A stretch of DNA of 64,000 nucleotides from Morchella semilibera (Eukaryota; Ascomycota; Pezizomycetes; Pezizales; Morchellaceae). This document shows positions 1 through 64,000 of the stretch, one piece after another. Every line of letters begins with the position of its first letter. The first letter of the stretch is position 1. The stretch spans positions 1,860,001 to 1,924,000 of the forward strand of contig WBVU01000012.1 in the NCBI GenBank assembly GCA_009192285.1, written 5' to 3'. Under the pieces are notes generated by a model that was given only the letters and a program-made list of their open reading frames with translations, made no database searches and was not told the origin of the DNA. The position numbers were made by a program, and so were the translations under genes.

Positions 1-1061
1 ATTTCCTCTCCGAGGTGCTCTCGCGGCAGAAGCGGTGGAAAGAGGTGGAGGAGCTCTTGGCGCCCGCAATGCCAATGATCAAGGGCCTACGAGACAACCA
101 CAGGCTTTTCCTCAAGTCATCGGAGATTCTCGAAAGGGCGGCCCGGGAACTGGAGAATGAGGGACAGAAACTGCCGGATGGAGGAAGCAGAGATATTGAA
201 TGCGTAAGCTCTCACCACTTGATTGAGCCTGCTACATAGAAGAATCCCCTTCTCATAAGTATACAGAAACGGCGCCGCAGCAGCAGTAGCAGATCTAGCA
301 CAGAGCTCATACCCGAGGCTGCCATTGTCCCCTATCTCAAGAGTATCTTTGGTCACAACGACATCGGCTTCGGCTTGCGCTTGACCCTCTCCGGGCTGCT
401 CTCGCTCCCCGACTCCGCAACCGACATCTCCTCGCCTCTTATCGAGTTCCGTGATTTCCCCGCCGGCCCTATAATCACTATGACATACAGCACTACCACC
501 AGCGCCCAGCGTCCAGAACTAGTCTTTCAATCACACATCTCCAGCACCCCGTACACCGAGACCACCCTGCTGGACCTCCTACAGACCACACCCGCCGCCC
601 TGCTGAAGGGCGCATACGTCCCCACTGGTGCTGACAGAACCATGACAAGATGTAGCCTCCTCGCACAAAGCATCGACGACCGCGCGCGGGCGGCTATCTG
701 GGCGGTCGTGGAGAGCATCGATGGCGTTGAGAGCGTCGTGGAAGACGGGACAAGGAGCGTGTTTGCGATTGCGTATCGCAGCCCGAAGTTCCAAACACTG
801 ACGGCACTGCAGAGCGCGGTGCTGCCATGGATCGAGATTAGGAGTGGGGGGAGTAGTATTGGTAGTAGTACTAGTAGTAGTGGTGGTGGGTTGGAGGAGG
901 ATCAAGATAGTGGGAAGGCGGTGAGGAGGCAGTCGGGGTCGACGGTCTCGTCGTATGAGTACTCTGTAGACTCTGCGCACTCGTCTCCGAACTCGTCGCC
1001 GGAGCCAGTGCCGGGGGATAAGCCTGGGGTTTTGAGGGAGAAGGTGGAGCTGCGGGAGTAG
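1..1061 (+). CDS. 3' part of unrecognised fungal protein (two exons seen)
   Basis: The reading frame is open from the left edge (codons starting at base 3), so the true start lies outside the window. Exon 1 ends at 203 with a GTAAGC donor. An in-frame 63-bp intron (204-266) ends in ACAG and the frame continues to a TAG at 1059-1061. The intron contains an in-frame stop at 237-239, which supports splicing. The N-terminal visible part is charged and helical, with a motif KRWKEVEELL. The middle is a globular region and the last 70 residues are Ser/Gly-rich and probably disordered. I do not recognise the family and assign no function. Confidence 0.6.
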
Positions 1062-2029
1062 TGCGTGTGTGTGGGGGAGGGTGGGTAAACCTAAAAAGTG
1101 GATACCCGTAATTATATATTTTTTTATTTATATATTTATTTGATACCAGGCTGTACTTTTTTTCCCTTGTTCGTGATTCCTCTCTCTATTTTTTTGGGGA
1201 GGTAGTGATAGTCGGTTTTGTTGATCATTCCTGTATTCGAGCTGTCGAGCACAGAAGCAAAAGCTTATATTCTGCGATTCTACGTACCTACATGTATCTA
1301 GTTGTTAATAACGCACGACGAACCCCGTGCAGTGGTTAATCTAATTAATTACCTGGCATGCAACAGCCGGAGCAAAGAGAGAGCGAGAGACAGAGAGGCC
1401 AGGGTGGATTCAACCGGGAGAGAGTTTGAGAGCTGGAGAAAAATTTCTTCATGATATAAGTACATATGTGCCTAGCTGTGGACCAGGCTGAATTATCTAT
1501 TAGATTGTTTTTTCCCTCTTTTCAGCTCTCGGAAGCCTAGAGTAAGTGAGCTCTTAATTGCAATTACTTATTGTAGACATTCCAAATCAGGCAAATTACC
1601 CCACCACGCACCCCCGACTCTGGCCTCGAAATGGACAAAACATGTCCAATAATGATGATAATTGTAACACTGATAATAATAATGATAACAATAATGATAA
1701 TCATAAATTTCGCAATTGGCTTTCCCACAATTAATCTCCGCTCCACGTTTCAGCCTCATTGGGAAAAAAAAAATCGATACACAGTCAATTTCTCTTCTCT
1801 CCCACATACCCCATCAAATTTCTCCGTGACCAGTGGCCAGTGACCACCACCACCACCACCACCTCCTCCTCCTCCTCCTCCACCTCCACCACAGCAGTTA
1901 CACCCCCCCCCCCGGTCTAGCACGTAGAGTCATAGAGTGTGGTGCTCTATATAATTTCTCCCTTTCTTCTTCCTCCTCTTCCCCTCTTTACTCCTTCCTC
2001 CCAATCTCTACCATCCCCCATTCATCGCA
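1062..2029. other. Intergenic spacer with simple repeats
   Basis: No gene is seen. There is an AT-rich stretch, an (ATAATGATAATA)-like microsatellite around 1650-1710, and CCA and CCT trinucleotide runs at about 1844-1890 followed by a C run. The last 80 bases are CT-rich, as in leaders of highly expressed fungal genes. A TACATGTA palindrome lies near 1289. Confidence 0.6.
1948..1954 (+). promoter_or_regulatory. TATA-like element upstream of the aminotransferase
   Basis: TATATAA lies about 76 bp before the start codon at 2030 and is followed by a CT-rich tract, a common fungal core promoter layout. It is assigned from position and sequence only. Confidence 0.35.
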
Positions 2030-3400
2030 ATGCTGCGCACCTCACTCCTCCGCGCCCCGCGCTTGACCTTTGGTCTCACTAGAGCCTACAGTGTCCAGGC
2101 ATCAAACAAGCTCCCGGATATCGATGCCTCAAGGTTGACTGTCACTCGCACCCAGACTCCCAAGGAGATGCTGAAACCGGAGGAGCTGGTGTTCGGGCGA
2201 ACCTTTTCCGGTGGGTCTTCCCCTCCTCTGGTCCCACATAAAGTCGGAAGGAAGGTTCAATTGAGGTTATAATAAGCTAATGTGTTTGAATGAAAAAGAC
2301 CACATGCTCTCCATTGAGTGGACTGCTCAATCCGGATGGGCCGCTCCCCAGATTACGCCTTACCAGAATCTCTCGCTCGACCCCGCAACCTGTGTGTTCC
2401 ACTATGCGTTCGAGTGCTTCGAGGGCATGAAGGCCTACTACGACCCCCAAGGCCGTGTCCGCCTCTTCCGTCCCGACCGCAACATGGCCCGTCTCAACAG
2501 CTCCTCCGCCCGTATCGCCCTCCCAACCTTCAACGCCGAGGAAATGATCAAGTGCATCTCCGCGTTTGTCTCCGTCGACCAGAAGTTCGTCCCGCAGAAG
2601 AAGGGCTACTCCCTCTACCTTCGCCCGACAATGATTGGAACGCAGAGGACACTCGGGGTCGGCCCACCGGGCAGCGCGCTCCTCTATGTCATTGCATCCC
2701 CCGTGGGGCCCTACTACCCAACCGGCTTCAAGGCGGTCTCGCTCGAGGCCACATCGCAGTACATCCGTGCCTGGCCCGGCGGTGTCGGAAACATGAAGCT
2801 CGGCGCAAACTACGCACCCTGCATCGTGCCCCAGCTCGAGGCCGCGGGCCGTGGGTTCCACCAGAACCTGTGGTTGTTTGGCGAGGAGGGATATGTCACC
2901 GAGGTGGGCACCATGAACTTGTTTGTGGCATGGACACTCCCCTCGGGTGAGAAGGAGCTCGTCACTGCTCCGCTGGACGGAACTATCTTGGAGGGCGTGA
3001 CAAGAGATTGTGTCTTGGCGCTGGCGCGCGAGAAGCTTGCCAAGGAGGGCTGGATCATCTCCGAGAGGAAATATACCATCAAGGAGGTGGCCAAGGCGGC
3101 TGATGAGGGCAGACTCATTGAGGCGTTTGGATCAGGTACCGCGGCTGTGGTGAGCCCAGTTAGGAGGGTTGCGTGGGATGGTGGAGTTGACGGTGCTCCG
3201 AGGGACATTATGTTCCCGTTGCAGGAGGGCAAGGAGGCGGGTGTGATCGCGGAGAGGATGTGGAAGTGGATGGAGGAGAGGCAGTACGGTGAGGTCGAGA
3301 GCGATTGGAGGTATGTTTATACTGACTGGTTGGATGAAATTACAAATACGGGGATGCTAACTAGATATGCAGTTACATTGTCCCCAACCTCACGGCCTAA
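2030..3400 (+). CDS. Branched-chain-amino-acid aminotransferase, mitochondrial
   Basis: This fold-type IV PLP enzyme interconverts Leu, Ile and Val with their 2-oxo acids using 2-oxoglutarate/glutamate. Three exons join in frame to give 406 residues: 2030-2210, 2299-3310 and 3373-3400. The first intron has a GTGGGT donor. The second (3311-3372) has GTATGT, a perfect GCTAAC branch point and a CAG end. The last exon supplies only the conserved tail WSYIVPNLTA. The N-terminus is basic and Arg-rich (MLRTSLLRAPRL...TRAYS), fitting a mitochondrial presequence. Diagnostic segments are DHMLSIEWT, HYAFECFEGMKAY, GVGNMKLGANYAP (the PLP lysine) and TEVGTMNLF. Length and motifs match the eukaryotic BCAT family. 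Paralogues exist in fungi, so the exact symbol is left open. Confidence 0.95.
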
Positions 3401-3804
3401 TCAGCTTCGAAATTCAAGGCTGTACGGAACAAAAAAATGCTAGTTGAATAAACCAACTACCCATCCCTTTCTAACTACCCTACCTAATTTTCATTTCTCA
3501 TAGCTATTCATAGTTCTAGATGAGGTCTTGAAGATTTCCCCCTTCTTTTTTTTTCTCTTTTCTTTTTATTAGGACTGTTTTATGTTTATCCTTTTTTTTT
3601 ATATATATATATCTTTTTTTCACCCACAAAGGCTTTTAGCGGGTTTCTTTCGGGTGCGTGCGGGTTGAGGTTGCTGTTTTTTTTTTTTACCTTTTTGTTG
3701 CAATTGGTTTCGGATGAGCTTTCGTTTCTTTTAGAGTGTGGATAAAGTTAAATATAAAAGGAGATGATCATGTAGATCGCTGGTTCACGTGCCACTTTAC
3801 CTTG

Positions 3805-3821
3805 CGAGTGATGGATCATGA
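3805..3821 (+). repeat. CGAGTGA-N6-RTGA motif, copy 1
   Basis: The central six bases are TGGATC and the end is ATGA. It sits about 400 bp beyond the aminotransferase stop codon. Confidence 0.8.
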
Positions 3822-4523
3822 CTGACTCTCTTTTCACAGAGCAGTACATACATGTACTTAAGATTCTGCACCGGGGGGGGGGGGGATTATTTGTAGTCAG
3901 TTCGCCAAAGAAAAATAGTACCCCCTAAGGGTAGAGGATGAGGTGCTAAGCATGAAATGCCAAGATTGTGGGCATCTGTTGGGCGGATACTTACATGTGT
4001 GTACGCACTGTCTGTACTCTACATCCTACAGTACAGTATGGTGCACCAGTTGCAACAACGGCCACTGTCTGATGATATACGGGGGTACATACTTAACCAA
4101 CCTGCCTCATAAGCTGGTTCTGACCACCGGCGACCAAGGTTATCTGAAACAGCATGGGCAGCTGCAGTCTTCCTTGGTAGGTACGTAGGTGGGTACAGGT
4201 ACATGTAGTTACCAACAGTGAGTAGGGCTTAAGAGTGTGGTTATGGATTCGGGGTGCATCCGTGTGGTACATGTAGTGATGGGTTGAGTTAAGGAGTGGT
4301 CAGCTCCGGCCGGATCAGTCATTATAAGTCAAGGTAGGGACAGGACATAATGACGGGGAGTAAAGCGGTCAGATAGATGCACATTTCCTCTCACGTATTG
4401 ACAAGCGTTGAAACAGGAATAAGTGATTCCCGTCTCACTCACAGATATACATATACATACATGTAGTACCTCTCTAGCCAGGAATTCTATATACGTTTTA
4501 TATAATACATGTATGTACATACT

Positions 4524-4579
4524 ATGGAACGCATTGCCAAGCTAGCGTCTTATGGAATGCGCTGCCAAGCTAGCGTCTT
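4524..4579 (+). repeat. Tandem duplication, 2 x 28 bp
   Basis: Two adjacent 28-bp units (4524-4551 and 4552-4579) differ at only two positions. Each contains GCCAAGCTAGCGTCTT. Confidence 0.85.
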
Positions 4580-4626
4580 TGTGTAGGCCACAGCTGCCAA
4601 AGGTGTAGAAGCGACAGTTTCTGGCA

Positions 4627-4815
4627 CTGGGGGTTGGCCTAGCGGTATACAGTTTGCACTCTTTTCGATACCGCTTGGGTTCAACCCCCCAACTAACCTC
4701 TTGTAAAATCTAGGAAGCTGTCCCATAGGGGGACGTAAGTCTTGGGTTCATCCCTCCAGCTAACAAGATCTGGGAAGCTGTCCCCCTATGGGGGACGTAA
4801 GTCTTTTGTTGGCGA
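4627..4815 (+). repeat. tRNA-derived SINE-like element
   Basis: A Pol III A box (TGGCCTAGCGG, 4635-4645) matches the tRNA consensus and is followed 32 bp later by a B box (GGGTTCAACCC, 4677-4687), the normal tRNA spacing. The acceptor stem does not pair cleanly, so this is not a good functional tRNA. A second B-box-like GGGTTCATCCC at 4744-4754 starts a near copy of the 67-bp segment 4677-4743. Both units contain GGAAGCTGTCCC and GGGACGTAAGTCTT; the second forms a GTCCCCC/GGGGGAC hairpin. A T run follows at about 4820. A tRNA head with a repeated tail suggests a short interspersed element, but family membership cannot be tested here. Confidence 0.55.
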
Positions 4816-5323
4816 TTTATTTTTTTGGCTTCGTGAAATAGCCCCCGCCCCCCCTCTCTCTCACTCCCCACATAACTACATGTACCTGATCTCCCTGAGT
4901 TTGTATACTGCTGCTCGATAGTGCTTTTTAATCTTGATGCTGTTCGGGAATCGTGACCGGAAGCCAACACCCCGCTGGATCTTGGTATCACCAAAGTTGT
5001 AAGGAGTTACATATCTATAATTAAGAACCCAACAGATCGGCCAATTGGAAGGTTAGTGGCATGAGTTGTCTTCATATTCCAGGTTGTGATCCAACCTGCT
5101 ACATAATATCTCCGCATCACGCAAAGCATATATACCCTCCGTTGGTTATGAGCACATATAGTACTAGCTTGGTAATAACCAACATCCAACTCCCCTCTCG
5201 GGATCGATCTCTTACTTAGTTATAAAGCACTCCAACTCGTATGTTTGACTATAAAGGGCCCAAGGGTCCACTCACCTTGCTTCCATCCCTTCGTCTCAGT
5301 TAGGTATCCTCAACTACCTCAAA

Positions 5324-6053
5324 ATGCGCAGCCCTCTCTCTCAAAAGCTCCTCTTGCTCCTCACCTATACCCTCCTCGTCTCTGCCAGAGAAATCGACAT
5401 CCACATAGATCTCGACTCTCCTAAACCCCACCGTTATGAAACGCCCTTCCTAGGTCCACAGCAAGTCCCTGACCACAATGCAACTCTCAACGTAACCCCC
5501 CCCCTCCCCCCACCTAACCCACATACACATCTGAGATAACCCCTCTTAGTTCGACAATCTACCCCCCGGCGCCCCCGTCGACAGATACGGCTTCCTCGTC
5601 TGGACGCCCTCGATCCGCGTCGCCCAGGCCGCCTCCCTCGCCTCCTCCAAGCCCAACGCCATCCTCATAAGCCAGTACAACGCCGACGGGACCCTCACGC
5701 ACCCGGGCTTCCACATCGACAACGCCACGGCCACGTTCAAGACGCTCGACCTCCTGGGCTTCTTCATCGCACCCGCCTACGAGCCCAGGAACAAGAGGCC
5801 CACAGAGTTCAACGTCAGCGTCATGGCCACCGGGACGGACCCCGGGCGGGCGTTGAGCACCATGGTGACCCTGCGTGGGCCCAAGTGGCCGCAGCGGGTG
5901 GTGCTGAGCAACTTTAGGGCGGTGGCTACGGTCACGGTGGAGATGACGAGCCAGATTGCGCCGACGGGGGGGCCGTTTATGCCGATGTTTTTGATGGACG
6001 ATGTTAGTATATACTGGAGGAGGGTGGAGGGCGACGGCGAGGAGGAGCTCTGA
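5324..6053 (+). CDS. Secreted fungal protein of unknown function
   Basis: Two exons (5324-5491 and 5550-6053) join at phase 0 across a 58-bp intron with GTAACC, a CCTAACC branch and TTAG, giving 223 residues. A hydrophobic N-terminus (about residues 1-21, LLLLLTYTLLVSA) is a clear signal peptide. The mature part opens exon 2 with FDNLPPGAPVDRYGFLVW, a pattern typical of a common fungal secreted beta-sandwich family (F-D-[DN]-L-P...Y-x-G-[FL]-x-W). The C-terminal half is rich in alternating hydrophobic residues consistent with beta strands. Two NxT/NxS sites are visible early (NATLN, NATAT). No catalytic motif is seen and no function is assigned. Confidence 0.75.
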
Positions 6054-6771
6054 GACCTGGTGTGTTTTTTAATGAGTGGTTCGCAATTGATATGAGTAAT
6101 ATCTTTGGTTGTGTTAATGTGCATCAATTGAGTTTGAAAACCACTAGTCTAGTAGTCTCACTCCGGGGGGATCTTCAGTGACCCATGCTACCTTAATAAG
6201 GTCTAATATCATAGCCTTTGTCCTAACCTTGGCAGTATATAATTATAAGTAACTATGAATTAATAGGACCTCCGTACTAGTAGATTACGATTAACGATCG
6301 GTACCAAACAAGCAGACACAGCGTTTTTTAGTAGGCCGGTTCTCATAACTAGCTGGACTAAGTGGTGGTCATTGGCTACTGATCTAGGTCTAGCTAGAGG
6401 ATTAACGACGAGTGTGGGTGCAACGAATATGGATGAATCGTTGTATAATAGCCGTATTGGGATGCAATTCTTGATTTGGACCAGTGTTGCATAGCGCTTA
6501 TTACGTCTCGTAGCTTAATGGAAAGACACCAGTTCTAGTGAATTTGACATGGCAGTACAGCATAAATGAAAGCATAGATTATCCAAACTCCCAACCCCAC
6601 CACCCCCCCGACTGGTACCAATCATTTCCACCAGCTGTGGTGCGCTGCCAACACAAAGGTGCACAACATAAAGGTGTACCTACAAGTCCAACACAAAAAG
6701 AAAATGAGAGAAAGGCATTGCAAAAGAAAGAAAAATGAGCGAAACCTATAGCGGGGAAAAGTGGACCAAGA
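6054..6771. other. Intergenic spacer
   Basis: It lies between the ends of two convergent genes. A tRNA A-box-like string (TAGCTTAATGG) occurs near 6510 without a B box. Otherwise nothing is recognised. Confidence 0.6.
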
Positions 6772-8091
6772 TTAATTATTACCTTTCCCCAACACACGCT
6801 GCACCAGCTCCCCAAACTTCCCCCCCACGCTCCCACTCACCCTCTTCCCTATGCCCACCCTCATTCTCACCGCGCTCCTCACCGCACCCCATCTCTGCCC
6901 CTTTACCAAGCCCACCCCGACCTTGCCCTCGTACCTACCCTCAAAGATCCTCCTCAATTCACCCAATCCCGGCCTTTCTGCTGGATCCTTCCTCGTGCAT
7001 ATCTCCACCACATACCTAATTAGCCCATCAATACCCTGTAAATCCGTCTCATACGCAAATTTAATGTCCCTAAAAAGCTCCATATAGAGCTCATTCATAC
7101 TCAGGCCCTTTGCAAGAATATACAGCGTCCTCCCAAGTGCATATACATCCGCCTTTTCCAGCGCCTCACGGCTCCAAGCCCGCGAGAACCCACCACCCTT
7201 TGCTTCAGGAGGCGCAGTTGCGGCAGTCGACTCATCTTGCGAGAAGTCTATGAGGACAAGTTGCTCCTCGCCTGGGGACGAAGGGCGGACGATGATGTTG
7301 TCTGGTTTTATATCGCCATGGAAGGTTTTCTGTTCGATGTGGAGCCAGTGAACGGCGTTCACCAGTTGGCGGCCCCATCTCCAGAGTCTTTCTGGTGGTG
7401 GGCCGGACTTGAAGGTGGAGCAGAGTTCGTCGAGGTTGCCGTGGGGATAGTATTCTAAGAGGAATCCGACGACTCGACGGTCAGTTGGTGAGACTGTAAT
7501 TAGCCCATGGGGTGAAGGTATTATGTTTGGATGCGGAGGGAGTGACAGGAGGTTTCTGAGCTCTGAGAAGTTGTTCGTTGGGCCTTTGGCGACGTACTTC
7601 TTCTTTGAACCTGGATGGAGTGTGACGAGCTGGATATGGGAAGACCATGATCGTGGTGATTTTTGAGATAATGGGCAAGAATGTAGTGAAGCTAGTGGAT
7701 AAAACTTTGGTTTGGTGCATGCATTTTCCGGGATAATTTCCTCTGGTAATTTTAATTTTTGGATAATTCTGGGATCAAGTTTTTCTTCCACCACTAGCTC
7801 TCCGCTCTCGGGACGAGTGTAGAGGAACGGAGATAAGGAGAACTGTGGTGGATATACTGGGTAGTGCGCCTGCACAGTTTTCAAGATCTTCTGTAATGCG
7901 GAGGTTTGAGCTGTCTCCGGCAGATTTGGCCATGCAGATATAAGCTTTGTCTCGAAAGCATCTGGCAGGGACGGGTTGGAGTTGAGGAAAATAGTAACTG
8001 GAATATTGTGGGACAGGTTCGAGATTAGGACTCGAAGTTGGGGAGGGTTATTATGAGGAAGAAGCTGGGGGCCGAAGGTAGTTTCAGGCAT
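6772..8091 (-). CDS. Protein-kinase-fold protein with divergent catalytic motifs
   Basis: A single 439-residue exon starts with ATG at 8091. The kinase-like domain occupies about residues 145-390. Visible elements are YVAKG (possible ATP-binding Lys 169), HGDIKPDNI at 258-266 (the HRD loop with Gly for Arg, but with the catalytic Asp and Asn kept), DFS at 282-284 (DFG with Ser for Gly) and EKADVYALGRTLY near 311-323 (the subdomain IX region). The N-terminal 140 residues are unrelated to the kinase fold and unrecognised; the C-terminus is basic. Similar single-exon kinase-like proteins are common in filamentous fungi. HxD, the Asn and the metal-binding Asp are kept, so activity is possible but unproven. 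It is transcribed toward the secreted-protein gene. Confidence 0.85.
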   Translation of the reverse strand: MPETTFGPQLLPHNNPPQLRVLISNLSHNIPVTIFLNSNPSLPDAFETKLISAWPNLPETAQTSALQKILKTVQAHYPVYPPQFSLSPFLYTRPESGELVVEEKLDPRIIQKLKLPEEIIPENACTKPKFYPLASLHSCPLSQKSPRSWSSHIQLVTLHPGSKKKYVAKGPTNNFSELRNLLSLPPHPNIIPSPHGLITVSPTDRRVVGFLLEYYPHGNLDELCSTFKSGPPPERLWRWGRQLVNAVHWLHIEQKTFHGDIKPDNIIVRPSSPGEEQLVLIDFSQDESTAATAPPEAKGGGFSRAWSREALEKADVYALGRTLYILAKGLSMNELYMELFRDIKFAYETDLQGIDGLIRYVVEICTRKDPAERPGLGELRRIFEGRYEGKVGVGLVKGQRWGAVRSAVRMRVGIGKRVSGSVGGKFGELVQRVLGKGNN

Positions 8092-10531
8092 TGTTGGAAG
8101 TATATAAGTCTAGTATAAAATGATATACTTTGGGGACGTTGATTGATGTTTGTGGGGTATCTATGCCTATTAGCTTAAAACAACAGTACTGTCCATAATT
8201 TAGATCAAATATATAAACAGTCCCCCCACCTAGCAACGGTTAGCCCCAATGCATAGTATCGGGGATTGGACCGTGACCAAAGATAAGTAGGTACAGATGC
8301 CGATAGATACCTGTTTCGATATGGTAGTAGCTACATGTAGGCATATGACCAAAACTACCTGTTCCAAGTCAGAGAATTTTCTTTACCACCAGCTACTTAC
8401 ATATCATGTCTTGATTAGAATTGCACCCGGACATCTTTTCCAGAAGTGGCTTCTATGCAACAAGGGTCACTCCGGTATCAGCCCAAATACAGCCGGCCAT
8501 ATTCCAGCTCAATTGATCAAGGGTATATATAGATCATTCTCGAGTCATAGACATTTTCTAAATAGAAGCCTTAGGCCAACCATCACTTTTGGTCAAAATT
8601 ACTAGTTGCAGGGATCTTTTTGCTGGGTGGGCAAACAGCATTTCTCAAAATTGATTCTTGGCCTAAAATCTCTAATGTCTTGGTAATGATTACACTAGTA
8701 GGATGTGAGGATATGTGAGGACTGTATTGGGGCTATATCTACTGAAAAGGCCATCCCTTTTGCAATTGGCCTTGAACTCGTTCTATCGATAATGAGTTCT
8801 TCTGTCGGGTAGGTGGGGTGTTTTTCAGGTTCTCCTTCCATGGTTGATTTACTAGTGCATGACTAGCACCAAGGGACGCTTCTCTAATCTCCATTTGTAT
8901 TAGGGACTGGGTAATAAACAACATATCTACACAAGCCTACGGAAACAACACTACTTTTCAGTAATGTCGTCTCTACTTAATAGTAGTACCAAGGGCAATT
9001 TCATTTGCCTGTGAACATCCGATCTCCCACTATTCACCAAGATAGAGATGTTATATTGTGTCCTCGACATCAAACGCAGTGGAAAAAATGACGTCTTTCA
9101 GCTTACAGAGGTCAAATGAGGGGTTGTAGTTTCCAGTGGTCATAGGTTATGTATCCCACCTTGTATGATGATGATTGTGTTGCAAATACGCAACTCTCGA
9201 TTGGATCGGAGGTTTTGAGATGCTTGCGTTTGTCCGAAGTACACTACAGGGAACATTTTTTCGGATCCCCAAAGCAGTGTAGTGATACTTCTACTTCACC
9301 TCAAAAGCACAGTGGTACGCGATTTAATCCTTGTGGCCAAGATTTTACCCTAAGTTTATACGTATACCCATGTAGAACTACATGTATATGTATGATAGAC
9401 TGCCACAAGCTAGATTAATGTACTCTGTCGCGTGCCTTATTTAATTCATGCTGTATCAAACATTTGACACCGCCGGTTGTACGTTAACGCGATGTTTATG
9501 AGAATTACGTCGCAACCGTCTCTTTGGCATGTATGTAATATAATACGCTGCTGACCTTTTATTGCGTGCTACCATCAAGTGGAATCGGACTTTGATTATG
9601 ACATCTCCAGATATCTAGATGGCATGCTAATCTGTACTACGGGGGGTAGGGGTAAGTCTGTAGACAGTGTTCGTAGTACGTCTCCTACTTTTTAAGACAC
9701 AACACGGACACAATTGTTATCAGTTACACTTCGATTCACGCACGCGTACGTACTTAGGTTAGAGTGTAGAGTAATTTACCTATCAATCTGCAGGGCAATA
9801 TGCATGGGCACAATATGCAACAGCTTGTTTTCTTGACGCTGAATAAGTAGATATACGGTTGCAGTGATTGGTCGGCTCCATGCCAGAGACAAAAGATAAT
9901 CTCGCCTCATGCATTAATTGACGTCGAGTTAAGGTTATGTATGTATAACGACAGATATGGATAGGGAGTCTTAAGCGAGAGCCTACTTCTGCGACTAGAC
10001 TGACGAAATTTGAGAACCCTCTCAATCGTGCCATCATAAGTCTTGTGTTAGAGGTCCCTCAACACCATTCTTTCCCCTCCATCCCCCTCTTCCTCTCTCC
10101 ATCGTCTTCCTCTCTCCATTCATTCTAATCATCGAATATCAAACACTGTTTCAAAGCCCACAGACCAAACTATATAGGTACATCAATTCTCATTCACGGC
10201 CCCAGTCTAGTCTAATCACATTTTGTCACTCGATTAGCCCACTTGGGAGTTGAGGCTGAAACCACCCCACTCTCATGGCGCATAACCGTGGCACAGCCGG
10301 ATGGTAACGGACTAGGCGGGCCGGGGAAAGACCACATTACGGTTGACCATTCCCTGGTAAGCCAAACAGATACTTAGATTGCAATTTATAGAACCATGCA
10401 CTGATGTGATGTCAAAGCAGCTGATAATCAACACGCCTATATAAACTACCAACTCCCTTGATTCAAAGCTTTTCAGAGGAGAGGTTAGCGAATACCTCTA
10501 TGAACACAGCTCCCTCCCCTCGAATATTAAG
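8092..10531. other. Intergenic spacer
   Basis: No coding exon is supported; the short open frames here lack family resemblance or good starts. It contains TACATGTA near 8332 and 9379 and one minus-strand CGAGTGA-N6-RTGA motif. The region upstream of 8091 is the kinase-like gene's promoter, with an AT-rich stretch near 8110-8220. Confidence 0.55.
10216..10232 (-). repeat. CGAGTGA-N6-RTGA motif, copy 2
   Basis: Read on the minus strand, the central six bases are CAAAAT and the end is GTGA. It lies about 300 bp upstream of the arylesterase-like gene. Confidence 0.8.
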
Positions 10532-11951
10532 ATGCCCCCGTTAGTTAATACACCCAGATTATCGATGACATTAATTGATACTAACACCTAAGTAATATAT
10601 TAGAACAACTGCACGCTCCAGCGGTAGCGCTCTAGGGACCAACCAAGTCCGCTTTATCGTCATCCTCACTACCATTATCGCCTTCCTTTATCGTTCCTTT
10701 TCACAACGCTCACCACTTTTATTCTTATCCGCCCCACCAGCTCTCCCCAGCAGCCACGGCTGCACAATTCACCATCCTACGATCCTGCAGAATTGCGAAG
10801 ACATCTCACAGCTCCCCGGCACAGCCTACTCATTCCTCTCCTGTGACCCTGCACGACGAGAATGGTCTCACGCCTTCGGGTCCTACCCCAGCAAGGCTGC
10901 CGTAGGTGAAGTCTACCTCTGGAATCATCTCACACCCGAGACCGAGCCAATACTCATCTCCGGGCATGCCTCCCTCGGGGGGGACTTTCATCCGTTGGGC
11001 CTCTCCGCGGTCAATATCACAGATGGAATCGCCCGTGTATTCGTGACCAACCAAGCGAGAGCGCGCGCGACCATCGAGGTACTAGACGTATATCTTGCCA
11101 CGGGAGAGAGCAAACACGTGAAAACGATCACTAATGGCAGCATCCACTCCCCGAACGGTATCGCGGCCTACAATGCAACAAGTTTTTATGTCAGTAATGA
11201 CTTGTTCATGGCGCGGCGCTGGTCAACCGCTCTTCTCATAGAGGCGATCCTTGCTATCCCCGGTGGAACAGTTATGTTCGTCTCTGTTCCCGCCGAGGCC
11301 TTCGTCGCGCTCGACGCAGTTGTCGAGAAGCAGCGTGAGGGCGCGAACGAGATGAGCGTCTCCACAATCGCGCGCATCTCGCTCGCCAACGGACTTGCTT
11401 ATAACCCGCACGACTCGCGCCTATACGCTGCGTCTTCGACACACGGGATATACACTTTCTCACTCCCCGACCCATCTTTACCCTCATCCGTCTACCCACA
11501 CTCATTCCACCGCACGCCCTTCGCAGCCGATAATATCTTCTACTCGCACAGTCAGCGCACGCTATATGTAAGTGGGGTTTCCTCTCTCTCCGCCTCTGCA
11601 ACATCAATGATGTCACCTGCAGCGCCTCGCAGCCCCTCCTGGACGCTAGAACTTCTCCCAGAGATCCAGCGCATGGGAGAGGCCGAGGAGGGTGTATTGA
11701 AGCGCGAGAAAGCTTTCCGCGCGGTAGACCTGGCGAATCGGCCGTTGAGGGAGCAGGAACGGCGGTGGAGGAGTGTATTTATGGATGACGGAAAGTTCTA
11801 CGGTGGTGTGAGCAATGGGGGCGTCGTGGACGAAACAGGCAAATTTATTGCAGTCAGCCTGGTGGGCGAAGGGGTACTGACCTGCCCTAGCATCTTGGAG
11901 AGGAGGGGCGCACTGGTCAAGGAGGAGGCTGCCGAGAAAGATGAATTGTAG
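10532..11951 (+). CDS. Paraoxonase/arylesterase-like beta-propeller protein, membrane-anchored
   Basis: The large exon 10604-11951 has no usable upstream ATG. An ATG at 10532 in an 8-nt first exon (10532-10539) joins it at phase 2 through an intron with GTTAGT, ACTAAC and ATTAG (10540-10603), giving 451 residues that begin MPPTTARSSG. A hydrophobic segment (about residues 17-30, VIVILTTIIAFLY-like) would anchor or signal the protein. The body resembles the paraoxonase/SMP-30 six-bladed propeller family: GGDFHPLGLSAV, HSPNGIA and FYVSNDLFMARRW correspond to the conserved NG/ND calcium-site segments, and LANGLAYNPHDSRLYAASS to a later blade. Family members hydrolyse lactones and aryl esters; the substrate here is unknown. 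Confidence 0.75.
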
Positions 11952-12063
11952 GCAGTTATGTTTTATGTAGAAAGTATTTATCTTGTTTTCTAAGAGTGCG
12001 ACGTGGTTTGTGAAACAATCATTGACCATATTGTATCCCTAACCCTACCTCACTAGTGCCGTA

Positions 12064-12411
12064 ATGATAAAACCAAAATATAATACCATCGCCACTGCCG
12101 CTTCTCCTGGTGATACAGAGTTGGTCCAAAAAGTAAGACTATTGATTATTGATGAAGTCCATATGCTTCATGATGATCGTGGTGCTGTAATTGAAAGTTT
12201 AGTAGCACGTACCCAGCGCCAGGTGGAAACCACACAGAGCATGATCCGTATTGTAGGATTATCCGCCACTCTGCCCAACTTTGTAGATGTCGCAAACTTC
12301 CTCAAAGTCAACCTTATGGCTGGGCTGTTCTACTTCGATGCATCCTTCCGTCCTGTACCGCTAGACCACTACTATTGGCGCCGCTACATTGCATTAACGG
12401 TGACAGGATGA
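12064..12411 (+). pseudogene. Fragment of a Slh1/ASCC3-type Ski2-like RNA helicase
   Basis: About 100 codons match the first RecA domain of the Slh1 (ASCC3-related) helicases: [20 protein letters not shown] contains the DEVH Walker B box, and [19 protein letters not shown] contains motif III (SAT), followed by [15 protein letters not shown]. Resemblance stops abruptly after RPVPL and the frame ends a few codons later. The upstream Walker A region and the rest of this roughly 2000-residue family are absent on either side. It is a truncated duplicate, not a working helicase. The well-kept motif sequence suggests recent duplication. Confidence 0.8.
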
Positions 12412-12591
12412 CACAGACCCAACCAGGCCAATAAAACCCCAACCAACTGTTGATTTCAAATTCGTGCTGAGCACCTGCACTGCCCTGCCCCTGGGTAGAC
12501 TTCAAATCTCACCTCTGTCTACCTAGAACAGTAGGGAACCATATGGAGTATCCCATTTCTTGTGTTACCATAACAACCATAGACTTCACTA

Positions 12592-12608
12592 CGAGTGAGA
12601 ATATATGA
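12592..12608 (+). repeat. CGAGTGA-N6-RTGA motif, copy 3
   Basis: The central six bases are GAATAT and the end is ATGA. It lies about 180 bp beyond the helicase fragment. Confidence 0.8.
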
Positions 12609-13601
12609 GTGGGGAAGTGGCGGGAAAAACTGGAGCTAGACCCTGGAGGAGACTACTTAGCTTTCAGGAAAGAGAAACTTGTTGATACCGCCATCACATA
12701 TAAGATATCTTCAGTCCGCCTAGACCCACGCTGCTTTAGGCTTAAGTGTATGTTGGTAGCGCGTAATCACCGTTGCTGGCTAGGACACAATGTAGGCTAG
12801 CGGTTTAGATTTGTCATTTGAATTGTGGCTATCGGGGTTAGGTATCATGTCTCGCGACGGCTCTCGAGGCTAAACAACTGTCTCCCCTCACCACGTTACC
12901 TTCACAGGTCTTGCCTTCGGGCGAGACGAGTCTCAAGTTAACTTGTCTTGTTCCCATCGCTGGGAGGTATAAAGCAAATTTGGGCATTTATTAATCAAGA
13001 AAGTCGAAACCCCTGTCGAAAGTAGGCATCAAAAGGTTTGAGACTAAAGGAACGCCTCTTGAAAGTCCCAAGTGTGGTATATAAACAGTGGTATTAGCGA
13101 GTTTATCAAGTACCAACGATAATAAAATTTAACAAAAAAGCACCAACGGTATGTATCTAGAGCGTCGTGCCAAGGGCTTGGATTTTGGGAATAATATGGC
13201 GCCCACCTCAAGTGAGATAGTCTTGGCAGCGATAAATACATAAACTAGCCTACTAGTCCTCAACACTAGTAGCACATACCTTTAGAGAAACAACGCCATA
13301 TTCACCTAGGCCTAGATTGTCTTAACGGGGATATAGTTTTTGTTTTAACTCTTTATGTTGTGGTGAAAGCCTTAGGGATTTTGAACGAGGTGTGGGTTTA
13401 GACTCTGGGCGCCATATTTAACATTGTTATCCCACAAAAAAAAGAAGGGAGAGCTTATGTCCCGACTGACTACTAACAAACATAAGAAGGCTTCTTTTAA
13501 CTGCGATTACATAATGGATTACAGAGAAAAAAAAACTACCAAAATTTCCCCAACCTAGGTAATTCTTCGTATAGGTAATTCTTCCCGGAGGAGCACCTGA
13601 C

Positions 13602-13618
13602 CGAGTGAGAATCTATGA
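13602..13618 (+). repeat. CGAGTGA-N6-RTGA motif, copy 4
   Basis: The central six bases are GAATCT and the end is ATGA. It directly abuts the stop codon of the minus-strand frame 13619-14050. Confidence 0.8.
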
Positions 13619-14050
13619 TTAGACTAACTGACCTTGCTGCCACCCCAACGCCACAAGGGTTTCTGCCTTGTACCTATGTGGAAGGTCACTCTCCAGAATA
13701 TCCTTATCCTTAACAAGAGTTAAAGTAAGAGTAACCTTGCTATAACCTCCAAGCCCAGATAACAATCGATCTTCCTCCATCAATCCCGCTAAGATCTCGG
13801 ACTGCGTAGCCAGACGCTCTTTAGTACTAAGCCTCACGGAGAAGTAAGCCTTCTTATCTTCGAATAGGGTGTACATCTTGTGTGGGAAGTACCGGTCGAT
13901 CTGATCTTTAAGACATAATTTCATAGTTGAATCATCTATGTACTGCATAGAATCCCGTACGATGGTTGAGTAATCAACCGGTGGTGGGTTATTGACACAA
14001 TAGGATTCTTTTTCCGCCGAACCTAAAGCGTCGTTCAGATATGGTGGCAC
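13619..14050 (-). CDS. Unrecognised minus-strand reading frame, possible gene fragment
   Basis: An open frame of up to 143 codons, preceded by a stop and with no ATG at its head. A TTTAG acceptor with a TTAAC branch-like sequence upstream could start an exon at about 14021 (GSAEKESYCVNN onward). Composition is protein-like (PVDYSTIVRDSMQYIDD; EDRLLSGLGGYSKVTLTL). It lies just downstream of the Clr5 gene on the same strand and may be a remnant or last exon of that gene, but I could not find a phase-compatible donor. Confidence 0.3.
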   Translation of the reverse strand: MPPYLNDALGSAEKESYCVNNPPPVDYSTIVRDSMQYIDDSTMKLCLKDQIDRYFPHKMYTLFEDKKAYFSVRLSTKERLATQSEILAGLMEEDRLLSGLGGYSKVTLTLTLVKDKDILESDLPHRYKAETLVALGWQQGQLV

Positions 14051-14074
14051 CGGCCCCAGTTAAGCAATGGGGGA

Positions 14075-15039
14075 CTAAGAGCAGTATGTTGACTGTGGCT
14101 GTGGCTGAGGTGTCGAAATATCATTGGCTTTGCTATGGCTTTCCTCGGGCGTTGAGAGGAGGGGTGGATAAATATCTTGTGAAGAGATAGGTAATTTATC
14201 ACTATCATGAGTATGGAATGGGGTCATGAAATTTGCGAACGGGGTCCCGTTACCACCTTCTGTTTCTTGGGAGTCGTACTCTGAGTCGCTAGAGCCTGGG
14301 GTAGATGGGGAAGGTGTGGAAGATATGGCCACATTCGTTCTACCCACCAGGTCCAGGATATCATGAACTTTTATCTGGGTGCTTGGAATGGTGTTTTCCT
14401 CATTATCAGTATCTGAAAGACTGGGTGTAGGTTCCGGTGTTGAATACTCTATGTCCACTTCTAAGGCCCCGGTGGTAACTTTGATCAGGTTTTTGTGAGC
14501 AAGCGACGTTGGAAAAGAAAAGTACAACAAAGATATAGAAAGTACACAGTTTATCCGTACCTTTTGAGGAGGGTCCTGGACAGACAATTTTCCCTTCTCT
14601 GTAGTACCTCTTTTTAGCACGCTCAAGCCTCTCCTCCTTAATCGGTTGGCCGTTGAGCCTGAACTTTGTCTTTTTGCCCTCTAGAGCCCGTTTTTGTTGA
14701 GTCTGCAACATTGCAGTGAGTTTGTTTCTGGAAAGGTTTTTTTCTAGGCCCCATTTCTTTATTATTGCTTTACATTGTCTTGTTCTAGGAGATAAAGTCA
14801 GTGTCTTTCATCATTTACTCCACCGTGCTCACATAATGCAGGCAGGGAATATACTTTGCGAAGAATCCATAGCGTTCTGCCATAATCTGCCTGACTCTTC
14901 TGAGTCCATAATCCTTAGTGATGTATAGCCTGGTGAAGTTGTTTCGCTGCGCTTCCCACTCATCCGCTGTGATGACCCGCCTAGAGTCTTTGTAGTTATT
15001 TTCCCAATCATCTTGCGGTTTCTTAGTACTGGTTTCCAT
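14075..15039 (-). CDS. Clr5-domain protein
   Basis: Three exons (15039-14855, 14784-14561, 14478-14075) join in frame to 270 residues. The N-terminal Clr5 domain (about residues 23-80) is clear across the first splice: ADEWEAQRNNFTRLYI, then RQIMAERYGFFA, then CKAIIKKWGLEKN, matching the family pattern W-x-x-x-x-x-x-I-x-x-L-Y...YGF-x-x-x...Y-x-x-x-x-K-W-G-x-x-K. A basic KKRYYREGK stretch follows. The C-terminal half is Ser/Thr/Pro-rich and probably disordered. Clr5 was first named for a fission-yeast heterochromatin/silencing factor; in filamentous fungi the domain is found in large, poorly characterised families, often near variable regions. A DNA- or chromatin-linked role is family knowledge, not shown here. 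Confidence 0.75.
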
Positions 15040-15356
15040 TTGTGTAATCGGTTAAGCTACTGGCTATAAGCGTCGGTGAGCAGTAATTGGCGTGGGTTGA
15101 TATAGTCTGCGTTATAGTTATGTGTATATACACGTCGCGTTACCGAGGGTATGAGGTATAAACTTAAGAATGAGGAGAGTCTTTAGTTTTTATACTGATT
15201 TCTCCGTTTTCCATTACGGCTCCGGGGGGCATGTGTGCGGGCCTGCTGTCAAGAATATTACCTCCGGACGTGCCGTATGCATCGAAGGATGGAACTTTTG
15301 CACTATGGAAGTTCTGTCCTACGCAGATTCACCTGCTCAGCTGTTTTAATAGGGTA

Positions 15357-15594
15357 AGTCGTTCATGGGGTGAAGACGGACACTGGGTGTTGACGAACAG
15401 GGGGATTTCAACGAATAAGAAACAATAGAGGGAAGCTTGGGCGTTCCTCACTCATACACTCGCTTTCGAAAAGCTGTGGAATCAGTCAGGGTAGTCTGTT
15501 GGCTCGCTACCCGCTCCACGGGTTTTCGCAAGCGACTGTAGTCATGATGCCTATCCGTCAACACCCAGTGTCCATCTTCACCCCATGAACGACT
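15357..15594. repeat. Inverted repeat, arms of about 39 bp
   Basis: Arm 15357-15395 and arm 15556-15594 are reverse complements with one mismatch in the 36-bp core (TCATGGGGTGAAGAYGGACA inside). In one orientation each arm reads SRSWGEDGHWVLT, so a coding-like segment is duplicated head to head around a 160-bp spacer. Confidence 0.8.
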
Positions 15595-15610
15595 GTACTT
15601 TACTCCTGTG

Positions 15611-15714
15611 TACTCGTCTACCAGCATACGAACCAAAAGGTGCGGGTGACAGAAACAGGAGTGGTCGTCAGTCCATACATATTATCCTCCGGTTCTTATG
15701 CTGGTAGACGAGTA
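15611..15714. repeat. Inverted repeat, arms of 24 bp
   Basis: Arm 15611-15634 (containing CTCGTCTACCAGCATA) and arm 15691-15714 are reverse complements with one mismatch. It lies immediately beside the larger fold-back and may belong to the same mobile or rearranged unit. Confidence 0.8.
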
Positions 15715-17984
15715 GAGAGGTTTCGTAGCGTCAGTATATCATAAGCGGATATATTAACCACATCTACAAGAATTCCCAGAGTACCTACTCTAGAGTAGTC
15801 AATTCACTCTAGGCATACTTGGCGTATTGTCGGATTTTTATCCACTGCATATAGGTCCTGCAGCCTGTAGGCGCACCCCTGCTCATTCGGTTGGCCAATT
15901 GGAGTTGGGGAAAATGCTTTTCAACGAACTTCGCACACTTCGATCCGGATTCGGGTCGGACAGAATAAAAAATCTGGCAAGGTAGGCGCCCAACCAGACA
16001 CCCAGACCTAGACCACCGTCCGCTGCCTACCCACACCTGCAACCACAACCACAGACTTACCCCACACCCGTAGTACCTACAGACAGCTATATATGGGAAG
16101 AAGCCACTTCAAGGAGTAAAAATGAGTGGTAAAGGTCACAGAAAAGAATTGATAACAGACTCTTTTTTTGGCTCCTGGTCACAATATGCATCTCAACGCT
16201 CATGTTAACCTGTAAATAATCGCATGTAGTATGTAACCCTCTGGTGGTTGATAAATTATCAAATGTGCATCACTTCCCGACACCATGATCATATGAGTAC
16301 ATAGAAACCACTCTAATCGGAGTTAGACTGTCACTGTCGCGGCCGCCGCCTCCTGGTGTTCTACCTCTCGATCTCCCTCCTATGTACGTACGTATAAGAA
16401 ATTAATTAATTCAAGTAGATACATAAGTACTTGACATGGCTAGATTTCGAAACTACATGTAGTACTACGTACTGACTATGTAACTATACGGGTAGCCACC
16501 GTACCTTGCGACCGCGAGGCGCAATAGTACTCTTCAACCTACCTTGGATTATGGTCATGGATATCTGATTCTCCTACGCCCCCCCCCCCCCCCTTCTACT
16601 AGCTCCGTAGGGCTTCAAATTCTGTATGTTGATATTATTTCTGCTTGGGTTTTTTGCATCTATTTCCTATCCCAGTCCTGCATAGAATTTTCCTTAGCGC
16701 CCGACTCTCGACCAATTAATCCAAGCGCTGAAACATCGCAAGCCTCTGCGTACCCCACCGTGGAGGTACTCGTTTCCACCATCTTCCAACTGATCTGTTA
16801 AAAACGGATTCTTTAATCCTAACATTTATTTTTTGGCTCCCCACACTCCTTTGAGATCTATTCTTTGGGGTCTGTTTTAGCTTCCCTGGTAGCCTTCTTT
16901 AGTAAAGAACTTGGGGGCTAGAACTAGATGTAGAGGAGGACGGAAGGGTGTAATCAAGTTTTCCTCAGATATGGATTCTGAGCCCCATGGCATGGGATTT
17001 GTAGGAAATCCATAAACCCCCAATCGTCTAGTATAACAACCCATATTTTGATAGCCATTTCTTTGGTAGGTGTAAGTTCTTGTTGAGTAGGCCCTTGCCT
17101 CCTGCTTGCTCGTGTTTCCTTGAGACACCTGCAGCTTGACTACGTGCGCATATATTTCTACACTCTCAGATATCGAATACGCCCCCCTATAGCCAAATCA
17201 TCTCTAGCTTCCTTTATCCATTTCTTGGACTCAAGGTCTGCTTTTGTTTTCACCAAATTGCTCCTGGAGCTTCGTAGCATTGTTTTGGGGGGCCCGGTGC
17301 CGTGCTTCGGGTTACTTGTATTCGTTTGACTGTACGTACCTACACAAGAAAATTGGGGTATCAGAGCTACTGGCGCTGATAAACTCAAACGAGGCACGGG
17401 TACAAGGTGGTGAACGAGGGCACGGTGAAGTACGTTATTCTAGTGCGTAGCAGACAGAGATAGAGTTGTCCTGAACACGGTCCAACATAGCTTTAATCCT
17501 ATGCGCGTCTGAAGGCTGAATCTGTAACACAAGGATAAACCGGTGAGTAGTACGTACAATTAATTTTCTATTCAAATGGCCTAGTGTAATGTAGGGAGAG
17601 GGCTCGGTACCAACAGGGTTGTTCTACGATTGGTTTGGCATATTTCACACAGCATGCCCGTTTTTTTTACCTCTCGAGTTCAATGGCACCTTAATTGAAA
17701 TATGTATCCTCCTCTGATTATCCAAACAGATTTACCGTATAGAATCTGCATAATACACAACAATCACGCTAGATCCCACACGTACTCGACTCAAAAGCAC
17801 AAAATGGTCCCTTTACCCTCATAAGCACCTCGATCAATACACCTCCATCAAGATATCTTAACTACTATCCCTCGAATCAGGCCAGTTATTACCATACAAA
17901 GGCGGAGGATAGCGTTTAAGGATGATATACACACTCCCTACTTAATCATATGTTTTCTTCCTGTTCATAATAATTCATAATCAC

Positions 17985-18001
17985 CGAGTGACATATCATG
18001 A
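17985..18001 (+). repeat. CGAGTGA-N6-RTGA motif, copy 5
   Basis: The central six bases are CATATC and the end is ATGA. It lies 91 bp beyond the stop codon of the minus-strand ligase gene. Confidence 0.8.
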
Positions 18002-18091
18002 TTTCTAGATTGAAATCGGCAACTCCAATACTGTAGTGAATAGGTACCTTAATAAAACATCTAATCCCCTAATAAAAATAGAACAACCCTC

Positions 18092-20716
18092 TTAATCAAG
18101 CTGATATTGGCCCTCATTTGCCAGAGAAATAACCTTTTTCACTGCACTCTCCAAGTCATCAAATGCAAACAATGGTAATCCGCTCTCGCGTATCTGGTCC
18201 GCAATCATCAGCACTTCTAGATGATCTCCAAGAAATATGATAGGAGGGCTTACAATTTTCCTTCCCAAGTCCTCGTTTGTACCTCTCAACCTAACCACAA
18301 CTGGAACTTTCACACCTAGTTCCTCGAAAGCAATCGCAATTCCCTCCGCAATCATATCACACATTGTTATTCCACCAAAAATATTCACTATTATCGCCTT
18401 GACGCGTTGATCCTTTAGTAATAACCTAAATCCCTCCTTTACTGTCTCCTTTGTCGCTCTACCGCCGGTGTCGAGGAAGTTTGTTGGGGCACCACCATGG
18501 TGTACTATCACATCGCAAGTGTTCATTGATAATCCCGCCCCGTTGACTATATATAGTTAGAAATAGACGCATCCTCTTTAGGGTTAACATACCAAGTGTC
18601 CCAATATTGGCGCCCTCTCCAGGTAGCTTAACGTATGCGAATCCAGCCTTTTCCGCCTCCAACTCCTCCTCGACTTCATTTTCGATATCTCGCAGGGAAT
18701 GCAGGTCCTTCTGCCTCCCCGCGCTTCTAAATGCAGCATCATCGAACACAAACTCCACGCTCTCCTCTTCGACTGATAGATTACCAGGAGTTATCGATAT
18801 AATCCCTATGGACAGATTGTATGCTTCGCGGGTCTTAAAGATCTGCCATAAACTCTCCAAAAGTGGTGACAAGTGCTCTAAGGCCCACTCTGGCAGCCCT
18901 AAGTGCTTCGCGATGCTCTCAGCTGTAGGGGAGAGTGTTTTGGTGTTATAGTCAACCGCAAACCCTGTCAGAGATGGTTTACTAGCTGAGGTGACAAAAA
19001 AACACGGAGAACTAGAGGAGCGATCGATTGTTAACGAGAGGCCAAACTTTTGCGTAGTATCGTTTGTGAATGCCTCGTGGTCTTCGAGGTGTTCGCGTGT
19101 ATCGATTCCAGTTTCCTGCAACAGGGCGGCAGCTTGGTTAGATTTGAGATGAAGGCTGCGCCAGTGTTGAACAGGCGTACGATACTGACGTGGCCGAGAG
19201 TCTGTATGATAATCTCGCTTCTGAGGCCGCAGTTTAGCTAATTATATTCTTTGGGGATGAAAGGAATATATTCAAGCCTACCTGCACAGTCCTCCCCAAA
19301 ATTCCTAGATTACCCGCACTATGAACTTCTGGCACGAAGCCAAGCAGTTTTGCCATACCTGGCCCAAATTGTGCCGGATCTTTTACCATAGTAACCCCCG
19401 CCGATTCGAGCTACCACCCCCCCCCGCATAATTATTAGTGTCAATGATCAATCCTAGTGATATAATGCAACATACAGCCTTGATCTTATCGCTCGCGCCG
19501 ACATCTCCCACCCCCCGAATGGCTCCAGCATGTCCCATCACTCTCCCCCCTAGTGTAGTAACACCGCCAATAAGTCCCATTACAGGCTTTCGCTCCCCCT
19601 TCCAACTACTTAAAATATCGGCTACCTCGAGCTCGCTATTGCCGCCCACTTCACCAATAATGATTATACCCTTAGTGTGTTTGTCCTCCAGCAATACTTT
19701 GACTCCATCGACGAGGGTTGTTCCCGCAAGCCAATCGCCCCCTACACCAATGACGAGAGATTGTCCAAGATTTACACGCGTTGTAGAAGATACAGCCTCA
19801 TAAGAAAGAGTACCAGATTTGGCGACAATGCCAATACACCCGGAGGAAAACGAAGGGTACGGCATAAACCCGATGCGGGTATGTGTGTGGGGGTTAATTA
19901 TTCTAGAGCTCCTGTTAGAAGATGATTCGTTATTTGTGGAAAATTGATTAAAACTTACCCAGGGGAATTTGCCCCTATGAGCCTGGTTTTCGACTGTGTT
20001 TTTGAGCATGCTATGAATCTACCTCCCTCGTCAAACTCTCTCCATAGAAGACCTTGAGACTATTGGTTGACGGAAGAAAACCTAACTCATACCTCAAGAA
20101 TATCATGAACAGGCACATGCTCAGCAACTGCAACTACCAGCGGAATCTCAACTTCAATCGCCTCCTTTATGGCACTGGCTGCGTACTGTGCTGCCACGAA
20201 TACAGCTGTTGCATCTGGTTTCAAGTATTTCATTGCTTCTGTCATTGTTGGAAATAGGGGAAGCCCTAGATGAGCTCCTCTTTTATTGGGGCTCACACCA
20301 CCAACAATTTGAGTACCATAGTCAAGCGACTGTAGCGCATTTGCGGTTGCCTGAGTCGAATCAGCATTTACACCAGATGCGAGCGCGCCCCGGGAGAGAT
20401 ATTTTGTGGGAGACATGTATATAAGACTATTGTTTCTTACCTGCTTTCCTAAAATACACAACCGAAATTAGATAACTTTTATAATTGACTGGATTGAAGT
20501 TGTATTGCTAGTGTCTATGACATTAAACGCACGAACCTGTGAACCCTTGATACATAACCCTCGTAGACGCGCCAACTTTTAAGTTCCCAAGCGTCTTTTC
20601 ATATCCACCTCTCCTCGCCCTGTAAATCAAGGGAAGATTTGACTGTGTTGTTGAATATTTGCGGACTCCAATGGCCAAGCGGGGGACCGCAATCTGGTGT
20701 TGATGAACCTCTGCAT
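18092..20716 (-). CDS. Fused succinyl-CoA-ligase-type enzyme (alpha + beta), with two frame breaks
   Basis: Eight exons were traced: 20716-20537, 20448-20441, 20350-20093, 20018-19959, 19911-19476, 19410-19282, 19184-18593 and 18546-18092. The N-terminal half is an alpha subunit: [57 protein letters not shown], and MGHAGA with the phosphorylated His. The C-terminal half is a beta subunit: [34 protein letters not shown]. Such enzymes couple acyl-CoA formation to nucleotide hydrolysis. The order alpha-beta in one chain differs from the usual two-gene mitochondrial enzyme. KYSTTQ near the start suggests a mitochondrial presequence. Two single-base shifts are needed: one C gained in a 5-C run near 20680 and one A lost in a 5-A run near 20004. 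These are homopolymers, so assembly error or a young pseudogene are both possible. Confidence 0.75.
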
Positions 20717-21471
20717 TGTACCAACTTTCCGCTAAGATTCTATATCCCACCAATAGATACCTTAGCTGTTATTGAATCCACTTCAGATATAGAAAATGGC
20801 AGGCGAATAATTATTTGGGCTGCCGTAACTCTCTTCAATTTGTAGTGTAATTGAACCGTGTAACCAAAGCACCGTGGAATGGAATGACTGTGCAGAGCTC
20901 AATTGGTCAAACAGCTGCTGCGCTTTACGTCTTTTACCATTAGATAGAGATGATTCCGCAGTGGAGTGATGTACTTGCCAAAACAAAAATGTGCTTTCCT
21001 TGATGCCTCTACCTCTACCAACAGCTAGCACAAAAGCAATTCGGCAACAGCAAGTTGTCAAGATGCCAAGTGTTGTGGAGAAGCCGAGATCCGGGGTATC
21101 TTGACAACGCTTATTTTCTCGCTTCGGACCCCTGTAAACAGCATCGGGTCTCCCCTAACCCTATATTTACTTCCAGTAAGAGAGAACCATATATGTAACC
21201 GATTCCTAAGGTAACAGTTTCCTTGTACCCGTATCTATTCAATTTCAACATCATGAAGATGACAGATACATCCATTTCTGTACATTTTCTAATCAGAGGC
21301 ATCTATCTAACCAGAGGACAAGGCTCAAGCTTAACCTCACCTCAAGCCAGCACGAGGAAATCCCTGGTCAGATTGAAATTTGGACTCTATTTTTCGCACA
21401 ACTTCAAACCTTTAATTCCCCTTTCTCTATCTCATACCCTTCAGTCTTCCAAATTATAATCACCCACAAAA
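20717..21471. other. Divergent intergenic region
   Basis: Shared upstream region of the ligase gene (minus) and the next gene (plus). A CT-rich leader precedes 21472. No other gene is seen. Confidence 0.55.
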
Positions 21472-22045
21472 ATGAGCACAGGTACTCCATATTATCTCCC
21501 TCTATGAACTCAAACTAACATGAGCTCTAGAACTCTCCGATAGTTTAAACAAGCTCTCGCTCGCGGAGTCTACAAAGACTACCACCCAGAAAAAGAAGAA
21601 GAAGCCAGTAATAGCCGACTCCTGGGACGATGAAGAAATATCCGACGACGAGCCAGTAGAGACTCCCGACAAGGTCCCATCCCCTCCCCCGCCCACTCCT
21701 ACCACACCCCATTCACTCAGTCATTCGCGAGAGAGCTCGAGTGTATCCTCTATTGCCAGTCCCCGAGGACCATCAAGTCCCCACGAAAGCTACCTCGGGG
21801 GTCCCGATTCCTTCTCGCGAGATGGTGCCTCAACTAGCAGCGAGAGGCCAAGGAAGACAGATGCAGTGGCTAGAAGACTGATTGCAGGGGCGCTGGGTGT
21901 GAGATCGAGGAGCACAAAGGAGCAAAGGGAGTATGATGCTGCCGTAAGAGCGGTTGAAAAGAAGAAAAGGGACACGGAAAGAGAGAAGCAGAAGGCCGAG
22001 GAGGCCGAGAAGGAGAGACTCAAGGCGTCTATTTGGGAGGATTAA
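21472..22045 (+). CDS. Conserved small fungal protein, Lys/Glu-rich, function unknown
   Basis: The start codon lies in a 10-nt first exon (21472-21481); an intron with GTACTC, ACTAAC and CTAG (21482-21530) leads at phase 1 into 21531-22045, giving 174 residues. Near the N-terminus a lysine run precedes PVIADSWDDEE. The middle is Ser/Pro-rich. The C-terminal third is a helical charged segment with RLIAGALGVRSRSTKEQREYD and a final WED. I recall this overall pattern (acidic SWDDE box plus basic coiled C-terminus) from conserved small ascomycete proteins without known function. No catalytic or membrane feature is seen. Confidence 0.75.
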
Positions 22046-24333
22046 AAATCTTACGGAACCCTTCATCTATGGAGGTTACCAGGGTTTTTGCCTTTGTTTC
22101 ATTTCTCCGCGGAACAGGCAGCTTTTGTTTTCCTCTTAATCACCGTGCTATAACGACCACCTAAGTTAGGACTTCGGCTATCAGTGTGCTAGCTGTCAAA
22201 TACGAGGATGTGTCAGGAAAATTGAGTTGTATTGAGTTTTTCTAGGTACCAGTAGCTGCAATGATAATTGTACTATCTAGCACCATTTTTTTTTTTAAAA
22301 AAAAAAAAAGAACGGGGTTCTTGCAGCAAAATTACAAGACCTACCCTCTGCTTCTCAGCCTATGCTCTTAACAGGTAAAGATAGATGCGGTGTTAGGGGG
22401 CTGCGTCAAAACATCTTTCAATTCTCTCCCTACCTATAATATTACGCTTTCCGGGGTGATGATGTGCATTCGAAATATCAAGCGATAACTTTGGCAATTG
22501 ATATTTTCAGTTGTTTTCAGCTTTGTAACTTTGTAGAAGGAATAATCAGTTCAAAATAAAAAAAGAGTAGAACCTACCCTAGCTTGAGGAATCCATAGCT
22601 TCGGAAAAAGGTGATATTAGTCGCTTGGGAATCCTGTCTCTTGCTGCTTCCATTTTTTATAAGGCGGGAGCTGACGGCAAAGACCGTTATGGAAACCCAG
22701 GACAGCATTTTCCAACGCTGTAGCTACATGTATACAGCCCCACTCACAGCTAGTGGAACTACATTTTTCATTGATTTTCTCCCTGGCGCTCCTTATATAA
22801 CTTTATTTCTCTCCAAGCTGCCCCTTGGTGGGAAAGTTATTAGTAGAGCCATTGGTATTGTATTGCGGGAGGTTGAAGATTATACTATATCGGATATAAC
22901 ACGTGAATAAACCGGTGGAGTTATCAATGGCTGAGGGGTCATCTATGGAGGCGTGTATAGGGCGGGCGGAGTTGTCACAAGGTACGATACCCTTCTTCCG
23001 CTTAATTGCATATTTTCTTAAATATCCTCAGTACACATTGTATTAGCTATGACCCGCCCCCAAAGGGTCAAGGTTTCGCCTCATAACCTCTTACCCGGGC
23101 ATATGTACCTCTAATCACTAACAACCAGGACCTTGAACGTACAGCGACAGGTAATAAGTGATGGAACACCCTGAGGTAAAAACGCCAAATGTTGGTAGCA
23201 TTTTACCAAAACAGGCATTACTGTGTTCCATCACTTTCTATCTACCGCTATACATGCATAGTATATGAACGGGATGATAAAAGACCACGCGCGCCATACC
23301 AGAAGTCAAATTTACACTTCTACTTCATGCCAAGTATGCGCTCGGGTGTAGCTATACCAAAAAAAAAAAAGCTATTGTATAGGATATACCCCAAGGTCTC
23401 CCTTATCGTATCCACAAAACTGCGTATCCGATCATTGAGTCTTGGCGCCAGGGTTAGGGCTTTCCTCATTTACGTCATGCAGCAAGGTTGCAACTTCCTT
23501 GGCTAAACTCAACTTCAACGTCAGGCCCGATCCGAGGCGGCCCGGTCGTGGCGAGGGATGGGGATGGAGATGGGGTCGAGCGATAGAGCGGAGGCGATCG
23601 AAGGAGGGGAGAACGCAATGTGCTTGTACTAGACAAAACGGAGCGTCTGTGTTAACCTCGGGAGTAGGGCTGGCTCTCGGATGATATGGGTGGTTTCACC
23701 CGATGTTTTGGGGGAGGGTTGGTGATGAGTCCCAAGTACCAGCTCATATGTAGTTGCATCGATATATCGATGCTGTTCCGTACTGCGGTACCAAGAGGCA
23801 AAGGGTACTGGGAAAGAAAATGTAAAAATGTGCATTCAAATCGAGTATCCCGTACCATCCTATCCCCTATCTACCAATTCTATTCTATCCTCCAGCCAGA
23901 AAGTAAGTGTGAGCGGTAACTTGGTATGATTTCTTCTTCCAGGCTCTATGTTAGACAAAGCAATACCCCATCCCCCAACCCCAATCCCAATCCCAACCCC
24001 CAATCCCATCCAATCCCATCCTGGGGCAAATTAGACATGGAAAAGCATTTACTAGAATGAACGACGTAAACAGCAGCAGGAAATAGCAAAGCAGCAACAC
24101 AACAAAGGAAAGAAAGGAAGGAACACAAAACACAATCTCTCTCTCGCTCTCTCTCTCTCTCTCTATACAGGGAGGTAGTTAAGGCCGGATATGGCGGTCT
24201 CAATCATGGCATGACGCAGTCTTGTACACTTTTTCCTCGCAAGACAAGACAAAAAATTCATTTTGGTTGTTTTCCGTACATGACATGCTCGACTGACGTC
24301 GATTCTGCAAGACCGGCCGGTGAGGAGCAACAT
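22046..24333. other. Intergenic spacer
   Basis: No coding exon is supported. An A/T-run palindrome lies near 22285-22310, TACATGTA near 22724, a C/A-rich CCCAAT-type microsatellite at 23965-24010 and a (CT)n tract at 24137-24163. Confidence 0.55.
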
Positions 24334-24803
24334 CTAGTGCTTCGGTGGCAGATGACCCGACACCGTACGCAGAAGGGATTTTTGGGGCTTCGTCGAGTCC
24401 TCTATGACGCCCTCCGCCTCGAGCCTTCTCCTCGCCTCCTCGAGAGCCCAACTCTGGATCCTACACGTCACACACACCCCATTAGCGCCTCCACCTCCCC
24501 ACAGTACAGTACAATGCAAAACACAAGGAGCACTTACGAGGTATCTGGCTTATAGGCATACGCCACGCCAGCCGCAAACAGGCCACCAAAGAATCCCCAG
24601 TACCAGATACCCTCCCATCCCTCCTTTGCCTGCTTCTCTCCTGGAGGGACGCCGAGGAACCATCCGGTGGGGGGGTCGTAGTGGCTGCCGTGTGAGGACG
24701 ACATGGAGCGCGTGAGCGGCGTGGGGTACAGGTGTGTCAGTGAGGTTGTTGTTGAAGCGCGCGAGAGCAGCGAGAGCGTCGGGGGGGCGCGAAGTGCGGG
24801 CAT
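24334..24803 (-). CDS. NADH:ubiquinone oxidoreductase ESSS subunit (NDUFB11 family)
   Basis: Two exons (24803-24538 and 24460-24334) join at phase 2 through a GTAAGT...GTAG intron to give 130 residues. The family signature is unmistakable: HGSHYDPPTGWFLGVPPGE, then EGWEGIWYWGFFGG and GVAYAYKPDTS, with the next exon continuing IQSWALEEARRRLE. The N-terminus is Arg/Ser/Thr-rich and fits a mitochondrial presequence. One membrane span (WYWGFFGGLFAAGVAYAY) is expected. This is an accessory subunit of the membrane arm of complex I in the inner mitochondrial membrane. Confidence 0.92.
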
Positions 24804-26438
24804 GGTGTTGTGAATGTGCGGGTTGAGTGGAGAGGTAGGTGATGCGGTGATGATATGGGATGTTGGAGCGGGTGAGGTTAGATTTGGGGTGCGGGCGCCG
24901 AAAGGGGTTGGCGGGATGTTACGTAAGCGGGAGGGGTGGGGGTAGTAGGTGAGGGTTGGAATCGCGACTGGGAGGGTGCCTGGTGACTATGAGGGGGTAG
25001 TGAAACTGGTGGGAGAGATCGGTGATAAGTCGGCTCAGCTGAGAACGAGGCACATATCACTATCGTGGGGGGCGTAAAAGAAACACAAGGGTAAGGGTTT
25101 CAAAATGAATGCCTGTTGTGGTTGTGACAATATTATTGTCGTTTCAATTATTCTCTAGCTAGATCTAGATAGGTCTTGGAGATAGAAATAGATATGAATA
25201 CATAGATGAGAATTCCGGGTAGACATCACTTGGCAACTATTGAGTTGATTCCCACGTGAGACTACATGTACTAGAGCATCTACTCTGAGAAGAAGTGCAA
25301 GTAATGCAGGGGTAAATTCAGCAGTAAGATGTATGTATTATCGAATAGAGTGAGACCAATATATTAACAGGCACCAGGGCCATATTAATGGTCGTGATGC
25401 GCTCGTGATATATACATATATATGTTTGGAGTAGGCAAGTACATGTAGAGATAAGAAGGTGAGACAGGAAATACATGTACAGGAGGTACTGGTGATGGAT
25501 GGATGGATGGATAATATGGGTACAAGCACACTTACTTTGTATATGTGTTCTGTCGGGGGTGGTGCAAACCGTAAATATCAAATTCTAAGGACAGGGAGAA
25601 CGTCACACAACGCGAGTTAATATAGAGTATATAATCTATGGCGTCTGGTATCGAAAGCAATAAAATTCCAACTACATATAGATCCATAAGATACATAATA
25701 TACCACACACGAAACCTATCTGCCGGTTTCACTGAAGCTAGGGGCTCATCTTTTAACTACTATAATGTAGTTTATAATAACCGTATAACTTATAAAAACT
25801 ATCACGGTTGTACGCATAAAGGTGTTTAGAGTCTCGTTTTGATATGGATAAGATCTTAAAACTATTTCCCTAATATGCCCCCAAGTTGATATATATATAT
25901 ACAACGCTCAAACACAACTACTCCACTAACCTGTGTCGTTGTGGCTAGAAACCCCTCCCCTAACCACCAACTGCAGTGTCAATGATTGGCCCCACAACCT
26001 GCACCCTCAGTGTTTGAGACATGATACAGCAGCGGTTTCGGTTCGAGGCCATGCCATGCAGGGCGCTGGTGAGGTGAGTGATCAGATGGTTGCTGGGCAA
26101 CGGGTGCCTGGCGAACTGAGCCGGAGCGGCCAATGATAGCCCGCGCTTGAACAATGACAACAACCTGCTGGCTGGTGGATTCACAACAACACCAGCTTAT
26201 TATAAGCGCCTACTCCCCCCCCCCCCCCAAACCACTGCAGTGCCGTGTTTGGAGAGTACGTACGGTCCGTTGCTGGCTCGCGGAGGTTTACATACAATCG
26301 TTGTTGCGGAAACATATAACCACAATATAGAGCGAGTGATCAGAGCTGGAGCGTACGTACATTATATATTCGATCCGGACTTAAGCTGTACATATCCATT
26401 TTACCTCCATCCAGTCAGTACCCACCCCCAGTTACCAC
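24804..26438. other. Divergent intergenic region
   Basis: Promoter space for the complex I subunit (minus) and the cysteine-rich protein (plus). TACATGTA occurs near 25264, 25440 and 25471, GGAT repeats near 25496-25511 and a C run near 26215-26228. No further gene is seen. Confidence 0.55.
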
Positions 26439-26801
26439 ATGGCAAGAAATATGCACCACCTCTTCGCTCTTCTCCTCTTCATACCACTCCTCCTCTTGGC
26501 CGTAGAAGCGCAGAACACAAATCCATTCGCACCCCCGATATGCCGCACCGGCTACCTATCCTGCAACACCGTGGATCACCCCGAGGTCTGCTGTCCAGTC
26601 AACACCGTATGCACGTTCGATGGCCTGGGCACGATTGCGTGCTGCCCATATCAGAGCGTCTGTACGGGATATGTGATTCCACAGAATCTGACAAAGTATC
26701 AGATTCCGGCACCGGCGAGCAGCCTGGGGGTGAGGAAGAAGGGGAGTGGGTACCTGTTGTGGGTTGTGGGGTTGGGATTGGCAATTGGGTGGGTGCTGTG
26801 A
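26439..26801 (+). CDS. Small cysteine-rich cell-surface protein, probably GPI-anchored
   Basis: A single exon of 120 residues. Residues 1-24 form a signal peptide (LFALLLFIPLLLLAVEA). The mature part has eight cysteines in a tight pattern, including CRTGYLSC, EVCCPVNTVC, ACCPY and SVC, where paired CC residues suggest a disulfide-knotted fold. One N-glycosylation site (NLT) is present. The C-terminus is a hydrophobic tail (LLWVVGLGLAIGWVL) preceded by small residues, typical of a GPI signal or a tail anchor. The same CxxxxxxC...CC arrangement appears in the N-terminal ectodomain of the protein at 53199. Function is unknown. Confidence 0.8.
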   Translation: MARNMHHLFALLLFIPLLLLAVEAQNTNPFAPPICRTGYLSCNTVDHPEVCCPVNTVCTFDGLGTIACCPYQSVCTGYVIPQNLTKYQIPAPASSLGVRKKGSGYLLWVVGLGLAIGWVL

Positions 26802-27239
26802 GCGAGGGATGGGCTGTGGGAGTATGGTTGTGTATGATAATGGGATGATATGTTACGTTACGAGTAAATGACTATGTGCACATGTTTTTATGGGCTCTGG
26901 GAGCTTGGTGTTTTTTTCATGACATCTCCGCGGGGAGGTGGTTTTTTTGTTTATAAACCGGTTTTTATATACTGGCGATTGTTTGTGTGCATTTTAGCGC
27001 GGGTCGACGTAATTTAAGTAGATACTCAAGGAACAAGGTCGCACTATCCGGCGAAAATCAATCATAAGCACAGATGCGCTTGGCCACGGGTAAAATTATA
27101 CTCCTCATGCATGATCACCGACCAAAACACAGTAATGTCGACCCACTTAAATTATAAACTCGGAGATAACAAAGGTCTCCTTGGGATGATTACGAGGGGA
27201 AATGCTGGTGCAAGCTGTTAGTGATGATCACTTAGGTGG

Positions 27240-27272
<33 letters not shown>

Positions 27273-29302
27273 TTTGAATTTTAGTTTACGGGTACAAAAT
27301 CATCGCATAAAGTAAAAACTATGGCGTAAAAAAAACCCCAGTGCCCCCACAAAAAATAAATGACAGCCGGACCCGAAGTATAGAAACTATGGTATGCTCC
27401 CAACCGCACCGCACTCTTACGAGTTCCTCTTTCAAGGCAGACGCCGCGGACCCAGCCCCCCCAAAGAAATTTAAAAGAAAAAAAGAAAAAAGCAAACGCA
27501 AAAAACAAAAAGAAAAACGTAACCAAAAAACCCCATAATGGGAAAGTAGCACGCAGAGCGGCCGGTAGGTAGACACTCCCAAGGCGAAAAACCCTCAAAA
27601 GCGGGGTAATTGCTTGGCAAGCAGGTGGTGTGGGTGCTGGATTTACTGGTTTACACAGTCTCCCCAGCTGACTATGGGCGACTTTCTGATGAGGACACGC
27701 TGCCCAGGACAATTTGGTAGTGTGGGTGGGAGCCGGTTGCAATCCAAGAGGAAGGACTCCACGAAATGGCGAACTTTTAAGCAGAAGAGCAGAAAAGCCC
27801 GCTGGAGTAAGGGTGGGTTATAAAGAACCCGGAGAAGAGTAGAGTAAAGGGCATCCCTAGGAGTAGGAGACATCTCTTGTGGGTGTGTACAGAGGAGAGC
27901 TGTTCTTCGGAATGTGAGAAGATTTGACTATCTTAAAGACAATGAAGCCTAAGAAAAGTCGGGGTTGTGGGGTGATCCTCCCTATTCTCAAGTCTTGGCG
28001 GTGTTGAGAACGGGATTGAAGAAAGGAAGAAGGATGACTTAGGTGGTTTTTTATACACCTACTTAGTATATCATCAAGCCAGCCGTAACTCTTGATCATT
28101 GTTAGGCGGCTATGAACACCCAACCCTTAAGGGACATATTGCATATATCATGTTTTGACGGACTAAAAATCCCATCCAAACGTCATAACTAGAATAAGGC
28201 GTTCAAAGTCTTTTTATAATTTAGCCACGTACTATAGCTTAGGTCTAGTCGAACACATTGATATCCTTTATTTGCTCTTTCTATAATACTTACTATGTAC
28301 AGACTGTTGTCATAGCAACAGAACTGTTAGTACCTTCACAGCATATGATCCGAAGACCGAGTGATATACCATGAATTGAATTTACCTACGCCTAAAATTG
28401 CAAATTCGTACTTAAGCTGCAAGGCGGGGAAAAGTCACAGCTGCGCCTATAAGATTTGGGATAAGCTAAGCCCTAGGCGCTTATTTTGCTAGGGTCATCT
28501 GATGTCTGACTAGGCGGATAACTAGACATGTTTGACTTCGGCACTTTAATTTTATAACTATCACAGGGGGGTTTGTTTTGTTAAACGAATAAGAAAATTA
28601 GCGTAGGCGCCGCAAGACTAGTAAGCGCATACATACATATAGCTCACTCCAACTCTCACTCAGACGATTGGTGGTTGGTGGCTTGAGGAAAGATGATAAG
28701 CCTTAAACACATTGCACCATGGATACTTTCCTTTCGAAGTTAGATATCCGGATCTCAATCAGTATCTGGTTAGGAAACAGGCTAATAAGCGCCAGTGGCC
28801 GCGAACACATGAGTCTCTCCCATGTATATGTTGGCGGCACAGCGTTTAGTGCAACATTTTTGGGCGGTTAGTTGCCTCAAATAACTTGGCGCCGCCGCAT
28901 TATCCGAGGAACCTGGTGAGAGCGGAGTTCTCTAGCTGAAAATAGCACCAATCCAGATTGGCTGGTTCCAAATGATCCATATGCATGGACTCTCTAGAGC
29001 TCCTAGATCTCTGAATATATGTGCTTGGGAGGCTGCAGCTAATCAGTATATATTGGCAGTGTATTCTCGCAATCTACCCGGGTTATTCGATCACGACATC
29101 CACAGCCAAACAATCTCAATCTAGTCTACTACAGCTATAGTTCCCTACTCTCGTCAATCGATTTATTATCTACTCGACGGTCCTGATCCATACATATATA
29201 TTTACAAAATATCATATATCCCGCCCCGAAAATCCGACAGCCCCAGCAAATATATAAAGAATTCTTTTAAGACAGAGAATCTAACCAATTTATATAAAAA
29301 AA
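26802..29302. other. Intergenic spacer
   Basis: Contains a 27-T run at 27240-27266 and one CGAGTGA-N6-RTGA motif. Open frames near 27281-27742 are low-complexity and not supported as genes. Confidence 0.55.
28358..28374 (+). repeat. CGAGTGA-N6-RTGA motif, copy 6
   Basis: The central six bases are TATACC and the end is ATGA. Confidence 0.8.
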
Positions 29303-30319
29303 ATGTCACTTGTAAGCAATTGAAATATATCTTTTGGTATGCTCGGGAATTTCCTAACGACTTCTTAGCCCCCTTGCTCCCCAGTTTTCATCCCGCATGG
29401 CCCACCATACGTTCCAATGCCAAATATATTTGGTGCTACGAGGGTACGTACATAGTGAATAATTTTTGTCTTTATAGATTGCGGCCTCTAGCCTAACTTA
29501 ACGGCGTAATAGGATGTGATTCAAGAGATCAATTTTACTCTAAGTGGACTCGACCAACGTTTACTCAAAACTGCTGATACGGAAGTCCCGCTGGCAAAGC
29601 CTGGGAGATGGTTTCTCGTTGATGTCTTCATGCAAGCAATCATTCCCCAAGAGTACTTCGAACACCTCCTGATCCGGGGTAATGCATACGTTGTCATACC
29701 AGACACTCTACCACTGACCCTCTCAATGGAGGGATTGATGGCAACTAGAGTATTCAGGGACGCTGCGAGGTTAGTTGGGGGACAGAACCATTTGACATAT
29801 GGCACTGGTTCACCGAGCAATTACTTGGTCCCGTACCTCAAGCTGTTGTTCCCGACTCATTTGATGCCCTTTGGGTTGCCATTGTCGGCTGGATCCCTCC
29901 CCATCAGTTGGACGCAAGCTCAACCCAATATAGGCCCTGCAGATCACGCGGTAAGATGGGACCACCCGGAGATTGAATTGACCCATTTGCTTACTTAGTT
30001 TTCCGAACAGCCGTCAGAATGGCTCAAGAGAGAAATTGATGAGCTCATAAATTTTTACACTCAACGAATCAGGCCTCTGAGTAATGCTTCGAAGCTCCTA
30101 GTCCCACGTAGCGGTATGGTTTTGGGTATCCCAACAATCAGTTCATGGGGTTTTTTCGACCTCACGGCGCCCAGACACGTGGCTATACCCTTGATAAATC
30201 GTGTATATGTGAAAAGTAGGAGCACCTACTTGGTTCTGCCATATGCAGGGCAACAAGCAGCACAGTTTTCAAGTGAAGACCTCCAGAGAGCCGTCGCAAA
30301 CTCTAAACTCGGCTACTAG
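29303..30319 (+). CDS. Unrecognised protein, four exons
   Basis: A consistent all-phase-0 model: exon 1 of 9 nt (ATG TCA CTT, 29303-29311, GTAAGC donor), then 29369-29443, 29513-29950 and 30011-30319, giving 276 residues. Each intron ends in TAG or CAG; two have CTAAC-type branch points. Segments such as PGRWFLVDVFMQAIIPQEYFE, NAYVVIPDTLPLTLSMEGL and SEWLKREIDELINFYTQRI look like a folded soluble protein. No signal peptide or membrane span is seen. In 29770-29900 another frame also reads protein-like (FDALWVAIVGWIPPHQL), so a pair of frame errors or an older reading frame is possible. The acceptor of the second exon could also be the CAG at 29384. Family not recognised. Confidence 0.5.
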
Positions 30320-32557
30320 GCTGTGAATTATGGGTAACGAATCCGCGAAGCTAGAGATTCGGGAAATACAAACTATTTGACGGAATATATTGATGGGGGC
30401 GATTGCTATTGGGATTATGTAGAATCATTTGATGATTTGAGGTTGGATGAAGAGTTACAATATCTCCTGGGATTTTTTTGTTTTGTTTATTCTTCGAAAG
30501 AAGTGGGCGGTTGAGAGTTTTTGGTTAGCTAGTTAGTTTATAAGAAATATATCTATAAAAGCATACTCTGGCATGGTGAGACAATTACCTCATATATAGG
30601 CCTGTGATATTTCAAGCGGATTAGCCCCCCTTTTGTTTATTACGCAAAGCCAGAACCCCTAAATCTAATATAGATACAAAGATTCAGGATTCCATGAGGG
30701 AAAGGGAGCCACTTGAAGATATAGTTGAGGTAAGTCTCAGGACGAATCATTATGATTAGTCTCTATCGGAATCGAGAAAATAAACAATAATCCGGTTAAT
30801 TCAATGAGATTACTTGTTTCTTTTCTTTTACTTCCTGTATCTAGGGTGGTATCCTGGCATTCATGAACCTGTGACCCGGTATCGGCATTCGGCCTGCTGG
30901 ACAGCGTCCGCTGGGTTGTAGCTAGGGTTGTGACTGCAAGTGCCAAGAAGCCAGACCTTTGGCTTGCAACTATTAATTCCATGAGGGAAATATATGTATT
31001 GCGGTCCTTCGGAACTCTTGTGGGATAATCTACCCATTTCGTAACTACCGCCTTGAAACCCGATATCCCATTGAAAACACATGCAGCTGCTCTGGAGGGA
31101 AGTCCGAAAACCTGGAGTAATCCATGACTCGTACCTTGAGGGGCCACTGTTGCACACCATACCAAGTGTTGGACCTGGCACGTGCATCCTCTATGGCATG
31201 CAATTGCGGTTCCTTTCACAAACGCCCGAGTAAACGTGTATGCAGGCCCATATGCAATTAGTTGTAAGGTTACCCGCCATACCGAAGTCCATTGAATTGC
31301 ACAGGTTAAGATAAAGGTATGCGGGAAAGCAAAAAGTAGATTGGTGCATGCGCCTACAAGGCGCTAACGGTAGATAGTGCTTCGTGGCTTCAGCAAAATG
31401 AATGCTAGCCGACGGCGCAGTTAGCTATTGCCGGTAACGCACAGTACTTACTAAGCGGCCAGAGACGACGGTCCATGGACGGCGGAATCAGAAACAAGCC
31501 TGTTAAAAGGTGATAGGTTGGTATGGTACCTATACGCTAGGGTTTGGTGATGGGGTATTTGTGGGCTCGTGTATGCAACAGAGCAGAACCTATATACTCA
31601 CGGTGGCAGATTTCTAGTCAAGGAGCTTCATATATATAACAACAGAAATCTCTCCCCCTACGATCTGTATGGTCTGGGATTAGTACGAGAGTAGGACAAA
31701 ACAAATTAAAGGGAGGATCTAGACGCAACAAGGTTCTATGTAAACTAAACCTGAGCTAGATGGGATCTGCTCGACTTCCAACGTCTATCAAATCAACAGG
31801 GGAATTGCCTCAGAATGTCCTATACTCAACAAAGGGTACACCGCCATGCTTTTGGCTGGAGATTACTATGGAATACAAACCACTCACCGCTATGTTGTCC
31901 AGATAGCCTTCGAGTCTATGGTTCTAGTCCATGACATGGGCTAAGACGGATCATTCTAATCAATGCCGTATGTGTTCACTAATACGGTGGTGGTGGGATT
32001 ATGGGTCGTACTCTAATCAAATCTTTGCCTCGGTATTTATCAAAGCGCACGGATGCGAGTGATATTCTATGATTGCAGTCATGTTCGCGACATAGAGGAT
32101 TTTTTTACTCTGGAGGCTGAGGAAACGCATTTTTTGATGATTTGAGTAGATACAGAAACCCTGGCAAACGAACCCCTGCCACGTCAGGAAAGGCCAAAAT
32201 TTAGCGGCCCCTCGCCTCAGCTCGCGTTGAAAACACCCCGGTTTATTAATGAAGTCCTGGTAAAAAGGGACGCTCCCACAAAAGGGTGTTTTCTCATTAA
32301 GGCATTTTTGGTTAATGATGATTCGCCATAACCACATTTAACGTTGATATAATGCTTTTTTTCGTTACACGTGGGAGGCTGTTTAGGGCTGAGCTGACAT
32401 GCATGGAACAACTCAGATCTCCCGGCCCCTGAGTTTATGGAGCTGAGAAAAGGATCGCAACAACCGCGAGCGCCGGTTATTTTTTGCCCACGCTTTTCGA
32501 TATATCTATGAGCATACGGGTACAGATCAGGGCCCGTTATACTTAAGTCTCTCTTCA
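30320..32557. other. Intergenic spacer
   Basis: A 160-codon minus-strand open frame (30737-31219) starts at GTG and shows no family resemblance, so it is not called. One CGAGTGA-N6-RTGA motif is present. Otherwise nothing is recognised. Confidence 0.5.
32056..32072 (+). repeat. CGAGTGA-N6-RTGA motif, copy 7
   Basis: The central six bases are TATTCT and the end is ATGA. It lies about 490 bp upstream of the gene at 32558. Confidence 0.8.
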
Positions 32558-33117
32558 ATGTTGACCATCGGATTACTTTCGGTGATTCTATTCACTTTCG
32601 CTGCCGTTGCAAAGGTATGGACTATCGGCCCATTATTTCGCGAGGAACTGAAAGACACCAACCCCATCCCTCGATATTCATCTCTTAGAGAGCCATCACT
32701 ATGGGACTGTAAGTCGATCCATTAATCGATCAAGCCTGTCTTTCCAGTCTCTCCAGTCTTTCCAGCTAACAACGCGAGCTAGACCGTTCTCCTTCCACCT
32801 ACTGCGACATACAGTCGAATAGAAACCTGGCACATGCTTGCAGTGGTAATTCCTGTCCAGGGGTCTCTAGGCCTGAACAGCATAGTTATGGCCAGAAACA
32901 GAATACCACCACCGCCATCACCACCGCTCCTCCTACACTCAGTACAGGAACTACACCATGTGGTCGCAAATTTGCAGGAACAAGAGAGATTGCAAATATA
33001 GTCCTCCGTCTCATCACTGGGGCGGCCGTTCTGTATGGTTTCCTCATAATCATTCCGATCATTTCGGTGTTTCTGGTGTACAAACTATCAATTTGGTCCG
33101 TCCGGTATCTCTCATGA
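32558..33117 (+). CDS. Small secreted or membrane protein, unrecognised
   Basis: Two exons (32558-32708 and 32783-33117) join at phase 1 through an intron with GTAAGT, GCTAAC and CTAG to give 161 residues; no single long frame reveals this gene. The N-terminus is a signal peptide or anchor (LLSVILFTFAAVA). The middle is Ser/Thr-rich with four cysteines. Near the C-terminus a strong membrane span (YGFLIIIPIISVFLVY) precedes the short tail KLSIWSVRYLS. A type I membrane protein with a small ectodomain is the simplest reading. Function is unknown. Confidence 0.55.
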
Positions 33118-34200
33118 CACCAGTCTACGGCAGCTAGGAGCGAACCGTCCCTTCCATAGTGGTATCAATGCCAGCATACACATATATATCTCCCCTGGGC
33201 GAAAACAAAACTTTGTGTAAGAAAAGTCCCGCTATTCTTGTCGGAAGGGGCGTGGCGATTCGACTTGCGCACTACTACTTATAGTTAGCAAGTAAGTAGG
33301 TAGAGACTGTTGAGTGCTTTCTGCTCCGATGCCGGCTGGGGAGTGGTACTGGACCTTCTTTCATTCGCCCTCTCTTTCGTAGAGTTGGAGTTGAACTCGA
33401 AGGTGAAGTGTAGAGAGGTAGAGAGGTATCAGAAGTAAAAATTCATGAGCTAGGTTCAGAGAGTTGTGTGCGTGATTTCCCACCTTTGAAAAAGCAGGCA
33501 GGTTCGTTACATGTAGACTGGAGGCACATGCATATACCACCAACCAGACGAACCCCCGCTTTCGGAATTTTTGCTCTTCAGAAAAAAGTAAAAAAAGCAC
33601 TGTGTAACTACAAAGAGGCACATCTGTACCTATTCCAGCACCATTTAGTACTTCCGTTGCTATCCAAGAATAGTACCCCATCACATGATACCAAGAAACC
33701 AAGACTAAAAAGGGGGGGGGGGGCTACATATACTTACATACATAACTCTAAGAGTGTGCATAAAGGGAAGCGAGTGCGGGGTCGTACGCGAGGAGTTGAA
33801 GGTTCCCCCTTCTCGGGACCCCGAAGACTGGACCGCGGAAGCGGATGGCCTCTGCTCCTTTTTTTTCAAGACTTTATTACTATGTATGTATTCTAGTAGT
33901 CCTCGCTACTGGATTGGGGGCCGGAGATGAATGAATCTATAAGACTGGTGTGATAGAGAATAGGTCTGGTAAGAGGGGGGAGGGAGGGAAGCAAAGAAAG
34001 ACAATCCAGTCCAGTCGGGATTGCAAGTCAGGCATCCGACTCGATGGGTCTTTCTCGGGTTCAGCAGCTATCGTGTGTCTCTACCTCCAATCTCACACAC
34101 ACACACCACACCCACCAAATCACACAAACATAACCCCTAGCCCTGTACCTGTGGTACTGTGGCATCGCGATGAGTTAACCTAGAGCATACATGTATATGT

Positions 34201-34233
<33 letters not shown>

Positions 34234-35403
34234 GGCTTAGCTCCAGTTATGAAGCATTGCTCTCTTGCTCCTCCTCCTCATCACTAGTAGCTATAGTACC
34301 ATCGAATTGGCGATGAATGAAAGAAAAAAGGAAAGAAAATTATCTCTTTAAGAGCCAACCCCCAATTGGTCCCTCTACAAGTTCCCCCCCCCCCCCTCCT
34401 CCCCCTCTCAGCCTGACCCCCAACCGTTATCAACCTGTCAAGTTGTGAAGTTATGGAAAGTACCTACATAAAGCTAGAGTAGAAAAGCAGAGAGTGAGTG
34501 GGTGTAACACAGGCAGGCAGGCCGAGCCCATCGCTCCATCCCATCCGGCGATGTCGATGCCGCATGCGACCGACCACAAACCCACCATACCATATTCCCG
34601 CCAACCTCCCCTCCTCCTCCCTCGCTCCGCTCCTAATCCTAATCCCTCCATCCACCCCCCCCACAACAACAACAATTCTTACTGTGTACTCTACAGCGGC
34701 ACAAATCGAGTACCTACATACAGTGCCGTACATTACCATAAGTACTTTTATTTACTTGCAAGAGACGGAAGCACCATATCCTTTTCCCACCTTGCTTTTG
34801 CTTTATACCCTAGTCTGCCTGCCCTATCACTGGTGCAATTCCGTTCCGTGTCCAATCCAATACCGTGCCCCCCCCCCCCAAAGGCTATTCGCCGAGAGAA
34901 AGAGAATCAGGAGAGAGGTCGGGGAGAGAAAAGAGAAGAAGGAGAGAACACCTCGCCCCGAGACAGAGAAGGGGAAGAAGAAAAAAAAAAAAAAAAGAGA
35001 GAGAGAGAAGATATACCGACGCCCCCCCCCCTGTCTGGTCCACCCCCGGATCTCCCACCGTGTCACTCGCTCCAAAAAAAACAACATATCGTGACAATTA
35101 AGTTCCTCTTCCTGTCCCTTTTACCTGGATGCAACCTTCGCCTTTCCTTTAACCCTCAGTGGTCACTCCTATAACCTTTCTTCCACTCCTTCATATTTCA
35201 TTCTCTCAGGCATCAGGAATCAACGTCCCCCACCCCCCCCCGGCGTTAGCATTTACTATTCCTATTCTCTCCCTATTTACACAAGAAGGAACCTCGATTC
35301 AAGTCTAATTTTTGATTGTATACTAACTACTGACTGATTTTCCCATCGACGAAGACGAGGACGATAATAACACTGGGTGCCTCCCCCCCCCCCCCCCTAA
35401 AAA
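33118..35403. other. Intergenic spacer with microsatellites
   Basis: Contains a (GT)n array at 34202-34231, C and G runs (33713-33722, 34386-34396, 35386-35400), an AG-rich stretch at 34890-35010 and TACATGTA near 33508 and 34188. Long overlapping frames at 34494-35174 follow the biased composition and are not called. The part next to 35404 is probably promoter and leader of the AT-hook gene. Confidence 0.55.
34202..34231 (+). repeat. (GT)n microsatellite
   Basis: An uninterrupted GT dinucleotide array of about 15 units. Confidence 0.95.
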
Positions 35404-37862
35404 ATGGCCAAACCGACCACCGCGATAGCACCCCGTGACGAAACCAGTACATCAGCGCCATCGCGCCCGGATCCCCCTCATCCAATATCGACAAAGGGCA
35501 CTTCCTCAAAACCTGCCAGTGGTCATCCCGTCTCTGCTGCCGCTGCGCAATTCCACAGGTTCCGTTTAACAGAGTTCAACCGCGCCGAGAATCCTTCCCC
35601 TGCAGCATCTCCATCGTCTGCATCTGCACCTGCCGGACAGTGTTCGAGGTTTCGCGTTACCGACTTTGTACCATCTCCTTGGTCCGATACGCCCACACCT
35701 ACCACACCCGCAGCGATGTCTCCGGTGATGATGAATGGGGGACGTTCGGTAAATTTGAACGGTGCTGGTAGTGCAAATGTTGGCGCTGGCGCTGGTGGTG
35801 GATCACCGACATCGGGTAATGCAAGGCAGGGGAGTTTCTCAGTGATGCATATGGATGTGGAGGGGTCGGGCCCGCAGCAAACTAGCACTATGGTCGCAGC
35901 CGCTGCAGGCTCCGGTAGAGGTCTTTTGCAAAAGGTTGCTGTTTTCTCGCCACAGCAACAGCAAGCGCAACAGCAGCTTCTTATGATGTCGAAAGCGGGA
36001 GCTGTGGGTGAACCCTAAACCCTCTCTTGTTTATTCAAATTACTTTTATTCCCTCTGGGTCAACCTACATGTCCTCTTTTTTTTTCTTTTTCTTCCCCTT
36101 GAGGGGTGTGTGTTGATTTTTGGGGAACATCTAGAACATGCAACAGCGCCCGTTGGCCCCGTCACCAATGACCACCACCACCACCACCAATACCACTACC
36201 ACCGCCGGTACTAGTGGGGGAGGAGCCGCAAAACCTTTCGATCCAGCAACTGTTCCTCAGGAAGCTGTATGGGAGCTTTCCAGGGTCCTCGGCATATTCC
36301 GCCAGCACCCAGCCGAAAGCATTGTTAAAACGATCACCGACGCACTCATGCAGTGGCCCACCCTTGCAGAAGGAAGTCTCCTGCGGCGAATTGGCGAGGT
36401 ATTCCCACCCCCACCAGCGCCAGCCCCGGCCAGTCAGAACGGAAACACTGCTCAAGAACCGCCGAAGAAGAAACGAGGGAGGCCACCGGGAAAGAAGGTG
36501 AAGATGAACGACGGTACATCAACTCCTGTACCCATAGCCGCGAGCCCCGTAGGGCTTCAGCAAGCTATGGCGCCGCCTCCATTGCCATTTTCGCAGCAAC
36601 AGCATCAGCAGCTGCAGCAACAATCTGTAGTAGCTCCCGCACCCATACCAGCACCTGTGGCACTGGGCCCTACACGAGGAAAGAATGCAGCAGATAAACT
36701 CGTGCAGTGCACACGATGCTTGAAAGATTTCAACCCTACCTGGCGCGCGACTCCAGCGTCCGATCCATCCTCGGAGGCAACCTGTGCCGTCAAACACCAA
36801 TTCAAGACTTTTGAACAGGGACTCGAAGCTGTGACCCTCCCACGACGCAAAAACAACTACAAGACGACTTGGAAATGGAAGTGCTGTGGGCGAGAGGTGC
36901 AGAGTACATCAGACCAGCTACTGATGTGGCCCCGGAAAGAGGATGACCGAACAGGTGGATGGTGCTTTGTGGGGAAACACACTACTGAGCCAGGTGTCCG
37001 CGAGAAACTGGGTCTCAAGCCAGGTAAAGGGAAGAAAATCAGTGAGGAAATCAGCAAGAAACGGAAGAAGCCTTCGGACGCCAAGGAAGCAGAAGTGGCA
37101 AAGAGCACTGACAGTGACAACTGGGCTCTACCAGAAGCCTCACTTGGAGGTTATGAACTTGCCCAACCTTGTTCGCCTGCTGCATCGGCATACCCACAAG
37201 CTGAATCCACGCCGCAATCTGATGATCCGCCTAAACGGAAACGTGGCCGCCCAAAGGGTAGTAAAACCCGTAGTAAAGTTATGCAAATGACACAGCCAGC
37301 TCTCAAAGAGCAGCAACAACCTATGGCCCAACAGAGCACGGGGCCGGAGCAACAGCTCATGAGTGAACATGCACGGAGTACCCATGTTCATACAAGCCTA
37401 GGCAGCGTTGACCAAACCTCCTTCTGGACGCAGTACACTGAACCTAATCTCATAGATGATGATGGTGAAGGAGAGGACGACGACGACGAAGTAGAAGAAG
37501 CTGATAACAGTAGTGAAGATCCTGCCATTTCAACGGAAGATCTGTCGCTTCTTGCGTCCGCTACTGCCGCCATGACTGCTGCCGTTCAAGGTGCGCCTAT
37601 AGAAAAGCGCAAGCGGGGCAGGCCAAAAGGTAGCAGGAATGGGAAAATGGCCGTGGTAGACACCACGCAGAAGGCGCTACGTATGAAACCCACTACCGAA
37701 AAGGCGGTAAATAAAATACCACCCCCGCAGCTACAGCCGGTGCCAGATCCAGCGGTGACTGGCACAGACGAAGGTGCACCGTTTGTGGGTATGGCAGGTA
37801 TGGGTGCGATGGACGGGTATGGCGGACTTGGAGGCAGTGATGGTGGCGGATGGTTTAGCTAA
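35404..37862 (+). CDS. AT-hook nuclear protein with three hooks
   Basis: Exon 1 (35404-36003) and exon 2 (36135-37862) join at phase 0 through a GTGGGT...CTAG intron, giving 775 residues. Three AT-hooks are visible: KKKRGRPPGKK near residue 311, KRKRGRPKGSK near 567 and KRKRGRPKGSR near 691. These bind the minor groove of AT-rich DNA. Between hooks 1 and 2 (about 390-482) lies a Cys/His/Trp-rich region (CTRCLKDF, CAVKHQF, WKWKCCGREV, WCFVGKHTT) that could bind zinc. A Gln-rich tract, an acidic run (DDDGEGEDDDD) and a repeated FHRFRLTEF / CSRFRVTDF pair near the N-terminus are also present. It probably acts in chromatin or transcription. The second part could alternatively start on its own at 36138. 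Confidence 0.7.
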
Positions 37863-38364
37863 GTTTAACCAGCCCGTTTAAGAGCTCGACACGGGACTTC
37901 CTTATTTTCTTCATTTTCCATAATTTTATATTCTTAGGGTTTCACGGAAAGAAAAAAAAAAGTGGTTAAATGTACTTTTCACGGTTTCGATTTTATAGCA
38001 TACTTATCGGAGGGTAACGGGACGGGAATGGATTATTAAGGCCTAGGGAGTTAACGGGTTTTTTGATTTTTGTTCTCTCATCTCTTGTCTTGCATCGCTT
38101 TGCTATACGGCTTTTCTTTGGTATAGGGGTTGTGAAATCTTTCTCTTACTTTCCTTTTCTACGACGTCTGTTTATTCTCCTTTGGGTTACGTAGGGAGCT
38201 GGCTGGCTGGCTAGCTGGCCGGCCTGGATGCTTGTACCATAGTCAACTTGGGATGAGTATACAACAGAATCTTTGAATGACAACTATCACTGTCTCCGAC
38301 CGCTTGTCAAGGCATTTTGGGCGCTTAGTGAGTGATCGGTGATGACGATAATAATTTTCTGGTG

Positions 38365-38381
38365 CGAGTGAGAACCTGTGA
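38365..38381 (+). repeat. CGAGTGA-N6-RTGA motif, copy 8
   Basis: The central six bases are GAACCT and the end is GTGA. It lies about 500 bp beyond the AT-hook gene. Confidence 0.8.
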
Positions 38382-40567
38382 CTATGACTATGGTGGAAGC
38401 CTATCGAAACTTCTCCTCCGCTCCTGTGGCCGGTCGGCACGACGTATGTTAGTCAGAACTTGGGGGAGGTTTTGGTGCTGTTGATATGTTGGCATAGGAT
38501 GCCGGCTCTATGGATCAAAGATGCTGAAATTGATAAAATAGATTAATATAAGACGGAAATGGATCCGCACACGACCACGGTGCAGGACATCAATGAGAGG
38601 ATTAGTCGTGGAACTGCCTTTTTACACTGCATGAATGTATTCCATGAGGTAGTGGTGCCGGTTCTTTACCGGGAATGAGGGCTTGCCCGCTGCCATGAGC
38701 TCTTATTGTTGCTGTTATGGGACCATGATTCATCTGAGCCGTGAAGCCAAGGGTGAGAGTGAGAGCGTAGAAGATCCTAACAACGAATTAAGGTCAGAGG
38801 TAGAATTCCAATAATAGGCTTGCATAAAGAAGCCACGCACAGTGGGCCGCACATATCTGGGGCTATCCTACCGCACAGTACGTTGAGATGAGTGGTTGAG
38901 TGGGCAGGATTCACCGGTTGATGTTGACTGATGAAGGAAGGGTGCATGGGAGACAGAGGTGATCGATAGGGAACGAGCGAATATATAGTGAGGCTTTCTG
39001 TGCACGAGCCAGCCACCTTTTCTCATAACCCCGTAAATTTAAAACTTTGCCAAGCCGCAACTATTCCACTTTCACACAGGAACAAGGTCTAGGGGCTAGG
39101 AAATACTGGGACCTTCATAGATCTGTGACTGTGCGACCTTAGAGGGGGGGCTAGATAGTATATTGTCTATAACGAATCAAAGGTCAGATGGACGCAATGG
39201 AGACCCAGGCTAATTAAGACACCCGTAATAGATCCAGGAAACGAGGTCATAAAAGAAAGTCGTGGGTAAATCGTCGTCCACCAAATTAGGAGGTAAAGTT
39301 TACCCCGACCCTCCGGTCACAAAATCGTGTCTCCGTCATTGACAATCCACTTACATGATGCATCAGGGAAAGGGTACCGGGTACTCAAAAACACTTAAGC
39401 TTTCAGGCCAGAGCCCAGATTATTTTGCCTCTGGTAAAGAGCACTTCGAGTAACAAACATGCAGGGCCATATCAAGAAGCTTCCCCATCAGCTATCTGCC
39501 ATGCAGTCACGATAGTACACGGCGGTTTCTTCACCTTTTCAACAAGTACCACCAGCTCCCAGTCCAAACAGTCCATTGCCAGCCTTACTTGACGCTTTTA
39601 ATAATCAACATGTCCTGTATGGTCCAATTTCCTGGCCCCAATGTAGTCTGGCTTACTTCACCGGAAGGCCCACATTTGCAGAGAACTTTGTTTTCAAAGT
39701 GCTATTCTGTATCTTGGCCGTAAACAGAACCGGGAATGCACAGACCGATCGCAAAAGGATGCATAGCACCCACAGACAGTGCGGAAAGCGAGTAGGTACA
39801 GGATTACTAAATCGTGGGAGAATCTCCTCTACAGCGGTGCACTTTAGTAAAACGATGACGATGGCCCATGACTTCTTCGTTCGGAGATACCCTGGTCATC
39901 AGGTTAGGTTTCTTTGTGGCACTTTACCCCCACTATCTGCACGCAGCACGTCCACACCCTGTCCACCCAATACTCAACGATTGGCCATAAGCCTAGCTAA
40001 ACATGACATACCCTAAAACGGTTTTCGAATATCATCTTGGCTCGAAAGGCTTCGTATTCCACTGCAGCCAACCGCGGTCCATTCGTTGGTTTAAACCTGT
40101 TCAAACAGGTGCGCTAGCGAATGTGCAAGAGGCAGGGCGCTTTGCACATGGGCACTACTGTGAAGCTTAGCCGGACGACATCTAACGATGTGAAAGAGCT
40201 GTGCCACAGTGCCAATGTGCCACAGTGCCACTGACTACCCCCCACCTTTCCCTACATGTACTTCTTTGAGATGAGCGTGACAGATGTGGCTACTGTGGGC
40301 TTCTAGCCATTTTGTCACTGTCACGGTAAGCGTTAAGTAATCTTCCTTAGTGGTACATGAAGGTACATACAATGAAGAGCGCACGCAGGAATCGAATAAA
40401 GATTATGGGTATATAAAGGTTACTACATGGAGGAATACACCCCATTAGAACTGCTAGGAGCTAGTGGGTCTGACTCTCATTCAAGACAAAGGAAAACCTC
40501 TCAACCTTACTCGGAATGCAATGTTCAGCTGTCTGCAATACAGCCCTGGTCGACCCAGTCAATTTCT

Positions 40568-40584
40568 TCACGCAATATCACTCG
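40568..40584 (-). repeat. CGAGTGA-N6-RTGA motif, copy 9
   Basis: Read on the minus strand, the central six bases are TATTGC and the end is GTGA. Confidence 0.8.
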
Positions 40585-41396
40585 ACGATTTCCCTCAGGT
40601 TCTGTTGAAGGTTCCAAGCCTGTCCAGAGTAATAAATGACGTCGAATGAGGGGTAGAGATCGATAATCCGCTCAGCTATGATATTAAATCACTTATAAAT
40701 TATCAATTACCTAAGATCTCTAGTCTATACATGCGTACATGTAGGTATACGCAGAGCAGAATACATGCATGGGAAGCGATCTTATAGGCATGGTACTTTC
40801 CGTATACATACGTACCACAAGGTAGCCACAAACCGAAGCTGAAAAATACATCCCCGCGCACCATCCTTTTCCCGCGCAAAAGGAGTGAGATTTCACAGAT
40901 AGGAAGTGGGCTCGATCGGCAGAATACAAAGTATGTACATATATAATTGCACTTTGGATTTGTGGAGGACTGTAACTAATGATTAGTAGAGAGCTTTGTG
41001 GTAAACAAGAGAAGTAACACTCATGTACTTACCTACAGTACTCTCTACCCTGTTATCGTGCCAGCGTGTCACATCATAATTCTTCAGCCACATGTGCCTT
41101 GGTGTGTCGTACATCCTGGTAGGCCGTCCGCATCGGAGGCCGATTATAAAAAGATCTGTCACGTTTGAAATTTTTGAAGGATGACCCACTGGCTAAAATG
41201 CTTTTTTTTTTCTCTTTCAGCCTTGGACTTTCTATTCTACATACGTCCTGAAAAATAAACTCGGTTCTGAGATATTGGATAACACTTGTTACTATATATG
41301 TAGCTCACCGCTGCATGTGCTATAAGAAGTGAATATCCTTAGTAGAGCTTAGCACTGGTGGTTTGTTTCTTTGGTTGAAATAAACTTTACTAAATA

Positions 41397-41655
41397 TAGC
41401 CCAGCTGGCTAAGGCACCATTGGAATGTTAAATATTTAGCGACGGAAATCCAGAATGTGTTGTTCGGACGCGAAATGCATGTCTCTGATACCCCGAAAGA
41501 GAATGGAGCTGCACAGTTGCCTAATCTGGCTGTATTTAGCGTGAAACTGGAACCAGTAACAGTAGTTTTATATTTCAAGCCTAAGCTTTTTACCTCGGGG
41601 ATTTATCAAGTGTGAAACCTCCGGATTGTCTCTCTTTGTTGGCGATTTACCACCG
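41397..41655 (+). repeat. Possible tRNA-related repeat (weak)
   Basis: TAGCCCAGCTGG at 41397-41408 is a perfect A-box match. Only a poor B-box-like TGTTCGGAC follows near 41460. The stretch ends with TTGTTGGCGATTTA, the same 14-mer that ends the SINE-like element near 4807-4820, which is the main reason to link the two. Confidence 0.3.
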
Positions 41656-42955
41656 AGGCCCCGAGTAAAATAGATATTAGGCAATGGGAGTAGTACTTAG
41701 GTACATATGTTCTCTACTAGACATGTATGTAGTAACCAAAAGATTATTACTACACTTAGACTCAGCTCCGTCTGCAGACCTGCAGCAGAAGGCCAGCACC
41801 ACCAATTGTAAGAATTAATTATTGTAAGGATCATTTAACCCTAAACCTCCGACGCACGGAGGCCGGGGATTTTCAGCACTAGAGTATGAACCGCGTGCGG
41901 TACAGGACTACCCCCGTAGGGTTCGGCTTTCATCTCTTACGTGTAATCGCTATTTTTAAAGATGGTGGCATCAGACTTATGGATTCCGTCCGATGTTGTT
42001 GTTGTTTTTGCTACAGGATAGCAACTCCTGCGATCAACTTTTCATGCCGAGCTAAAGCGAACTTGGCGTTGTCTCAGTGGCTGCATTCTTTTGTTCTTTT
42101 TCGACCCACAAGCATCAATAATGTGACACAACGGCCATCTGTAAGTATTTCTCCCAAGTGGATGGTTACCTTGCACTTGAGAGCCTAAGGCAAAATTATG
42201 TACCTGCTCTAGAGTACTCCAGGAAATCCCAGCTTTATCGAGTATTAATCACCGTCATAGGAAAGTAGCTAGATATTTATGATTGGCAGCATTTATCAAG
42301 TGGAGAAAAACTACAAGCATTTTCGATTGATTCTACCTAGCCATCACAGTATGTTTTCATACCTAGAGTTATATGCGATTGGTCTGAGCCCTGTCAGGAA
42401 TGTTCATGTAAGTAAGCAGCAGGAGAGCCGAACTCGAACACATGGCCGCCGGGCAGGAATAACACCACTCCTTCAACCTTTTGGGGTACATAGGGCCGTC
42501 CGAATTCGGTACGGATATAGCTACACATGTGCAGTTTATTCGTTGACGTGCTCATGCATGTAGGCCTACTTGAAAGACATGTCGTGTACAAGATTTGATC
42601 CTTGCCTCGTAGTCATTGCTGCGATGAAAGAATCTCCGTGCCGCGATTGCAAGTGCAACTAAAATGTAGATGATCATACCCAAAACAGCGCTGGATTATT
42701 ACAAAGGGCTTTTTGTAAAGGCACTGGTTCACACATACTAGTGGCCTTATCCCGATCAGGGATTCGATGTCTCACGTTGTAGAACGACTCCTACAATTTC
42801 GGGAATTAGAAAAAGGCTTTAAAGGCAGACCTCTCCCCCGACTACTCATCCACATCCAGACAGACAGGACAGTCCAAAGCAACAAAAGAGCCCTCAAGTT
42901 CTACCATAAATCAATATCAACAACTAGTTCACATAACTTCTTTTCCCTCTTTATC

Positions 42956-43842
42956 ATGTTGTTCAATAAGATCGGAGCAATTGCCCTGCTCCAGCTTTTC
43001 TCAGTCGGTTTATCACTCGCTCACCCTGCCAGCTCCTCCAAGTTTCCCCGAGCATTCAGTGGCCCAAGTATTATACCATATTCCTCGTCGCTCTATAATT
43101 CGTACTAATATGCCATAACTATAGCCGTGGTAAACAACTGCGTTCAACCGGGCACCATTGCTCTCACCTTCGACGATGGTCCCGATAAATACACCGAAGA
43201 TCTCCTAGATATTCTAAGCGCCGATGGCGTAAAGGCCACCTTCTTCATTACAGGAAACAACAACGGCAAAGGCCCCATCGATGTCACCCCGAGGTGGAGC
43301 AATTTGATCAAGAGACAGTATGCAGACGGACATCAGATTGCCAGCCACACATGGGATCACCTAGATCTATCAACATTGGCAGAAGACGACAGGAGACGTC
43401 AGATGGTGAGTACTTGGTTTATATGAAGAGAGAGGATAGGCGGCTTGCTAATTTGGGAAAATAGACCAAATTGGAGGAAGCTTTGAATGGTATTATCGGT
43501 GTAGTCCCATCCTACATGAGGCCCCCGTACTCCTCGTGTACTGGTGCCTGCATAGCTACCATGCAAGATCTGGGTTACCACATCGTATACTTTGATCTCG
43601 ACACGGATGACTACAACAACGACTCACCATCCATGATCGTCAACTCCCAAAACAGATATAAAAGCGCTCTCGACAACGGTAACTCACAATCTTCAAAGTA
43701 TCTAGTCATTGGTCATGATATTCATGAACAGACCGTGCACACTCTTGCTAAGTATATGATTGATTATGGTAAGTCTCGCGGGTACAGGTTCGTTACTCTT
43801 GGAGATTGCTTGGGAGATGCCCCAGCAAACTGGTACAAATAG
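42956..43842 (+). CDS. Secreted chitin/polysaccharide deacetylase (NodB domain, CE4)
   Basis: Three exons (42956-43067, 43125-43405, 43465-43842) join to 256 residues; introns carry ACTAAT or GCTAAT branch points and TAG ends. Residues 1-22 are a signal peptide (ALLQLFSVGLSLA). All five NodB motifs are visible: TFDDGP (catalytic base and metal Asp), SHTWDH (metal His pair), RPPYSS, DLDTDDY, and VIGHDIHE (catalytic His). The enzyme would remove N-acetyl groups from chitin or chito-oligomers in the wall or outside the cell. Length is normal for a minimal, catalytic-domain-only member; no chitin-binding module is seen. Confidence 0.9.
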
Positions 43843-44497
43843 ATGGAGAATTGAACGATTTCCTTTGTCGACTATTTACTTTGTAGTTTCATGGTTTTGG
43901 CTGTCTTTCCTTTTTAGCATGGTTTTGGTTTCCGCCGATGATAATGCTGTAATTATTGGTGGGAATGAGATAAACGATTCTGACGAATAAATCCAAACTT
44001 CAAATTTGAGGATGAGCTCCGTTGCAAAGCATGTGATAAAAGAGCCTAGTATAAACAATCGATTGCGAAGATGGATAGTAAAGCTACAGGACCATTACAC
44101 TATTGTCTTGTTTTACCGCCCGAACTGTTAATGATTCCTCTTCTGTATTTGATAGTGGATGGGATTGATTGGAGAGAGACCGTCTAGGAGGCAAATTACC
44201 GTAAGTTAAATAGATACATGTATTTATGACGTCGATTGACCACGTTTTACATATTAGGCCCGGAGTTCCCAATGGGTCTTGCATTGCGGTACTATAGCAT
44301 ACATGATGCATGGGGCCTTTGGTTAGGGGCGGGAGACGGTTGCGGTTTGAATATATACATGTACTTAATTGAATCTAGTATGGACTCGACCCTCCGAATT
44401 GTATAGGAGAAGCCAAAATACAATCAAGCTATGGCTTTCATTTTCAAATGCCATCTGGGTAAATTTTATGTGTTCCAAGGCCCGACTTGGCTCGTAA

Positions 44498-44514
44498 TCA
44501 CGCACTATCACTCG
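44498..44514 (-). repeat. CGAGTGA-N6-RTGA motif, copy 10
   Basis: Read on the minus strand, the central six bases are TAGTGC and the end is GTGA. It lies about 650 bp beyond the deacetylase gene. Confidence 0.8.
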
Positions 44515-45907
44515 CTGTTCAGTTTCCAGGTAGAGTTGTTGTTAAATCATTTACTGTATACAGTCAATGAGGCTATATATGGCAAACACCCATATCACCC
44601 ATTTCACCCCGCTTCATCCTCTCTTCCTCTGAGTGCATACTAAAGTATTAAAGGCCGAGGGATAAAGGGATAAAATAAACGGTGATTTAATTTCGTAAAA
44701 CAGAACTAACTGCACACCCAACCTAACGCCCCAAACCCTCATAGAACCTCTCTACCCTTTCCGTTTTAATTTAGTCTTATGTCGTTTAACCACCTTCTTT
44801 TAACCCTTCCTAATTCCTGCTGCGTATTTATATTCACTACCCTCTCTTCCTCCCTTTTGTATCTCCGTTTCGATCTGGAGCTTGCTCTAAAGCTTTAGGG
44901 CTTTGGGGATATCGGAGTACTCAGTCCATAGCAGCTCCTCTACAGTTAAATTTATTATTGTTGTTAAAAGTCAAATCTTATTGATTGATTGATTGTTGTA
45001 AAGTCATTTTATTGACTGGTTGACTAATGACTGATCTATCGATTGATTTATTAAATTCATGTAGTCTTCCGGCTATGGTGCTTCCGATACAAATTTTATT
45101 TCCGTGACTCATTGACTTGCAATTGACGTGTGCTCCCAAAAGCCCCCTATTGATATAAGAGTTAACAAAAATCCTCCAAAAGCCACTGAACTGTATTTTT
45201 TTTAAAGATTCCCTTCGACGTTGAGTGTTCAGTTAATCAGAACAGGTATGTAGTACATACTTACTGATACGGATTATGTGTGAACCACCAATCCGGAGTT
45301 ACTTGTACCTAGAAAATTTAAGTCTAGGGTTTTTTGCAATGGCATATATACATACATATTTATTCCAAAAGTACTCCAGTATGAATATTTGTATGTGTTC
45401 CCGGCAGCTAGGACCCAGTTCAGCTAGCCATTTCATACATACCGAATTACTACCCATGAAGGTATTTGTTATTGATTCATGGGTTGTATATGGCCATGAC
45501 CGGTTCGGTACAAATATCACCCACCCACCCTTATTTAGTAGCTGGCTCTGGTAGTGAACCTCCTGATTAATAATTACGGGTCGCGGGGGCCCTGTGGCGT
45601 GGTTACATATTAAATCTAACAAAATCTAGCGCCGTGAGGATAGCTATATAAGGAACGAAGTATAACACAAGTCTACCAGAAGTATATACATTTACGTATA
45701 GAGATATTTAACTTAGGCAACGCATCCACCCTTTCTCTGATCTTATGTTTAGATTACGCCCCCGCCCCACCAGTACTTACATGTAGTTTGAAGATAGTAC
45801 TCCATATTCTTACATGTATGATGTATAAATATAGTATATAAAACTTAAGAGCCTACGTCTCAACGAACTAAACAGAGGGAAAAAAAAAAACTTCCCATCA
45901 CTAATAA

Positions 45908-45924
45908 CGAGTGATATTCCATGA
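45908..45924 (+). repeat. CGAGTGA-N6-RTGA motif, copy 11
   Basis: The central six bases are TATTCC and the end is ATGA. Confidence 0.8.
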
Positions 45925-47038
45925 CTCCCACCCTCACAACTTAACGTCATCTAGCAACGTCCGTGAGGAACCAGTACGACCGCTCCTCATTGCATACCTA
46001 TATCCCGGGGTATCAATATCTTAATACCATATTCCCCCAGACCACAGAAACCCCCTAATCATCAAGTTAATTCAACCGGTCCACCGCCTCATCGCCTCAG
46101 ATGCAAGACCCTCAGCCTCAACCTCGGATTTCCCCCCTCAACCTGATCTGCGGCCCTACGCCCGCACTATCTGCAATCTCCCTCCCGACAAATTCTCCGA
46201 GCCAATCACAACCCACATGTAGGCACCACATACCATCAGGGTTAGGGTTACACATCACGTGCATCGGGTTTCAGGGGGTTGCTTTGCTCTCATGATCAGG
46301 CTATGATGGGTGAGATATATAAGTAGGTTGCACATGAGAATGAGACAGGGGATTTCAGTTCTGTGATCCTCTATGGGTATGTTGACTAGGATTTTTAATA
46401 CGGACCTGAATCCGGCTGTTGGTCATTTGCTTGGTTGCTGGCTTCCGGGTATTTGACAACCCACAACACCAAGAGTAGAGAGCCCCGTCTGTGCCGCCGG
46501 CGTGTAAAGCTTGCCGCCTGAGTGCGAAGCATAAAGTACAGCGCGCGGGTTTGATGAGATCGATGGCAACCTAGCTGCTGAGCCTCTTTGGATTTGCGGC
46601 TCAGCTTGATCGTTCCTCCAATGAGATGCTGTTTTGACGGTGACTCTTCGAAGGAAGTAAGGGGAGGTAGGGGACATGATATATGGATTACCTGACTTGT
46701 AGCTTTGGGTAGACGCCTGAATCATGTGGTCTCATTCGTAGCAGCTAGCCAACTAAGATACTACTTACGCTTTGGGCATGCTAGGTACATCCTATGATAC
46801 AAACCCAACCCGGGTTTAAATATTAATATTCGGAAAGGAGGGCCTTACCGCAGCATCAGCAAGACAAAGACGGAAGTTACTAGATCCAGTATAGGGGAGG
46901 GGGGGTGGGGGGATGTGTATATAAGAAAAGAAGAGAGACGGGGAAAGGGATCGATTCTATAGACATTACACAAACTTTGAAGTTTGTAGTGATTGCGACT
47001 GTTTCAAAACATTCTTATCAGTGGCCTTATCGGTGATT

Positions 47039-49058
47039 ATGATGTTCAGGGTCTTTACACATACAGCTCCGGTCCAGCACTTGTGGAGGCAGGGAGCTCG
47101 AGAGGTGAAGTTTCATAGCTACCCTCGAGCACAGTTCCGACATTCAGCAGTATTACTCAAGAGTGGGAATAACCAGAAATGTCCAAGTGCTATATCGAAG
47201 GTTAGTTATAGCTATACAAACAGCTATATAGGCTAAAATAGATAGCTAACACGGTGAGCGTTAGGAACCCGGCAAAGGAAAGGCCAGCAGAGATGCTACC
47301 AAGATCGGGTTTTTTGATATGTCCCTATCAACTGAGATAGCAATAAAAAAACGCGGGAATGCAACAAAGGTATATATATATCAAACCAATATCATATAGC
47401 TCAGTGGTTAGCTAACACATAGTATAGGCCAGTAAGACTGACAATGGCGTTCCAAAAATCGACTTTTTTGATATGTCTGTGTCGAGGGAGGTCATATCAC
47501 CTAAAGAGAGGAAAGCGCAGAGATCTGAGCAGGGATCAAGCGCTGCCAAAGTACTTTAATTCCTGAACCTGTTGTGCCGAGGAGAGGTAGCTAATGAGGC
47601 GTAGAAACCAGAGAGGACAGGTGCCAGCAAAAATGGTCAGGCCGGGAAGATCCAGTTCTTCGATATGTCCCTGTCGAGGGAAATTGCAACGTCCGAGCCA
47701 AAGGCCCAGAAAATACCCGCAGTATCAAAGGTATATAAACACTATATCGTCCAAATATGGAGGGTTTATTTGCTGATATAGGGCGGTGTAGAAACTAGTG
47801 AAGGTTACCGATAAAAAGGCTGCAAAAACAAAGTTTTTCGATACGTCCCTACCTGTCGAGATTGTTGTAAAATGCCAGGTATCTGTAAAGTCAGATGGTA
47901 AAGACCAGCAAGCATTGCTGAAGGATTTTCCAAGCAGTGGAGAGAAAAATGCAAGTTAGATCCAGACGATGTGAGGGGTTGATCATGAGCTAATAAGACC
48001 TTTAGAAGAAACTTGACAGCGTAAATGATTCAACCCCAAGTTCTACTACGGCCCCGAATAGTTTGATTGCCGCCGCCGCCCTAAAACTGGACCTAGAACC
48101 TCTGTCTAATCCTACATTGGGTAAGTGTTTCAGTCGGTGCGAAGGTTGAAATACCAAATCCACTACCTCAAGGCCCCCCCCCCCCCCCCCGGTGCAAACC
48201 CCGCTCCCCCAGAGTCCTTAATCCCAAAGAAGAAAAAGAAGGCTAAAAAGGTCGTCCGTATCTCAAGATTATTTCCACACCCGCCTACGCCAAATGCTTC
48301 TCTATTTTTATTTCCTCCTCCATACCAAGACCCTCGCTGCTTCTCCCGAAGTCAAACACTTCCTTACCAATACTCCCTTCCTCACTGTTTACCATCTCAG
48401 CTCCAGTGCCGTTCTCCCTTCCACAAAATATCTCATCAATAGTGGCCGCATCGACGACTACACTCTACTCCCGAAGGACTGCCTCATCACCAACCAGGGC
48501 TGCTACATGAACGTTATCACGCAACCTGGTGCCCCCTTCAGCGTCTACATCGGCGGCAGCGGCAGCACCACGAGGAGGCCTAAAGCCTTGAAGCGGCCGC
48601 TGCAGGGCCGCCTAAGTGATCCCCCACACACCGAAAAGCTGGCAGGCGGAAGCGCCGGTGTTGGCCGGCGGGTGGCACAACATCTGGCATTGGCAGAGAA
48701 GAAGACCTCCACGACGCCACACTACAAATGTATGCAGGAAGAGGGAAGCCGGTATGACTTTAGGCTGCTGGCGGCGTTTCCGGAGATAGTCGAGGCGGGC
48801 GCGGTGTGGGTTCTAGAATCGTTTCTAGTACATGAACTAGGGACGATGCCAGTGAAGGGCGAAACGGGGGTGGTTAGGTATAAGGGACTGAATAGACGGG
48901 ACCCATTGACCACTTCAATCGTACCTTCAAAGATTGTCTTGGGGGAAGATGGGAAGAAGAGAAAGGTGCCAGTATACGAAGGACTACTTGAACATCAGAA
49001 GCCTAGTACTTTGAGCTGGTTGTCGGAGCGGGAACCAGGTATGATGGCTGGAGTTTAA
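47039..49058 (+). CDS. Multi-exon protein: mitochondrial-type N-terminus, four exon-encoded repeats, GIY-YIG-like domain
   Basis: Exon 1 (47039-47200) encodes a basic, Arg/His-rich N-terminus like a mitochondrial presequence. Exons 2-5 (47265-47369, 47428-47550, 47605-47730, 47792-47950) are all phase 0-0; each encodes one repeat around [KT]-x-x-FFD[MT]S[LV][SP]-x-E[IV]. The next intron (47951-48005) fits GC-AG (GCAAGT donor, CTAAT branch, TTTAG); without it the frame stops at 47957. Exon 6 (48006-48120) joins through a C-run-containing intron to 48213, encoding ESLIPKKKKKAKK. A last splice, probably 48250 to 48330 or 48257 to 48352, enters the final exon ending at 49058. There GCY...VYIGG, GVGRRVAQHL and VLESFLVHELGT match the GIY, YIG, Arg/His helix and catalytic-Glu positions of GIY-YIG nucleases. 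Repeats and nuclease-like part could be separate genes. Confidence 0.55.
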
Positions 49059-49897
49059 AGCGGATTTGTTTGATGGAGTTATCAAGTAGGATTATATAAT
49101 ATCTGGAGGTTGTTATTAGTGGAGTTTGATTTTTTGGGGGTTTCCTTTGTGTGGTCTCTACATACATACATACATGATGTATCTTTCCTAGAGTATTTTA
49201 TCTGTTTTTAGAAGTACATGACATTATATAACAGTCGATAAATTCCGGGTAATATACATTATAACGGCAATAGTTGGTAGAGATAGATTAATTGCATGAA
49301 GAGCTTAAGATTTGCATGTGCATACATCATGTATCGAAGACCCAATTGGCAGAGTAAATAATGGAAAGATAGCCTTTACAACCGGGACAAGATGGCGTCG
49401 ATGGATTTAAAAGAAACCATCGTGGCTATAGTACTGCTCTCCACCCACGATAAACTTTTACCAAAAGTGAAGTTAACTTACCACCCATCATATTACTATC
49501 CCAACACATGCAAATAGATGTAATTATATAAAGGAAGGACATCGAACTCTCGAGCTTCCAAAAAAGCACCGATAAGTCCTCCCCCATCGAACCAATTAAC
49601 CGACCAACCAACCAACAAATTAAATCGTCCTGTTCGCTCCCGCCCATAAAGCAAGCGAGTCCATCAAACCCCCCCCTCAGCAAACGTGGCATCCCATCCA
49701 CACACATCCACACACCCACCATAGACTTATATAATTATACCTACACGCACATAACGTTTCTGGACTGGACTGAGTCTGCATACAACCAGTACACTCTGCT
49801 GCGCAGAACGACATTAAGGTCGAGTCCAGTCTTTGAAACCTTCGCGAGACTGCAACCGCGTACCTACCACCTCGCATGCAACTACCGAACTCTGACC

Positions 49898-49914
49898 CGA
49901 GTGATGTGATGTGA
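49898..49914 (+). repeat. CGAGTGA-N6-RTGA motif, copy 12
   Basis: The central six bases are TGTGAT and the end is GTGA. Confidence 0.8.
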
Positions 49915-52900
49915 TCGGCATCAACACCACTACCACCACCACCTGTCAACGTACGTACTAGAGAGTAAAGTACTTGGGGTACCTACGTCTCGGCTCCAGC
50001 TGGTCTCGGGTACCTGAGCTGAAGCAATGTCTCGGGCCGGGTTCCACATTCTACATTCTACTCTAGTCTGGTAGAGCAGGCAGGCAGGTAGCGAAGAGAA
50101 GAGTTCTTTCGGCTGTTCTGTCGGGTCGGGGAGACACACGACTCTACATACATACTTGTACATATGCAGCCATCTGCGCAGCCAGCAACAGCAGCCAACA
50201 GGGAGACATACCGACCAGTGTATCTGCAAGGGGGTTGCCAAGACAGACACCTAGCTGCTGGAGTAGAGTATGAACTCCTGCCTACAACCTACTCCTACAT
50301 ATATACCAAGAGAAGGGGGGAAACTGGATGCGTTATGCTTAAGTGTCATGTCAATTTAATAACACAACACATAGGCAATCAACATGCCAGAGTCCCTCTG
50401 CCGTCGTCTGCATCTCCCGTCATTCGGGCCGATCTGCAGCCCCTCCACTTCAACGGGCTGAGTGGGCGAGGTGAGACTATTGGCTGGGGGGGGGGCCGGG
50501 GTTGGTTCGGGCGGGATTATTGGTCGGGCCGCCGGCGGCCGAGACCTACGTGCCGTGAGGAGTGATGGAGTGGAGCGAGTGGTTGATTGATATGATGCTG
50601 AGCCTGGGGGCTATTGGTGGTGAGGGAGTGGGGGTTGTGAAGGAATGGATTGATGGATGGATGGGTGTCCGCCCGATGATAATTTACCATTCTCTCCCTT
50701 CTCCGCCCCTTCCCCGTCCGGACCCATCGTCTCCGAGCTGCTCATCATACTCTAAAGCTAGTATGTATGTGTATGTATGCTGTAATTCTCTCACTATCCA
50801 CATATCCCCAGAGAAACTGATCTATCGCATCGCATCGTCTGCGTATGCCCTGTAGTCAGTATAGTGCTCCGTCAACAAGGAAACCCCCAAGCTCTAGTTC
50901 TCCCTCCAACTGTAATTGTCATATTGTATCCATAAATAGCCACATCATCGCGGGCAATTGCAAACATTGCCATCATCACCATCACAACGTCACGACGAAA
51001 GAAAAAAAAAAAATTAAAAGACGCGTACTGAGCAGATCTATCTATTTAAATATTCTTTTCCCCACGATGCAAGTGCATAACGTCCCTCCCTCGTACGCCC
51101 ATCCCCCACCTCCCCATTTTTATTTTCGCTCCGCATTCGATCGTCCTCTAGCTAGAGCAGCCATGACAGCGTCCACTACATACACAGCAGCCATCAGACG
51201 TCATGTCACCCAGGCCCTTGGGCCTTGGGAGGAAGGCAGGCAGGATGAAGGGACAGCTTCTTCTGCTCAGACTTCCTTTCCTTTCCTTTCTTTTCCCAGG
51301 CTGGCTTGTCGTGCCGGACAAGAATAGAATCAGATTCTACATACCTAGCTTTTTTTTTTTGCCTCAATCAATTTTTTCAAAATGGGGAGGTTGGGAACCC
51401 TCCCTCGTTCATGATGGGCGAAACAAAAATTCCTCGTTGACGTCGAATCAGTTGTCACTGTCAATGACAGGAAGATAATAATTCGGGAGGTTGGGGGATT
51501 TGTCTATCATGGGTTGGGGTTGCTGTCCAGGTACTTATTGGTATGGGCGCTAGTTTCGCCAAATGTTTTAGCGAAAAAGGGTGTTTAGCTAATCTAATCT
51601 GGACGAGGCTCTCACTTTTATTAGACAGAGAGCCTCAACACGTGTTTGGGCCGACTCCTGCCCTCAGTCAGATAAGCACGCAATTGGTCCAAGCCGTTCC
51701 CCTGTTTCCTGAGTAGATAATCTACTCTACACATCGATGTAGGTACTTTTTTTTTTCTCAGAGCAGATAGACGCAATTCCCACGTCACGGAACCTCCAGA
51801 AAGAGAGAGCACATAAAAAAAGTTAGGTAGCATGTACCTCCATGTAATGTAAGAAACGGGCATCAATGCCGCTGCGTACCACACACGGCACGAGGGCCCC
51901 CAATCCTATGCTAGGAGTGTTTCGATACAGCAAACCTGTTCAGCTCCGGGCGGACACATCTCTCTTTCCGGATAAGAAGTGGGAAGTATGGGTACTACTA
52001 CTAGTAGCTGGCTGTATGGGCTGTATGGGAGAAAAAAAAACACAGAGGTTGGGTAGAAACGACTTCAAACAGGAACCAGGACCCCTGGCTCCATGGCACT
52101 GTAGAACCCCTGCTGAGTATGGTTATTGACCCCCCCAGGATATCCATAAGGCATGCCTTGGGGGGGGTGGGTGGGTGGTTGTCTCGCCAACGCTGGTGTG
52201 ATGCTCTTTCCTGTTTGGGCGAAAGTGCAACGCGGGAGTGATGTGTGTGCTGGCTGGTTGGAGGGGAGAGAGGTGTTGAGATTGGGAACTTAGATAGATC
52301 CACAACCCTCTCATTCCTCCCCCCCCACCTCCTTCATAGGAGGAATATACCTAATGTTATGTTATGAATCGTATGTGTGTGTGTGTGTGTGCGTGTGTGT
52401 GATATGTCGTACTCTATGTACCCGCCCTGGATAACTCGTAGTAGAGTAGTACCGCTTAGTACTACCACCATTATCCACTACCAAAGTAGAAGTAGGGCGG
52501 CGCATATGTAAGAACGAGGGATAGGGAAAGTTCCCGGCCTCTCGATTTTTCCCACTCGAAACCGATTAATTGTCGCAACAATAGCCAGAAGAGAAGGGAG
52601 GGTAAGAGAAATAGAGAAAAAGAGGTGGAGCCAGAAAAAAAAAAACGAACAATAACGGGGGAGGTTGGTAAAAGGTAAGCCCGGAACAAAGTGACTTCCC
52701 TGCTCAGGATTCTATTCCTTCCCACATCTCTCTTTTCTTCTTCTCTGCCTTTCCCACAACATCCTTTCTACTTCCCTCCCTTCTTCCCTTCGTCCCTCTC
52801 CTCCCTTTCTTTCTCTCTCCCCCTCCTCCCTCCTCCCTCCCTCCCCCTCCTCCCCTCCTCCTCCTCCTCCTTCTCGTTCGTACCTGCATACGATTCCAAT

Positions 52901-52976
52901 CCATCAATCCATTGTTGGTTGGTCATCGTAACTGCTCGGTTTGTTGCACCGTTTCCTCTGTTATGCCTCAAAGCGT

Positions 52977-53003
52977 TATTATTATTATTATTATTATTAT
53001 TAT
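52977..53003 (+). repeat. (ATT)n microsatellite
   Basis: A trinucleotide array of about nine units, ending in ATC and lying 195 bp before the start codon of the cell-surface gene. Confidence 0.9.
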
Positions 53004-53198
53004 CATTCCGTTTCAGCCGCTAACCAGCCTCCTCATATTCTAGCAGACTATCTCACCTTTGTTGCACGGTTTCCACGCTGCAACCATTCTACGAACCCTT
53101 TCCTCTCTTCACGATTAACGACCTTATCTGATTTTTACGATTCAATTCTCCCCCCCCCACCACACCATCTCCACCCCCCCCCCCATATATCGCCCATC

Positions 53199-54530
53199 AT
53201 GAGATCACACACTGCCCCGACGCTATTGTCGCTGCTATTTACTCTACTGCATACTTGCTCGTCTTCGCCAGTACCCTTCGCTGAACCCATACCCCAGTCC
53301 TCCTCGAATACCTGTAATGCGAACCAGGTTCCTTGTGCTGGAGCAGATAACCCTAGTCTTTGCTGCTCATCCTCCCAAGTTTGCTGGTATGCAGGACAAT
53401 GTGGTACTCCCTCCCAAGTTGGGTGGAACTACCTCACTACAACGCTCACAAACGTCGACGTTGTAACCACGGTATACTCAGCATTCGTTTCCGGTCCCTC
53501 TGTGTCTGCTACGCCCACAACAACATGGTCTTTGACCTACACTACCCCAGCTGTCGTCGGCTCGTCCTCGTCCAACTATATCTACACCTCAGGCTCATAC
53601 ACCCCACCAACCCGGCCCACCGAGTCCATCAATGGTGGCGTCGTTGGCGGAGATATCTCTGGATCAAAGATCATGGTTCCCTCCGTCACCGGAACAAACA
53701 CCTTCATGGTTCCAGTCGCAACCGGAGATCTTGGATACGGCGGTGTGGTTGGCGGGGACTCTGGCGGTGGCAGCGGGTTGACCGGTGCACAGATTGGTGG
53801 TATTGTCGGTGGTATCTTGGGCGCGCTCTTCTTGCTCGCGCTGCTTCTGCTTTGCTGTTGCATGAGGAGGGGCGGTGGTGGCTTCGCTGGTCTTTTCGGT
53901 AACAAGCACAGGCACCAATCTGTCGCACATGAGGAATCATCCCACAGCAGTCACAGCCACGGATATGGTAGCGCAGCTGCCGGCGCCGCCACCGGAGGCC
54001 TCCTCGGTGCATTGTGGGGCAAGAGGAGAACGACCACTACCACGACCACCACTACCCATCACCACCAACAAGGCCACACCGGTTCCCATGGCGCTCAATA
54101 CGGCGGTTACTCTGGTGCCCACGGCGCTGTTGGGCACGGTTCCTCCGGAATGGTTCAGGGCGGTCACCAGTCTAGTAGCGGCCACCACGGTAGTGGTGGT
54201 GGTGGTGGTGGATTCGCGGCAATGATGGGTGCGGCTGCTGCAGGTCTGACATCAATCTTCATTACTAGGAAAACGCAAACCCACCACATGAGCGAGAAGC
54301 ATACTTCATCCTCATCGGATTCGTACGACTCGGAGTACGTCTCTGAGACAGGCAGTCAGACCGGCAGCTCAACCAGCTCGACCTCCTCGAGCAGCTCCAG
54401 CTCAAGTAGTAGCTCTAGCAGCAGCTCCAGCTCAGGACACCCCGGACACTCCGGACACTCGCACCACCCCAGTCACCACCCTAGCCACCACCCTAGCCAC
54501 CACCCTAGCCACCATTCCGGACACCGGTAG
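53199..54530 (+). CDS. Single-span cell-surface protein, wall-sensor-like
   Basis: A single exon of 443 residues. I chose the ATG at 53199 because it begins a signal peptide (LLSLLFTLLHTCSS) directly; upstream in-frame codons run through simple repeats. A short ectodomain contains a Cys cluster (CNANQVPC, SLCCSSSQVC, QCG) followed by a long Ser/Thr-rich stalk. One membrane span covers about 197-221 (IGGIVGGILGALFLLALLLL) and is followed by CCCMRR. The cytosolic tail is Gly/His/Ser-rich, with a Thr run, a Ser run of about 20 and a tandem SHHP repeat at the end. The layout resembles fungal Wsc/Mid2-type stress sensors, though no true WSC domain is visible. Function is inferred from architecture only. 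Confidence 0.8.
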   Translation: MRSHTAPTLLSLLFTLLHTCSSSPVPFAEPIPQSSSNTCNANQVPCAGADNPSLCCSSSQVCWYAGQCGTPSQVGWNYLTTTLTNVDVVTTVYSAFVSGPSVSATPTTTWSLTYTTPAVVGSSSSNYIYTSGSYTPPTRPTESINGGVVGGDISGSKIMVPSVTGTNTFMVPVATGDLGYGGVVGGDSGGGSGLTGAQIGGIVGGILGALFLLALLLLCCCMRRGGGGFAGLFGNKHRHQSVAHEESSHSSHSHGYGSAAAGAATGGLLGALWGKRRTTTTTTTTTHHHQQGHTGSHGAQYGGYSGAHGAVGHGSSGMVQGGHQSSSGHHGSGGGGGGFAAMMGAAAAGLTSIFITRKTQTHHMSEKHTSSSSDSYDSEYVSETGSQTGSSTSSTSSSSSSSSSSSSSSSSSGHPGHSGHSHHPSHHPSHHPSHHPSHHSGHR

Positions 54531-55486
54531 TGGGGAGAGGAGGAGGTGATATTGATAAATGATGTATGGGATATGAAATGATTCAATTCGACTTGTATGA
54601 TTTTTGATGATTTCTGCCTTTTTTTTTTTTTTTAAACCCCCCCCCCCCTTTCTTATAGGTGTCGAAAAATGATTTGAAGAGAATTTGTTGTGTTTTCTTG
54701 TTCCATTCCAATCTGTGATATCTTTTGTTGCTTTTTTCTTGTAGCTTCTCTTAGCATGCATGTCTTTGAGAAAATTAGGGTTTCGCGGGGAGGACGTAAT
54801 GAATGATGATGTTGAGACGTAGTTGTTTAGTATAGTGGGCGGGGGTTCGAGGGGGTCAATTGGGAGTAGTAGCAGCGAGTGTCGGGAGGAAGTGTTGGGG
54901 GGTATTGGGTTCCTTTTGTACGTGGAGTTTGTTTTGCATTCCTTATGTCTTTTGGAATTGTGTGTGAGTGTGTGTTTTCTGTGATGGAATGCGGGCAAAA
55001 GAATTTAGTGGTGGAATGCTGTTGCAAAGAAGTAGCGAGTAAGGGAATTGATGTCATTGTCATGTAACTAGCTTCTTCTTTTTCTTCCTTCTTCCTTCGT
55101 TTCTCTTTTCTTTTCTCTGCTCTATGCTCAATACCTTACCTTTAACCCCTAGATCACCAATAAAGAAGGAAGAAGTACATAGCTTTAACTGCAGTGTTCA
55201 AGCCCCAAGCTGTCCCGTGCGTACCGCTGCCCCACACCACGCCCTATGTAGCTACGTCACATCACAAGGCTTGGGCGGTAACCAGCCACCAGAGAAACAT
55301 AACACTGTGTTACACTACCAGCTCACGAGGGCATGGTGGCGGAGTGTGCATGCCTCGCGGAAGTGCAAGGCGTAAGAACATTCCAGGGGCCGCAATTGGC
55401 TTAGAGTCGGTGTGGGGGTGCATGTGGTGTGTGGTGTGGTGTGGTGCGGTACGAGATGTGGGGGGGGGGGGGGGTGTGAAGGGCGG

Positions 55487-55503
55487 TCATGGAACGTCAC
55501 TCG
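55487..55503 (-). repeat. CGAGTGA-N6-RTGA motif, copy 13
   Basis: Read on the minus strand, the central six bases are CGTTCC and the end is ATGA. Confidence 0.8.
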
Positions 55504-56169
55504 TTGTGTCACGGGTGGGAGGGCGGGACTGCGTTGCTTACATGTACTTAGACGGTACCCATCACCCCCCGCCTAGGCTGGGGCCAACAGGGCCCATACA
55601 GACAACCCGTAGGTGCAACGCCCCGGGTGGTTGTCACAGCTTAGTACTTTGCATCGAAGTGGTGCAGAGGTATCTGGGGTGAGGCGGGAGGCTGGATGGT
55701 TGTTGGTGGTCAAGAGGAGAGGGGTTTAGGTCCTCTCTCCTCAGGTATTCTCTAATTATGGCTGGCCTCTTACATAATACCTAACCCTTAGTACTTGTGG
55801 TGATGATTACCACAGTATTTCTAGAGCTCGCAGAGGGAGTCTCCGTCTATTAAGCAGAACGACAGTACCTACCCAGCTCGAGAGGGGGAGAGTGTGGGTT
55901 GGTCTAGTGCCACCGGGCAGGAGCGCTCACTACAGGGCCTTTCTTGCTGTGTCTGTGGCATACCAACGCCGGCTCTCCAGCCTGCTAGCTCCCGCCGTGC
56001 CGCCGTGGCTGGTAACCCCGGCGACGAACGGCTGGAGGATAACAATAACAACCCCATGCACTAACGCGGCGACCACATTCACCAGCGCTGGACTGGCACT
56101 ACGCACGAGGGCCTGGATGGCATACACGTACATGAAGTACACATACGGGTCTTGGCGCCCTGTTGGGGT

Positions 56170-56186
56170 CGAGTGATGTTTCGTGA
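56170..56186 (+). repeat. CGAGTGA-N6-RTGA motif, copy 14
   Basis: The central six bases are TGTTTC and the end is GTGA. It lies about 190 bp beyond the permease stop codon. Confidence 0.8.
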
Positions 56187-56371
56187 CTGGCTCTGTTGCT
56201 GCAATCGGTGGGGGAAGACACAATGGTGTTATTGTGGCCGCTGGCTATCTACAGACATGTGGATTGACTGATTACTTCTAAATACTACCCGTCATTAATT
56301 AAATCCAGTACCTACCTAAATACACACAATTACGGCCATATATGGTACATTATCATGGTCGCCCTCCACCC

Positions 56372-57928
56372 TCAAACCTTGGCTACCCTCCACCACCTGC
56401 TCCCCCTACCGCCCCCCGCCCCCTCCAGCTTCTGGTCCTGCCTCGTCAGCGCCCACACCCGCAGCGCATACATGCACCCCGCCGCGGCGAGATACATGCA
56501 CCCCGAGAAGATCTGCGGGTACAGATACGCATTGCGCTCTCCAGGGCGGCGGAGATAGAGCGCGATTGGCTCCGAGACTGGGGAGTGTCAGCGGGAGTGT
56601 CAGTGCTTGATAAGGGGGAGTTACATGTTGTGGGCAGGACCACCGAGAGCCATACCAGCGACAGCGCGCTCGGGAGCTCCTTTATCCCCACCACTTCGAC
56701 CGTGACCGGGGATACCGTCTACACCTCGTGTCAGCACCGCGGGAGGGGGGGATATAAAACACATGCACCCACCGTCCAGAACGTGCCGCACACCGCGCCA
56801 TTGACCAAGCTGAACAGCACAGCGACCCCAAAGCTCCTGGCCCAAATCCAGATACAGAAGCAGCTCAGCGCGCTCGCCAGCGTCATGAGCCCGCTCACAT
56901 TGATCCTCCCATAGCGATCGCTCGCGACGCCGACCAACGGCCTCCCAAACGCCATCCCCAGGTTCAGCATCGCCGTCAGCACGCCCCCCTGCGCCCCCGT
57001 CATCCCCAGCCCCGCCGCATAGTCCGGCAGCGAAAACAAAATCACCACATACCCCAGCATCGAGAAGACGCCCCAGGCCAGCACCAACCGGAACCCGCCG
57101 CCCTGCCGGCGCACAAGGCGCCAGTCCAGCGCGCGCTGGCTCGGCCGCACGGCCCGGTTGCGGTCGCGGATCAACACCGTGCACGCCGCGTTCGCGGTAA
57201 ACACGCATGCGGCGACGATGCGGAAGGACCACTGCGCGCCGAGCGTGTTGATGGCGCGCTGGCTTGCGAGCGAGAAGATGAGGCCGCCGATGCCGCTGCC
57301 GGCCGCGGTGATGCCGTTGGCCAGGCTGCGCTTCGCGCCGAACCACTGCGAGATTGTGCCGACGGAGGAGGTGAAGAGGAGGCCCAGGCCCCAGCCGAAG
57401 AGGACGCCCTGCGTCAGGAAGAGGTGCCAGATGGTGGTGGAGAAGGAGGCGAGGACCAGTGCGCTGGTCTGCAGCAGGATGCCGAGGGACATGCCGGTGC
57501 GGGTGGAGGTGTGGCGGAGGAGCAGCGTCGCGAGCGGCGCGATGAGCATGGATTGGGAGATGGAGAGGCCGCCGATGAAGGCGTATTGGAGCGGGGTGGC
57601 GGAGGGGTATTTGTCTGTGGAGAGGTAGTGGGCGAGGTAGACGCCGTAGGACTGGTAGGTCAATTCAGCTGTATCCTAAATGTACATATATATATTATAG
57701 ACAAAAACATACGCTGTTCACACCCCAGGTCATGGCATTGACCACGAAGCAGCACCCCACAACGACCCATCCGTATCCCCCGTCCGGCGGTACATCGACA
57801 TCGACATCGACAGTCTCCTGCAGCTCTTCATCCTGTCTGGCAATACCATCTGTGGCTGAGATGGCCTCCTCTTTCTCCATATCGAGTTGCTGCTGGGGGT
57901 GAGTCAAGTGTGTGGAGGAGGGCGTCAA
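56372..57928 (-). CDS. MFS transporter, monocarboxylate-permease type
   Basis: Four exons (57928-57713, 57675-56773, 56718-56625, 56577-56372) give 472 residues, or 456 if translation starts at the ATG at 57880. The N-terminus has an acidic run followed by PPDGGYGWVVV, the hallmark of fungal monocarboxylate/riboflavin-type permeases. Family continuity supports each splice: GVNS-DTAELTYQSYGVYLAHY, GTFWT-TVSPVTVEVVGIKELPSA, and PTT-FSEPIALYLR. About 12 hydrophobic spans are expected; AFGRPLVGVASDRYGR is the central-loop MFS motif. It probably moves a carboxylate or related small metabolite across the plasma membrane. The first intron is only 37 bp, at the low end for fungi. Confidence 0.88.
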
Positions 57929-58271
57929 TTGCGAGACTCGACTCTCAGCTGGCTAGTCCTCTCGATACCCCCAAAGCTGTGGAAGCGGGGGGGGGAGCTG
58001 TCGACAGATATATATATGTACATATATACCCCCCTCCTCCATATCTACATGTAGAGTCACAGCCCTCCAACCCCGGTAGAGAGGAAAGAAAGGAAAGAAA
58101 GGAAAAAAAACCCTAGCTACTAAGCCCGGTAAAGCAAACAATTCCCTGTCCAAAAAGATGCTTAAAAGCTGCATGCATATTTGTCCTCTTAGCCGAGCAG
58201 CCGGCGGTCGGGGGTGGGTCTGCTGACAAATGCGTGCAGTAGCGGAACTGGCAGGTGGAGGGAGGGGGGGC

Positions 58272-58288
58272 CGAGTGATTTCTTGTGA
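58272..58288 (+). repeat. CGAGTGA-N6-RTGA motif, copy 15
   Basis: The central six bases are TTTCTT and the end is GTGA. It lies about 345 bp upstream of the permease start. Confidence 0.8.
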
Positions 58289-58671
58289 GGGGATCTTCTG
58301 GTAATTGTGTTGTGGGGATGTGGGGGTTGGTGCTTTGGTGGGTGGGATGTGGGGTTGGTATGTTGGGTGTGCTTTATACTAATATGTACTTTACTCTACT
58401 ACATGCACTGACTGGTAGGAGGAGTACATGTAGCTGTGTATGGCGCTCTGGCTACATGCCTCACTATCTATCACGCATGTGGCTTCTTGACATGACCAGT
58501 GTCCTCGATCAGCCCATCACACGTCAAGACCACCCAGGAGAGGAAGAAGTTGATTGTTGTGACTTTTATAACTAACTTTTGTGTAAGTCTTTTCTAACAA
58601 CAAGTTCTAACAATACAATGTGTATTAATACGAAGGAAAAGGGGAGAGAAGAAAGCGTCGATATATGGAAC

Positions 58672-58688
58672 CGAGTGATATCTCATGA
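58672..58688 (+). repeat. CGAGTGA-N6-RTGA motif, copy 16
   Basis: The central six bases are TATCTC and the end is ATGA. It lies about 100 bp beyond the CCC1-like stop codon. Confidence 0.8.
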
Positions 58689-58788
58689 TTGACACCACCA
58701 GATATATGCTACAGTTACAGATTAATGGAACAAAACAGCACAGAAGAGAGAAGAAGATATACCTCGCCCAAGAACATTTTCCACCAAT

Positions 58789-59724
58789 CTACGACATCCC
58801 CCCTAGAGCCCTGACGATACCCATCGCCGCCGCGGCCGCCACTCCCCCGACCACCACCATCTCCACCCCCCCCCTCACAACCCTCGCCCACTCCCACCCA
58901 GCCCTCTCCTCCTCCTCCTCCTCCTCCTCCTCCCCCGCCACAACGGCTGCCGCCGCCCCCCCACCACCAACCAACACCGTCTTCCCGCCCCCAAACACAA
59001 ACAGACACACCACCATGACCACCACGCTCCACCGCAGCCCCACCAGCACTTCCCCCCTATCCACAAACACATACGGCACCAACGGCACAAACCCGCCAAA
59101 GAAGTACCCCGCCGCGATAGTCACAGCACTCGACACCGGCGTCCTCCCGCCCTCCTCCGCCTCCGCCTCCACCCCATGCAAGAAACGCATCAAGAACCCG
59201 ACCAGGGCCTCCTCCTCCCCCCGCGCAACAAGACACTCAACAACGGGCTCGACGGCCTCCTCGGGAAGAGCATACGGCGCGAACACGCGCCTGACGAGCG
59301 CCGCGACCCGGTCCGCCGGGGCAGTGTGTACGAGCGCCGCCGTCGCGCGGCGGGTATTTTCGCGGAACTGGGCCTCGCCGCGGCCAGCAAGCCACCCGCC
59401 GAGACCCATGGAGATGCTGCCGGCGATGAGTTCGGCCAGGCCGCCATAGAGCACCACGCGCGTGTCGTTGAAGGCGGAGAGGCCGGCCGTGAGGGCGAAG
59501 GGGACGGTCAGGCCGTCTGAGAGGCCGATAGTGAGGTCGGAGAGGACGCGGGGGTCCAGGTATGGCGACGTTTTGGCGGCGGTGGGGGTTTCGCTGCTGG
59601 TGGTGCCGTAGGTTTTGAGGGCGGGGGTGTTGGTGTTGGTGTTTGTGTTGGTTGGGAGGAGGGGGGGAGTGGCGTTAGAGGGTTTTGAGGGGAAGAGGAG
59701 GTGCTTGAGGAAGACGAGAACCAT
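58789..59724 (-). CDS. CCC1/VIT1-family vacuolar iron/manganese transporter
   Basis: A single exon of 311 residues with ATG at 59724. The family signature is in the first span: DLTIGLSDGLTVPFALTAGL, followed by GGLAELIAGSISMGLGGWLA, the two conserved VIT1 segments carrying the membrane Asp/Met residues used for metal transport. A cytosolic metal-binding loop rich in Glu (EEEALVGFLMRFLHGVEAEAEE) follows, then SSAVTIAAGYFFGGFVPLVPY and a C-terminal pair of spans. A GC-rich low-complexity insertion (GGGGAAAAVV, then a Glu run) lies between the last spans. Yeast Ccc1 loads iron and manganese into the vacuole, and this protein should do the same. Confidence 0.92.
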   Translation of the reverse strand: MVLVFLKHLLFPSKPSNATPPLLPTNTNTNTNTPALKTYGTTSSETPTAAKTSPYLDPRVLSDLTIGLSDGLTVPFALTAGLSAFNDTRVVLYGGLAELIAGSISMGLGGWLAGRGEAQFRENTRRATAALVHTAPADRVAALVRRVFAPYALPEEAVEPVVECLVARGEEEALVGFLMRFLHGVEAEAEEGGRTPVSSAVTIAAGYFFGGFVPLVPYVFVDRGEVLVGLRWSVVVMVVCLFVFGGGKTVLVGGGGAAAAVVAGEEEEEEEEERAGWEWARVVRGGVEMVVVGGVAAAAAMGIVRALGGMS

Positions 59725-60207
59725 TGCTGCTATAGCTGTGGTTCAATTGGTTCTGTAGAGGTAGTATGTATGTGAGTATGAGTGAGTGAGGGTATCGTGA
59801 CTTTATATTGACCATATAGCAATTGAAGCAGAAGGAATTGAGGATATTATAGAGTGTCCTAGTATCTTCTTCTTCTTCTAAGAATGTATGTACCTTCTTC
59901 ACAGTTTCCACCCCTTGCCTGGTGCCGATAGCTTCCCAGAGCGGTAAAGAGACCTTTCCGGTTCTTTATAGAAGAAAAAGAAAAAAGAACCCCTACGTCA
60001 GTGCCAAGGGCAGAGGCTCTGGTTTGGCCAATCAGGATTGAGGTATTTGTAATTGGTGGGGAAGATATCACATCACAGTGGAGAGATGATGTAGAGAAGT
60101 AGTGTCGTTGTATTGATTCCCTATGATGTGATTGAATAATTGTGGTATACGTAGCTACATCTACTCACAGCTACAAACACCAACAGCCCTAAGAACACAC
60201 TCCCTCA
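59725..60207. other. Intergenic spacer
   Basis: Short promoter region of the CCC1-like gene. No other feature is recognised. Confidence 0.55.
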
Positions 60208-60507
60208 CTAAGAACACCCCTCCCGCTTCGCATACTCCTCCTCGATCCTCTCCTCGTACAGTCTGTCTGCCTCTTCCCTGATCCTCTCTTGGTACAATCT
60301 CTCTGCCTCCTCCTCCCTCTCCTCGTCCGTCATCTCCCGCCTCCCCTTCGCGTGGTCCCCCCCACCACTGTTAGAGGAGCGGTGGGGCTCGCTGCCGACC
60401 TGGTGGTTACTACCGCTGGTGAGGGGCGTGGAGGTCACGTTTGCAGGCGAGGACTGGGCCTCGGTGGGGGAGGGCTTCTCGTTGGTGGTGAAGAGGGGGA
60501 TGGGCAT
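60208..60507 (-). CDS. Small acidic helical protein, unrecognised
   Basis: 99 residues from the ATG at 60507. The frame stays open further upstream but only with a TTG start and through a tandem repeat. The N-terminal half is Ser/Thr/Pro/Asn-rich. The C-terminal half is a highly charged helix (MTDEEREEEAERLYQER) in which [EI]EEADRLYEERI-type units repeat with a period of about 11-13 residues, fitting a coiled coil. No catalytic motif is present and the function is unknown. Confidence 0.5.
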   Translation of the reverse strand: MPIPLFTTNEKPSPTEAQSSPANVTSTPLTSGSNHQVGSEPHRSSNSGGGDHAKGRREMTDEEREEEAERLYQERIREEADRLYEERIEEEYAKREGCS

Positions 60508-60538
60508 GTTTGTGGTGTAGTAGTTATAATGCGGTGTG

Positions 60539-60695
60539 ATGTGATCTGGAGAGTTGTAGATATTCAGTCCTGGGTAGTGATGCAATGTGAGTGTAGATAT
60601 TCACTCCTGGGCAGTGATGCGATGTGATCTAGAGAGTTGTGAATATTCAGAGTGATGTGAGAGTTTTAGATATTCAGTCCTGGGCAGTGATAGAG
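60539..60695 (+). repeat. Imperfect tandem repeat, about four units
   Basis: Units of roughly 35-50 bp share AGATATTCAGTCCTGGGCAG followed by TGATG and a GTGAT/GAGAGTT segment, with small insertions and deletions between copies. Confidence 0.75.
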
Positions 60696-60861
60696 AGTCT
60701 TGAGCCTAGGTTTGATGCTTGTTTGCACGGTGATGTTTATAATTGCGGGCCAGTGGCAACTGCATACGTCATGTGTGGCGCCCCCTCCCCTCCCCCACAA
60801 GGGTGTTCAGCTACGCCACACCCACTACCTGATATTGTCGTGGAGTGCCCAGTGCGGTGGG

Positions 60862-60878
60862 CGAGTGATATTTTGTGA
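60862..60878 (+). repeat. CGAGTGA-N6-RTGA motif, copy 17
   Basis: The central six bases are TATTTT and the end is GTGA. Confidence 0.8.
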
Positions 60879-61340
60879 TGGTGTTGGTAATGAGTATCTG
60901 CATCTTGGCCTGAGCGAGTGTTTGCTTCGTGCACACACCGTAATAATAACCACACACCGTGCACACTTCCTCGAAACATGGCATGCGGAGGTGGTGATGG
61001 TATGGAGCTGCATGTTCTGTAGGCAGCTTGGCGATATGACCGCTAGACTCCATCCGGAACGTATGTAGACTTTGTTCTGTGCTCTGCTCCTCTCTTCCAT
61101 TGCCATATGTAGGACTGACCTAACGAGGAGAAGGGGGGTACCAGCTGCATGTATCTGTTCCTGCTCTAACGGCCTCTGTCTCTACCAACTACAGGGGAGG
61201 GGTTACTGTAGTCTCGTCCCCAGACTGTCGCGCAGCAGGACAAGCTACGGACTGAATCAACATCTCCACGATGCTACTCCCTGCCCCGGCCAGGCATAGG
61301 TCCATCTGGCAAGAAGATGCGGAAAAAAGAAAAAAGTTAG

Positions 61341-61411
61341 TCCTCCAGGGGTAGGGATCGAACCCACCCCCATGCGCGGCTGGGTAACCTCTCCACCACG
61401 ACCACCCCATT
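61341..61411 (-). other. tRNA-like sequence with Pol III terminator
   Basis: On the minus strand a perfect B box (GGTTCGATCCC, 61354-61364) sits in a five-pair T stem with one G-U. An A-box-like TGGTCGTGGTGG lies upstream at tRNA spacing, and T runs at 61323-61335 would end Pol III transcription. The acceptor stem pairs over only about five positions, including G-U pairs. It is a decayed tRNA or a SINE head, not a confident tRNA gene. Confidence 0.4.
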
Positions 61412-62020
61412 TCCACCCCCCCACAACCATGGTAACCTTCTTTGCGCTTTAACCCAACCCGCATATACAACTACCACCACACTACATGTATACAGCCCTG
61501 CTTAATCGCAGCAAGAGTAAATTCCTTTATTCCTTTAAACCACCGGGTCACGTAAAACACACACTTGATATAGCTCTGCCAGGCTCTGTATATATACGGC
61601 CCTGTTGATTACCAGTGGGCCCTGATAACTGCTACTTACATGTATTTATTGATCCTTAGCTACAACGCGCTCTGGTTTACATAGCGGAGCCCAGACCACG
61701 GGTGGCGTTATTCACACCTAACCCATAGCCGGATACCTGGATGGACCTCAAGCTTGCCCTCCACAAAAAGACGAAAAAAGAAAAAAAAAGAAAAAAAAAG
61801 AAAGAAAAAAGACGGACCCACACCGCCCTGCAGATCAACTCAAAATATAAGCTGATCCATGAGCTCTCCCCAATTACAATTCCAGTCCGCCACCCCCGCC
61901 CAACATCCAATCCACTCCCTGTGAACATATTCGAAACGTACCTGCAGATATGTCCGTCAACATGATTGTCGGTGTCTCCCATCCCACCCCCCACGAGCTG
62001 AATACTGATGTTGGTTGCAG

Positions 62021-62983
62021 GCTGGCCCGATAGCGGGTATCGTCACTTGCCTCATGTTCTACCCGTTCGACACGATCAAGACACGCCTGCAGTCGCCCGA
62101 GTACCGCCGTGCAGCCCAGGCGGGGGTCCAGCGGATACGTCTTCAAGGGTTGTACCAGGTATATATACTCCCCCCAGAGCACCGTACATAGCTAACAAGC
62201 AAATCTCCCAGGGAGTCGGGCCCATAGTCTTGGCCACATTACCAGCCTGTAAGACCCCCCGTGAGCATAATTACACCGCTGAGGTGAACCACAGCTGACA
62301 AACCACACACAGCGGCGACCTTCTTCACAGCCTACCAGAAGAGCAAAGAGCTCCTGCGCCAGTCCGCCCCCTCCCTCCCCAGCCCCGTCATCAACTGCGG
62401 CAGCTCCTGCATCGCCGAGATGCTCGCCTCGGCCGTCGCCACCCCCGCCGAGGTGATCAAGCAAAACGCTCAAGTCCTCACCAGCAAAGGCGCCACCACC
62501 AGCAGCAGCCTGCAAGCGCTGCGCCTGGTCGGGCGAAACCCCAGGAACCTCTGGCGCGGGTACACGCTCCTCGCGGGGCGCAACCTCCCGTTCATCGCCA
62601 TCCAGTTCCCCATCTACGAGGAGCTGAAGCTGCTCCTTGGGTCTGACGGCGGCGGCGGCGGCGGTTGGCGGGAGATGGGGCGGATCACGGCGGTGGCGGC
62701 GATGGTGTCGGGCGGGGTTGCGGCGTGTCTGACGACGCCGATCGATGTGGTCAAGACGCGGGTGATGCTGTCGGCGGGGGATGTCGGCAGGAGGAGGCGC
62801 CTGGGCGCCGTGGAGACGTTCAGGGGCGTGTGGAGGGCTGAGGGCGTCAGGGGCGTGTTTAGGGGCGGGGCGCTGAGGACCGTGTGGACGGCGATTGGCA
62901 GCGGGGTGTATTTGGCGCTGTATGAGAGCTTGGTGGCATATGCGGGGGAGAGAAAGGCGTTGGAGACTAGGATCGATATCTAG
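62021..62983 (+). CDS. Mitochondrial carrier, S-adenosylmethionine-carrier-like (5' end not placed)
   Basis: Three exons (62021-62158, 62212-62248, 62313-62983) give 281 residues from the first placed splice acceptor. All three carrier signatures are present: PFDTIKTRLQSPE (repeat 1), PAEVIKQNAQ (repeat 2) and PIDVVKTRVM (repeat 3), each a P-x-[DE]-x-x-[KR] motif after a hydrophobic span. The PAEVIKQ form and the TRLQSPEYR loop resemble the yeast SAM carrier Pet8. It would import S-adenosylmethionine, or a related solute, across the inner mitochondrial membrane. The start exon must join at phase 0; a GTGAAC donor at 61920 is one weak candidate. Confidence 0.85.
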
Positions 62984-64000
62984 AGCTGTATAGTTGCGGA
63001 ATGTGTATTTAGACTTGGACATTGATAGAACTTTTTAATTATCTGTATACGAATGTAATTGGAATAAAATTCTGAAGGGGGAGTTAGTAAATACATACTG
63101 TTATGTGTTTTTAGATTTCCCACGATCATCATTGACCACACATGCATCCTACAGACTAGGTTTTTTCCTTTTATCCATCATATATATCCTGCCCGCATAT
63201 ATATCCTACCCGCATACCGTCGACGGATTGCCAGCCAGCCGGACGTTCTTAGGTACACATGTATGCAAAACACACCCAAGCCAGGGCCGAAAGACACGGT
63301 CATGGATCAGTGCGTACTGGTTCCTGGACCTATGCTCTCTGCTCCAAGGGTACCACCACCACCACCACCGACAGCAGCATATGCCAGGAAGCAAGGACAC
63401 CCACCTCTGCCCATAATCCCATTCTGGCACAAAACCGCGCGCGCCGTAGATCCTCCGACCCCCCAACACGTGCACCCTAGTAGCAGTATACGCCCGTGCC
63501 GCAATACCAGCGATTACATACAAGCTTCGGATTCCCGGCCCCCCCTCTAACAGGCTGCGCTGCTGACCACATCCTCATTCCAGAAGTAAGAAATATGACA
63601 TATCGGGACCCAGTTAATATGTAACTGTGATTAGTCAGCAGTGTCAATGATCGCAGCAGCCTGTTGGCTTAACGGACGGATGTGACTGCAGATTGCGGGT
63701 GTGGGATGAGTGAGATTTTATGATTGGGGTTGAGGGCCAAAATGGCAGCAGGATACTTAGCCAAGAACGCGCGGGGGTCAGAGGATATGCCAGGTGGTTG
63801 GGTTCAAAATGTTTTTAGTAGAGGGCTATTAACTTACACATTCCACGGGAATGGGCTGCAGAAATGACTGTTTTAACATTCAGTGAGGGACACAGCCAGA
63901 AAAATGTACCAGCGCCTGCTGCATTTATAGATTACCAGGTATGGAACGCATACAAAAGAGCTCATGAGTAACAGTTATGTACCCCCCACTACAAGCCCCA
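62984..64000. other. Intergenic spacer to window end
   Basis: No gene is supported. TGAGTGA-GATTTT-ATGA at 63707-63723 is a one-mismatch relative of the 17-mer motif. A CCA run lies near 63351-63370. Confidence 0.5.

What the first reader, a model, noticed from the sequence alone, without database searches (positions are those of the whole stretch)
3805..60878. A bipartite 17-mer, CGAGTGA-N6-RTGA, scattered 17 times through non-coding DNA
Copies start at 3805, 10216(-), 12592, 13602, 17985, 28358, 32056, 38365, 40568(-), 44498(-), 45908, 49898, 55487(-), 56170, 58272, 58672 and 60862, plus a one-mismatch copy at 63707. Of the 21 CGAGTGA heptamers I found on both strands, 17 have RTGA at the same spacing (chance about 1 in 128 each). 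Chance alone predicts well under one full match in 64 kb. The central six bases and flanks are not conserved, and no copy lies in a modelled coding exon. The two half-sites (GTGA and RTGA) repeat directly 10 bp apart, one helical turn, as expected for a protein docking on one DNA face. Several copies sit 90-650 bp beyond a stop codon. This looks like a genome-wide binding, boundary, origin or methylation-type site rather than a transposon.
Basis: seen in the sequence. Interest (0 to 1): 0.88.

Follow-up and report, generated by a model that had tools for sequence, protein, structure and literature searches.

The report
Morel genome's recurring intergenic protein-binding site
A short DNA word with two fixed halves occurs about 8,500 times, mostly between genes, in a morel mushroom and bears the marks of a docking site for an as yet unidentified protein, perhaps one that separates neighbouring genes.

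Summary
All 17 copies are where stated. The source genome, which matches Morchella crassipes in size and scaffold lengths, holds 8,470 exact copies against 44 for the reversed pattern, about 0.7 per published gene; some scaffolds are duplicated. The spacer is exact: 41 copies at N6, 0-2 at each other spacing in 274 kb. Copies with one mismatch are fewer and those with two are at background, so there is no tail of decayed copies. Flanks are unrelated apart from one old duplication. Copies within 30 bp of each other are over-represented in every orientation (tandem 160 against about 20) and favour set distances: tandem 18-19 bp start to start, convergent gap 9, divergent gap 2. Copies are mostly outside exons, show no strand bias at gene 3' ends, lie closer to 3' ends than random non-coding positions (48 sites, p 0.003) and are sparse between divergent genes. 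Best reading: a constrained, cooperatively bound site for an abundant general or boundary factor. The protein and the boundary role are inferred, not shown.

The parts
3805..3821 (+). 17-mer CGAGTGATGGATCATGA
   Evidence: 404 bp beyond the predicted stop of a class IV aminotransferase gene
10216..10232 (-). 17-mer CGAGTGACAAAATGTGA
12592..12608 (+). 17-mer CGAGTGAGAATATATGA
   Evidence: between convergent predicted genes
13602..13618 (+). 17-mer CGAGTGAGAATCTATGA
   Evidence: abuts a small predicted ORF of doubtful reality
17985..18001 (+). 17-mer CGAGTGACATATCATGA
   Evidence: 90 bp beyond the predicted stop of a CoA-ligase-type gene
28358..28374 (+). 17-mer CGAGTGATATACCATGA
32056..32072 (+). 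17-mer CGAGTGATATTCTATGA
38329..38345 (+). variant TGAGTGATCGGTGATGA, 36 bp from the next copy (tandem pair)
   Evidence: T at position 1 is over-represented genome-wide too
38365..38381 (+). 17-mer CGAGTGAGAACCTGTGA
   Evidence: 502 bp beyond the predicted stop of the preceding gene
40568..40584 (-). 17-mer CGAGTGATATTGCGTGA
44498..44514 (-). 17-mer CGAGTGATAGTGCGTGA
   Evidence: 655 bp beyond the predicted stop of a polysaccharide deacetylase gene
45908..45924 (+). 17-mer CGAGTGATATTCCATGA
49898..49914 (+). 17-mer CGAGTGATGTGATGTGA
55487..55503 (-). 17-mer CGAGTGACGTTCCATGA
   Evidence: between convergent predicted genes
56170..56186 (+). 17-mer CGAGTGATGTTTCGTGA
   Evidence: about 190 bp beyond the likely stop of an MFS gene, though a later model put it in an exon
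58272..58288 (+). 17-mer CGAGTGATTTCTTGTGA
58672..58688 (+). 17-mer CGAGTGATATCTCATGA
   Evidence: 100 bp beyond the predicted stop of a VIT1-family gene
60862..60878 (+). 17-mer CGAGTGATATTTTGTGA
63707..63723 (+). variant TGAGTGAGATTTTATGA

Best explanation
The word is a DNA-binding site for one abundant sequence-specific protein, or a fixed dimer, of the morel. Two recognition modules contact GAGTGA and RTGA in successive major grooves, 10 bp (about one helical turn) apart on one face of the DNA. Neighbouring molecules contact each other, so sites occur in pairs and short arrays at preferred distances. The protein sits between genes, preferentially downstream of gene ends and in either orientation, and most likely acts as a general regulatory or boundary factor: a bound barrier that stops read-through polymerase or separates the chromatin of adjacent genes. 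Shown here: the motif, its copy number, exact spacing, constraint pattern, mostly intergenic placement without strand bias at 3' ends, and the pair geometry. Inferred: that a protein binds, that it is one protein, that sites are under selection, and that the outcome is a boundary or terminator.
For: 8,470 copies against 44 control. Spacing exactly N6, 41 against 0-2 at each other spacing from 0 to 15 in 274 kb. In 264 kb the counts for 0/1/2 mismatches are 41/26/123 against 1/5/121 for the reversed control; estimated information about 20.9 bits against 13.1-13.7 needed for the frequency. The centre varies (89 distinct words of 100 listed) but is biased. Flanks are unrelated apart from one old duplication. 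Close pairs at gaps 0-30 are over-represented in each orientation: tandem 160 against 19.6, convergent 65 against 9.8, divergent 40 against 9.8 under uniform scatter, with peaks at tandem gaps 1-2 (29 of 91 tallied), convergent gap 9 (10 of 48) and divergent gap 2 (5 of 34). At tandem gaps 31-60 the number is 48 against 19.0. Tandem partners have identical N6 in only 4 of 91. 48 sites lie nearer predicted gene 3' ends than random non-coding positions (median 854 against 1,569 bp, p 0.0027) but not nearer 5' ends (p 0.70). Density is 0.48, 0.42 and 0.165 per kb in convergent, tandem and divergent intergenics (p 0.013-0.032). At 3' ends 16 sites are on the gene's strand and 16 opposite.
Against: No protein is identified and no binding, expression or chromatin data were available. 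Relatives' genomes could not be searched, so selection is inferred from one genome. The 3' bias rests on 48 sites, 29 of them from one 114-kb stretch, and on my own gene models, which miss and over-extend genes and count some retrotransposon frames as genes; distance to the nearest end of either kind gives only p 0.073. Many copies are more than 1 kb from any predicted gene end, which a simple terminator would not predict. At 5' ends there is a strand skew (11 opposite, 5 same). No A+T-rich trough surrounds 55 sites, unlike many yeast factor sites (recalled). A review offers the hypothesis that heterochromatin may serve as loop anchors and make CTCF-like boundaries unnecessary in some fungi (passage).
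Confidence: 0.62

Rival explanations
1. A general promoter or enhancer transcription-factor site, like Reb1/Abf1/Rap1 sites in yeast, opening nucleosomes near transcription starts. (Not exclusive of the best explanation: it too is a protein site, with another role.)
For: About 0.7 copy per gene, tight motif, mostly intergenic placement, clustering.
Against: No bias towards predicted 5' ends (p 0.70); fewer between divergent genes, where two promoters face each other; no A+T-rich dip. Only start codons, not transcription starts, could be placed.
Confidence: 0.2
2. A chromosome-structure site, such as a replication origin element, cohesin or condensin loading site, or loop anchor. (Not exclusive of the best explanation.)
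For: Genome-wide, mostly intergenic, denser in tandem and convergent than in divergent intergenics; pairs in all orientations.
Against: Among the first 100 + strand copies on C1 the spacing is irregular (median 8.4 kb, mean 13.3 kb, SD 18.9 kb). About one copy per 6.7 kb on both strands seems dense for origins or loop anchors (recalled scales).
Confidence: 0.15
3. Remains or ends of a transposon, or a short element spread by copying.
For: High copy number; information content above what the frequency requires, which copying could produce; one pair of flanks does share an old duplication.
Against: No shared flanks otherwise; the centre is diverse; no tail of decayed copies; no exact + strand copy in a 164-kb stretch of C1 of which one 1-kb sample looks like Gypsy reverse transcriptase by my reading; two 10-kb samples with Pfam-supported reverse transcriptase have no site.
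Confidence: 0.04
4. An RNA-level element (3' UTR or terminator signal read in the transcript).
For: Preference for gene 3' ends.
Against: 16 same-strand and 16 opposite-strand at 3' ends; 8 of 19 same-strand in tandem intergenics.
Confidence: 0.03
5. A recognition word of a DNA-modifying enzyme (bipartite, as in type I methylation).
For: Bipartite asymmetric word with an exact spacer.
Against: A modified word need not be over-represented about 190-fold, be mostly outside exons or pair at preferred distances. Modification itself was not tested; the word 'methylation' does not occur in the main text of the genome paper, so no data either way were seen.
Confidence: 0.04

Closest known systems
General regulatory factor sites of yeasts (Reb1, Abf1, Rap1)
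   Same: Tight sites for one abundant protein between genes; roadblock termination of RNA polymerase II at a Reb1 site is described in passages of PMC6314782 (citing Colin et al. 2014).
   Different: Sequence and spacing differ from the Reb1 and Abf1 consensus as I recall them. Here the bias is to gene 3' and not 5' ends, and the copy number is far larger than I recall for yeast. PF04684 (ABF1) gave no match, but that search had no positive control.
CTCF sites of animals
   Same: A long asymmetric word in many copies across the genome, with a proposed boundary role (comparison recalled).
   Different: CTCF is stated to be restricted to higher metazoans (passages of PMC10246852); sequence unrelated (recalled); orientation-dependent looping not tested here.
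CENP-B box / pogo-type HTH sites
   Same: A 17-bp bipartite site contacted by two DNA-binding modules (recalled).
   Different: Sequence differs (recalled); here copies are dispersed, not satellite-borne; no candidate protein of this type was searched for.

Membership tests
Sequence-specific protein-binding site | Fixed bases, exact spacer, limited degeneracy, unrelated flanks | tested here: met
Sequence-specific protein-binding site | A protein that binds it | not testable with these tools
   no binding data; three C2H2 loci were read and judged by eye with a recalled recognition code, without a convincing match
Yeast-type general regulatory factor (Reb1/Abf1/Rap1) site | Placement near transcription starts | tested here: inconclusive
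   no bias to predicted 5' ends of coding regions (p 0.70); transcription starts are unknown
Yeast-type general regulatory factor (Reb1/Abf1/Rap1) site | Cognate ABF1-family protein present | tested here: inconclusive
   PF04684 no match at E<=1, and the control genomes did not ring either
CTCF-type insulator | CTCF orthologue present | not tested
   literature passages only
CTCF-type insulator | Boundary or loop-anchor activity in contact maps | not testable with these tools
   no Hi-C data at hand
Transposon end or dispersed repeat | Homologous flanks or decaying copies | tested here: not met
   the exception is one old segmental duplication
Roadblock terminator | Location downstream of gene ends, in either orientation | tested here: met
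   on 48 sites and own gene models; many sites are nevertheless over 1 kb from a gene end
Roadblock terminator | Polymerase pausing and release at the site | not testable with these tools
   needs nascent-transcript data
RNA element | Strand bias with the transcript | tested here: not met
   16 same and 16 opposite at 3' ends
DNA-modification site | Modified base at the word | not testable with these tools
   no modification data at hand

The most novel reading that the evidence does not exclude
Morels have their own genome-wide boundary system: a single protein reads a 19-bp bipartite word in most gene neighbourhoods, stacks on adjacent sites in a few preferred geometries, and separates neighbouring transcription units, filling in a fungus the role that CTCF-like proteins fill in animals. 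A second over-represented intergenic word, TACATGTA, may belong to the same vocabulary.
Probability: 0.27. Interest if true: 0.9.

Novelty: new variant of a known kind. Interest (0 to 1): 0.78.

Why it matters
A review says that the nature of boundary or insulator regions in fungi remains to be examined in detail and that CTCF is restricted to higher metazoans, while also suggesting that heterochromatin anchors may make such elements unnecessary in some fungi (passages of PMC10246852). A word this sharp, at about 0.7 exact copies per gene (gene number) in an economically valued mushroom, makes the question testable: one oligonucleotide pull-down could name the protein, and the natural pairs at preferred spacing are a built-in test of cooperativity. 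The estimated information exceeds what the frequency requires by about 7 bits, which calls for an explanation such as cooperative or two-fold use of each site.

Tried and rejected
Transposon, RNA-element and chance readings were tested and found unlikely (see rivals). Deamination was considered for position 1: TGAGTGA occurs 9 times in 274 kb but the opposite-strand product CAAGTGA 0 times, so tolerance of T fits better. Gene finding: the first training rounds were too G+C-biased and were replaced; the final median intron, 64 bp, is close to the published 63. Candidate protein: zf-C2H2 was searched twice (150 of 201 first-look candidates scored, 148 matches at E<=1); three multi-finger loci were read (one looks like TFIIIA by my judgement) and none fits convincingly; the other loci were not read, and Myb, homeodomain and CENP-B-type families were not searched. 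ABF1 family: no match, no positive control. The 5.8S search meant to help name the species gave one sub-threshold fragment. Telomere-repeat search: 3 matches. tRNA and Rfam scans of the window: nothing. Co-enriched 7-mers within 100 bp: best p 6e-5 among 5,421 tested, not significant after correction; GAGTGA itself is denser near sites (20 against 8.7), as expected from pairs. Literature: the heptamer, 3,706 papers hold the string, 40 listed; the octamer, 706 papers, 5 listed; combinations with motif, fungus, Pezizomycotina or Morchella terms; 2, 0, 0 and 1 papers; 588 papers, 12 listed. No listed title describes this motif; most papers were not seen, and figure logos cannot be searched, so its absence from print is not established. 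Not possible: conservation in other morels, since the tools hold no other fungal genomes that I found.
Full report
What was checked. With up to one mismatch there are 21 matches against 1.7 expected. Of 21 CGAGTGA heptamers, 17 carry RTGA at N6. In the whole source genome there are 8,470 exact copies against 44 for the pattern read backwards, and 13,697 against 1,513 with up to one mismatch. Distinct copies are somewhat fewer, because some scaffolds repeat others: a C9 sample matches C10 at 100% over 9.8 kb, and C12/C13 and C21/C22 list the same pairs.

The organism. The genome is 56,756,124 bp in 23 contigs; C1 is 7,341,407 bp and C18 is 544,727 bp. The Morchella crassipes paper gives 23 scaffolds, longest 7,341,407 and shortest 544,727 bp, and 11,565 genes (PMC7014384; abstract, passages and sections 6 and 7 seen); another paper quotes 56.76 Mb for it (passages of PMC13208314). 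So there are about 0.73 exact copies per published gene. A Clr5-domain protein in the window fits a filamentous ascomycete (that Clr5 is typical of these is recalled).

The motif. In a 274-kb sample the spacer is exactly six: 41 copies, against 0-2 at each other spacing from 0 to 15. In the first 100 copies listed for C1, 89 words are distinct; position 8 is T76/C15/G9/A0, position 9 mostly A, positions 12-13 mostly pyrimidine, position 14 A65/G35. A at position 8 does occur, rarely, in other listings (L026:388; C17:74990-75043). Over 55 sites, positions 18-19 favour T/C, and nothing else between -24 and +45 outside the word passed the threshold. One search, and the placement counts, used a pattern that allows T at position 1 and leaves out A at position 8. 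T at position 1 occurs 890 times against 125 control. The refined word is YGAGTGA[Tcg]ANNYYRTGAYY. The halves read GTGAT and RTGAY, a direct repeat 10 bp apart.

Constraint. In 264 kb the numbers with 0, 1 and 2 mismatches at the 11 fixed positions are 41, 26 and 123, against 1, 5 and 121 for the reversed control. The excess stops at one mismatch. Old copies of a dispersed element should decay through two and three mismatches; a recent burst of copying should leave uniform centres and shared flanks. Neither is seen. A rough estimate of information is 20.9 bits, against 13.1-13.7 bits needed to account for the frequency; it is conditioned on matches with at most one mismatch. Comparing 57 sites with 200-bp flanks all against all gave 32 hits at E 0.01, of which I saw 20 and all longer than 35 bp. 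The seven long ones are three overlapping neighbour pairs, the two sites of L001 against one of L002, and two alignments of one pair over 40-43 bp that match at several offsets, probably simple sequence. The short hits that I saw mostly cover the motif itself. L001 and L002 are parts of an old segmental duplication: one has two sites 26 bp apart, the other one site across a 26-bp length change, and the site of L002 differs from the second site of L001 only at the tolerated first base and at two centre bases. This is a single case.

Pairs. Genome-wide, two copies in tandem with a gap of 0-30 bp match 160 times on the two strands (19.6 expected for uniform scatter), convergent pairs 65 times (9.8) and divergent pairs 40 times (9.8); tandem pairs with gaps of 31-60 bp match 48 times (19.0), including outer members of arrays. 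All these counts include duplicated scaffolds, and the uniform expectation ignores that copies concentrate in non-coding DNA, so part of each excess has those causes; the 31-60 figure is the better baseline. Tallies on the listed, non-duplicate rows: tandem 29 of 91 at gaps 1-2, convergent 10 of 48 at gap 9, divergent 5 of 34 at gap 2. Tandem partners share on average about 2.5 of 6 centre bases, against about 2.2 expected from column frequencies (my arithmetic), and are identical in 4 of 91, so most are not recent duplications.

Placement. I built gene models with a small dynamic-programming gene finder trained on long open frames; its median intron of 64 bp is close to the published 63, but it misses and over-extends genes and takes some retrotransposon frames for genes. 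Of 61 sites including the T variant (two of them listed twice because L002 and L003 overlap; L001-L008 were fetched because they hold copies), 50 could be classed: nearest gene end 3' in 32 (16 same strand, 16 opposite), 5' in 16 (5 same, 11 opposite), 2 in predicted exons; 11 had no gene model in reach. Of the two in exons, one has A at position 8 and is probably a chance match, and one (56170) is probably past the stop of its gene. Against random non-coding positions, 48 sites are closer to 3' ends (median 854 against 1,569 bp, p 0.0027), not closer to 5' ends (1,628 against 1,517 bp, p 0.70), and not clearly closer to the nearest end of either kind (p 0.073). Of the 48, 29 come from one 114-kb stretch and 19 from seven other loci. 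Site density is 0.48 per kb in convergent, 0.42 in tandem and 0.165 in divergent intergenics (8, 19 and 6 sites), p 0.013-0.032 for three gene-size cut-offs. These tests share data and are not corrected for multiple looks.

Transposon-bearing DNA. On C1 no exact + strand copy is listed for 164 kb (622,704-786,552; about 12 expected); one T variant lies inside (706,675), and the minus strand there was not listed. Of five 1-kb samples from it, two were examined for open frames: one reads as Gypsy-type reverse transcriptase and one contains an integrase-like stretch, both by my reading without a family search. Two 10-kb samples with Pfam-supported reverse transcriptase, L011 and L023, have no sites. 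Five other samples without sites (L012, L013, L022, L024, L025) were not shown to carry transposons; one or two frames each of L012, L022 and L024 were scanned, L013 and L025 were not. So absence is not specific to transposons.

Mechanism. The simplest account is one abundant protein or dimer with two recognition modules on one DNA face, binding cooperatively. Position between genes, 3' bias and lack of strand bias at 3' ends fit a barrier or boundary role like the roadblock termination described for Reb1 (passages of PMC6314782). That step is inference. A review states that CTCF is restricted to higher metazoans and that fungal boundary regions remain to be examined, but also that heterochromatin might make them unnecessary in some fungi (passages of PMC10246852). 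No listed paper title describes this motif; the listings were capped, so this is weak evidence of absence.

Limits. One genome, no relatives, no functional data, a modest sample for placement, and no candidate protein.

Noticed in passing
window 1289, 3849, 4200, 4268, 4458, 4506, 4877, 8332, 9379, 16454, 22725, 25263, 25440, 25472, 33508, 34188, 40253, 40736, 44215, 44356, 45778, 45811, 55539, 58046, 58425, 61483, 61637: A second over-represented intergenic word, the palindrome TACATGTA: 97 copies in 264 kb, 0 in predicted exons, against 7-41 for each of 12 one-mismatch variants and 1-14 for 11 permuted palindromes (both-strand counts of palindromes halved); extended to AnnTACATGTAnnT; in the 114-kb stretch its 44 copies are nearer the 17-mer than random non-coding positions (median 648 against 1,012 bp, p 0.013). 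Surroundings are often TAC/GTA-rich, so a simple-sequence origin is not excluded.
   Followed up: partly
L016/L017 (C9/C10); C12/C13; C21/C22; C17:558703 and C1:4006093: Scaffolds or parts of them repeat one another (C9 and C10 sample 100% identical over 9.8 kb), so the assembly holds duplicated sequence of unknown cause.
   Followed up: partly
L032, about 1501-1672 (C19:2699587-2699758): A lone 5.8S-rRNA-like fragment, below the Rfam cut-off (39.5 against 42 bits). Its surroundings were not scanned for other rDNA.
   Followed up: no
L033 (C7:243500-245300): A C2H2 protein with six finger-like matches in one open frame; a convergent pair of the motif lies about 2 kb away. Probably coincidence given the site density.
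   Followed up: no
L001:1347-1688 and L002:2111-2421: An old segmental duplication in which one copy has two sites and the other a single site across a 26-bp length change.
   Followed up: partly
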